64,000 nt of DNA from Bolinopsis microptera (lineage: Eukaryota > Ctenophora > Tentaculata > Lobata > Bolinopsidae): assembly GCF_026151205.1 (NCBI RefSeq), contig NC_087081.1, forward strand, positions 4,459,246-4,523,245. The letters run 5' to 3'. The notes below the pieces were generated by a model. It was not told the DNA's origin. It made no database searches and saw only the letters and a program-made list of their open reading frames with translations. A program made the position numbers and the translations under genes. Every line of letters starts with the position of its first letter. Position 1 is the first letter of the stretch. Below, in pieces: positions 1 through 64,000 of this stretch.

Positions 1-1605
1 GTGGGGGTAACTAGATCTCCAGTTCTGACAAACCACTCCTTTCTGCGTCTTGGAACGGTAACCTGAAATCAGAGTAAGTGTTGATATTGCTGTGAGGGTA
101 ACTAGATCTCCAGTTCTGACAAACCACTCCTTTCTGCGTCTTGGAACGGTAACCTGAAATCAGAGTAAGTGTTGATATTGCTGTGAGGGTAACTAGATCT
201 CCAGTTCTGACAAACCACTCCTTTCTGCGTCTTGGAACGGTAACCTGAAATCAGAGTAAGTGTTGATATTGCTGTGACTCTGTGAGGGTAGCTAGATAGT
301 AGATATCTAGTTCTGACAAACCACTCCTTTCTGCGTCTTGGAACGGTAACCTGAAATCAGAGTAAGTGTTGATATTGCTGTGACTCTGTGAGGGTAGCTA
401 GATATTTAGTTCTGACAAACCACTCCTTTCTGCGTCTTGGAACGGTAACCTGAAATCAGAGTAAGTGTTGATATTGCTGTGACTCTGTGAGGGTAGCTAG
501 ATATTTAGTTCTGACAAACCACTCCTTTCTGCGTCTTGGAACGGTAACCTGAAATCAGAGTAAGTGTTGATATTGCTGTGAGGGTAACTAGATCTCCAGT
601 TCTGACAAACCACTCCTTTCTGCGTCTTGGAACGGTAACCTGAAATCAGAGTAAGTGTTGATATTGCTGTGAGGGTAACTAGATCTCCAGTTCTGACAAA
701 CCACTCCTTTCTGCGTCTTGGAACGGTAACCTGAAATCAGAGTAAGTGTTGATATTGCTGTGACTCTGTGAGGGTAACTAGATCTCCAGTTCTGACAAAC
801 CACTCCTTTCTGCGTCTTGGAACGGTAACCTGAAATCAGAGTAAGTGTTGATATTGCTGTGACTCTGTGAGGGTAGCTAGATATTTAGTTCTGACAAACC
901 ACTCCTTTCTGCGTCTTGGAACGGTAACCTGAAATCAGAGTAAGTGTTGATATTGCTGTGACTCTGTGAGGGTAGCTAGATATTTAGTTCTGACAAACCA
1001 CTCCTTTCTGCGTCTTGGAACGGTAACCTGAAATCAGAGTAAGTGTTGATATTGCTGTGACTCTGTGAGGGTAGCTAGATATTTAGTTCTGACAAACCAC
1101 TCCTTTCTGCGTCTTGGAACGGTAACCTGAAATCAGAGTAAGTGTTGATATTGCTGTGACTCTGTGAGGGTAGCTAGATATTTAGTTCTGACAAACCACT
1201 CCTTTCTGCGTCTTGGAACGGTAACCTGAAATCAGAGTAAGTGTTGATATTGCTGTGAGGGTAACTAGATCTCCAGTTCTGACAAACCACTCCTTTCTGC
1301 GTCTTGGAACGGTAACCTGAAATCAGAGTAAGTGTTGATATTGCTGTGAGGGTAACTAGATCTCCAGTTCTGACAAACCACTCCTTTCTGCGTCTTGGAA
1401 CGGTAACCTGAAATCAGAGTAAGTGTTGATATTGCTGTGACTCTGTGAGGGTAACTAGATATCCAGTTCTGACAAACCACTCCTTTCTGCGTCTTGGAAC
1501 GGTAACCTGAAATCAGAGTAAGTGTTGATATTGCTGTGAGGGTAACTAGATCTCCAGTTCTGACAAACCACTCCTTTCTGCGTCTTGGAACGGTAACCTG
1601 AAATT
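1..1605. repeat. Minisatellite, about 91-107 bp unit, about 17 copies
   Basis: About 17 head-to-tail copies of a unit centred on CTCCTTTCTGCGTCTTGG. Units come in a short form and longer forms carrying an extra CTCTGTGAGGGTAGCTAGAT-type segment. Each unit contains TCAGAGTAAGTG, a strong 5' splice-donor match on the plus strand, and the preceding stretch is open in one plus frame. This suggests the array grew from an exon/donor junction whose original lies left of the window. Minus-strand ORFs of 71 residues here are repeat artefacts. Confidence 0.95.
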
Positions 1606-1868
1606 AAACGTCCAAATTTCGTAATAACGTGGGATTTAAGACATGATTGTTTGTTGCCCGGACGGTGAAGAAACTGAGAAATGAGTACAAGGAAGATTGT
1701 TGGTTCGATCCATAAGTTGTTTCAAGGTTTAATTAAAAGATTCAAATGAAAAAATGTTTAACTGTAGTACCTGTATAATTATACAACGTGATATTATTAT
1801 CAGTGCATTGTGTACAACACCAACTACACCGATCAATTGCCAAGCTGCGAAACATTTATTTATTATTA

Positions 1869-3707
1869 TCACTTCGAGATGGCAGGGCCTACCCTACCTG
1901 TGTAATACAACCCTTTTTCATTGTAGCACATCACGTTAGTAACCACTGGTCTGATAGAGTAGAAAGAGCCCCGTCCTAGCCCACTAATCTTAGGGTACTG
2001 CCGACTATCTGTAACATCAGTCCTGGTGGTCCCCTCGTTCAGCCGGATCTTACTCCCTCCGTACCTGGTCCCACTGAAGATATACCAGTCACCTCTGTTA
2101 ACCTTGAACGAGCTTATCTTGCCTCTCAGGTTGCTCGCTAGCTGAGTCCTCTTGTCGTAGATCACTGATGTGCTGCCGCTGAAGCTCTTTCCTGTAGCAA
2201 TGGTGATTTCAGGTCCTTCACAGTCTTGAAGATCGGTTGCTTTGTCCGTGTAGGTGATGCTGTTCTCCGGACACTGCACACAGGACACTGAACTCTCTGT
2301 ATCTTGGTACGTGTCGTAGGGACAGCTTGTGCAGGATGTCTGGTTCTGCTTGTTCTGGTAGGTCCCTAAAGGACACGCAACACACGTGACCCGCCCGTTA
2401 ACGATCACCACCTTACTGCCAGGATCACATGACGTGAAGTGACATTCAGAGCTGGAGATGCTGCCTTGACTGTCGGTAGTCATCTTATCCGGACACTTGC
2501 TGCAGGATAGACCACCATCTGTTTCTCTGTAATAACCTTTAGCACACTTTTGACATATTTTCGCTCCTGTTTGAGGTTGGTAAGTTCCCCTCGGACAAGT
2601 GTAGCAGAACCTCCTCCCCAGCTCTATCTGGTAGGTTCCAGCATCACACTTCTGACAGGATGTAGCTCCGGTGACATTGTTATAGGTCCCCTCACCACAC
2701 ATTCTGCAGGCTGGTGACCCGACAGTGTTCATGTAAGTACCTGGGTGACAGGATGTGCACTGGAGAGATCCTTTAGAATTACTAAACGTTCCCACTGGAC
2801 AGGACTCACAAGCAGTAACCCCACTAGAGTTGGAGAAGGTGCCCATAACACACCCCTCGCACATGGTGCCATCAGTGTAGTTGCCCGCACCACACGTGCT
2901 ACAGGAAGCAGACCCCACTGCACTAGTCCAGGTACCAGCTGAGCAGGAAGTGCAGGGAGCTTTACCTGTAGCGGAGTAATGTCCGGCTACACAATCAGAG
3001 AGACACTGTGAGCTGCTAGTAGCTCCTGCATCTACAGTGTCAGTACCGTTAGGACAGGACACACAGATAGAGGCACCAGGTGCGGGCTGGTAGGAGTCTC
3101 TAGGACACTGATCACAAGACATACTGCCTGTACTGTTAGTGAACTCTCCTGGTCCGCACTGTCTGCAGGGTCCGTACTGTCCGTCGTTTGAATAGTGTCC
3201 AGTTGGGCACGCTCCTGTGCAGTTCCCATTCCAGTACACATAGCTAGCTACTTTAGACCTGTAGTCAGACTCAGTCATCATGCTGAAATCAACTCCGTCA
3301 TCAAAGCTGATAATACCCTCTCCACACATCTTCTTAGCCATGGCACAACTACTGTTGAACTCAGTTAGGGATGAGTCACAGACTGTGATGGCTCCGCTCA
3401 CAGTGGTACAGTTAGGACAGTTCCCACCCCCTCCATCATTACTGCAGGGACCATCATTAGTCTTGTATTGTGACACTATGATGGAAACAGGCAGCGAGTT
3501 TATGTCAGTGCCATCTCCGAATGTGATAGTTTGCTCCTCACAAAGAGCGATAAGAAGTTCACACTCGCTAGTGTAAGTGACACCATCCAGACCACAGACA
3601 TCACCAGGAGTACCTGTCCAGGTGCTGCAGTCCGGGCAGGACAAGGAGGAGGAGGTGAGGAGAAGGAGAAGGAGGAGGGGTGGCCAGAGGGGCTGAGAAT
3701 GAGTCAT
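1869..3707 (-). CDS. Secreted Kazal / Cys-repeat / beta-gamma-crystallin-like protein (612 aa)
   Basis: An uninterrupted 612-codon ORF. It begins with a leucine-rich signal peptide (residues 1 to about 23). Two Kazal-like cysteine modules follow (about 24-90 with CGLDGVTYTSEC, and about 97-165). About ten ephrin-receptor-like/GCC2-GCC3 modules occupy about 166-490, each with the spacing G.Y/F...G...C..C. From about 498 there is a beta/gamma-crystallin-like segment with GKISSFKVNRGDWYIF and a second strand set ending in SIRPVV. It is probably a secreted extracellular protein; no catalytic residues are evident. The start is the first ATG of the frame and is followed directly by the signal peptide. 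The ORF has no introns, unlike every other gene here, and lies antisense between exons of the VWC/TIL gene or in its intron. The domain assignments are by pattern; the function is unknown. Confidence 0.88.
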   Translation of the reverse strand: MTHSQPLWPPLLLLLLLTSSSLSCPDCSTWTGTPGDVCGLDGVTYTSECELLIALCEEQTITFGDGTDINSLPVSIIVSQYKTNDGPCSNDGGGGNCPNCTTVSGAITVCDSSLTEFNSSCAMAKKMCGEGIISFDDGVDFSMMTESDYRSKVASYVYWNGNCTGACPTGHYSNDGQYGPCRQCGPGEFTNSTGSMSCDQCPRDSYQPAPGASICVSCPNGTDTVDAGATSSSQCLSDCVAGHYSATGKAPCTSCSAGTWTSAVGSASCSTCGAGNYTDGTMCEGCVMGTFSNSSGVTACESCPVGTFSNSKGSLQCTSCHPGTYMNTVGSPACRMCGEGTYNNVTGATSCQKCDAGTYQIELGRRFCYTCPRGTYQPQTGAKICQKCAKGYYRETDGGLSCSKCPDKMTTDSQGSISSSECHFTSCDPGSKVVIVNGRVTCVACPLGTYQNKQNQTSCTSCPYDTYQDTESSVSCVQCPENSITYTDKATDLQDCEGPEITIATGKSFSGSTSVIYDKRTQLASNLRGKISSFKVNRGDWYIFSGTRYGGSKIRLNEGTTRTDVTDSRQYPKISGLGRGSFYSIRPVVTNVMCYNEKGLYYTGRVGPAISK

Positions 3708-4632
3708 GAGGGTGTTTGCTATTGTTCTTAAGCTGAATGTGAGAGTTTAGGTTAACCTTAAAATGTCAATATTTTCATATCTTTTATAGTTGTATAGTTA
3801 TACGTGTGGCAGAAAAGCAGATCTCTTTTTTCAAAAGCAAAGTTATATGGAAGTTGAAGAAATATTTCAATTTTATAAGCGTCGTTATTAACGTCAAAAC
3901 AAAGCTGATAAGATTGAAACTTTTTTTTTCAAAATTCATATTATAGTCAATAATCGGAAATGAAAAACTTCAGTCACCGCAGTCACACTGTTTGACTGTT
4001 GAACAACCAACATAAGATACAGAGTGTGGCACCAAACCAAGAACCAATGTGTTCTCATCGAAATGGACAAGATAAGCTGCACATCTAGTTCATGAGAAAT
4101 AAAATGCAACTTGAGCCTATCCTGACTGAAATCAGTCAGAGGGTACAGGAAACATTTGTCCGAGATAATAATTATAAGAGATAAGAATCAGGTCATTGCA
4201 TGAGACAATTTATACCGTACCTTCGCACCGTGTTATGCATTACGTGACTACGCTTAGTCGGTCATATTATGGGGGGGGGGGGGGGGGGGGGGGGGGGGGA
4301 GGGTTGGGGGGAGGGGAGGGGGGGGAGGGGGGAATCATAGGTGTTAAAAATATGGACTGTTATAAATATGGTTCTTTGGCCCGAAATGGAGCAAATTAGA
4401 CTCCTATAATATTACCGACTCAGGTAAATTTTATGCAAATTTAGCCGTTAAGAGTTTAAGGGTGACGTAATCTGCAAAATATACAAAAGTCGATTTTTGC
4501 ATTTGAACTGCTTTGTGAGTAAACACAAAGTTCACCCTTATCTGTAAACATTTTGAAACAATGACGTAAACACTAAGCAGTTAACCCAAACTCCAGTGAA
4601 ACTTTACTGAAACTGACCTCATACCTCCTCAG
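3708..4632. other. Spacer with long poly-G run
   Basis: Upstream of the minus-strand gene. No coding exon is recognised. A G run of about 39 bases at about 4271-4309, followed by G-rich sequence to about 4332, could form G-quadruplexes. The rest is AT-rich unique-looking sequence. Confidence 0.6.
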
Positions 4633-7600
4633 ATACCTGCTTAGTTAGCGATGTGGAGTATTACAAAGGAGAGACCTTCGGTTCAACATGCAACAGGTAA
4701 CACACAGAACTTAGCAATGCTAATGCTAATAGCTGTATGCGCTAAGTTAGCGTATAGAGCTATAAGTATTTTATTGGTAGTACGCTTAGATAAAGCATCA
4801 AGTATGATCAGTCAGCTGATAAATTGTCGAATTAAAATAGAGTCACGACTTGTCTTCCACCTTTCAACATTAACGTAACTAAGTGATAGCAGAGAACGCA
4901 CATCTAATAAAGCAAATTTAGAAATAACAATTAACCTCGTTTTTCACCTCATTTAACTCGTATTTAACTTCTTATTTTCCTAGATGCACGTGCTACTTAT
5001 ACAGTACAGTATATGTGGACTGTGTGAGGACCCCTGATTGTAAACACATGACCACACCAGCTCCTCTCCCTCCAACCACACCCCCTCCAGTCAGACTCAG
5101 GGTTAAATCTAGTGAGTACCCCCAACCACACCCCCTCCAGTCAGACTCAGGGTTAAATCTAGTGAGTACCCCCAACCACACCCCCTCCAGTCAGACTCAG
5201 GGTTAAATCTAGTGAGTACCCCCAACCACACCCACTCCAGTCAGACTCAGGGTTAAATCTAGTGAGTACCCCCAACCACACCCCCTCCAGTCAGACTCAG
5301 GGTTAAATCTAGTGAGTACCCCCAACCACACCCCCTCCAGTCAGACTCAGGGTTAAATCTAGTGAGTACCCCCCACCACACCCCCTCCAGTCAGACTCAG
5401 GGTTAAATCTAGTGAGTACCCCCAACCACACCCCCTCCAGTCAGACTCAGGGTTAAATCTAGTGAGTTATATCCCCAACCATACCCCCTCCAGTCAGACT
5501 CAGGGTTAAATCTAGTGAGTACCCCCAACCACACCCCCTCCAGTCAGACTCAGGGTTAAATCTAGTGAGTACCCCCAACCACACCCCCTCCAGTCAGACT
5601 CAGGGTTAAATCTAGTGAGTACCCCCAACCACACCCCCTCCAGTCAGACTCAGGGTTAAATCTAGTGAGTACCCCCAACCACACCCCCTCCAGTCAGACT
5701 CAGGGTTAAATCTAGCGAGTACCCCCAACCACACCCCCTCCAGTCAGACTCAGGGTTAAATCTAGTGAGTACCTCCAACCACACCCCTCCAGTCAGACTC
5801 AGGGTTAAATCTAGTGAGTACCCCCAACCACACCCCCTCCAGTCAGACTCAGGGTTAAATCTAGTGAGTACCCCCAACCACACCCCCTCCAGTCAGACTC
5901 AGGGTTAAATCTAGTGAGTACCTCCAACCACACCCCCTCCAGTCAGACTCTGGGTTAAATCTAGTGAGTACCCCCAACCACACCCCCTCCAGTCAGACTC
6001 TGGGTTAAATCTAGTGAATACCCCCAACCACACCCCCTCCAGTCAGACTCAGGGTTAAATCTAGTGAGTACCTCCAACCACACCCCCTCCAGTCAGACTC
6101 AGGGTTAAATCTAGTGAATACCCCCAACCACACCCCCTCCAGTCAGACTCAGGGTTAAATCTAGTGAATACCCCCAACTAAACCCCCACCAGTCAGACTC
6201 AGGGTTAAATCTAGTGAGTTATACCCCCAACCACACCCCCTCCAGTCAGACTCAGGGTTAAATCTAGTGAGTACCCCCAACCACACCCCCTCCAGTCAGA
6301 CTCAGGGTTAAATCTAGTGAGTACCCCCAACCACACCCCCTCCAGTCAGACTCAGGGTTAAATCTAGCGAGTACCCCCAACCACACCCCCTCCAGTCAGA
6401 CTCAGGGTTAAATCTAGTGAGTACCTCCAACCACACCCCTCCAGTCAGACTCAGGGTTAAATCTAGTGAGTACCCCCAACCACACCCCCTCCAGTCAGAC
6501 TCAGGGTTAAATCTAGTGAGTACCCCCAACCACACCCCCTCCAGTCAGACTCAGGGTTAAATCTAGTGAGTACCCCCAACCACACCCCCTCCAGTCAGAC
6601 CCAGGGTTAAATCTAGTGAGTACCCCCCAACCACACCCCCTCCAGTCAGACTCAGGGTTAAATCTAGTGAGTACCCCCAACCACACCCCCTCCAGTCAGA
6701 CTCAGGGTTAAATCTAGTGAGTACCCCCAACCACACCCCCTCCAGTCAGACTCAGGGTTAAATCTAGTGAGTACCCCCAACCACACCCCCTCCAGTCAGA
6801 CCCAGGGTTAAATCTAGTGAGTACCCCCCAACCACACCCCCTCCAGTCAGACTCAGGGTTAAATCTAGTGAGTACCTCCAACCACACCCCTCCAGTCAGA
6901 CTCAGGGTTAAATCTAGTGAGTACCCCCAACCACACCCCCTCCAGTCAGACTCAGGGTTAAATCTAGTGAGTACCCCCAACCACACCCCCTCCAGTCAGA
7001 CTCAGGGTTAAATCTAGTGAGTACCCCCAACCACACCCCCTCCAGTCAGACCCAGGGTTAAATCTAGTGAGTACCCCCCAACCACACCCCCTCCAGTCAG
7101 ACTCAGGGTTAAATCTAGTGAGTACCCCCAACCACACCCCCTCCAGTCAGACTCAGGGTTAAATCTAGCTAGTATACGCTCAGAGTATTTCAAAGAATGC
7201 TCCAGTACTAGAACATACCACTGGTATAATTATTGCACATATACCATTACATTTACATTCCTTACAAGTTTTAGTAGCAATTATACTTCAGAGTGTCACG
7301 GAGGAGTAAGGTTCCTGGATTGTTCAACTCCTTGTGAGAGGGAATGTGGGTCTCGTGACTCAGACTGCAGACGTCACTGTTCCCAGGTTGGCTTGAATAA
7401 CCGATCAGGGGAAGGGATGCTTAAGTAGTAGTAGTAAAATGAATTAAATTAAGTAACGGTGAATAAATCAAAGGAGGCATGAAGAATATGGCGAAAGATT
7501 TCATTGTAACCAGCCAGTTACAGCAGTCGAAAGTACAATTTGAATTATAACTACAGCAGGGTGTCATTATTAACTGTTCTCAGTTTAAATGTGGGTTATG

Positions 7601-7985
7601 GAGAATAGAGGGAACGGGAAATATTCTATTTAAGTTTATAAGATTATATATCAAATTTTAGCTTTTCGCGACCCAAATTTCACCGTTTTGACTGAATTTT
7701 TCTTGAATGACAATCTAGCAAGGTCACTGGGGATAACACAAGACACGATTGTGGTTTTGAAAGTTCTATTCCCAAATAAAGCTTTGATAAACGGAAAATC
7801 ATCAAAAAATAAAAAGAGGTTTTTCAGATTTTTGTAAGATTTAAAAAAGAGTATAGCAATAAAGTAATAGCAATTATATATCCCCACAGGAGTGTTCCTG
7901 TCCCCCAGAAAGACCAGTGTTTTATGGAGGATGTTGTGTAGCTGAAGCGGTCTGTATTGAGGACGGCTGGGACTCCTGGTTTTAG
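4633..7985 (+). CDS. VWC/TIL-type cysteine-rich protein, 3' exons (partial)
   Basis: Four exons can be joined with matching phases: 4633-4696, 5005-5111, 7292-7386 and 7890-7985 (stop TAG). The first two exons together resemble a von Willebrand factor C module: C, then YYKGETFGSTC, then YVDCVRTPDC. A Thr/Pro linker (TTPAPLPPTTPPP) follows. The last two exons resemble a TIL/mucin-type cysteine module: FLDCSTPCEREC, then CSCPPERPVFYGGCC, then a short tail. This composition is known from mucins, SCO-spondin-like and BMP-modulator proteins, so it is probably secreted. The donor of the second exon (CTA|GTGAGT) is the first copy of the large 50-bp array. The donor after 7386 (GTTGGC) is weak. Exons upstream of 4633, and possibly left of the window, are not resolved. 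Confidence 0.68.
5078..7170. repeat. 50-bp minisatellite spanning an exon end and splice donor, about 40 copies
   Basis: About 40 copies of a 48-50 bp unit containing CCAACCACACCCCCTCCAG, GACTCAGGGTTAAATCTA and GTGAGTACC. The first copy is the 3' end of the exon ending at 5111 with its donor GTGAGT. Later copies keep both the exon-derived part and the donor. A block containing the variant GCGAGT recurs at about 5716 and 6367, with a spacing near 652 bp, so part of the array was itself duplicated. Minus-frame ORFs of 62-90 residues are repeat artefacts. Confidence 0.95.
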
Positions 7986-9179
7986 ACAAATTATACCCTT
8001 ATACAGAGTTTAATTACTTACCATTCGGAGAATCGATCTCTCAAATCAGAACAGTGCCGATACCAAACTCTCACTACCTAAGACTCGAAGACAATTTTAC
8101 TACGACACATAATTTGCTGGTGGATTCAACATTTTTAGAAGCCGAATTCTTCTTGCTCCTTAGCTATGTAACATGTCAATCAGACTCAGAGACGAAAGTA
8201 AATTTTGCTTGCTGGACATTATTACTTTCAAAATGTGTTCTTGGGTTTAATTCATGGGTTTGTCTCAATGTTTATTTCATTTTTACGTATTATAGATACA
8301 TCTTTATTTGAATTCGAATTACTATTAAAATAAAAAAATAAAAAAACAAAAGTTTTGGTATTATTCCAACTCGTCAGAAAATAAAGTAAATATTTCTATA
8401 TTATCATTATTATATTATATTATACATGTACACACATTGAAATACAGATTCATTTTGAATCTAGCCAATTCGCATGATCATTTTAATAGTTTTGTCATCT
8501 GACTCTGAATTCTGAATTTGCTGAGTAAAAAAATACATTTTGCTAATTTTGTCACTTTATATTTAATCATCATTCGAAGAGTTGAAATGGTGTGTCCTAT
8601 AGTTTTTGGCAACGTTCCATCTGATTATACTTGAACTTCTGTTACCAAGGTTACTACGTGTTCTCTTATCTTTCTCTCCGCAAACTAATTACACTGTTTG
8701 CTGAACCCTTCATATTGAAATACCACTGTTTTCTCATAATCAACCAAGTAAAATACTTCCTTTCAGCCTGAAGATCGTCTCTTCTGGTTTCCATAGTTAC
8801 ACTACTTGTTACCATAGTTACACTACTAGTTACCATAGTTACACTACTAGTTACCATAGTAACACTACTAGTGAGTTAGTGAGTTTACTTCTGGTTACCA
8901 GATGAGTTAGTGGCAAGGTTCTCTCCCACAGATTTGGGATGTCGGCTGCTACTGTTGTTGTTACTGTTGTCAGATTCAGTGGTTGTCATGGTGACTTTGC
9001 AACCCAGTGTGCTGGTTATTGGCTGGATTATTGAAGACCTGGAGTAGTTGAATGTTTATTATTTATTTATTGTTTGTTAAGATAAACATCCATTATATTA
9101 TACTCCTTACCGCTTTCTTACTTTATTGATATTAAATCGGAGGAAGGAAATCAATATCTTGTCTTTATAAATTGCAAAC
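7986..9179. other. Convergent 3' spacer between VWC/TIL gene and class A GPCR
   Basis: AT-rich sequence with no convincing exon. At about 8795-8870 there are about three copies of the 21-bp GTTACCATAGTTACACTAC-type unit that dominates the neighbouring GPCR introns. ORFs at 8054-8311 and 8666-8857 show no domain pattern and were not called. Confidence 0.55.
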
Positions 9180-12100
9180 TCACCAAACTTTAGACTTGAT
9201 GATAAGGATTAACTTGAGGTAAGCTCTTCTGAAGAAAGGGTTCACGATGCCGTAAAGTACCGGATTCACGGCACTCCCACTGAGCAGTAACCAGTGGAAC
9301 GCTATAACAAATTCTGCAGGGTTTTAACATTTAACATACTAGTATTACATTTGTTAACATACTATTATACATGACGTGTTAACATACTGTTGTCACGTGA
9401 TCCACACATTACCATATAAGGCATGGTTGTCACGTGATCCACACGTTACCATGGTAACCGTTTACTGACCTGGTCCAATGGTAATGAGAGAGCCGTCAAT
9501 AAAGTGCAGAAACCCAACTACTGTTATTGGAACTAGGCAGGACATCATGACACCTGCAGAATGATTGCTTTATAAATATTAATATATTTATACTTTTATA
9601 TAATATTAATATATTATATATTATGTTAGAGCAACTTCACATACATTTCTTGACTAGAAGAGTGTGTAACTAGTAGTGTAACCATGGTAACTAGTAGCTG
9701 TAACCATGGTAACTAGTAGTGTGTCCCACTGCTGGACACATTGGAAATTATTACAGTGTGATTCACAGTTATCATAGAGTTATAGTATTGATGAATAACG
9801 GACTAACCAATAATTACTAAAACAGTAACAGTATTGCTCTTGTTCTGCCGTTTTTTCATTAACATAGAATCAGATGCTGGTCTAGACAAATCCCCTGCGG
9901 CACGTGTAGTTGAGCGCATAAAACTTGCACGTGCAGTCTTCTCGTTTGCACGTGCACAGTTTTTCTGGACCAGGTTAGAGGTGGAGTTGGGAGATGTTCT
10001 GGGTATTTCCAGGTCAACACGGACTTTGTTGCAGTCACTAACCGTGTTTCTGCGGTGACTAGAGGATTCTAGTGCTTTTACTAAAGCCTGAAAATAGAGG
10101 ATTCTAGTGTTTTTACTAAAGCCTGAAAATAGAGGATTCTAGTGCTTTTACTAAAGCCTGAAAATAGAGGATTCTAGTGCTTTTACTATAAAAGCCTGAA
10201 AGTAGAAGAAATGGTGATTTACAGAAAGTGTAGTGGTTGTGGTTGTTTATAGTATCACGACGTCTTGCATAATGACGATAAAACGTAATTTTTATTGAAA
10301 AGCAGTAATTTAATCACGCTTAAAAATATGAACCATGGATTTAAACTTTTAGATTTTCCTCTTCTCAATAACACTTACTTCATCTTTCTTAGAAATAGAC
10401 TTGGCGATTGTGAAGATCTTGACATAGCAAATGGTTATCATGAGTAACGGAATTGGCACAAATATCACCGAATACGTCAAACAATACACCTGAAAAACTG
10501 TGTCATTTTTTAACTGTGTCATTTTAAATCAAAATCTCCTAATTTTACAAACGCTAATTAATATTTTAAGTCGGTATTTTTTTAAAGTTCACAAAAAGTT
10601 TTTTTGATGTGACTGAATCGGTAATTCAGTATGTTTTTAAAAGTTCTATTCGTCACACTTTGGTCTGTCCAAAAAAAATGATGAAATGTCCTAAAATACT
10701 TACTAAGATACCCGAAGATACACAAAAACGTAAAATACCTGAAAATACACTAAAATACCTGAAAATACCTGAAAATACTCACTAAAATACACTAAAACAC
10801 CTAAATATACTCACTAAAATACACTAAAATACCTGAAAATACACTAAAATATCTGAAAATACACTAAAATACCTAAAAATACCTGAAAATACTCACTAAA
10901 ATACACTAAAATATCTGAAAATACACTAAAATACCTGTCCGTAAAGTTCCTGAGGGCAGATGAGTCCACAACTGTAGGACCAGGTCGAATAGTTGAATTC
11001 TAGTCCCTGGTAGCTGAAGAGAGGTGGAGAGTTGCACAGCCCTGCTACCACCCAGATACCAACTGAAATATAGTACTTATGTACATCAACGAGAGTAACT
11101 AGTAGTGTAACTATGGTTAACTAGTAGTGTAACTATGGTAACTAGTAGTGTAACTATGGTAACTAGTAGTGTAACTATGGTAACTAGTAGTGTAACTATG
11201 GTAACTAGTAGTGTAACTATGGTAACTAGTAGTGTAACTATGGTAACTAGTAGTGTTACTATGGTAACTAGTAGTGTAACTATGTTAACTAGTAGTGTAA
11301 CTATGGTAACTAGTAGTGTAACTATGGTAACTAGTAGTGTAACTATGGTGACTAGTAGTGTAACTGTGGTAACTAGTAGTGTAACTATGGTAACTAGTAG
11401 TGTTACTATGGTAACTAGTAGTGTAACTATGGTAACTAGTAGTGTAACTATGGTAACTAGTAGTGTAACTATGGTAACTAGTAGTGTAACTATGGTAACT
11501 AGTAGTGTAACTATCAGGGGTGTAGGAAGCGGGGGGGCAGGGGGCCGAGGCCGTCGCCCCCATGAAATCTGGGCAAGGGGCCAAAAAGGGCCAACTTTTA
11601 AATTTAGGTTTCTAAAAATTTTACCGAAAATTTTTTGAGTCACAAATTTTTTAAAGTCGCAAATTTTCAAAGTCAAAAATTTTCAAAAGTAGTTTCAAGT
11701 TTTCTTGGAAACTACTTTTGTTCATATTTCATGCTACCCTGATCATTATGAGCCGAAAATATTATTTTCGGTTTTTGAAGTTCGATGTACGATTTTGGAC
11801 TACCTTACTCGGGAATATTATAACCGGGATAAAGTGGTGGGTTTTGGAAGATTCCACCATATTTTTCCCGGTCAAAAATTTTACCAGTCATAAAAAACCC
11901 GCCGACTCAGATTATGGGGTTCCAAGGGGGTGGTGATCATCATATTTTACCTGAAGTCTCATATGTGCTAGAGAAAACTTTTGAAGCAGTGGATGGAGGG
12001 CTGTAACTTTATTGGCGGTTGCTACCATAATTTCGTTATAAAAATCACAATTTGGTTATAGAAATCAGATTTCAGGGTGGACCGTGATTCTCACTTCTCT

Positions 12101-15100
12101 TGCCCATGAATCAGTGAATCGTAGAGAAGAAAACAATTTATATGTTATAGAAGAAAAAGAAAATAATAATAATATATAATATATATTATAATAATAATGT
12201 CTCTAAAGATTGATCGCTTCTCGTGTGCAGTGTGTAGACTAAAGAAAGAGGGAGTTTTTCCCGTTAAAGTAACTTGTGGCCACATCCCGCTAGAAGTGAG
12301 TAAACTGTGCCACTATTTCATGGTCCACGGTGGATTGATTACTGGAGCAGTTGAAGATGCAAAGCCAAGACGTTCCCCAATACCAAGCGGTGGGCAGGAA
12401 ATTAAGCTCCGGCTGACCTTCAGAGCAGTAGCCCCATTAGTGGACAAAATGAAAGTCTTGTTAAGACAACAATACAACTTCGAATTTGACGGTCAGCAGC
12501 TCAGGGGGATATCAATAATAATAATGGCGGGGACATTAGCGATAATGAGAATGAGAATACGCTTTAATGAAGATTTGACTTATTATTGCTTAGATTTATT
12601 TTCCTTTAAATAAGTAACAAAAACAGTAATTTCGGTTGAAAATTTGTTGACCTCTGAAAAAAAACTTGAAAGGTCGGCCACCGGTAAATACATGACCGGG
12701 ATAATTTGGCGGGTTTTGGGAAAGTCCGCCATATTTTTCCCGGTCATTAATTTTCCCAGTCATAAATTAACCCGCTATAATATTCCCGAGTAAGGTAGAC
12801 GGTTCCCCTTTTATTTATTATTTGTAATGCGATCTCGGAAGGCAGGCCTTCCCTTCGCAATACGAGCTCGGAAGCGGAAGCTCTGCTTTCAGAGGAACGT
12901 ATCGAGAATTTTCTAAGTCAAAATTTTTCAAAGTTTTTCTGGAAACTACTTTTGTTTATGTTTTATGCTACCCTGATCATTCTGAGCCGAAAATATTTGT
13001 TCGGTTTTCTGAATTCCGTACCTACATTCGGAAGGTTGTGGATGTGATTGGTTTCATATACTAATTATAGAAAACATGATATTTGGCCCACAGATTTAAA
13101 GGAAAATGCGCAATTTGATGCGGAGAACTGAAAAAAATCGCGATTTGTCGTGAGGCAAGGATTTGAAAAATCGCGATTTGTCGTGGCAAACGTGAAAAAT
13201 CGCGATACCTAAATTTCCTTTTGTCCTTACCCCGACAATTTTTCGAAATTTAGGCTTTGGCGCGAAGCAAATCATTCCTACACCCCTGGTAACTATGGTA
13301 ACTAGTAGTGTAACTGACCTATAAGTTTAGTGACTCTAGCCCAGGTAATGTTGCGGTGGTAATGTAGCGGGTACTGGACCATGTAGAACTTGTCTAAAGA
13401 GGAACAAGCCACTGTCCATACGCTGATCAGTAACATTGTGTTGTCCACAAACGCTGAAAAAGAGTCAGAGTTATATAATATGGTAACTAGTAGTGTAACT
13501 ATGGTAACTAATAGTGTAACTATGGTAACTAGTAGTGTAACTATGGTAACTATGGTAACTATACAGCTGATCAGTTATTGCATCTAGTTCAAGTTGTTTT
13601 TATTTATATACTTAATAATTTAATTGGTCAGCTTCATCCTAGTCTGGTTTAATCCAAGGACCAGTGTGTAAAGTCTTAATACAGACTGATTGTCTCTCAT
13701 AGTGTAACTATGGTAACTAGTAGTGTAACTATGGTAACTAGTAGTGTAACTATGGTAACTAATAGTGTAACTATGGTAACTAGTAGTTTAACTATGGTAA
13801 CTAGTAGTGTAACTATCGTAACTAGTAGTGTAACTATCGTAACTAGTAGTGTAACTATGGTAACTAGTAGTGTAACTATGGTAACTAGTAGTGTAACTAT
13901 GGTAACTAGTAGTGTAACTATGGTAACTAGTAGTGTAACTATCGTAACTAGTAGTGTAACTATCGTAACTAGTAGTGTAACTATCGTAACTAGTAGTGTA
14001 ACTATCGTAACTAGTAGTGTAACTATCGTAACTAGTAGTGTAACTATGGTAACTAGTAGTGTAACTATGGTAACTAGTAGTGTAACTATGGTAACTAGTA
14101 GTGTAACTATGGTAACTAGTAGTGTAACTATGGTAACTAGTAGTGTAACTATGGTAACTAGTAGTGTAACTATGGTAACTAGTAGTGTAACTATGGTAAC
14201 TAGTAGTGTAACTATGGTAACTAGTAGTGTAACTATGGTAACTAGTAGTGTAACTATGGTAACTATAGTAGTTTAACTATGGTAACTAGTAGTGTAACTA
14301 TGGTAACTAGTAGTGTAACTATCGTAACTAGTAGTGTAACTATCGTAACTAGTAGTGTAACTATCGTAACTAGTAGTGTAACTATGGTAACTAGTAGTGT
14401 AACTATGGTAACTAGTAGTGTAACTATGGTAACTAGTAGTGTAACTATGGTAACTAGTAGTGTAACTATGGTAACTAGTAGTGTAACTATGGTAACTAGT
14501 AGTGTAACTATGGTAACTAGTAGTGTAACTATCGTAACTAGTAGTGTAACTATCGTAACTAGTAGTGTAACTATGGTAACTAGTAGTGTAACTATGGTAA
14601 CTAGTAGTGTAACTATGGTAACTAGTAGTGTAACTATGGTAACTAGTAGTGTAACTATGGTAACTAGTAGTGTAACTATGGTAACTAGTAGTGTAACTAT
14701 GGTAACTAGTAGTGTAACTATGGTAACTAGTAGTGTAACTATGGTAACTATAGTAGTGTAACTATGGTAACTAGTAGTGTAAAGGTGTAACTATGGTAAC
14801 TAGTAGTGTTACCTGAGAAGTTGCAGAGGGTTTTACCCAGCAACCACTTGTTAGCCGCCACAGATATTACAGTTATAGGCATGTTCCACACTCCTACCAC
14901 AAAGTCTGACACGCTTAGGTTCATTAGGAAAGCGTTGCTTATACCTAGTGCCTGCGGGGGAGTCTGTTTTAGTTCCAATGGTATTGATAAAAGCCTTGTG
15001 ACGTCATCATCACAACTCGATGATGTCATCATTATTACTTGATGACGTCATCATCACAACTTCAATGGCATTCATAAAAGCCATGGCTATAAAACCTGTG

Positions 15101-15374
15101 ACGTCATCATCACAACTTGATGGCGCCATCATCACAACTTGGTTCCGCGTAGGTTGACATGATTAAAGTTTATATGTGCCCATCCTATTCATTCCTAAAC
15201 ATGCTGTTATTAATTATCTACACAGCTGATTCTTAATTGTCTTACCCGTTTGTCATAGAGAAGAGCAAACCAAAAAAGAGCATTACCCAATACAGCCACC
15301 ACCGCGAACACAGACATACTGGATCCAAGAGCCATCCTCGCTGCTACCCCCGACAAGCCTGTAGTGTTTGTCAT
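9180..15374 (-). CDS. Rhodopsin-class (class A) GPCR, eight exons, 379 aa
   Basis: Exons in transcript order: 15374-15246, 14951-14813, 13453-13319, 11062-10935, 10489-10379, 10087-9808, 9553-9470, 9313-9180. They sum to 1140 bp and join in frame at every junction. TM1 carries the conserved LGN. Exon 2 gives TM2 with NLSVSDF and the TM3-facing Cys. Exon 3 has TM3 ending SSLDKFYMVQYPLHY, so DKF stands in place of DRY. Exon 4 is TM4 plus the loop-2 Cys. Exon 5 is TM5 with its Pro. Exon 6 is a long third intracellular loop. TM6 has CLVP instead of CWLP. TM7 has NPVLYG in the NPxxY position. This is a plasma-membrane receptor; the ligand is unknown. The ATG at 15374 is the first in frame and leaves a short N-terminus with an NTT glycosylation site. 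The altered DRY and CWxP motifs make a subfamily call unsafe. Confidence 0.9.
10088..10205 (-). repeat. 35-bp repeat of the GPCR exon 6 splice acceptor, four copies
   Basis: On the minus strand the unit reads ATTTTCAG then GCTTTAGTAAAAGC and AGAATCCTCT. It therefore contains the acceptor and the first bases of GPCR exon 6. The copy bordering the exon has its acceptor at 10088/10087; upstream copies lie 35 bp apart and the outermost is slightly diverged. Use of an upstream acceptor would add 35 nt per copy and shift the frame unless three copies were added. Confidence 0.85.
10690..10934 (-). repeat. Short-unit array starting at the GPCR exon 4 donor
   Basis: On the minus strand the intron begins GTATTTTAGTGTATTTTCAG directly at the donor (GGACAG|GTATTT) and continues as a variable array of GTATTTTAGT and GTATTTTCAG words for about 240 bp. 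The words look like both donors and acceptors. Confidence 0.85.
11090..11514. repeat. 21-bp array (GTAACTATGGTAACTAGTAGT), left block in GPCR intron 3
   Basis: About 20 copies of a 21-bp unit containing GTAACTATGGTAAC, close to the palindromic RFX X-box GTTACCATGGTAAC. It is continuous with the block right of 13288 apart from the transposon inserted at 11515. Since 21 is a multiple of three, several frames stay open, giving false ORFs of 99-196 residues. Confidence 0.95.
11801..12797. mobile_element. Nested TIR element inside the hAT-like transposon
   Basis: Ends are TACCTTACTCGGGAATATTA at the left and its inverted match ending CCGAGTAAGGTA at the right. Further in, both arms carry degenerate inverted copies around CCATATTTTTCCCGGTC. 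Flanking GAC on both sides could be a 3-bp target duplication. The related uninterrupted sequence near 56320 and 56570 (GATTTTGGACTCGAGGGCTC) supports an insertion here. It carries the 138-residue ORF at 12197-12613. Superfamily not assigned. Confidence 0.7.
12197..12613 (+). CDS. Small ORF carried by the nested TIR element (138 aa), unknown
   Basis: The ORF runs ATG to TAA inside the nested element. Near the N-terminus it has CAVCRLKKEG and KVTCGH, a possible CxxC/CxH metal-binding arrangement, then HYFMVHGGLITG and RRSPIPSGGQEIKLRLTF. I do not recognise it as a transposase. The C-terminal third is low-complexity and may be decayed. It could be a small element-encoded protein or the remains of a longer one. 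Confidence 0.45.
   Translation: MSLKIDRFSCAVCRLKKEGVFPVKVTCGHIPLEVSKLCHYFMVHGGLITGAVEDAKPRRSPIPSGGQEIKLRLTFRAVAPLVDKMKVLLRQQYNFEFDGQQLRGISIIIMAGTLAIMRMRIRFNEDLTYYCLDLFSFK
13289..14812. repeat. 21-bp X-box-like arrays filling GPCR intron 2 and the start of intron 3
   Basis: Blocks at 13289-13317, about 13482-13560 and about 13697-14812, interrupted by exon 3 (13319-13453). The intron 2 block begins right at the exon 2 donor (CTCAG|GTAACACTACTAG on the minus strand), and the intron 3 block right at the exon 3 donor (ATAG|GTCAGTTACACTAC). Units vary between GTAACTATGG and GTAACTATCG in runs, which indicates local amplification. ORFs of 160 and 188 residues are artefacts. Confidence 0.95.
14998..15130. 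repeat. CRE-like TGACGTCATCATCACAAC repeats in GPCR intron 1
   Basis: Four copies of a TGACGTCATCATCACAACT-like word, two perfect TGACGTCA palindromes with variants GATGTCATC and GGCGCCATC, partly joined by longer duplicated sequence (AAAAGCC...CTGTGACGTC). Confidence 0.8.
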
Positions 15375-16684
15375 TCTACTATTCTAGTGTGGATAATTTC
15401 ACGTGTCAGCAAAGAAAACTTCGAACGTTAGATACAACAAAAAACAAGTGAAGGTCTCTTCCGAACGTTGGGATGGCCTGAGGTGCTTATCTACTTTTCA
15501 GTAACCCTAAGCCACTCTGTGCCGAGGCACTATACTAGCTGTAAGGGGATTAGTCCTACCAGCCAGAGAGTATGTATCACCAGCCGAAGCCGTACCAAAT
15601 CACAGCTTGGTAACTGGCCGACTTGCATCCGACCGGATTTGAACCCGGGTCATCTGCTTGGGGGGCGATCGTGTTACCACTACACCACCCGGTCGACAAC
15701 TACTACAACTAGACTTAAGTAAAACTCGAATAGTATATAGAAAACAAAATAGCCTACTGCTTGAAAGCATAAACTGTTGTCAACTTGCATTTAATGGCAG
15801 AATTCAATTGCTTATGAAAATCAGTCCAGAACTGTTATTTTGTTGTGAAAAATCAAACATTTTACAATTACTGATATTTCAAACAAAGGAAATGGCAACC
15901 AAAAAGAAAAATCCGGTTATACTAATGTTCGAAAAACTTCTGGAGTATTAGCAAAGTGGACCGTGTCCAATGTTTACTTTTACCGAACAAAAAGATATGA
16001 TATCAATTTAAAATACCATTCTCAAATGCAAAATTATACCTCATATTTGAAATAAATTACTTCATGTAAATCAACTTGAAAAGTGATAATATAAACGTTT
16101 AAATAATTTTACCTTCAAGACCTGTGGGCCGAGATCTCATATAATTTCAAATCTACAGACGTTTGAATAGCTAGTAGGCTACAATTTTGTATTGTATACA
16201 TAATATACAAAATAAAACAACGGGTTACGAATATAATATATACTGTATAATAGTATATATGAATAATCCCTCAACACTAACACTTACAAGAAACTGATGT
16301 TACTTGGGTTGATTTGAAGATGAGGATATTATATTTGGTATCAAGTCTAAAGCTATTCAGCCTGAGCTGGACAGTTCACGAAAATTTACTAATGAACTTG
16401 CACCCTCTGGACCCAATGACCGTTTTGTATAGAAAACCATATATAGTACCCAATACACATACTGAACTCACGGAAATAATATCCCAATTGGATAAATCTA
16501 GTGATATCCCAATCCATATATAATCAAAAAGTGGTATAATCTGCCCGGTTTTAGCCTATGAGTATTAGTAAGTTAGTATTAGTGACTTCAACAAACTCAT
16601 GATGAAAGTTGGGAAAGTTATACCTATATTATATATATAGTAACCATGGTAACCAGCTTAATAATATACCTATGGCTATATTAG
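15375..16684. other. Upstream region of the class A GPCR
   Basis: Contains the SINE at 15470-15694 and otherwise AT-rich sequence. The ORF at 16314-16523 starts with a hydrophobic stretch (ILYLVSSLKLFSLSW) but has no other support and was not called as a gene. An isolated GTAACCATGGTAACC lies at about 16641. Confidence 0.5.
15470..15694 (-). mobile_element. tRNA-derived SINE
   Basis: The minus strand starts with a tRNA-like head (15694-15631): GACCGGGTGGTGTAGTGG contains an A box, and GGGTTCAAATCC a B box. A body of about 160 bp without tRNA character follows. The head is about 64 nt, shorter than an intact tRNA, and its anticodon arm folds poorly, so a SINE or tRNA pseudogene is more likely than a functional tRNA. 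The 3' limit is approximate. Confidence 0.72.
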
Positions 16685-17330
16685 TATATTCAAGAAAGGA
16701 AACCAAGAGGATGTAGGAAACTACAGACCTGTCTTATATAATACCCTGCCTATATTCGGAAAGACATTTGAAAAAGTGATATACAGCCGTATCTATAGTT
16801 TTGCATTGTCGCAAGATATCCTTGATGAAAACCAATTTGGTTTCCGCAAGTCCATTTCACCAGCCAAGCTGTCCATAGTAACCAGCTCAGTAATCATGGT
16901 AACCAGCTCAGTAACCATAGTAACCAGCTCAGTAACCATAGTAACCAGCTCAGTAACCATGGTAACCAGCTCAGTAACCATGGTAACCAGCTCAGTAACC
17001 ATAGTAATTAGTAACCAGCTCAGTAACCATGGTAATCAGCTCAGTAACCATAGTAACCAGCTCAGTTACCATAGTAACCAGCTTAGTAACCATGGTAAAC
17101 AGCTCAGTAACCATAGTAACCAGCTCAGTAACCATAGTAACCAGCTCAATTACCATAATAACCAGCTCAGTAACCATAGTAACCAGCTCGGTAACCAGCT
17201 CAGTAACCAAGCTGTCAATTATTCCCTCAGGATTATTGAAGAGAGCATCAAAAAACAAAACCATGTCGTGGGTATATTTATACTTTTATAAATTTGAGTA
17301 AAGCGTTTAATTTAACATTGTACGCTCCTA
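16685..17330 (+). pseudogene. Decayed LINE reverse transcriptase split by an X-box-like array
   Basis: 16700-16870 encodes RT motifs: NYRPVLYNTLPIFGKTFEKV, then SFALSQDILDENQFGFRKS. From 17217 in a different frame follow AVNYSLRIIEESIKKQNHVV, then GIF and, after a frameshift, NLSKAF, the region leading to the catalytic Asp. Between them (about 16875-17210) lies an array of GTAACCAGCTCA units. Frameshifts and stops make it non-functional. Confidence 0.75.
16875..17213. repeat. AGTAACCATGGTAACCAGCTC array
   Basis: About 15 copies of a 21-bp unit containing GTAACCATRGTAACC, an X-box-like word, sitting inside the LINE RT fragment. It is flanked by AAGCTGTC on both sides (about 16866 and 17210). 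Some copies are shortened. ORFs on both strands are artefacts. Confidence 0.9.
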
Positions 17331-18444
17331 AAAAAGTGTTGGATTATTCAACATTTTAAATTAATTAAAACACTACAAATGTATTATATTTATTGAAAAT
17401 TTTACAGAAGCAATTGTTTAATGTAGTATAGAACGAGGGGTCCTAATCCAAAATGGTAGTTTTATATTTCATTTTAAATCAGTTCTATGGTAGTCTGTTA
17501 TGATATTTAATAGAACTAAAACCCATCATATCTATATAATCATATCAACGTTGACTTTTTAACAGATGATTTATGAAAAAAGCTGATATGATCGGCAAAA
17601 CAAGTTTAAACTGCATAATATGCTGTGATGGAGGTTCATTATAATTGATCGCAAGCGTTAAATAGGAAAACAAGTTTAAACCGCATATCATGCTCAAATG
17701 CTGTGATGGAGGTCTATAAATGATCCTTAAATAGCGATATTTCTATTTCTCACGCACCAGTTGCAGTACGCACCAACGCTGGTTACACTGTTTCAGTGAC
17801 AGGTTACCATGGTAACTGAGCTGGTTACCATGGTTACAGCAATCAATCCCACTAGTCACCTCTTTAAACTGTCTATTATATACTAATACGTTACTTTGTT
17901 TATTAGTATATATTAGCTTTTTAGTACACTGTTGCAGTTAATGAAAGAAATGAAAAGGTGTAGAGAGGTCTTTTTGTTACAAATTTTTGTTAAGTAAAAC
18001 TCGATTACTGCTAAACTCAAGATTGCCTATTGCGAACTCATCAACTTATCATAAAAATGTGCTGTCATCTTTCGCTGCTCCCACGATTCACTGGCTGTTA
18101 TAATATAACTTCCACTGTTCCCACGATTCACTAGTTGTAATATAACTTCTCGTTTACTCATGCTACACAATTTCCCATTCTGCCGTGTGCACTTTCGCAG
18201 ATATAATATACATATTGAAATATTCAATTTTAAAATTGCACGAAATATTTATAAAACTTTAAAACAGGGTGGTCAAGTAAAAATAAAATATATTCAAAAA
18301 CGATTGAATTTGTCATTTTTAAACCTTAATATCGTACGAGGGTGATGTTGACAAAATATTAGTTATTATTACATATATTTGTCTCAATTAGTCGACTTAA
18401 ACAGAATGGTTGATATTATGATAAGTCAACTTAAAGATTTGGCA
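17331..18444. other. AT-rich spacer, nothing recognised
   Basis: No exon or element recognised. Short direct duplications occur at about 17600-17720 (GGAAAACAAGTTTAAACYGC) and 18075-18140 (CCACGATTCACT), plus one GGTTACCATGGTAACTGAGC at about 17801. Confidence 0.5.
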
Positions 18445-19065
18445 ATACTGAGGAGGGTTACCATGGCAATATTATACAGAGGAGGGTTACCATGGCAACA
18501 TTACTTTATATGGGGGGGGGGGGGGTTACCATGGTACTCGACTTCGACTCGACTTAGGGCGGCTTCAACGTCCGAACAGAGATAGTTTTTTTCCAAATCT
18601 GTCTATCCAGCATGAGTTTGTTAATCTCCTTGCTGTCGATTACCATGGTAACATTACCTTATATGGGGGAGGTTACCATGGCAATACAGAGAAGAGTTAC
18701 CATGGTAACATTACTTTATATGGGGGAGGGGTTACCATGGCAATACATAGGGGGGTTACCATGGTAAAATTACCTTATATGGGGGCCGGGGTTACCATGG
18801 TAACATTACCTTATATGGGGGGTTACCATGGCAATACAGAGAAGAGTTACCATGGTAACATTACTTTATATGGGGGATGGAGGGGGTACCATGGCAATAC
18901 ATAGGGGGGTTACCATGGTAAAATTACCTTATATGGGGGCCGGGGTTACCATGGTAACATTACCTTATATGGGGGGTTACCATGGTAATACAGAGAAGAG
19001 TTACCATGGACCATGGTAACATTACTTTATATGGGGGGGGGGGGGGGGTTACCATGGCAATACAG
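18445..19065. repeat. GTTACCATGGTAAC-rich array with higher-order structure
   Basis: Units of about 30-45 bp pairing GGTTACCATGGYAA with either TTACCTTATATGGGGG or TACAGAGAAGAG/TACATAGGGGGG. They form a higher-order pattern of about 130-150 bp. The core is a perfect palindrome matching an RFX X-box. G runs of 10-17 bases end some units. Confidence 0.92.
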
Positions 19066-19124
19066 AGGAGCCCGGCATAAGTAAAAGAGAGAGGTTTGAC
19101 AATGATTTAGGATCATCTACCACT

Positions 19125-19260
19125 ACCATTGAAAGAAGTTGGGACAATTAACTCTAAAGAGGAACTGCGAACCCTGATGCGGGACAGGAATCCAAATATA
19201 TATGGAGAGGGTTATCTGGCTTAGATCGTACTTAGTTCCGACATAGTAGTAGTATTACAC
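19125..19260 (+). mobile_element. LINE 3'-end fragment
   Basis: Encodes KEVGTINSKEELRTLMRDRN, then a frameshift, then LSGLDRT and a stop. This is the same C-terminus as the fragment at 34690-34950. It ends in a short TAGTAGTAGTA tail. Confidence 0.72.
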
Positions 19261-19684
19261 GCACGCAACCTATCTGATAACTCAACAATAAATCTGCATT
19301 AGAACCTTCTATAACTGATTGATATAACAACCTGAAGGTACATCGTCAGCCTGACTTTTTTCATATCTAAAACTAAACTGAAGGTACATTTATTCAATTC
19401 TTACTCACAGTGATTAATAACCTGGCATATGTTATATGTTTATATATATATATATAGATATATGTGCAAATATAATATAATATTAAATATATATTATGTA
19501 GTTATGTATGCGCTTATATACAACAGGTGGAGAGGGGTCCAAAAGCCAGTCGGAACTTATTTATCAGTTACTGGGTGACCAATTGAAATAATTCGTTTTG
19601 GTACGACTTGCTATTATCACTCATTCGAGGAATATATTAATCAAATAAAAACGATACTCATTTTTTTGAATGAATGTTCAAAAA
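19261..19684. other. AT-rich spacer
   Basis: AT-rich with a TA microsatellite at about 19438-19465. No exon recognised. Confidence 0.45.
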
Positions 19685-19916
19685 CAAGGTTTACAAGGTT
19701 TACAAGGTTTACAAGGTTTACAAGGTTTACAAGGTTTACAAGGTTTACAAGGTTTACAAGGTTTACAAGGTTTACAAGGTTTACAAGGTTTACAAGGTTT
19801 ACAAGGTTTACAAGGTTTACAAGGTTTACAAGGTTTACAAGGTTTACAAGGTTTACAAAGTTTACAAGGTTTAAAAGGTTTACAAGGTTTACAAGGTTTA
19901 CAAGGTTTACAAGGTT
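19685..19916. repeat. 9-bp satellite (AAGGTTTAC)n
   Basis: About 25 copies of the 9-mer with three single-base variants near 19858-19875. The 9-bp period keeps several frames open on both strands (repeating KPC, RFT, LQG), which are artefacts. Confidence 0.97.
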
Positions 19917-22900
19917 TTGTATTCGCCGTCTTTAAATCAAATCGTGAGATGCTGGGTTGCGATACGAATGCGTATTGCACAATTAATACTACAAAGTGAC
20001 AAAATTTATGACTTTGTCCCAATTTACCGAAGAATAGCTGTTGTGTGAATACTATGGTAACCATGGTAACACCACCATATAAGCCATAAGGTACCAAATC
20101 ATCTTTTATTGACACTCATGATCATCCCCGCATCCAAATACATACTAATTAAATTAATCAAAATGCACACAGTAGGATTGTCACCATGCACCAAGCTGGC
20201 TAAATTTATCAGCTGGGCCTGTCAATCCATTTGATGACATTTTAATACCAATGCCTTGCAAATAACAGGATTTGGGAGATGATTTGAATCGATAATGATA
20301 CCTGGAAGTCAGTTTCAATTAAATATATTCCAACTGATCAATATTAATAATAATAGAAAATCTAATAATTAGCATTAATTAGCGATTAACTGATCGATAT
20401 TAATAGAAGATCTAATAATTAGCATTAATTAGCGATATTCGGAAGATTAGCAGTCGTATTATTTGGTATATTTATCCCCACACTTGGAACCTATCGAGGT
20501 CTATTGAGAGGAGTCATTCAAAGACTGACACCTGTCAAACAGTGGCGCTATTCTTTACGTATAAGCTGATCGAAAACGTATACAGAATATATACTGTGTA
20601 TAATATAAAACCATACTATTTTTAATTTTCTACACAAAATTAAACGGCAGAGAAAAAGTGAAAATGTGCATCAGTGTATGTTATCAGATTGTACACCTAG
20701 GCAATGTTGGGACAAGAACAATCTCAAATCGCCCTCGTGATAACGCACACGATTCACATCATCGGTTCAATATTCATATTAAAACCGTCCTCACTCCGCC
20801 TGTAAAATTAATTTATTCATCAAAGTAATCAAACTAATTAAATTAACCTGCACAAGAACACAAAACTTGGGCAAAGTGGCCCGGTTTAATTCGCGGTCTC
20901 ATTTTAATTTCATGTTATATTTTTCGCTTTTGAACCTTGAACACGCATCACAAACTGTTTCCAATTATTGAGTTTTGGCTGAGATTTTTAACGAAAGACA
21001 ATTTTAGTTCATGCTGATCTGCTGAAAACCTAATACAAAGCTTTAATTGAAAGGAATAGATTTGATCGGAAGGAAAAGTATGAGTTTGATTTTTGATGTG
21101 ACAACAGCTTCATTAAAAACTAAACTATCTACTATATTGGTGAAAGTATTGGAAAGCTAAACATGAGAGAACAGAGCCATTGCAAGTGACCGCGGACTGT
21201 CAAAGAACGTGAAACATTGTCGTAGAACGCGAAATATGTTCAATGTCTACTCAAACTCTAAATTAGATGTGAGACCAATCAAATATTTGAGCAGTGGTTA
21301 TTCATGAGGGCAGTCTTCATTGCTTGAAGAGTGAGATAGTGGTCATTCGCACATCTGTTATATCTATAAATGGAAACAAGAGCGCAAATTGGAGAATAAG
21401 AGTTGGTTTAAGTTTGGCTCATTTAATTTGCTAATTTGATTGCAAATCATTAAAGTATTAAGATATGCGTGATATGCGTGGCACTCGTAAGTTTATTACT
21501 TTATCAATTTTAAGTTTATTGCTTTATTAATCTTAAGTTTATTACTTTATTAATCTAAAGGTTATTACTTTATTAATCTTAAGGTTATTACTTTATTAAT
21601 CTTAAGTTTATAACTTTATTAATTTTAAGTTTATTACTTTATTATTTATAGCAAAGAAAGTGATTATTCGTAAATATGTCATGCCTTACCTCCCAAAATT
21701 TGGGCATGATTTATTTAAGCAGGAAAAATGTGAGCATATATTTCAATTTATTCTGAGAAGATTTGCTTAGTTAGTTTTGTGACTTTACTCTTCCGTTTGT
21801 AATAGATATCATGAAATTTGCAACAAATTATAATTTACAAGTTTTACTTTATGCAATAGTGCCACGACATGCAATAGATACATTTTTGATAATATGATTT
21901 ATCATACCTATATTTTTATAGTGACACATTGGATGAATCACCTCGTTTCTTAAAAGCATTTGATAGGTATAATGCATCCATGAATAATTTTAACATGTGT
22001 TATGTGTATCATATACGTTTGTGTAGCAGAGAAAGCAATTACTCGCAAATCCAAAGAAACAAGTAAGCAGCTGTAGTATAATAACGCTCATATGATAGCG
22101 AGTATGTATATAGGTAGGTACTGTATCCATGGTTACATGCACCAAATTATGTGACAAGCAAGTTTGGTACTTTATTATTAATTTGGTAGTTAGCAGTTAG
22201 TTGTAATAACTATTAACTTTATTGTGTGCAATAAAGTGGCAAACATAACAAACGTTTGTGGGTTTACGTATATACACAATAAAAACTGAAATACGTTGCT
22301 CAAAACTATTCTACATTAATTAAAGTGTAATTAGAGGGTATAGTAGTAGGAGTGTTTTTTTTAAAGAGCATGTGCAAATTCGTAAAACTTGATTAAACTG
22401 AACAATAGCTCAATATCAAAACTGTAAATGACACCCTTGTGATGTAATCGTAACTTTAGCGCAAAGATTCACGAATGGGGAGAAAACCGCCGGAAGGTTT
22501 CCGCAGAAAATATCTTTTGCCTTCAAAATACGTGGTTTTACTTTCATTACTTTTAACATAAAAGTAATATGTCTCGATATTGGTTCCCTAAAGAAGCAAT
22601 ATATGTCATAAAGTCATAACGATTACTGTCAACATCACGTGCTACCAGTTACCATGGTAACGATTACTGTGAATGTCTGTACGTTTCCGTACAGCTGTTA
22701 TATTAGAATAATGTAACTGTGTGGAAATGATGCGGTAACTGCATAGTAACACTCTAGTATTCTTTTTCCCGATATCTCATTTTAGAAGAAATGGGAAGCT
22801 ATATTATAAAGTTATAAGCTTACAAATTCAGCATTTGATATTACCGCTTTTGAATAACAACTTTCACAGCAAAGGATTTATGACCTAACGTGCAATATGT

Positions 22901-23165
22901 GTATCGTATGAACCATCCGGATGTCCAGCTGAATCCAATTCCATAGGTGCTTTCAGCTTTGCCGGATATCAATCGTACAATTTTTTAAATTTGATTTGGG
23001 GTAGAGCTCAGGTAAAATTCCGGGTCCGCACAATCTCATCTCGAGACCTATAACTCTATAATATAACTTTACAATATAACTCTATACTTCTATAAGTCTA
23101 TAATACGCATGTGTCCAGATCTGATGCCGATTGAAAGTTGAAACGGCTGTTAAATGCAGGGTCAT
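19917..23165. other. Long AT-rich intergenic stretch
   Basis: No convincing exon found. A short array of AAGTTTATTACTTTATTAATC-like units lies at about 21486-21650, with about seven copies of 20-25 bp. Single X-box palindromes occur at about 20052 (GGTAACCATGGTAAC) and 22650 (AGTTACCATGGTAAC). Confidence 0.5.
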
Positions 23166-23206
23166 AGGTTATAGGTTATAGGTTATAGGTTATAGGTTAT
23201 AGGTTA
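23166..23206. repeat. Short (TTATAGG)n tract
   Basis: Six copies of the heptamer that forms the large array from 23822. About 610 bp of non-repeat sequence separates the two tracts. Confidence 0.9.
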
Positions 23207-23821
23207 CTAGAAACCCGCTAGTCGAAAGCTTTGTTCGAGGAAATTTTAAAAATCAGTTATGTTTTAATTTCTCTTCATCATATAGCTCTGTTATACTGTA
23301 GACATAATGGAATTTATTTAACAATGGCGACAGCGTTGTTAGTATTCGGATTCCCAAAACGATACTTTTTACCGCATCAAAAAATACCAATCACAACCAA
23401 AGTTATGAATATAAGTCATAGCGTGAGCGTAAATGTGAGCTAGTTTTGAAATTATGACGTAGCATACAGCATAACAACGCGCGTAGTTAAGATGTTTTTG
23501 CTCGCGCACGTGCATTTTAACGTTGCTACGCAACAGCGCAGTAAACCTTTGCTAAAATAACGACATTATTCTAACGGTTATTTTACCTCACTTCCGACGT
23601 TAATTATAAAAAATCTAAAGCCTAAATCAAAATTCTAAGAATGCTATAGCCTATTCCTATCCTTTTTCTACATTCTACAACCCTGCTAAAAATGGCGAGG
23701 TTTCAACTCCATTTGCGAGCTGGGTTTGATTTCACCAGAGGGTCATTTTGAGGTCGATTTTCGGTGTTTTTTCTGTCCCCGTTGCCGGGGAAATTTCGTC
23801 AAGTTTAAATTATAGTATAGA

Positions 23822-24423
23822 TAGGTTATAGGTTATAGGTTATAGGTTATAGGTTATAGGTTATAGGTTATAGGTTATAGGTTATAGGTTATAGGTTATA
23901 GGTTATAGGTTATAGGTTATAGGTTATAGGTTATAGGTTATAGGTTATAGGTTATAGGTTATAGGTTATAGGTTATAGGTTATAGGTTATAGGTTATAGG
24001 TTATAGGTTATAGGTTATAGGTTATAGGTTATAGGTTATAGGTTATAGGTTATAGGTTATAGGTTATAGGTTATAGGTTATAGGTTATAGGTTATAGGTT
24101 ATAGGTTATAGGTTATAGGTTATAGGTTATAGGTTATAGGTTATAGGTTATAGGTTATAGGTTATAGGTTATAGGTTATAGGTTATAGGTTATAGGTTAT
24201 AGGTTATAGGTTATAGGTTATAGGTTATAGGTTATAGGTTATAGGTTATAGGTTATAGGTTATAGGTTATAGGTTATAGGTTATAGGTTATAGGTTATAG
24301 GTTATAGGTTATAGGTTATAGGTTATAGTAGGTTATAGGTTATAGGTTATAGGTTATAGGTTATAGGTTATAGGTTATAGGTTATAGGTTATAGGTTATA
24401 GGTTATAGGTTATAGGTTATAGG
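23822..24423. repeat. (TTATAGG)n heptamer array, about 600 bp
   Basis: About 85 copies of the 7-mer with a single break near 24328 (GGTTATAGTAGG). Superficially telomere-like in length and G/T content, but not a known telomere unit, and it is interstitial. Confidence 0.97.
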
Positions 24424-26635
24424 GGCGAATAATTTGAACCATAATATAACCATAACCCTTAACTGTCTATTTTGAAATAAAACAAGCTTTGATATGAAAA
24501 GATGACATAACAATAACATAAACAAGCTGTTATGAAGTGATGACAAAAATAGTCGATTGACATCTCACCGTGCAAATGAAAGTGTTCATTTCTCACTAGA
24601 ACTAATTAGTTTAAAGTTCACCCCCGGATAGGTGCGCGTTATCACGTGGTGCGCGTTATCACGTGGTGCGCGTTATCACGTGGGCGAATAAGCTATTCCA
24701 GTTTGGAGTGAGGAGTTCCTGTGTTCACTACTAGTGTTTAGTCACTAGTACTACTGCGTGGTTTGAACTGGAAGAGTCGGACTGACTGTATAATTGAATT
24801 GATCAATTTGTAAATTGCACAATAAATTCTCAGCTGCGTGCTTGTTGGCAGTGAGAAGTTGTTGTTGATAACATCTGTTCTGGACATTGTTACCACGGTA
24901 ACACGTGGAAATTGCTATTCACGCATGGTTCCCTGGGTAGCTTATCAACGATTAGTGAAGTACAACAACTATTGATTGTTAGATGGTAAGAGGAGCATTT
25001 TTATAGACAACTTTATGAAACGAGTTTGGCTTGAATTCAATAAACGCGAACAAAGTTTTTTATTTATTCTCCCACTATGATATAATTTTCTTAAACAGTA
25101 AACCTAAAAGAAGAGCTAAAAGAACATAATAGCTTGTATTGCTGGGCTGTTACCTATTCAATGGACTGGTTAAATCATGAACTCACACATACATAAATTA
25201 ATATTTCAGCAATTGTGAAACTGAATGAATGGGAAAAACGAGCGACCGATTTCAACCTCGGTATCATTACCATCACGTAGTTACCATGGAAACGATTACC
25301 AATACCATATTCTTTTATTCTATTAATATAAATAGGGAATAGGGATTATTTTGATAATTCTAATTCTTATAATAAAATATTCACATTTATATCTTTATAT
25401 CCATCATGATACATTTCATTAACAATCACAGTGCTGGTGTTTGGGGGGGGGGGGGTTCAGGGTGACCCCTCCCTTAATCAGATGCGCTCGGTTTGTCATC
25501 GGCTTTTGCTGATTTATAGGGGAGACAGAGGTGCAAGAAAGAACTTTGTCGATATTGGGAGTCTACAGAGACGTGCACCGCCGCCTGTTTAAGTTTAAGA
25601 TTAAACTTCAATTTATTGCATATCAATTATTAGTTTTTAATTTAATGGCACAGCAAATTATAAAAATGTAATAAAAATCAAAGTTTTGTTCACAAGTCAA
25701 ATTTACTCTATTGGACCTACGAAGGCCGCTGATTTCGTGAATGAGGAATTTACTCGTGGACCACTCATTTACATTATCAACCCCATTATGTATGCTGTAG
25801 CTTCAGTATTGTTCTCTTACATGGTGATTTTAACACCTTCAGCGATTGACATGACACTGAATTGGAAGCTTCGTCTATCGATGCGTCTACAAACAGGAGT
25901 GGGCCGTCGAATAATATCGAATTTCTATGTGTGGCAGTATTGTAATCATTGAACTTCACAGTTTTCCTGAGTGATAACTTCTGAGTTTCGAGACGGCACA
26001 TTTTCGTGAATAGTTTTTGCGACGGGCGGAGGGAGATGATCAGGGAAATGGAAAATTTAATTCATGAAGATTAGTGAATTAGATAAGATTATGCTGTGTA
26101 TTATACATATCATATTATACATGTATTATAAATATAATATAAATATCATATTATATATGCTATAGTTAAAATCGAATGGCTATTGAAAAAAGCTTGCACC
26201 GTCCAATAAACTTTTAGCCGCTAACATTTTTTCAACGATCAAAAATTTCACTGTTTGATTTTTACTAGATCAAAGTTTTTTCTGACCGAATGTTTATCGG
26301 CCTTTTATTTTGATTCAATCTGATCGGAGAAAAACATACAAACGAAAAGGTAGAATTTATAGTTAGTTATAATCATTAATCCAGTCATTATAATATAGTT
26401 TATTTAAAATTTTAGGATTATGAGTTATTGTGATTTCAATGTTTTTATGTATTATGTGTACATTTTCATTTAATTTCGATAAAATCCTTTGCAGATTATG
26501 TTTACTTTTTTGAGAATTATGATAAATTGCCGAAATTATTTTCAAAAACCTACTTTTTGTTGTGACCCAGCGAGGATCAGTACATGATATAACTAGTAAC
26601 GACCCCACCGTGCACATTAGGATGGTTGGATAGTA
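24424..26635. other. Intergenic region, small CACGTG repeat, no gene called
   Basis: Three 16-bp copies of GTGCGCGTTATCACGT at about 24630-24682. An ORF at 25686-25952 has a hydrophobic stretch (PLIYIINPIMYAVASVLFSY) that might be a stray membrane-protein exon, but no family pattern or splice context supports it. A G run lies at 25442-25454. Confidence 0.45.
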
Positions 26636-28489
<1,854 letters not shown>

Positions 28490-28840
28490 CAGTTAATTCC
28501 TACATACGGTTAAATTCCTACGCAATATGCATTTTTTAGTTCCTACATATGGTTAAAGTCCTGCGTAATATGCATGTTTTAATTCCTACATACGGTTAAA
28601 GTCCTACGCAATATGCATGTTTTAATTCCTACTTACGGTTAAAGTCCTACGCAATATGCATGTTTTAATTCATACTTACGGAGTTACGGTTAACGTCCTA
28701 CGCAATGTTTTAATTCCTACGCTTGGTTTAATTCCTACGCAATATGCATTATGCATGTTTTAATTCCTACATACGGTTAAAGTCCTACGCAATATGCATG
28801 TTTTAATTCCTACATACGGTTTAAGTCCTACGCAATATGT
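28490..28840. repeat. About 43-bp minisatellite, about eight copies
   Basis: Units of TTTTAATTCCTACATACGGT, then TAAAGTCCTACGCAATATGC, with some truncated. The unit sits next to the 3' end of the LINE at 28870. Confidence 0.9.
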
Positions 28841-29249
28841 TGTTCATTCAGTGTGTAAATTTGTATGAAATTGATTGATTTGAAATGAAATGAAATGAAA
28901 TGAAATGAAATGAAATGAAATGAGGTATTTATATCCCGCTCATATGATTAACCAACAACACAAGGAAGGTGGTTAACCATGTCAGAGCGGCTGACTGTGA
29001 GTGATGTGAGCAAATGTGTAAAAATGAACTAAAGTATAACTCGTCATAAGGTAAAGACAAAATTAAAACATCTTTTATTGTAAACCACACTAAACTAAAT
29101 AGAAGCAGAAACCATACAATACATGTAGGTAAAATAAAGGTACAGTGACATAATCAATCAAGAAAGAGACATCAAGACATAAAATGGAGTGCGGTAAAAA
29201 ATAAAAGCCAACGTGTCTTGCAAAGTGAAGACAATGGAAAGAAAAAACA

Positions 29250-31610
29250 TCAGAACTGATTATATAAATGATTCTTTAACATTCGCTTGAAACAGTTGGT
29301 ATCAGTATCAGTAATACTTCTCAACATCAGCGGAAGAGAGTTCCATGCAACCGGTGCATGGCTTGAAAAACGTCTGTCATCAACTTTGGATCTTTTATTC
29401 TTTGGTATCTTGAGCATGAGATGGTCATCCGGTCTTTTCGACCTGGTCATGGTGTTTGAAAGCTCTATATCCACTACATCCATATCCAGTAGTGCTTTGA
29501 GGTAATCAGGTGCAGTACCGTGAACTGATTTGTGGGTTAAAAGACAAACTTTGAAGAAGATTCGTTGGTCTATAGGGAGTATGTGGGCCTTCTTATAGAA
29601 GGGAACCAAGTCCGTGGTCCTCTCTTCTATGTTGTAGATGAAACGAACTGCCCCATTAAGGGTTGATCTAAGTTTGTTCAATCTGGTCTTGGGTAGATTC
29701 ATGTTAAGAGAATTACAGTAGTCTAATTTAGATATGACCAGTTGTTTCACCAGCATCAATTTAATGCCTTCATCCAGGTAACGACCAATGGTTCTTAGGT
29801 TCATCATTGTCCAGCTGCATTTCCTTTTGACATTATTGATCTGTCTTTCCATATTTAGAGTTTCATCAAATTTGACACCCAGAATCTTCCAGCTGTCTCC
29901 TTTACACTCCGTAGGCAGAATTTCAGTGCTTCCAAATTGCAGTCTGACACTGAGTTCACACTTTTTTAGAACATGGCTCTTTCCTAACACCAGTAGTTCT
30001 GTCTTTGTTTCGTTCAGTTTCATGTAGTTGTTCACCATCCATGCTTTTATCTCTGCAAGACATTTGTTTGTTCTGTCTTGGACATCAATGAACTGTACCA
30101 CACGGTTTGGTTTAAATGAGATGTACAGTTGAGAATCATCTGCATAGAGCTGTATATCAAGACCATATTTGGCCGCATTTTTCTGGAGAGCTTTGATATA
30201 AAGGATGAAAAGAATAGGCCCCAAGAGTGATCCCTGGGGAACTCCAAACAGAAGCTCCAAGAAAGATGAAAGAGTATCATCAATCTTAACACAGAAGTGT
30301 CTTTTCTCAAGGTAGGACTTTATCCATTGCAGTGCACTTCCAGTAATTCCATAGTCCTTCATAAGCTTTTCCAACAAGACTGTGTGGTCAATGGTATCAA
30401 ATGCTGCACTTAAGTCGAGAAGTACAACTATAACAACATTCCCAGCTTCAATTTCTTTGTTTAGATCATCACACATTCTAACAAGTAATGTTTCACAGCT
30501 ATGATTAGGGCGATATCCAGATTGGACTTCTGAGTAAAGGCTATGGTTAGTTAGATGGACATTAAGCTGGTTTAGTACAATTCTCTCTAGGATCTTAGAG
30601 AAGGCAGAGAGGTTAGACACTGGTCGATAGTTACTGAGAATATCAACATCAGCATTTTCCTTCTTCAAAGTCGGCTTGATGACTGCTTTCTTCATATCTG
30701 AGGGAAAAACTCCAGTCTTCAAGGATGAGTTCAAGACGTGGAGTATAAAAGGTGTTAGTTCATCAACACAGTTTTTTAAGAGAAATGCTGGGATCGGATC
30801 CAAGCAGCAGAACTTGTTGGACATCTTTGATACCAGGTCTTTGAGTTCATCAGCTGTTATCTCAGAGAAATTATCAAAGATGCAGTCTTTATCAAGAACA
30901 GGATCTTTGTCTTTGTCTTTGTCTTTGTCTTTGTCTTTGTCTTTGTCTTTGTCTTTGTCTTTGTCTTTGTCTTTGTCTTTGTCTTTGTCTTTGTCTTTGT
31001 CTTTGTCTTTGTCTTTGTCTTTGTCTTTGTCTTTGTCTTTGTCTTTGTCTTTGTCTTTGTTTACATCTTTGTCTTTGTCTTTGTCTTTGTTTATATCTTT
31101 GTCTTTGTCTTTGTCTTTGTCTTTGTCTTTGTCTTTGTCTTTGTCTTTGTCTTTGTCTTTGTCTTTGTCTTTGTCTTTGTCTTTGTCTTTGTCTTTGTCT
31201 TTGTCTTTGTCTTTGTCTTTGTCTTTGTCTTTGTCTTTGTCTTTGTCTTTTCCTTCCTTCTCAATGGCTTGTCTGATGGTTGCAACCTTTTCAGCGAAGA
31301 AATCTTTGAAATCTTCTGACAGTTTCACAGGATCCTTGTAGTTTGGAAGGTTTTGGGTGTCATTTCCTAAAAGCCTGTTGACTTTTTTGTACAACGCTTT
31401 AGTATCCCCTGAAGAGGACCTAAGAGAGGTTTTGTGGTGAGCGCATCTTTTGACAAACTCTAGTCGGGAAAACTCATCTCTTAGCTTAACATAATCCGAT
31501 CTCAGGTACTCAGATCTTGTACTGTCTATATAGTCTACTTTATCTTTTCTCCACGCACGTTCAGCAGTTCTTCTCTTTCGCCTGAGAATACGAATCGACG
31601 TTTCAGCCAT
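29250..31610 (-). CDS. LINE reverse transcriptase ORF (786 aa) with a Lys-Asp repeat
   Basis: A continuous 786-codon ORF. The RT domain occupies about residues 250-530: NYRPVSNLSAFSKILE, the catalytic DLSAAFDTIDH (motif A), GVPQGSLLGPILF (motif B), and YADDSQLY (motif C, YADD). A conserved C-terminal region (about 600-786) ends in FKRMLKNHLY. Residues 1-120 match the linker between endonuclease and RT; the endonuclease itself is missing. An in-frame (KD)n stretch of about 115 residues separates linker and RT. The RT motifs look intact, so the copy may be recent, but without endonuclease it is unlikely to be autonomous. The first ATG is used; the native start would lie in the missing 5' part. 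Confidence 0.9.
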   Translation of the reverse strand: MAETSIRILRRKRRTAERAWRKDKVDYIDSTRSEYLRSDYVKLRDEFSRLEFVKRCAHHKTSLRSSSGDTKALYKKVNRLLGNDTQNLPNYKDPVKLSEDFKDFFAEKVATIRQAIEKEGKDKDKDKDKDKDKDKDKDKDKDKDKDKDKDKDKDKDKDKDKDKDKDKDKDKDINKDKDKDKDVNKDKDKDKDKDKDKDKDKDKDKDKDKDKDKDKDKDKDKDKDKDKDKDKDKDKDPVLDKDCIFDNFSEITADELKDLVSKMSNKFCCLDPIPAFLLKNCVDELTPFILHVLNSSLKTGVFPSDMKKAVIKPTLKKENADVDILSNYRPVSNLSAFSKILERIVLNQLNVHLTNHSLYSEVQSGYRPNHSCETLLVRMCDDLNKEIEAGNVVIVVLLDLSAAFDTIDHTVLLEKLMKDYGITGSALQWIKSYLEKRHFCVKIDDTLSSFLELLFGVPQGSLLGPILFILYIKALQKNAAKYGLDIQLYADDSQLYISFKPNRVVQFIDVQDRTNKCLAEIKAWMVNNYMKLNETKTELLVLGKSHVLKKCELSVRLQFGSTEILPTECKGDSWKILGVKFDETLNMERQINNVKRKCSWTMMNLRTIGRYLDEGIKLMLVKQLVISKLDYCNSLNMNLPKTRLNKLRSTLNGAVRFIYNIEERTTDLVPFYKKAHILPIDQRIFFKVCLLTHKSVHGTAPDYLKALLDMDVVDIELSNTMTRSKRPDDHLMLKIPKNKRSKVDDRRFSSHAPVAWNSLPLMLRSITDTDTNCFKRMLKNHLYNQF
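30903..31250. repeat. Hexanucleotide (TTTGTC)n inside the LINE ORF
   Basis: About 58 copies of the 6-mer (GACAAA on the coding strand) with two nearby variants (TTTACATC, TTTATATC). The period is a multiple of three, so the RT frame survives the expansion. Confidence 0.97.
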
Positions 31611-31620
31611 AATGTTGGGC

Positions 31621-32865
31621 GGACTGACGTTTCCGAGTGGTTAATGTTTCATCTCTCATACTATAAGGCATCATCTGGCTACATTTTGATGGGTCGATGT
31701 GGTATTCAGATCCATCTTCGAGATCGTTTTTTTCATTTGTAGCAAGATAAAGTCCTTGCTATATTTTCCATACGATACTGTTTAATTCGTGACTTTGAAC
31801 GAAGTTCCAGGAAATGAACAATTATATATAGCCATAATCCATATTATGACAAGACGACATTTATCCTGGAATTTGACCACATAATTGTCCAGAACAGAAG
31901 TTTGCAGCTACAGTATATAAAAGTATAAAGAATTGTTGACGCTCAATGTTCATTAGCTGTTAGCCGCTCTTTTTAAGTAACATAGTTTCTACACAGGCCA
32001 GCCAGCTATATTAATATAGAAACTTGTACTCCGAACAGAAACTACATTACTCCTGATAGGTGGTGTGTCGAGGAACTCGACTTATGGATAATACCACATG
32101 CTCAGTTGATCGGTACCGGCACGAGCGTGCAGTCACGTGACACTCCGCGTTTTGTCACGTGACGCGCGCACTAAGTCACGTGGTACATTCTCCATGTGTG
32201 ATTGGAAACGCGTGCTGCACGTGGGTTTCAGACAGGTTTTTATTGGATATTGGTAGGGATAGAGACGTTATGTGATTAGAGGGAGCGTGCAGGGAGTACA
32301 ATATCCGTAACCTGGCCCACACTTCCTGGATCGGGTCCCGCCGAGTGAACCAGGGATCCCGCCGAGTGAACCTCCATAGTGTCATACCCAACCTGGGAAC
32401 AACTTGATTACTTGCGAAAGACGTAGAGTGCATTTTTAGAGTTCCGATGTTAATTTTACTATTGGAAATAACTAAATCCGTTGGGATCAACCAATTTTCT
32501 TATAATTATTACCAAGGACCGTGTAACTGGCCATCAGTACTACTTACTTACTACTTGTTTGTTAGTGTACCAATTTTGTTACCGATAAAAATCAATTCAA
32601 TTATCATCGGACCACTGATAATCGGTTCTTCGGTCAAAGTTCAAGTTCCTAGTGTCTCGAGCAAAAATACCGTTATGTCTTTACCGTAAAGTGTAAAACC
32701 AAGTAATTTTACCTCTTCCCCTCCCTGAATACAGGATGTTTCATGAATAGTGTCCGGTTTTTGATTTATTGTCAAATTTAGTACAAATGAAATAACTTTT
32801 CAAATTTTGGTTATAAATGTAACAAATATATCAGAAAATCATAAAACATAATAATATGTGACTCA
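31621..32865. other. Intergenic region with CACGTG cluster
   Basis: No exon recognised. TCACGTGAC/GTCACGTG words occur at about 32134, 32155, 32176 and 32219. A 19-bp direct repeat (CCCGCCGAGTGAACC) lies at about 32337-32372. Confidence 0.5.
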
Positions 32866-32869
32866 AAGT

Positions 32870-33130
32870 CAATAATTTATTATCTGCTCAAAGAATCGTC
32901 CTTTATTGGAGAGCACATGTTGAGGCAATTGTCTACAGCAGACTGCACCGTGCTCAACAGTATTCTCCTTGCCTCTCCTGATATTATGCTTAAAGTTCTG
33001 CGATTTTCTTAGGGACTGGATTACTGCAGTAGACCTTACTCTCGAGATATCCCGGCCCAGAGGTAGAAGTCGCAGCGGTTTAGGTCGGGGAGTATGGGGG
33101 CCAAGCAAAGTCTGCGTTTCGGATATGATC
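32870..33130 (-). pseudogene. Decayed mariner-like transposase C-terminus
   Basis: Minus-strand frames give PDLNRCDFYLWAGYLESKVY (resembling the SPDLNPLDFYLWGYLK region around the third catalytic acid of mariner transposases), then after frameshifts LPQHVLSNKGRFFEQIINY, similar to the usual mariner C-terminus. Several frameshifts and stops. The assignment is by pattern only. Confidence 0.5.
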
Positions 33131-33529
33131 TTTTCCTTGAAAAGATCAAGCGCGCGCTTTCTCTTAAAGTCTTAAGAGCTGGCACAAACTTTTTCTTTAA
33201 CATTTCGATGTAATTGGATGTTCTGATATAGTGTCTGTTTTCCCGGTCTCGCCATTCTCTTTATTTGCATGGACATTAATTGGACGCTGGAGAGTGGAGG
33301 CCCTAGCGTTCATTTTAATGTCCGTTCAAACAAAGTTTGGTGAAGTTGTTAAATTAAATACTGATCATGAATGCCTTTGAGCGTTCAATTGAGTGTCCGT
33401 TAAAAATTATGTTTGTTCACACAATGTCCGGTCAAATAAGTATAGCGTCCAATAAGGTAATACAAACTTCAACAAGTTTATTGGAGACTACTGCACAAGA
33501 TACAGTTCACAAAAATGCTGCTAAAGCCT

Positions 33530-33890
33530 AAACGGTATGGGATAACGTCCCTAACGGTCTAACGGCATGCGATAACGTCCCTTAAATAAAGTTAAGATAA
33601 CGTCCCTAACCGGGCCTAACGTCCTCTAAAAAGCGTTAAGATAAAGTCCCTAACGTCCCTTAAACAGAGTTAAAATAATGTCCCTAACGTCCCTTAAATG
33701 GAGTTAAAATAACGTCCCTAACGTCTCGTCCCTAACGTCCCGTCCCTAACGTCCCGTCCCTAACGTCCCGTCCCTAACGTCCCGTCCCTAACGTCCCGTC
33801 CCTAACGTCCCGTCCGTAACGTCCCGTCCCTAACGTCCCTTAAATATAGTTAAGATAACGTCCCTAACAACCCCTAAATATAGTTAAGAG
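33530..33890. repeat. AACGTCCC-based arrays
   Basis: A 14-bp core array (CGTCCCTAACGTCC) at about 33715-33840, flanked by longer units of about 35-45 bp that add TTAAATAGAGTTAAGATA. They appear to be nested levels of one family. Confidence 0.9.
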
Positions 33891-34239
33891 GGCAGATTAC
33901 TGTTAGCTAAATGGGAAAGTGCAGTTTGTAGGATCACCAGGTCAGATTATCAGGGTCGTTAACTATGATAATGAACCATCACAGCCATGTAATGAACCAT
34001 CACAGCCATGTAATGGGGTGTAATGAACCATCAAATCTCTGTAATGAACCATCAAATCTCTGTAATGAGCTCTAATGAACAACAAGGCTGAGTTTGCCGC
34101 TGCTTTTTCTTATTTGGTTCTGTCATGATTTTGTGTATCTTCTAGTTTTACTGTCTGTTGGCTCTGCAATTCTTAAACTTTTGAAGATAAACCCGATTTG
34201 GTATTGTTAAAATTGTAACCCCTTTAACCTGCTGTATAA
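33891..34239. other. Spacer with short direct repeats
   Basis: Four copies of TAATGAACCATCA at about 33970-34052, partly with ACAGCCATG or AATCTCTG. No gene seen. Confidence 0.5.
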
Positions 34240-34309
34240 CGTGTCATAACACTAAGAACTCTGTGTTTAACAGCTTAACAGGAAGTGTATTTTGTAAACT
34301 GACAGATTC

Positions 34310-34452
34310 TCTGCATACAGGTAACAAAACAAGCTGCAGAGAATCAGGAGATACCACGTGATCTTTATAGTAACCTAGCAACAGAGAATCAGGAGATACC
34401 ACGTGATCTTTATAGTAACCTAGCAACAGTGAATCAGGAGATACCACGTGTC
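34310..34452. repeat. 45-bp repeat combining an E-box and an X-box
   Basis: Nearly three copies of a unit containing GAATCAGGAGATACCACGTG, then ATCTTTATAGTAACCTAGCAAC. Each full unit holds one CACGTG and one GTAACCTAGCAAC, a perfect X-box match. Confidence 0.88.
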
Positions 34453-34689
34453 ATGAACTCACAACACCAACTAGCTTTGTAATATTACCAAGCTATTGAA
34501 TATCTGGAGAAATCCAAGCTGGGGAAATCAGGGGTAAAACTTTGACAACATTAGCTGTCAAATAATGCAGATTTCAGAGTTTCCGTAAACACTTTCCACG
34601 CTCCCTAGGGTAAACACTGAACCCGGTTACTAAGATGGCGCCCCCCCCCCTCCCTCGTTTATCAACGATAAAACCCCGAATAGGGCTCA

Positions 34690-34950
34690 ACTACTACTAC
34701 TTCTACTACTATGTCGGAGCTAAGTCCGATCTACGCCAGAAAACCCCCTCCATATATCCCTGTCCCGCATCAGGGTTCGCAGTTCCTCTTTAGAGTTTGT
34801 CCCAACTTCCTTCAGTAACATAGACAAGTAGCTTTGTCTTGGTCGGCCTTGCTGTGCTCTACCGTGCGTAGGTTCCCATAAGACTAAATCACTGGCAAGT
34901 AGCTCAGGATGTCGGATGCAGTGTCCCGCCATTTTTTTTTTGCTCAACAT
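34690..34950 (-). mobile_element. LINE 3'-end fragment (ORF C-terminus)
   Basis: The minus strand encodes a 76-residue fragment with MAGHCIRHPELL, GRAQQGRPRQSYLSMLLKEV and ELRTLMRDRDIWR, the usual C-terminal tail of LINE ORF2 proteins, ending in a stop and a TAGTAGTAG-type tail. It is the same family as 19125-19260. Confidence 0.8.
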
Positions 34951-35755
34951 AATGTAAAATTGTAAAAGATGTAAACATCTTTTTACATTGCGTTGAGCCC
35001 TATATGGGGAAAGGAAAAGGTAAAAGGGGCGCAGTAAACTAGGCTAGGGTTTAACTGTAACCATGATATTGTGGACAGTAAAGGGTTCGAAGACTAATAA
35101 TTATCATTATGGAGGGTAAAGTAAAGTAGTAACTAGTTGGTGGGGGGAGGGGGGAGCTACGAGAGGGAGGGTTAACCCCGGCTACGAGGGGGGGTTACCC
35201 CGGCTACGAGACTGAAATGGTGAACTAGTACTAGCTCCGTTTCTACTCTAACATGGTATCATGAACCACTTGAACCAGCTCACCTCCTTTTCCTTTATCA
35301 GTGATGATTATAGCCTACAACTCTACAATTAAAGTAGTAGTTCTAGTCGTTAAGATTTAAGAAGTTCTAGTTGTTAACAAGCTATGGTACTGACTGCTGG
35401 CACGAGCTGGACAGTTAATTAAGGGACATGTGATTAAGGAAGGTGCGTGTTGACTTTAGTTACCACGTGATGCCATGGTAACACGGGTAGAGACAATAGT
35501 GTTCAGCGCGTGCCTATTGACTTATTGAAACTTGAGTCGGAGATTTGTTGAAAAGTTGAAACATACCCTGAGAATGCTTTGCAGACTAGTTACATGAATT
35601 TCCCAGGATTAATATCTCCTCCCTGTACTGTAGTGTATTTTGCAAGGAACGCCTTGTGTTGTGGGGCGGGAGACTCTCTCTCCGGACTGTCAGATGATTT
35701 CCCCACTGGTCCTGACAGCCCCTCCTTCCCCCACCAACCAGACGCTCACCACCGG
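34951..35755. other. Upstream spacer of the Bsx-like gene
   Basis: No exon recognised. ORFs at 35579-35837 overlap in different frames and show no domain pattern. Confidence 0.45.
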
Positions 35756-35996
35756 GTCACGTGATGTGACAGTGGCCAATACTTTAGGAGTGCCTGATCC
35801 GAGCATGCCCTGTTGCTTAGCGAACCCAGCCTCCTGAAACTTTACTCGCAGCCCACCCACCAATAAGAGAACGTCTGCAGGTCACGTGACTGGAACCCGA
35901 CCAATCAGCTGGCTGGAGCCACACCACGTGATCAGAGCGTTTGAAGTTTGCGAGTGTTTCCTGTTAGGTCACGTGCGCGCGCCGGGGTCACGTGAC
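35756..35996 (+). promoter_or_regulatory. CACGTG cluster upstream of the Bsx-like gene
   Basis: Five CACGTG cores within about 240 bp (about 35758, 35883, 35925, 35970 and 35989), several extended to GTCACGTGAC, with a CCAAT word at about 35900. The cluster ends about 100 bp before the start codon at 36094, so it probably lies in the promoter. CACGTG is the binding site of many bHLH and bZIP factors. The same word is frequent elsewhere in the window, so function is inferred. Confidence 0.5.
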
Positions 35997-36093
35997 ACGG
36001 CACGTTTAAGGATCGCACGGACACGACCTGCGCCACCAGAACCTCAAGCACCGAATTTGTTGCGAACTGTATTTGTTTTGATTATCTGACAAC

Positions 36094-41031
<4,938 letters not shown>

Positions 41032-41785
41032 ACAGTGTCAGATGATGACGTCACACTGATGACGTCACGTTACTGTGATGACGTCACCTGTTTCTTTGTT
41101 TAAAGATGGCGCGTTGTAATGATGACGTCACGTGTTCTTTGTTTAAAGATGGCGCGTTGTAATGATGACGTCACGTTTTGATTTTGTGAAGGCAGCGCGT
41201 TACTGTGGGACTACCTCATAAGAAGTATTTAGATTGTAGCCACTGTTCAAAATGACTGCATCAGCTCGGTTACAGTTGTTAGGTTACAGTTGCTAGGTTA
41301 CAGTTGCTAGGTACAGAATTGATTATATTTGGTGATAATGAATTAACTGCACTTTAAACTGCTGTTTTCAGAAATATTCAAATATTCTCGCTTTTCAACC
41401 GAAAAACCAAATATATATGTGAGTATGTGGATAACTAACTGCATTTAAAATTGTACCCTATTATATTCTCGAACTTTCTTTGAAGTTTGGTTCCTTTTAT
41501 TTGATTCTTGTAGCCTTTATATAGAGACTGTGAGTGATCTACGATTTTTTATTTTATTTGTTGTTTGTACATAGTATAACTTATTTTTAGCCAATTTATC
41601 TCATAAATAGCCGTTTTATTTTTATAAAATTCGCAGCAAATCAAGGTTTCAAATCTTATTAAAGACATTTTATTGAAACTTACGGGATTTTGAAATACTG
41701 ATAGTTTGATGATATCCGGTAGAAATGACCACAATGCGGTCATTTATGCATGAATTATGTTCATATTTGAATATATCGGATCGTT
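41032..41785. other. Bsx 3' region with CRE repeats
   Basis: Five TGACGTCA palindromes between about 41044 and 41175, two in a 42-bp direct repeat with TTTGTTTAAAGATGGCGCG. Three GTTGCTAGGTTACA-like copies follow at about 41270-41312. The remainder is AT-rich. Confidence 0.75.
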
Positions 41786-43195
41786 TCAACATCTCACTAA
41801 GGATTATTTCAACTTCTCACTAGAAATTGTTTCAACATCTCACTAGAGATTTTTTCAACATACACTAGAGATTGTTTCAACATATTACTATATATAAAGC
41901 GAGACGATATATATATATATATATTTATCCGTGCCATTTTACTGACACCACGGCATCAACTTTAACGCAAATTTTCGCAAAAACCGTAGAAGATATACAA
42001 CTGAAACTTTATTGACTGGGTCAAATGATTTAATGGCCTCCAAATCTGCATAAAAAATAAAAAATTGGCCAAGAAATAGGAGTTTTAGAGTCTTGACACC
42101 ATTTTAGGGTTATACGGGTTCCTGCTAGTATCACTAAAGAGTAGAGATTGTTTGAACATCATACTAAGATGTAAAGTTTGTTTGCGTCACACTTAAGAGT
42201 ATAGATTGTTTCAACATCTCTTTAGTGAGATGTTGAAGCAATCTCTACTCTTTAGTGAGATGTTGAAACAATCTCTACTCTCTAGTGTGATGTTGAAACA
42301 ATCTCTACTCTCTAGTGTGATGTTGAAACAATCTTTACTCTCTAGTGAGATGTTGAAGCAATCTTTACTCTTAAGTGAGATGTTGAAACAATCTCTACTC
42401 TTTAGTGAGATGTTGAAACAATATCTACTCTTTAGTGAGATGTTGAAACAATCTTTACTCTCTAGTGAGATGTAATTGAAACAATATCTACTCTTTACTC
42501 TTTAGTGAGATGTTGAAACAATCTCGACTCACTAAAGAGTAGAGATTGCTTCAACATCTCACTAGAGAGTAAAGATTGTTTCAACATCACACTAGAGAGT
42601 AGAGATTGTTTCAACATCACACTAGAGAGTAGAGATTGTTTCAACATCTCACTAAAGAGTAGAGATTGCTTCAACATCTCACTAGAGAGTAAAGATTGTT
42701 TCAACATCACACTAGAGAGTAGAGATTGTTTCAACATCTCACTAGAGAGTAAAGATTGTTTCAACATCACACTAGAGAGTAGAGATTGTTTCAACATCAC
42801 ACTTAAGAGTAGAGATTGTTTCAACATCACACTAAAGAGTAGAAATTGTTTCAACATCTCACTAGAGAGTAAAGATTGTTTCAACATCACACTAGAGAGT
42901 AGAGATTGTTTCAACATCACACTAGAGAGTAGAGATTGTTTCAACATCTCACTAAAGAGTAGAGATTGCTTCAACATCACACTAGAGAGTAAAGATTGTT
43001 TCAACATCACACTAAAGAGTAGAGATTGTTTCAACATCACACTAGAGAGTAGAGATTGTTTCAACATCTCACTTAAAGAGTAGAGATTGCTTCAACATCT
43101 CACTAGAGAGTAAAGATTGTTTCAACATCACACTTAAGAGTAGAGATTGTTTCAACATCACACTAGAGAGTAGAAATTGTTTCAACATCACATCA
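41785..43195. repeat. 30-bp minisatellite with internal inversions
   Basis: Unit AGAGATTGTTTCAACATCTC, then ACTAGAGAGT. Orientation is reversed in about 42225-42528 relative to both flanks, with symmetric turning points near 42225 (CATCTCTTTAGTGAGATG) and 42530 (GAGTCGAGATTG-like centre). The right block has about 22 copies; the inverted block about 10. Diverged copies lie at 41785-41890. MLKQSLL-type ORFs are artefacts. Confidence 0.93.
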
Positions 43196-44010
43196 TGTTC
43201 AGCATGTTTTAAAGCGCTGGACGTCTCATTAACTTCTGTCTGATGGTAGCTTGGTCTCTATAATGAATTAACCCTCATCACCCTGCCCCCTCTTACCCTC
43301 TTATTGGCTCATTAAATTGATTTTCAAAACATTGTGATTGCATTGGAGCAGACACGTGGGGGAGTCACGTGGTTAACAAGCTGTCACGTGACGACGCACG
43401 TGGGTGTGACACGTGCTCTTAGTCGAGTAATCATCGCCTCACGTGCGTGAGTAGCCATTTAATGGGTTCATTAATAAAAGCTTTGAAAACGTGTTGTTTG
43501 TATTAAAAATACGGTGGTGATACCACGTGCACAAGAGTGCAATCCATTAAAACGCACCCCATGTAACCAAGTCAGCACGTGCTAAAATATACGCTAGATT
43601 TTGCACGGTTTACTGCTCTTCATTGATCTAATATTTTTCAAGTTTTTAGTAAACTCCCCGCAGTTGCTAGGTTACAGTTGCTAGGTTACAGTTGCTAGGT
43701 TACAGTTGCTAGGTTACAGTTGCGAGTGTCACTACTGTTCGAGCTGTTTCTTCTAATTGTCTCTAATTAGTGGTTTCTGTAGGGTAGTTTTCCGAATTCT
43801 CAGATCGTTTACCTCTGATTAAATGATTCGCAACAATTTAGTATCCCCGAGAGATCATTAAAACCGGGCCGAAAACAATTTATTTCAAAATGAGGCCACG
43901 ATCAAAGATTGCTAGATTACAGTTGCTAGGTTACAGTTGCTAGATTAGGGGCCGTAGTTAACCTCGGGTGAGTTCAGATGACATAAAAACTTGACCTTGT
44001 TTATATAGTT
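43196..44010. other. Spacer between homeobox genes, CACGTG and X-box rich
   Basis: At least eight CACGTG words between about 43350 and 43585 (several as TCACGTGA). GTTGCTAGGTTACA blocks lie at about 43672-43720 (four copies) and 43907-43945 (three). No exon seen. It may be regulatory for either neighbouring homeobox gene. Confidence 0.6.
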
Positions 44011-44275
44011 TTTACAGTTTATATAGTGTTTACAGTTTATAAGTTTATATAGTGTTTACAGTTTATATAGTGTTTACAGTTTATATAGCGTTTACAGTTT
44101 ATATAGTGTTTACAATTTATATAGTGTTTATAGTTTATATAGTGTTTATAGTTTTTATAGTGTTTACAATTTATATAGTGTTTATAGTTTATATAGTGTT
44201 TATAGTTTTTATAGTGTTTATAGTTTATATAGTGTTTACAGTTTATATAGTGTTTACAGTTTATAAATATAAAGT
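44010..44275. repeat. TTTATATAGTGTTTACAG array
   Basis: About 17 copies of a 15-16 bp unit. The 15-bp period keeps frames open, producing a false 77-residue ORF. Confidence 0.93.
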
Positions 44276-44686
44276 TTGCAGATGAGACTAGACGGTTCGG
44301 TTCCTATCTATTAGTAGTAGTTTATTTGGGACTGGTCTGAGGTTTCTACTCAGACGGAGCATGGTAGTCATGGTTACGCATGGGTTTGCTAACCAACAAT
44401 AACCTCCTGAACATGATATAGAAACATATTATTAATAATCCTGCATATTACTGTCACTTATTTCTCATACTGTTAGATACGCATGTTGTCATGCTAACGC
44501 ATGTTGTCATGGTAACGCATGTTGTCATGGTAACGCATGCGCTTTCCTTCAATTTCCCTGTCATTTAACTGACAGTGTTATTGGTTGCTACATGTTGGGA
44601 GGTGGTTGCTATGGTAATTTAAGTGACAGCTCTATTGGCGGTTGCCTAGACAAACCATAGCAATAATTATCTCGATAAAGGAGCAA

Positions 44687-44792
44687 TGACGAGAGACACC
44701 TCGCTAGCTCGATGGCTGGAAATGTCTCTAAAAAATGCTGCCCTCATAAACGAGACAGACATTTCATTTGATCAGTCTTACCAAAGTTTTAG
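44687..44792 (+). CDS. Candidate 5' coding exon, unassigned
   Basis: Starts ATG and encodes MTRDTSLARWLEMSLKNAAL, then INETDISFDQSYQSFR, ending at TTTTAG|GTAATTTATC. The donor is followed by a second copy 21 bp later (CTCTGAG|GTAATCTACC), like other donor repeats here. It ends in phase 2, which does not join directly to the homeobox exon at 45866, so it may belong to another or alternative transcript. No domain recognised. Confidence 0.35.
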
Positions 44793-45359
44793 GTAATTTA
44801 TCATTACTCTGAGGTAATCTACCATTACTCTGTCTTTGTATTGGCTGGTGGATCTCACTTTGCTGGAATATTCAAGTTTGATTGGCCTCCCTTCAGTCTA
44901 CACTTTTTATTTTGTTATTTTTATTGGTTTTTATGAAGATCCTTGCTGCTAAAAATTACGTTTAATTTGTGGAAATTAAAATTTTTGTGCCGTAAAAACG
45001 TCCAGATTTGTAACATTAGCGAAACCAAGGCCCGTCGGTGATTACAGTTGAGAACAACAGTAAATCTTTAGGTTTGCAGAAGTTTAGTTTGCAGATCTAG
45101 TTTGTCTAGACATTACTTTCAAATTTTATTGCACTCTTATTAGAATTATTTTATTGGCGACCATGCCTAGTGTAGACTTAAAGGAGTTTATGTTATAGTG
45201 AGATGATCTTTTAACTTAACTGGTCTATGTCTTAGTGTTGATCATGGTTTGAATTTGTTTACTTGGAAGTTGCAACGTTACAATCTTATTTGACATTCGT
45301 TTTTCCTATCGTAGACTCTATCGCTAATTGATCAACTTGGTTGCTGACGTTCAGTTTCA
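44793..45359. other. Spacer, nothing further recognised
   Basis: AT-rich sequence after the candidate exon. It begins with the short GTAAT..ATTACTCTG duplication; otherwise unique-looking. Confidence 0.4.
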
Positions 45360-45369
45360 GGTTACCGAT

Positions 45370-45715
45370 CAATATTTCCTCGAGCATATGGAACCTGAAA
45401 TAGCTACTATTAGCATTATCCTCGAGCATATGGAACCTGAAATAGCTGCGATTAGCATTATCCTCGAGCATATGGAACCTGAAATAGCTACTATTAGCAT
45501 TATCCTCGAGCATTTGGAACCTGAAATAGCTGCTATTAGCATTATCCTCGAGCATATGGAACCTGAAATAGCTGCTATTAGCATTATCCTCGAGCATATG
45601 GAACCTGAAATAGCTGCTATTAGCATTATCCTCGAGCATATGGAACCTGAAATAGCTGCTATTAGCATTATCCTCGAGCATATGGAAGCTGAAATAGCTA
45701 CTATTAGCATTATCG
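45370..45715. repeat. 42-bp minisatellite upstream of the second homeobox gene
   Basis: Eight copies of CTCGAGCATATGGAACCTGA, then AATAGCTGCTATTAGCATTATC. The period is a multiple of three, so three overlapping ORFs on both strands of 123-163 residues stay open. With no codon-type substitution pattern they are probably artefacts. It ends about 150 bp before the start codon at 45866. Confidence 0.93.
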
Positions 45716-45865
45716 AGACAAATTCAATTATCATGAGCAACCAGATTTTGTCGAAGTCACTGATATGTTTTTTTGATTATTATGCTATAACTAAAGATAT
45801 ATTGCGCGACTTACATTAGAACTATAAAAGTATAAAGCAATATACTAACTATAATACTATAAGCA

Positions 45866-48424
45866 ATGATCGCTACAGCCCATCCATTCTCGATAACCAA
45901 TATTCTGGAGGGTGACTCTCTTTCTAGCAGCGTGGAGAAATTGTCTCCACTCAACGTAGATACATCTGTAAGAAAAGGTAATTATTCAAGTTATTTACAT
46001 AACTTTATATAATAGAAATATAACAAGACAAAGTAATTATTCAAGTTATTTACATAACTTTATATAATAGAAATATAACAAGAAAAGATAATTATTCAAG
46101 TTATTTACATAACTTTATATAATAGAAATATAACAAGACAAAATAATTATTCAAGTTATTTACATAACTTTATATAATAGAAATATACCAAGGAAAAGTA
46201 ATTATTCAAGTTATTTACATAACTTTATATAATAGAAATATAATAAGAAAAGGTAAATATTTAAATTATTACATAACTTTATATAATAGAAATATAATAA
46301 GAAAAGGTATTTATTCAAATTATTTACTTTTTCAGTTTCGTGATTCTAATCTCTGTTCATGTTTGGTGTTACGTTTTTATCATAATTCATGCCGTAACAC
46401 TCGCCTGCGAACAACTGAAATATTTCCGCTTAATCGATTAAACAATATTCATATCATGTTTATAAGTAATATTATCAATATTATTAATTATAGGTATATC
46501 ACTAACTGGACCTCTGTTGCCAATAGCTACTTACGCAGAGCCCTCTCTTAGCAACCGCCTCACCTCGCTTAGCAAAACTACAAGATCACTTAGCAACATG
46601 ATGGCATGTTCTAGCCAAACAACTTCGCCAAACAACAGAATTACGTCACCTAGCAACCTCGTGATGTCACCTAGCAGCCTCGTGACGTCACCTATTTACC
46701 ACATGACATCACCTAGCAACCTCGTGACGTCACCTAGCAACCTCGTGACGTCACCTATTTACCACATAACGTCACCAGAACAACAGACAGTTCACCCAAA
46801 TATGGTAGTTCAGGAGAGTGACACGTGGAGACAGAGTGATGCTATCAACTCTTTTACTGAGGTAACCATGACAATATATTTGAAGTAACCAGAGCAACAT
46901 ATCTCCTAAATTATATATCTTTTGGCGTTATTTGTTATCTTGCACAGGACACAGGTAGATATCTGTTTTAATGATTTATTTTCATCATCTCTGTTCTAAA
47001 CGTAATTGCAATTTCTGCAGGAGTTGATGAAGAATTTTGGTACAAGTTTGATGAAGTTGAGTGGATTATCAGATCCAGTGTCCTTGGTGACGGATCAAGG
47101 CGCACCTTTACCTTGGCCTATACTTATTGCTTCTAGTCTCAGCAAACATGGTAACAAAAGGAAAAATTACGAAATTTAGTTTATAATTTTAACATGGTGA
47201 AGTTTTAACTTTTTAAATTTGAATGCGTTTTAGTCGTGTCCTGCGATATCTTCTCATAGCAGGGTTGCAAGATGTGAAGGATAGAAATGGCCCAGAAGTA
47301 TATATATCTATATACTATGTACATGTACTATGTACATATACTATGTACATGTTATGTATATATCAAGACTCTATGAATATAACACAAGACTTGGTCACAA
47401 TGGTAACCATGGTAACATGGTAACACAGGACTTACCATAACATGTCACAATGGCAGGCATGATAAAAACAAGAAAGAGAAGAACGACTTTCTCGCGCGAA
47501 CAGCTGGTGAACATGGAGAGAACGTTCCAGAAGCACCCTTATCTAACTCCAACACAGCGAGCAGACCTGGCTAAGTCCCTCAACTTGGCTCAGATACAAG
47601 TCCAGGTAAGTACCTCAACTTGGCTCAGATACAAGTCCAGGTAAGTCCCTCAACTTGGCTCAGATACAAGTCCAGGTAAGTCCTTCAACTTGGCTCAGAT
47701 ACAAGTCAAGGTAAGTTCCTCAACTTGGCTCAGATACAAGTCCAGGTAAGTCCCTCAACTTGGCTCAGCTACAAGTCCAGGTAAGTCCCTCAACTTGGCT
47801 CAGATACAAGTCCAGGTAAGTCCCTCAACTTGGCTCAGATACAAGTCCAGGTAAGTCCCTCAACTTGGCTCAGCTACAAGTCCAGGTAAGTCCCTCAACT
47901 TGGCTCAGATACAAGTCCAGGTAAGTCCCTCAACTTGACTCAGATACAAGTCCAGGTAAGTCCCTCAACTTGGCTCAGATACAAGTTCAGGTAAGTCCCT
48001 CAACTTGGCTCAGATACAAGTTCAGGTAAGTCCCTCAACTTGGCTCAGCTACAAGTCCAGGTAAGTCCCTCACCTTGGCTCAGATACAAGTCCAGGTAAG
48101 TCCCTCAACTTGGCTCAGATACAAGTCCAGGTAAGTCCCTCAACTTGGCTCAGATACAAGTCCAGGTAAGTCCCTCAACTTGGCTCAGATACAAGTTCAG
48201 GTAAGTCCCTCAACTTGGCTCAGATACAAGTCCAGGTAAGTCCCTCAACTTGGCTCAGATACAAGTCCAGGTAAGTCCCTCAACTTGGCTCAGATCCAAG
48301 TCCAGGTAAGTCCCTCTATTTGGCCTATTTTTTATCACAGTCAATAAACAAATATAAATTATATTCTTACTCATAGGTTTGGTTCCAAAACAGAAGAGCT
48401 AAGTGCAAGAAAACTGGAGTTTGA
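45866..48424 (+). CDS. Homeobox transcription factor with EH1 motif, five exons, 268 aa
   Basis: Exons 45866-45977, 46494-46861, 47021-47150, 47457-47605 and 48377-48424 (TGA). They sum to 807 bp with all phases matching. An EH1-like motif HPFSITNILEGD lies at residues 7-18. Exon 2 is Ser/Thr/Pro-rich with SPSNLVT repeats. Exon 3 ends PWPILIASSLSKH. The homeodomain is RKRRTTFSREQLVNMERTFQ, then KHPYLTPTQRADLAKSLNLA, then QIQVQ and VWFQNRRAKCKK, with an intron between positions 46 and 47. The 46/47 intron and QVQVWFQNRRAK suggest the PRD-like class with Gln50, while HPYLTPTQR is more ANTP-like, so the class is open. It is a nuclear DNA-binding regulator, probably a repressor through EH1. The protein ends nine residues after the homeodomain core. 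Confidence 0.82.
45972..46322 (+). repeat. 55-bp array starting at the exon 1 donor of the second homeobox gene
   Basis: Seven units of AGAAAAG, then GTAATTATTCAAGTTATTTA and CATAACTTTATATAATAG. The first unit is the exon 1 end with its donor at 45978. Donor positions recur at 46033, 46088, 46143, 46198, 46253 and 46307; the GT is kept at 46033, 46198, 46253 and 46307 and lost (AT) at 46088 and 46143. Confidence 0.93.
47579..48310 (+). repeat. 35-bp array of 21 splice donors at the homeobox exon 4 end
   Basis: Unit CTCAACTTGGCTCAGATACA, then AGTCCAG|GTAAGTCC: the last 27 or so bases of the exon, encoding LNLAQIQVQ of the homeodomain, plus the donor. The first donor is at 47606 and the last at 48306, exactly 20 periods of 35 bp later. 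All donors read GTAAGT. Only the first keeps the homeodomain frame; reading into the second unit meets TAA. Confidence 0.97.
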
Positions 48425-49896
48425 GAGAATTCAGGTAGAGATCTGAAGGGGATCTCACAAAAGTCTAATCCTCAAAAGAATAATCCTCAAGCTCAAGTCA
48501 AAGTGTTTTAGACTTCCGATCAACAGCCAAATCAACGAGCAACAAAATCGAATTCTGTGATGAAATAATAAAAATGATTTACACTGTTCCACTCGGCCGT
48601 TTAACGCTCTAGGAAGGAGTCACAACAATTAAAATATTACTTTGCACTATGCTGTATTGAATGACAAATATTTTTAACATTTAATATTAAAATGATTGAA
48701 TGGTAAGTATTTTGATGACAACGATTTTATGAATTTTGAATTTACAATTTCTCTATAGAGCTATAGGGCTACTATTTAATTAATAGTAATACTGCGGTAT
48801 TACTATTAGTTAAATTAACTATTTCCGTTTTGTTTTAATACGTGCACTTAACAGTCATGGTTACTTGCTGATGTTGTAATATACTATGACTCTTAAAGGC
48901 CACGGCGGTAATAAGTCACGAATTTCTGTATGGAACTACTAGGGCTACTATTTAATTTTAACTAATAGTAACACTGTGGTATTAACTATTTCTGTGCTGC
49001 TTAATTAATCTACATACAGTACGAATAATTTACACAACTTTATACCTTAACATGATGTCATGAAACGTGGTTTTTTAATAGTCCGAAAGTAGGCTAGTCA
49101 CTTTGCCACTTTTATGTTGAACTGTTATAGGTTAAAACCACTCCAAATTTAAACAGGTCGTCATTTTAAAGATTGACATTGCATTCAAGAGCATGTACCA
49201 TGTTCTTTAATTCTTCTTAATTTTCATCGTTTCAAATGTTTAACTGTATTTTAGATTTAACAAAATAAATAATTATAACTTGATGATCAAGAACTAAAGC
49301 GAGCTGCAGAAGAACAAATTCATTTGTTATTCTTAAAGATAAGCATCAAATCCCAGAATGATGTAGTGAATTAATGATTTAGTGCTCACTTATTCGATTG
49401 TATTACATCGCTTTAAACTTAAGAAATAGAGATTTGCATCTTTCTACTGTTATTAAATTAGACAATTCGAATTTTAATTTGGGAGGGGGTCTGGTAAATT
49501 AACATTAGAGTGATTTCTACAACAAAAGCACTGTGTAAAGCATCTAATGTCGGGATTGTGCTATGAAACTCCTCAAACAATCAGTTTTTTAACTGCTTTT
49601 CGCCAAAATTAAAATATCTCTCAGAACCTGTGTTTTATCCACTGTCCGCTGTATACTCACATATTGGTCCTATTTTAGTTATTTTCCATCATTTACTCCT
49701 TTCCCCAAAAACTCTGTAACCACTTTCATTGACTCAATAACAAATAAATTAAAAATAAATGACAAAAATGGAAAGTACAATAGAACTTTTTAAAATGTGT
49801 CTCAGCTATTTCTAAACTTGAATGATCACGTGTATGGAATTATAAAAGTTTGTAATAAAATTTAGTTTGTAAATATGAATGTTCATATCTGTGCAG
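48425..49896. other. 3' region of the second homeobox gene and spacer
   Basis: Possible polyadenylation word AATAAA-like at about 48566. A diverged duplication of about 90 bp around CTATAGGGCTACTATTTAAT recurs at about 48760 and 48935. No collagen-type exon was recognised here. Confidence 0.45.
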
Positions 49897-50162
49897 GTGC
49901 TATGGGGGACTCTGGAGACCCAGGAATGCCAGGAATGCCAGGAATGCCAGGAACGGACGGAACACCAGGACAACCAGGGAGCTGTGAAGCAGGAACAAAT
50001 TCCTGCTCTCTTAAGTTAGGACATTGTTATGCAGAGAGCAGCTTTAAGTTGACAGCACAGTGTCGACTAGGGTACGCCGCTACGTCAATCTGGAGAAATT
50101 CCAAATTTTGGGGACTGAGATGTTGTAAGATTGTTGGAGGTGTTGAGGATGAAGTGGTTTAA
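49897..50162 (+). CDS. Collagen-like terminal exon with Cys-rich end (partial)
   Basis: After an acceptor (CTGTGCAG|GTGC) the frame reads a short Gly-X-Y run (GDPGMPGMPGMPGTDGTPGQ), then a cysteine-rich C-terminus: CEAGTNSCSLKLGHC, QCRLGYAATSIW, FWGLRCCKI, stop at 50162. Seven cysteines suggest a secreted or matrix protein. Earlier exons were not found in the 1.4 kb upstream; an ATG at 49875 in frame would give a 95-residue protein without a signal peptide. Either it is the last exon of a gene with distant 5' exons, or an isolated remnant. Confidence 0.6.
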
Positions 50163-52564
50163 ACAGACTGGAAGCTGATTTTGAAGTGAAACTTGAGATG
50201 AAACAAAATCTATTTCACTCTGAGTTAAAGCTGTATTTTTACAATCTATAACGCAAAACAAATTGCGTAAAATTTATCTAAAACTGAGAACATGAGCCCC
50301 TTTTTTCTTGATCATTGACAAAGGTTTACATTTATTATTTACTAATTGGATATTACAATGGCTCAGACAGACCTTGATATATGTACCGAGCACTTTACAA
50401 TTGTTATAAAATTTAATCATATTTGTTTATAACTGCTCCTTATACAAAGCTTACTAAGTTTTCATTGTGTAGTGTCTACTTTACGTCAGCCTAAGCTAAG
50501 TTTTTATTACGTTCAAACCAGATAATTATATTTAAGTTGCTCATTATGCAGTCATTATAATTTGAATTACGTGTTTCGATAAGAATAAAGTTTCATCGAA
50601 AAAGCTTACAGTTCTTTTGTTTTATTTTAAATGGTTATTATCTAATACATTTTAAATCAAAAAAGTGGAATTATGCAGCAACATTTAATACCTAGGTATA
50701 AGTTTAAACCCCCTTCTTTATATTAAGAGACCATATCTACCCTTACCAATATTAGTGGTAACATTAATTGATTGCGTAGTACCTCACAAAAATATTTAGA
50801 TAACGTAAATAGATTAAGATATAGATAACGTAGTTGCATAACGATCGTATAAGCATCAGCATGACGCCATAAATTCTAGAAAATAACATCGTTCTCAAAT
50901 TGTAGTAACTATTCATTTCGAATGGAATCTAACACAATCCATAAAGTGAATATATTTCTAATTAACATCGTGACCACATGCTAGGAAAGTTTTTGGAGTT
51001 TTCAGTAGATAGTGGCACGGTGATTTCATAGAAATACTGATAACAATTGCAATTATTCCAAGTTTTCACGTTGATTTAATCGCTCACGTTCCAGCTTTGT
51101 GAAATAGTCATTGTTTCCTCCCTAAATATGACGTTAAAACTACCTTCACCACAAGAGAAGACATTCTGTAATGCCTGCTGCTATTCGAATTTTAAACTAT
51201 CGTGCTTGTGATCGTACACATTTGTTCATCATGCTTATATCTTTTATGTAGTCATAAATGTTCTCAACTTTCACTCGTTCCTGCTCTCGTGAGATTTTCA
51301 ATTTTCGTTATTTTGTGTCAGAGTGACTGACTCAGCGTGGCCGATGTCGTGTAAGAGAATTTTGCCAATTGCATGCACCATTCGAACTTGTTAAAACGTT
51401 GTGATTTACGATTGACCGTATAAAATGTAGTGCTAGTAGTAGTAGTAGTAGTAGTAGTAGTAATGATAAGATAAATGCTAAGAATTCGTGCCTGTCTCAT
51501 TGTCTCGATTGTTTCTACGTTGAGCTCGGATATATATAGGTATTATAAATTAAGTTACTCAAGTCCGAGACACTATTAACTTTCAAAAGGTATCGCTATC
51601 AAGCCAATGTTGACTCAATACTCTAAAATATTTTAATGGTTTCTTTAAGATTCGGAAGGTTCGTGAGTGATTAGTTTGTTACTTTGCAGAAGTGAACCCT
51701 TTAGTAATAGTATGTTGTTTTATAGCTGTTGCCGAGGTTACATTTTTAAATACATTTGATGCTTATTAAATAATGATCTTGCGAGAAATTTAGGAATATT
51801 TAGTCATCTGCAGAGATTTCCTCCCTTCGATTAAGTTCAATAATATCGAGAGAGTCGCGTAAACTTTCCTTTGCTTATTCCAGATTACAAATGTTGTTTT
51901 ATGGGATCCCTAAAATAAAATAAAATTTTTTATCAACAAATAAACAGAAATCATAAATTGATCGGCATTTGTTTCATATCTCTGTTAATAATAAGAAGTA
52001 CATCCGAAGAGTGAAGATACGATACTATCAACCATTGTCCTCAAATCTCGTCACAAAATAGAGTACTCGAATATAATTTATATTCATGTGAAAGGTTTGA
52101 ATTATTAGAACCTGCTTTGAATTTTTTGTGAAGCCAACCCACTAAATCGAGACAAAGATACATATATCTCAGACCCATTGTATAAAATATAAATGGCAAT
52201 AGATAATGAGCGTTATAATGGCCGATTATTTCTGTCCCTTAAGTGTTATTGTCTATCAGTTGCATGCATTATTCTCCTCCGCGGCTGAAGTCGAACATTT
52301 CATCTTGTTAAGTTATAGTTCCTCACTCATGTGTGAAAGGGGCCCCAGCCAGATGCTGAAAATTATCATCTCGAAATATTTGTTTTATTCCTAAAATAAA
52401 AATAGTTTGATCTGACTTTGTTCATCATGATCAGAAGACATTTATTTCAGAGTCTTCGGCTATTCTTTCTCCCGCCTTGTGGAGCTGCACAGTAAAAGAA
52501 CTTTTGATATATTTAAGTGTTTGTCTTGGCATTAATATCCTTTATATGTCTGTCCAGAGTAAAT
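50163..52564. other. AT-rich intergenic region
   Basis: No exon or element recognised. A short (AGT)n at about 51430-51462. The ORF at 52206-52394 shows no pattern. Confidence 0.45.
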
Positions 52565-53080
52565 AGGTACCTTACAAGACTTTTTTGTGGCGGACCAATT
52601 TGCGACGAAATTTTGGCGGTCCGAAAATATGGCGAAATTGAACAAAAACCGTCACATTTCGGACGTCACAGAAAATAAGGGTATTTTTCATCATTTTTTG
52701 TGACAGTAAGCAGTAAGGAAATTTCTGAAAATCGGTAAAATCATGTTCAAACTTAGTCTGTATTAAGACTGTAAGACTTTCATGTTAGCACATACTAATG
52801 CGTATTTTAATGCAAATTTAAACTGTATTGCTTGACATTCAATTCGTCATTGGTGTGGTGATAATTGGTCCCAAGATGCCAGAATTTATTTATTTATTTT
52901 ACTTGATATTACTTTTTAGAAACAAAATAAAGCAGTGAAGGCACAGTCATTGAAATAAGCTAAAAGATAATGCGACGGATTCTATTACGACGACCGAAAT
53001 TTTGGCGGTCCGAAAATATGGCGAAATTTTCGGAAAACCGCCACATTTCGTACGTTATAAATATGTCTTGTAAGGTACCT
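52565..53080. mobile_element. TIR element / MITE, about 516 bp
   Basis: Inverted ends AGGTACCTTACAAGAC and GTCTTGTAAGGTACCT. Subterminal direct copies of TTGGCGGTCCGAAAATATGG occur near both ends (about 52613 and 53001). Non-coding. The target duplication is unclear and the superfamily not assigned. Confidence 0.8.
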
Positions 53081-53952
53081 TATCAGCCCTAATTTATACG
53101 CAACAACCTGTTATTGAGAGCCCTAATTAAGAGCATAGCAGAGCAAATTACTCAAATAAATGTTTCAAGAAGTCTTAGGATATAAATTTTGGACCGCAAT
53201 TTAATGTTTGTTTGCTACATTTAAGCTCAATTAAACAGGAATTTCAACGAAGCACGAATTACTGTACAGATTAAGAACCATCATAGTTCATACAAATGTC
53301 GGCGAATAATTAGTCATTACACAGTACGTTCTGTGTCAGTCATAGGACATTTGTACGGTATTTGTACTCTTGTACGCATAAAGACTGCAAGACTATTGTA
53401 AATAGTATTGATCCAAATTCCGAAATAATGAATAAACACAATTATATGAGCAATCAAAATTATACGGCCAAAATTGTGAGCGTCCCTCTTTATAAGCAGT
53501 CGATTGCAAGTTGCCGAAATAAGGGCTGTTCATTAACAGGGCCTTGATTCATTAACAGGATTAATTAAAGGGTCGACGAGATTTGCCTTGTCTGCCCAAT
53601 TTTCATGGATATGATCGACCTTTTACTATTAATATTATGGCTATCCGCTTTCTTAAATAATTATCTTATAGTTTTTGGCTTAGATTAACAGATTCGCTGC
53701 GCCCATACTTTTAACGGCTTTCTTTCTTCACCGATCATTTCCCCGACACAATTTCAAACGATTATGTTTTTCGTCGACCATATTTTGAAATTTAAATATG
53801 ACATCGCTGAGCCAATTTGAATTTCTTGAGTTGTTTAAAAAAATTTTAAAAAACGATCTTGAATTCTTCTGATAAATGTTTTGTTTAAGACGAGGTTTTA
53901 GTCATTATATTTATACTGTTAACAATAATCAGTGATTGAAGGGTGAAGGGAG
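53081..53952. other. Upstream region of the adhesion GPCR
   Basis: AT-rich. No exon before the start codon at 53953 was recognised. Confidence 0.4.
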
Positions 53953-56900
53953 ATGATACGAGCTTTATGGCAGATTTTATTCTACAATACAGGTATAAAG
54001 TTTTAAAATATGTTGAATAACAGCTGCTGAAAATCCTCAATCTCAACGTTCCATATTATTAATTTTATTACTTTTACTTAACTGAATTATTTCAGCATTG
54101 CTTGGATTGACTTTAGCGATATGCAAGCCCCCAGTAGACAAAACATGCCAACTGGATGGGATAAAATTCAGTGGAACACAGATAGTTAAACTTTCTGCTA
54201 GAGACTTTAACACGTGTGCAATATATTGCATGTGGTCTGAAGATAAGTGTAATGGTATTTCTTTTGAGGTAAATTTACAAATTAACGATATGTTTAGTTC
54301 AGGTCTCTTAACAGCATTTCTTAACAGCATCTGTGGTGAAAATTGCCTTCGAACTATGTTACAGACAAGAAAAATATAAAAACAAACCTTTTGAACCGTG
54401 CTGTTAGGGCCAGAGTTCAAACTGAAGCTTTAAACAGACACATTGCCTCAATAATGATAAATAGTACCATTATCATCAAATAAATCGTGACCCTGAAATT
54501 AGCCAGATAATCTTCTCTCCTACCAGTCGTTTGAAGAAGGAGGATCCTGCATATTATTCTCTGAAGTTACTGCCTGTGAGGTGGACCAACCGAACTGGAA
54601 GTCTTCCTACAAATGCTATTCTTCACAGTCAGGTTTAAAACGGTTCGACTGACGTTTTGACGACTTTCGTTATGTTCTTTTGATGAAAAGATAATGTATG
54701 GTCATCAGGGACAAAAGGATTTCGCGGTTATTTTGGCCGAAAATCGCGGCACCGCGACAAGCCAAACTAGGCTAATTCGCGGCTAATTCGCGACGGGAAT
54801 TTCGAAAATCGCGGCATATTCGCGGCAAATAATCGAAAAATCGCGGCGAATTCGCGGCAAAAAATAATGTATTTACAGTGCTTAGTTAGAGTTCACATAT
54901 TCTTTGACTATTCTATTTGATCGGCTCATGTCCCATGAGGATGTGATCTCATCATATGATCTGATACAGGCTGATGGGGGTCCATAACAACAAGAGCTGC
55001 CATAACTTTTGACATGATCTCAAATGTTGCAATGTCATACGTACTGTATGACATATCTCGTTATCGATACTATATAACTTTCAACAGACGACAGGAGACA
55101 TCATCATTCGACCATCTACACTTCACAGCTATAGCAATGGAATACTACGAACTTTTCAATCCAATTCCCATATCCCTACCTAGTCTATCCCCATCTAGTA
55201 TCCAAACTCTACCCCTTGAAGCTTACATCAACCTGGACGACATCCTTACCCCGGCCCCCTGCACGAACCTTTTAGAAGTTCTAACCACATCCGAGGGAAG
55301 CCCATGATTGTTCCTTATGTGGTCTACGACGAGATTACATGCTCTACAAAATAGCTTCCCATTGTCAGCATAAAACGATGATTTGCCAAATTCAGCCACT
55401 CTCGTGGAAGCTGTTACATTGGCCTGTTTAGCCTGTTTCGAGCGTTTGCTAGACGAAGGTCCAGCCGGTTTGTCGGCAGGCCGTTTGACAAAGCGGTCCA
55501 TTATAACAAGCGAATACAATACCAAGCGAATAACGATGACGTTATCGATGACGAAATATCTGACAAGTGACGATTCAATAACAACACTGATTTAACATAC
55601 TGTTCGATTTCTTAATCCATTGTATGTCTTCTGGTCAACTTTATGTCGTTTGGTCAAGTTTTTTATGTCTACTGGTCAACTTTATGTCGTCTGGTCAACT
55701 TTATGTCGTTTGGTCAAGTTTTATATGTCGTTTGGTCAACTTTATGTCGTCTGGTCAAGTTTTATATGTCTACTGGTCAACTTTATGTCGTCTGGTCAAG
55801 TTAAATTATATGTCTACTGGTCAACTTCCATATACGATCTCGGAAGGCAGACCTCCCCTTCGCAATACGAGCTCGGAAGCGGGAGCTCCGCCTTCAGAGG
55901 TACGTATCGAGAATGACTCGGACAGAAAATTTTCTAAGTCAACATTTTTCAAAGTTTTTCTGGAAACTACTTTTGTTCATGTTTCATGCTACCCTGATCA
56001 TTATGAGCCGAAAATATTTTTTCGGTTTTCAAAGTTCACACATACCCTTCGATACACGATTTGGACTCGAGGGCTCCCCTTGTAATGCGATCTCGGAAGG
56101 CAGGCCTCCCCTTCGCAATACGAGCTCGGAAGCGGGAGCTCCGCCTTCAGAGGTACGTATCAAGAATGACTCGGACCGAACATTTTCTAAGTCAAAATTT
56201 TTCAAAGTTTTTCTGGAAACTACTTTTGTTCATGTTTCATGCTACCCTGATCATTATGAGCCGAAAATATTTTTTCGGTTTTCAAAGTTCACACATACCC
56301 TTCGATACACGATTTTGGACTCGAGGGCTCCCCTTGTAATGCGATCTCGGAAGGCAGGCCTCCCCTTCGCCATACGAGCTCGGAAGCGGGAGCTCCGCCT
56401 TCAGAGGTACGTTTCGAGAATGACTCGGACCGAAAATCTTCTAAGTCAAAATTTTTCAAAGTTTTTCTGGAAACTACTTTTGTTCATGTTTCATGCTACC
56501 CTGATCATTATGAGCCGAAAAAATTTTTTTCGGTTTTCAAAGGTCACATACGCTTCGATACACGATTTTGGACTCGAGGGCTCCCCTTGTAATGCGATCT
56601 TGGAAGGCAGGCCTTCCCTTCGCAATACAACCTCGGAAGCTCCGGAAGCTCGGAAGCTCCGCCTTCAGAGGTACGTATCGAGAATGTACCTACAATCGGA
56701 ACTCACGGAAGGCTGTAAATGTGATTAGTTTCATATACTTAATACTTGTAGAAAACGTGACATTTGGCCCGCAGATTTTATGGAAAATACGCAAACTTAA
56801 TCCTCAGATTTAAAGGAAAATGCGCAAATTTGGTCTTCAGATTTAAAGGAAAATGCGCTATTTTTTGCGGAGGACTGAAAAAATCGCGATTTGTCGCGGA

Positions 56901-59900
56901 GAATGGGAAATTTCGCGATCTGTCGCGGAAAACGTAAAAAATCGCGATTTGTCGCGGAGAATGGGAAATTTCGCGGTTTCGTACATGCCGCGAAATCCTT
57001 TTGTCCCTGATGGTCATCAATTAGGAATAGATGAACTGATTATAATGCTTCTAAAATTTCATCATACTTTTTTACTATCACAATATTAAAAAACAATTCC
57101 TCCAGGTGATTTATATAAGTGGGAAATGTTCCCAGATAAGTTACCTGATAACCTCACGCTTGCAGTGGATGGATCATATGGAATGGAAGAGGATTCTGAT
57201 GTGATCTTGAACTGCACTATTCCGAGGTTGAATGATCTGTTTATCAACACGGATATAACTTACAGGTTTGTTTCTTAGAATGTTTTCTGAGTGATTAATA
57301 TAATTGCACTGACGGTTTTATCAAGATAACTATTCATAGTTCATACTGCAGATATCTCCAATAACCATTACCATACCCGTCAATATGGTATGAACATATT
57401 CCATTTCTAAACAGGATACTATTAGCAAAACTGTAACAGATTATTCAACCCAAGTTAATTTACACAAATGACTAGTATTGTCAATAACGATATTAATAGT
57501 GTAATTCTTAATCCAATACTCAGATGGTACAAAAGAACACTTCTTAACGAAATAAAGATTGAACAGACTCCGAGTGACCAAAAATTACGTTTGAATTCAG
57601 TTCGACGTCCATCATCAGACCATAGTGATGATGGATTCTATAGCTGTGAAATTGTTGTATTTTCAAATATCACCATAAGAAGTCCAGAAAGATATCTTTA
57701 TGTAGTCTGTAAGTATAACATTTTCCTAGAAACACTAAAAAGTAAAAAGCTTCTTTAAATTTTCTTTTGTTTCTATACTGCAACTTTCCAACATGTATAT
57801 TTATATATCATCAATCATCATCCATCGCTATTACATATATTGCCAATACAACTCAAGATCAAAGTTTTTAACTTGAAAGTTTTTTTCGTAAATCTGCAAA
57901 AAGTCTTGTCATCAGATTTGGCGAAAAATCTAAACAGACCAACGAAGACAACATTTTCCGGAGGAGACAAGTATGTGGTTCTAAATTGTAAACCTCCGGA
58001 TAGTAATCCACCAGCTATAGTGGAGTGGTTCTACTTCAAGAATCACATAAAACATCACGGTAATTACATATTAGTTGGTGGAATGAAACATAGGTATTTA
58101 TGTATAATTATTATCAATATAGTTAGTTTTTAACTAATCGGCCTTTTTTGTTGGTCATGCTCAATAAATTTATATACACCATATAGTCGGTAGATAGATC
58201 TTCGTATCATTTTCAGAACGCATCAGCGAAGTAAAGAAATTGAACTATGTGATAGTTGATGGCAACTTAGTTATTTTAAATCCAACTAAAAAGACTGTAC
58301 AAGCCTACTACTTTTGCAAAGGTGAGATATAGGAGTTAAGCCCTGTAAAGGTGTAGACCTTTACTTATAGAAGTTGACGCTACTGATTGCTTCGCTCGAT
58401 TTATGTAATGAATTACAGTTCCGCATCATCGTTGCTGAAATAAAGACCACTTAAATATCATTATATTTTACCATTAAACTCTCTAGTCTTTAGTACTTTA
58501 TTAATTCTTTATCGAAAATCAAAACATCAGCAAAAAACATGATGCTGAAAGAAAGCGTAGAAAGTCCTCCAGTTCATCTCTACTGCTCTGGATGCACTGA
58601 AGATAACGATGACTACGCGGATAACAAAGGTTGGTTTCGCCTAATAAAAATGTAAGCTTTTGATTCGAAATACGCCCCGCTCTTTGTTGACAAACTCAGT
58701 CCCAGATTTTAAGTCTTGATGAAAAATATTCCTTTATAATAATATTTTTCAGCTGACGTTCCCAAAAACTGGAATTCCCTAACGACACATCTTGCTGGAG
58801 CTAACCTTGAAGATGGCTTGACTAAATTAAAGGTTATACGTACTATGTAATATGTGTATCAAGATTATAATATGTTAACTTAAATCCTTCTTTAATTATT
58901 TTAAAATATAGTCAAATAATTTACATTATTTCATACTACCTTGATTGTCAGGGACAGGATAAAAACGGAGTTTGGAGTGAAGAAGAAAAAATATTTCGAT
59001 GTTTTTTCATTGAAAGTATCGGAGTTGAAATAACTTGGACGTTTGCAGGTATAGTAAGCTTTGCACATTCTTTTTATAATTCCATGATTACAACTTCTTT
59101 TGTATTTACTAAAATTACCATTTAAAAATAAGAATTATTGAATGGCCTGAACAAGGTGTTAAACCATTGCTTTATACTTTCATATTAAAAATATAGCAAT
59201 AACCACATAATATATTTCTTTCAGGCAGTAGAGAAGTAGTCGAGGGCGACGGTGTTGACATTATGGAGGGTAATCAAGTTTTAATGCTGTCACCAGAAAA
59301 AATACTCGAGCTACAGAGAAAGGATCTGCAAGGAGTTACCTGCTCTGCGGGGAGGGAAAGTTTGAAAATTAGGTTTCCACCGCGAGGTTGGTGAGGTTAA
59401 ATTATATTGATTCGTAATTTTCTATTTACTACTTTGGTTTCACAATGTGAGTACTCTATTCTTTCTAGAATTAAGATTCAGATGTTTTGGTGTAAAGTTC
59501 GTCGAACTTTTCTTGCTGGCATCCAAGTAAATAGGGGAATTTTAATTAATTTTTAAAATGTAATCAATTCGCTTGCCTCAAATTAAATTTAACGCACCAC
59601 ATAATTTCAGTCGAAGATTTCATAGAGAAGACGTTCATGCTGAATTTAAACCCGGATATGAATGAGCTGTCTGATATCTTATTGAAATCAAGTGCTGGTC
59701 CACTATTTAAAGTATGTTACTGAAATCCACACAATTCTTTTTATATCACGTGCGATCATATAGTGCAGTTATCAAGTATGAAATCAAAATAAACGTAAAC
59801 TTCAAAGCTGTATAATCGAATAAAACCTTTTTTGATATCTATAATAGGAGGGTGAGATATTACGAGAAAAAGAGAAGTATATGTTTGCTTCACACAGTGT

Positions 59901-62900
59901 ACCCTCCAATGCTCGTATTGGAGACACTCACTTAGATTTCCTCGCCGTCAGAGGTTAGAACTTTCTTAGAAATGTTTTGTTGCATTGAGGAGTTTTGTGA
60001 AACTTGGTTTTCTGGCCCTAAACATATTTTTAAGAAGCAAAAGTGTTATACTGACACAGATATCTCAACCAATTCTCGCCCCATACCATTATTTAATTGA
60101 TGTTTTGGGACAAAGTGAGAGTCTCCACTCAGTTTTTCAAACAAATATTTGTCGACGTTTCGGCCCACGCCTTTGTCATGGAGAGACGTCCTTGACAAAG
60201 GCGTGGGCCGAAACGTCGACAACTATATTTTGTTTAAAAAACTGAGTGGATATTCTCACTTTGTCCAAAAACATTAATTAAATGATCAACCCACTCAAAA
60301 GAGTTAAAACAGATTGTTACCATACCATTATTCTTTAAAATCAAGTTATTTCACACTTATTTATACCAGGGGAAAATTGTAGCAAGTACAAGTTACTGAA
60401 CTGCACCTTCGAAAATGTTGCTCTTGGTGAAAAGGATACGTCATGTGACGGGATTAAAGCTCATTGCAAGCTTAAATCTCTTTCCAAGGTATCAAATAAA
60501 TCAATCTTCAGGCAATTTAATAGATATTGATTGATTCTGCACATTGTCATTAACAAATATGGCTAAATTAATATAACATACATTTGTTATTAACGTGATA
60601 GCTGAGTTTGTTTTACAATGTAATTAGCATCTTTGCCATTGTCTTAATTTTAAACCATTCCTAGACTACATACTGGATAAACGACACAAGGTCGGACTGC
60701 AAGCTAAAAAAGATAAGCGACCTTAGCCTGGATTCCATCAACGTGTTACAAGGACAACTAGTAAATTTGACATTGAACGTCGACACAGCAAAGAATGAAC
60801 TTTGTCTAGTGTCCTCGCAGTTACTGCTACAAGAACTTGAGAATAACCAAATTTATTATGAACATGATGATAGACTGAACGCTGCTTTGATCATATTGAC
60901 TCAGATGAGTTCGTCAATGAATGTTTCTTCTGATTTCCGGAAAAGGTGGGAGCACATTTTTTATAACGTTTTGAATCTTGCAATTGGTATCAAATATTTT
61001 GTGAACATTTCGAAATTATAACAAATCATTTCAAATTATTTTGAATGGTAAATTTTTAACGATTTAAAAAACATAAAAATCTCATTATCTATAACAGTTG
61101 AAATCTAGATTGTCCTCAGAGCGAAAGACCTAAGACTAGCCTTCATGAAAAATGTTAAATTAGAGAATGGCTTCAGAACCACCCACGGAAAGAAGGTTAC
61201 TAGGGTCTTATGGGAAGTTCAGTTTCCTCTAGCAAAGGAAGAAACACTTAAATTTCCTATGGCAGAGGGTAATGTATTTAAATGTTTATTCTTTCCCTTC
61301 GATATGTCTTATTCTATTTCAGCAAACGTTTAAATTCACAATTGGATCATTCAACTCTGATGTAATCTTTTAATATAAGGGAAATTCCTCACCAATTTAT
61401 AACTTTCAGGGGTAAAAGAGACTGAAATAAAAATCACACTGCCAAGGGGCCTCAATAACATAACTGCTCTCGCGGGGTCTCAATCTTTTATAGTCTCCCT
61501 ATACCATGATCCTGAAACTGATTTCAATAGCAAACTAGAAGGTTCATCATTCACAATTTCCTCTTTCCTAAATGTTTAATGAAGGATCCGTGGACATGGC
61601 AGATTGTATTTGATAATATTTGCAGTGTAATCTGAATTTTCCTGATACATTTCTCAATAAGATAATGTATTTATTTAACAGATACACGTTACGTCTCGAA
61701 ATTGGTAGATGTTGAGCCGCCAACCGAGTTATCTGGGCTAAAGAAGGATCAAGAGATCTCAATCGGAATTAGGCTAACTGATAAGAACAAGTTTAGTTTG
61801 AACTACCACCCTTTGTGCCATTGGTATGATGAAGAAGGTTAGTGAGCTGCTTCGGTGTAAGGTTACTTACGATGACTGAAAAATAAGGTATCTATATGAT
61901 ACAATTTACTTATTTTTGTTCACTATTGCAATATATTTTATTTATAGACTATAGAAGCCTTTCTAAAAACACTTTCCTACCTTATCTTTAGCCTTTATAA
62001 AAACCGAATATCCTAAAATAAATCGAACTTTGCAGCGCTCTCTTGGAAGACTGATGGAGTTACGACAACATTTACAGAAGACGGTACTTTGGAATGTAAC
62101 ACGACTCATCTGACTGCATTCTCTGCACTAATGGTGTGACAATTTGTATACAGTAGCACACTAATTATTAATTGGTGTTTAATTAATTAGTTATTAGCAA
62201 TTAAGCAATTAAGCAATTAAGTAATTAAGTTATTAAGTAATTAAGTAATTAAGTAATCAAGTAATTTAGTAATTTAGTAATTAAGTAATTACGTAATTAA
62301 GTAATTAAGTAATTAAGTAATTAAGTAATTAAGTACTTAGTAATTAGTAATTGACACTAACAGTATACACTAGTTCTCACTGACAACTCAAACGAGTTAA
62401 AAAGTGAAGCTAACGGTTGTTTCCCAACTTGAAGTGTCACAATTCGTGACACATAATACTTTATAGGTTTATACATATTTAGAAACCTATACTGCTTAAT
62501 ACATAAAGAATAAGTTTGTTTACTGATTTGTCGTTATGTATTTAAACTTGAGCTGCCTACGTTTCAAAGTAACAAACTAAATCATCACTAAATAACAACC
62601 TCTCCTCTCCAGAGCACGAAACTACCTTCCCCGCACGACAGTATACTATCCTACCTAACCTACGTGTGCGGGGGAATGTCGTGTTTTGCTCTAGTGCTCA
62701 CTCTCATAGCCCTCACTTGGTTCAAGGACATCAGACGGTCTCCTTCTAACAAGATTCACATCTGCCTGGCTACAACCATGTTAATTGCCATGCTCCTCTT
62801 CCTGGGAGGTAAGTGTGTGGAAATTATTATTAGGTGTTGGGGACTGGGGAGGGGTGTGGAATTATCGTGTAAACTTTTAAACAATGATAACTTAGAAAAA

Positions 62901-64000
62901 TAACGATGTGAATTAGCTGTCGTTAGGCGGAGTACCAGGAAATATGGTTGTTATGAAAATTGTTCTCAACTTGTAACTCACCGCAGGAGCAAAACATTAT
63001 GATGGCATGAACGAGCACCTCTGTAAAGCTATAGCTATAGCTCTACATTACTTGTGGTTAACTATGTTTATGTGGACTGTGGGGGAATCTTACAATCTCT
63101 GGTTGCTCTTCATCAGGATCCTTCAAGCTAGAAGCTCCAGATTTATAATGAAATTAGGTTTCTTTTTTTCTGTATCTTGCCTCAGAAATTCAGAATATTG
63201 TCACTTTAAATGAAATGATATTCACACTAGAATAGTTTTAAGAAGATGTTATTGTTAGTTTCATGAATGTTTCAAATCTTTCAGCGATAATGGTATTTGT
63301 GATACCGGGACTGATTGTTGGTTTAACTGCCGGAATATCTTATGACAGTTATACTGACGAGACAGTTTGTCTGCTTCGGAATTCCAACGAGAACAACATA
63401 CCAATGCTATACTTCGCTTTCTATATTCCAATTGGTAGGTTTGTAGAGATGTCACGGGAACTGATGGCCACTATTTTATTGGTTATGAGGAATATTTTAT
63501 TGGTTAATAGCAACACTATAAACAGTTTAACAAACCTAATTAAATAATTGTTACAATCTCTTTAATAAATTACTTGCTAAACAGTGCGCTAATTACTGGC
63601 TAATCATTCCACAGGTGTATCGATTATAGTAAACGGGGGTATCTTCATCGCTGTTGTCGCCAAAATCTTCAAGAAAGGAAGATACCAGCATTTCGAGAGT
63701 AAAGTACAGAAAATAATCTCACAGTTGAAGGCTGTTTGTACTTTGTCGTGTGTTTTGGGTCTCGCCTGGGTGCTGGGGTTTTTGGTGTTCGACCATCCCG
63801 CTAATATTGCATTTCACTATCTGTTTACTGTCTGCAATACTCTGCAAGGTAGGTCATATAAACCTTCAAAATCTATGATTTCAAAATACTTTATCATGTC
63901 ATCATTATCTAACAAAATTTACATTGCCACAACTAGCAAAATGAAAAATCTCCATTGTCTGTTAATGATGCCATAATGTCATTTCTAGATTTATTTTGAA
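53953..64000 (+). CDS. Adhesion GPCR: PAN, Ig-like, GAIN/GPS, 7TM (3' end outside window)
   Basis: Exons: 53953-53992, 54096-54268, 54527-54632, 57106-57265, 57524-57708, 57916-58059, 58217-58321, 58531-58629, 58753-58832, 58952-59048, 59225-59386, 59611-59711, 59848-59953, 60370-60488, 60665-60945, 61120-61268, 61410-61541, 61682-61837, 62036-62133, 62613-62808, 62987-63157, 63285-63434, 63615-63848. They join in frame for 1081 residues. A signal peptide spans exons 1-2. A PAN/apple domain (about 27-106) has CNGISFESFEEGGSC. Ig-like domains lie at about 107-221 (DDGFYSCE), 222-305 (YVVLNCK...WFY...YYFC) and about 337-450. A GAIN domain and a GPS with CHWYDEE and THLTAFSALM (cleavage motif HLT) follow. 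TM1-TM7 start at about residue 842, with TM6 LGLAWVLGF. It is a plasma-membrane receptor with an adhesive ectodomain; the ligand is unknown. The GPS keeps two of the usual four cysteines. Donors at 61541 and acceptors at 57916 and 61120 were chosen by phase. Confidence 0.87.
55223..55525 (-). CDS. hAT-element BED-type zinc finger, CGGBP1-like fragment (100 aa)
   Basis: The N-terminal half reads MDRFVKRP, then basic KRSKQAK, then RVAEFGKSSFYADNGKLFC and RACNLVVDHIRNNH. This matches the layout of the CGGBP1 family: RVxEF, GKLFC, CxxC, and a final His-containing helix. CGGBP1 is itself derived from a hAT transposase, and this ORF lies inside a hAT element. The CxxC pair is present; the second His of the finger and everything downstream is replaced by unrelated sequence, so this is a truncated coding remnant. 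The more likely start is the second in-frame Met (MDRF). Confidence 0.72.
   Translation of the reverse strand: MVLYSLVIMDRFVKRPADKPAGPSSSKRSKQAKQANVTASTRVAEFGKSSFYADNGKLFCRACNLVVDHIRNNHGLPSDVVRTSKRFVQGAGVRMSSRLM
55620..55830. repeat. About 21-bp array (TATGTCGTCTGGTCAACTT) inside the hAT element
   Basis: About ten copies of a variable 18-24 bp unit with TCTGGTCAA or TTTGGTCAA. ORFs of 98-153 residues through it are artefacts. Confidence 0.9.
55831..56690. repeat. 253-bp tandem repeat inside the hAT element, about 3.4 copies
   Basis: Copies start at about 55836, 56089, 56343 and 56596. The unit contains TCTCGGAAGGCAGGCC, GAGCTCGGAAGCGGGAGCTC, GGAAACTACTTTTGTTCATG and GACTCGAGGGCTCCCC. Two single copies of parts of it occur in the element at 11515-13288. 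Long ORFs here are artefacts. Confidence 0.92.
60091..60283. mobile_element. Foldback / palindromic element in adhesion GPCR intron
   Basis: A near-perfect inverted repeat with arms of about 80-90 bp around a short centre near 60184. Arms contain GACAAAGGCGTGGGCCGAAA, then CGTCGAC, and end in GGACAAAGTGAGA-type sequence. It lies between the exons ending 59953 and starting 60370. It would form a strong hairpin in the RNA. Confidence 0.85.
62165..62350. repeat. (TAATTAAG) array in adhesion GPCR intron 19
   Basis: About 20 copies of an 8-9 bp unit (AATTAAGTA) starting about 30 bp after the exon 19 donor at 62134. Low-complexity AT repeat. Confidence 0.9.

Follow-up and report, generated by a model that had tools for sequence, protein, structure and literature searches.

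Minisatellite arrays at splice donors of unrelated genes in the ctenophore Bolinopsis microptera

Why do minisatellites lie on the splice junctions of several genes in one short stretch of a ctenophore chromosome? In the window analysed here, a stretch of 64,000 nucleotides, tandem arrays occupy 16,178 bases (~25%), and a preliminary description had listed nine arrays, in four genes, that start at or contain a splice junction. Models of these genes (A to D), with 11 introns in total, were built using reading frame and splice phase together with domain matches (Pfam), and the arrays were delimited with TRF. The arrays consist of head-to-tail copies of a unit of about 10–100 bp, which is the definition of a minisatellite. 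The observation of arrays on splice junctions was partly confirmed: seven cases, at 5111, 14812, 10934, 40731, 45977, 47605 and 10088, held up, and those at 13318 and 40089-40329 did not.

The clearest geometry is seen in genes A and D, both on the forward strand. Gene A is modelled as a cysteine-rich protein, with no Pfam match at E ≤ 0.1. A cysteine-rich exon that is VWC-like by eye (4633..4696, placed by frame and phase) precedes an exon at 4984..5111, which fits both neighbouring exons in frame and phase and has its donor GT at 5112. An array of 41.8 copies of a 50-bp unit (5072..7168) begins inside this exon, and its first unit contains the last 40 exon bases and the donor GTGAGT, so that 40 of the 50 bp are exonic. 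The following exon (7292..7386) has a phase-compatible acceptor, CTTCAG/AG, 123 bp outside the array. Gene D is a homeobox gene (E = 1.4e-22) with two arrays. The 55-bp array at 45970..46327 starts from the phase 1 donor (45978) of exon 1 (45866..45977), a junction placed only by phase and by the motif FSITNILE, which we take to be EH1-like. The homeobox exon 2 (47457..47605, donor at 47606), supported by frame, phase and a domain match, runs into 21.5 copies of a 35-bp unit (47572..48324), and the first of these holds the last 34 exon bases and the donor GTAAGT (34/35 exonic). The latter junction falls inside the homeodomain, where QVQ/VWFQNRR can be read across the intron to exon 3 (48377..48424), whose acceptor is 52 bp past the array. 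Because the acceptors lie outside the arrays in both genes, the results suggest that the introns of genes A and D predate their arrays.

Gene C, also on the forward strand, is another homeobox gene (E = 2e-24). Its homeobox exon, defined by gene model and domain match (40570..40731, donor at 40732), is followed by a 14-bp array (40724..40828) that runs from the donor, stops 20 bp short of the acceptor and fills 97 of the 117 bp of intron 40732-40848. The second array of this gene (40076..40358; 48-bp unit) had been described as an acceptor case at 40089-40329. We rejected that assignment, since 48 bp is 16 codons and all copies are open in frame; a 16-aa in-frame coding repeat needs no acceptor.

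Gene B, a rhodopsin-type GPCR (7tm_1, E = 3.1e-33), lies on the minus strand. Three bp past the donor of exon 1 (15246..15374, domain match) begins a weak 23-bp repeat of 2.1 copies. Exon 2 (14813..14951, domain match; donor at 14812) abuts a 21-bp array (13700..14812); TRF placed it at 13700-14782, that is, from +30 of the donor, and with an interrupted copy the repeats begin at the donor by eye. The junction at exon 3 (13319..13453; donor at 13318) is real, but merely ~1.4 copies of the 21-bp unit occur there (13289-13317), of the same family as at 14812. These copies look like the tail of a 20-copy 21-bp array (11095..11514) that ends 32 bp before the exon 4 acceptor, apparently severed by an insertion with 14-bp inverted ends, CAGGGGTGTAGGAA, at 11515..13288 (both features unstranded). 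From the donor (10934) of exon 4 (10935..11062, domain match) runs an array of a 10/20-bp unit, CAGGTATTTT (10731..10937), which begins 3 bp inside the exon. An array was also looked for at the donor of exon 5 (10379..10489, placed by frame and phase), and none was there. The acceptor case at 10088 is a 35-bp array (10060..10206) that holds the exon 6 acceptor TTTTCAG/GCTTTAG and overlaps the exon, which starts at 10087, by 28 bp.

We favour, as reasonably probable, the explanation that these arrays arose by ordinary tandem duplication, with the surplus copies landing in the intron, where they are tolerated since the first donor still works. Short duplications (about 8–60 bp) would arise widely in a very repeat-rich genome, with slippage or template switching at short matches as the probable cause. 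Duplications within exons or across acceptors would mostly be purged by selection; one spanning or abutting a 5′ splice site would be almost harmless. The first, exon-attached donor would be kept and used, and each further copy, an exon piece with its own donor, would sit in the intron and be spliced out. Extra donors would do no harm because the first still works and the rest are spliced away, and such arrays would then be free to grow to dozens of copies. What is observed is the geometry, the fact that it recurs in unrelated genes, the asymmetry between donors and acceptors, and later donors that show no extra conservation. Units carrying the 5′ splice site at a true exon end, as judged by frame, phase or homology, occur in genes A and D and at three loci elsewhere in the genome, L065, L067 and L068, with exonic shares of 33/44, 41/54 and 32/57, respectively, at the latter three. 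However, pure tolerance predicts equal array density at donors and in intron interiors, and this is not what we found.

Array starts were compared with independently defined junctions and with random placement, as the preliminary description had proposed, in a small-scale test that used homology-defined junctions (not RNA-seq) at loci picked without regard to arrays; RNA-seq or Iso-Seq data reportedly served in the annotation of Bolinopsis (PMC10232365). Donors were enriched and acceptors were not significantly so. In the window (11 introns), 6 of 19 arrays started ≤10 bp from or across a donor when 1.16 were expected, and 2 of the same arrays lay within 10 bp of an acceptor (1.17 expected), no significant enrichment. 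The blind set comprised 63 introns from 23 protein-kinase loci, where 10 of 57 arrays were at donors (1.71 expected) and 3 were within 10 bp of acceptors (1.70 expected, not significant). Within 20 bp of blind-set acceptors the count was 7 versus 3.24 (p = 0.04), and 4 versus 2.36 (p = 0.21) without L043 and L046. Of 24 loci tested, L051 was dropped as a near-copy of L050, keeping 63 of 66 introns; for the first version of the kinase profile we used 26 of the 30 loci L009-L038, whose kinase domains mostly lack interruptions, and this profile was then refined with the predicted proteins of the 24 test loci themselves. The effective sample is small because L043, L046 and L050 hold the larger arrays. 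Counting against the tolerance explanation, only one array of the blind set (L043, 51 bp) extends unmistakably across a donor; the second one counted, at L054, is an array within the exon that reaches 2 bp into the intron, and a stricter repeat finder yielded zero donor-spanning arrays in this set.

Such an excess of starts is what would be expected if a transcribed donor made short tandem duplications begin there more often, a mutational bias that we consider possible but clearly less probable than not. Polymerase pausing, R-loops, bound U1 snRNP and the exon/intron composition step are candidate sources, and GC content steps from 47% in exons to 31% in introns. Array starts at +0 to +10 of donors numbered 7, all at +2 to +8 and in 6 loci, versus 0.94 expected from intron interiors, whereas shuffled sequence gave 0.03–0.15 donor starts only. 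How large the excess is varies with the null: it was 3–7 fold against uniform placement and ~2 fold against random cut points in introns, which gave 3.4 expected starts and reached 7 in 5.3% of 300 draws. Across seven settings p ranged from 3e-5 to 0.06, with 3 starts versus 0.7–0.9 under stricter settings. In the earlier proposal of a process that amplifies DNA at exon-intron borders, "exon-intron borders" should read "donors", since acceptors gave no significant excess, and at ~2 fold over cut points the excess does not demonstrate a dedicated process.

Genome-wide word counts point in the same direction. Triple-copy windows numbered 1,212 versus 11 for the reversed word with the donor word AGGTAAGT, and 1,016 versus 184 with the donor word AGGTGAGT; the corresponding counts were 344 versus 276 for the non-splice word AGGATAGT and 186 versus 84 for the acceptor word TTTTCAGG. 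The local baseline was 0.3–6.8% of 8-mers in triple windows. Since the two AGGATAGT counts indicate that the reversed AGGTAAGT control is unusually low, the 110-fold ratio for AGGTAAGT was not used. The counts are also driven by a few large arrays, which weakens their support for a bias; counted by hand among the first 100 matches listed, distinct places per Mb were ~0.24 for AGGTAAGT (7 places), 0.46 for AGGTGAGT (12), ~0.12 for AGGATAGT (6) and roughly 0.09 for TTTTCAGG (19). Five flanks, from five of the nine places initially chosen, were picked before the flanks were seen and partly for unlike units (L064-L066 from the AGGTAAGT matches, L067 and L068 from a separate listing). The L064 flank was array throughout. 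Three of the four readable flanks carried exon ends, namely of a reprolysin/ADAM-type protease (L065), a Sushi-like repeat (L067; E = 0.0026, which does not reach Pfam's cut-off) and a dynein heavy chain (L068; E = 2.3e-11), and no coding end was found in the L066 flank. The stronger claim, that transcribed 5′ splice sites are birth hot spots of short tandem duplications here, coupling splicing or transcription to replication errors, we hold to be rather doubtful; we know of no name for such a coupling.

The preliminary description had also held that units from different genes share only the splice site, a statement that fails for two units. The 21-bp family GTTACCATAGTTACACTACTA is dispersed, with 838 exact 35-mers genome-wide, and the 14-bp unit GTTGCTAGGTTACA recurs in the window (28 matches at ≤1 mismatch). 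Mobile or dispersed families of this kind might invade introns, or behave like introners, and be halted at splice signals by selection. Copies of the 21-bp family run through two gene B introns, starting at the donor and stopping 25 and 32 bp short of the acceptor, in one case with an insertion inside, and also lie upstream of the exons at L067 and L068. An introner family would make up whole introns in many genes; the 21-bp family is dispersed, with gene context read only in gene B and at L067 and L068. However, these families cover only the 14812, 13318 and 40731 cases, the exon-spanning units of genes A and D and of L043, L065, L067 and L068 are built from their own exons, and the kinase loci gave no match to the 21-bp unit (≤3 mismatches). 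We regard this explanation as unlikely.

It is very unlikely that selection retains several donors, as an aid to splicing or for tuned alternative splicing. Later copies do mostly keep the GT, in 20/20 copies of the 35-bp array, 35/37 of the 50-bp array, 38/38 at L043 and 14/14 at L064, but in 2/4 of the 55-bp array. The remainder of the unit is kept equally, however: over five arrays, 15 of 678 letters had changed in the later donor hexamers and 87 of 4,646 elsewhere (p = 0.55). The suggestion that arrays are tolerated only where they regenerate splice signals was thus not borne out, and the later copies behave as plain intron. In favour of tolerance, and by our reading of the computed table, use of the second-copy donor would give a stop or a frame shift in 11 of 12 donor arrays; in six of these the period is a multiple of 3 or a stop is met first, and the remainder shift the frame. 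The exception is the array at 14813, whose 21-bp period would lengthen the reading frame by seven open codons. Mere coincidence in a repeat-rich genome, with a quarter of the window in arrays and arrays covering or starting within 10 bp of 9/63 donors much as of 194/1,732 intronic GTs, is hardly credible, because starts rather than coverage were enriched, in two separate sets and with two repeat finders.

Related systems are in print, so the earlier statement that no named system does this was too strong. A minisatellite reportedly provides human IFI6 (6-16) with several splice donors (Turri et al. 1995, cited in PMC4526556), and in human duplicated genes, internal tandem repeats sited at exon-intron boundaries are described as giving rise to new introns (De Grassi and Ciccarelli 2009, PMC2812944, whose reference list includes Zhuo et al. 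2007). As in IFI6, the tandem unit contains a donor that further copies can offer; there, downstream units are reported as donors in transcripts, whereas the present arrays are known from sequence alone, recur in several unrelated genes and have units with long exon pieces. The human boundary repeats are likewise minisatellite-like and placed at exon-intron boundaries, but here the introns of genes A and D seem older than the arrays. In the AGGT model of intron gain, with its potato RdRp case (PMC4974935), a tandem duplication also crosses the exon-intron boundary. Unlike in that model, we saw no new intron with both splice sites from duplicated copies; the acceptors are 123 bp (A), 52 bp (D) and 20 bp (C) beyond the array. 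Introners (PMC9860276) are families of repeated sequence associated with splice sites, a likeness that ends with the exon-spanning units, each copied locally from its own exon end rather than belonging to a mobile family. None of the papers listed in our literature searches described, in its title or the start of its abstract, such arrays in a ctenophore.

In either case, gene prediction and read mapping may be led astray by arrays that duplicate exon ends. If arrays are only tolerated at donors, the donor/acceptor asymmetry would still offer a natural gauge of how selection treats the foremost donor in a row of identical ones. An attraction of duplications to donors would mean that a biased process shapes the evolution of intron length and of alternative donors in this lineage, and arrays could then serve to locate exon ends without RNA. 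Were donors indeed birth hot spots, the splicing map would be written into the repeat map of the genome.

The four genes were rebuilt from reading frame and splice phase in a window that represents 64 kb of a 264.65 Mb genome and is rich in tandem repeats (16,178 of 64,000 bases inside 70 merged arrays of period at least 7). The six minus-strand exons of gene B joined without a stop and matched 7tm_1 (E 3.1e-33). Gene A yielded three joined exons with agreeing phases and a cysteine-rich sequence, for which a Pfam search gave no hit. Genes C and D matched homeodomains (E 2e-24 and 1.4e-22, respectively), and because introns 40464-40569 and 47606-48376 interrupt the homeodomains, the junctions there are independently supported. 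An eight-copy 42-bp array with an open frame (LEHMEPEIAAISII) lies 5′ of gene D exon 1 (45377-45714), and on the minus strand an extended open frame resembling a reverse transcriptase (29250-31640) carries a 58-copy hexamer array read as a KD dipeptide repeat.

Seven of the nine arrays that the preliminary description had placed on splice junctions stand; 13318 is only a piece of an array, belonging to the 21-bp family also present at 14812, and 40089-40329, proposed as an acceptor array, is a coding repeat instead. The array unit consists of the exon's own last 40 (gene A) or 34 (gene D) bases plus the donor. Both introns have their acceptor beyond the array (123 and 52 bp away, respectively), suggesting that the introns are older than their arrays. 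The 21-bp array of gene B is split by an insertion at 11515-13288 with 14-bp inverted ends (CAGGGGTGTAGGAA ... TTCCTACACCCCTG), and is therefore older than it. Similar translated stretches (FLETTFVHVSCYPDHYEPKI) occur at 11655-11933 and 12799-13061, both inside the insertion, and at 55805-56728, where 55835-56686 forms a 253-bp tandem array; their presence at three places suggests a dispersed element.

The same description had proposed a process that amplifies DNA at splice junctions, and comparison of array starts with random placement gave an excess at donors but no significant one at acceptors. In the window, which is the discovery set, 19 arrays (TRF score ≥50) in 11 modelled introns were compared with random placement within their own introns. 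Six spanned a donor or started no more than 10 bp from one, versus 1.16 expected (p 0.0001), and one of the six is a weak, previously unlisted 23-bp repeat at the donor of GPCR exon 1; acceptors showed no significant excess in these introns (2/19 versus 1.17, p 0.32). A blind set comprised 24 kinase loci picked solely by catalytic-loop motifs, with introns predicted by a spliced-alignment script using a profile of 26 kinase domains from the same genome that was refined with the test loci themselves. Of its 66 introns, 63 (median length 298 bp) remained once a near-duplicate locus was dropped. Among 57 arrays (TRF score ≥30), 10 lay within 10 bp of a donor versus 1.71 expected (0 of 5,000 shuffles), and 6/48 versus 1.25 without the two richest loci (p 0.0012); for acceptors in the 63 introns the count was 3 versus 1.70 (p 0.24). 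A separate duplication finder placed seven starts, in six loci, at +0 to +10 (0.94 expected from intron interiors) and one at +11 to +30 (1.7 expected), with p for the donor excess from 3e-5 to 0.06 across seven settings. This pile-up of starts would fit a donor-targeted mutational bias, which we consider rather unlikely.

Counting coverage instead of starts, real donors in the blind set (9/63) did not differ from intronic GTs (194/1,732), and strong-scoring decoys were higher (51/94, of which 46 in the single kinase locus L043). Only one blind-set array clearly spanned a donor, and the larger arrays were confined to three loci. Under a null that cuts introns at random interior positions, 3.4 arrays are expected to begin no more than 10 bp from the cut, and a count of 7 is reached in 5.3% of draws. 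The size of the donor excess thus varies with the null, being either 3-7 fold or about twofold.

Across the genome, windows in which a word stands three times, spaced 14-44 bp apart, numbered 1,212 for AGGTAAGT versus 11 for the reversed word, 1,016 versus 184 for AGGTGAGT, 186 versus 84 for acceptor-like TTTTCAGG and 344 versus 276 for the non-splice control AGGATAGT, totals dominated by large arrays. Single-copy counts, covering the AGGTAAGT pair alone, were 10,758 and 7,965 (reverse). By distinct places, hand-counted among the first 100 matches listed, donor words exceeded the control about 2-4 fold, and the acceptor word, with the gene B array itself as one place, was not above it. Members of the 21-bp family are concentrated towards one end of contig C1 (0-2.3 Mb): among the first 100 matches listed, a single C1 place falls beyond 2.32 Mb, and the matches that follow are in the first kilobases of contig C2.

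Among 5′ flanks fetched for five donor-word arrays, one was wholly array, one had no coding end and three had an open frame ending at the first donor. One of the three is a metalloprotease, whose exon matched Reprolysin slightly under the cut-off (E 6.1e-4) and for which an open stretch just upstream matched Reprolysin_3 (E 1.4e-8); the other two gave dynein heavy chain (E 2.3e-11) and a Sushi-like repeat under the cut-off (E 0.0026). The dynein exon (L068:280-606) contains a 171-bp (57-codon) in-frame tandem duplication directly 5′ of the donor array. A palindrome-like word, GTTRCYANRGYWAC, which resembles the RFX X-box, is present in the window, the flanks L067 and L068, and loci L058-L060, L014, L030 and L043. 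A scan of 327,495 bp gave 113 copies, against none in a single block shuffle; 23/113 copies lie outside arrays, and the word is part of several array families.

The idea that arrays are tolerated solely if they regenerate splice signals was not supported, as later donors were not specially conserved (15/678 letters changed versus 87/4,646). In 11/12 donor arrays examined, splicing from the donor of the second copy would introduce a stop or frame shift; in the exception, 14813 in gene B, it would add seven open codons. Unit lengths of 21, 51, 54 and 57 are multiples of three. These results suggest that the extra copies act as ballast in the intron while the first donor keeps working. By known rules of splicing, a duplication spanning an acceptor would place a competing AG 5′ of the true AG, which would account for the donor/acceptor asymmetry. 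Because of this logic and the ballast role, we favor, on balance, tolerance of donor-spanning duplications over mutational bias.

Known precedents are a human IFI6 minisatellite that supplies several donors (Turri 1995, as cited in PMC4526556), exon-intron boundary tandem repeats giving rise to new introns (De Grassi and Ciccarelli, PMC2812944) and a duplication across an intron-exon boundary in a potato gene (PMC4974935). Recurrence in unrelated genes within a single genome, together with the donor-only pattern, appears to be novel; the titles, abstract openings and selected passages searched contained no report of it.
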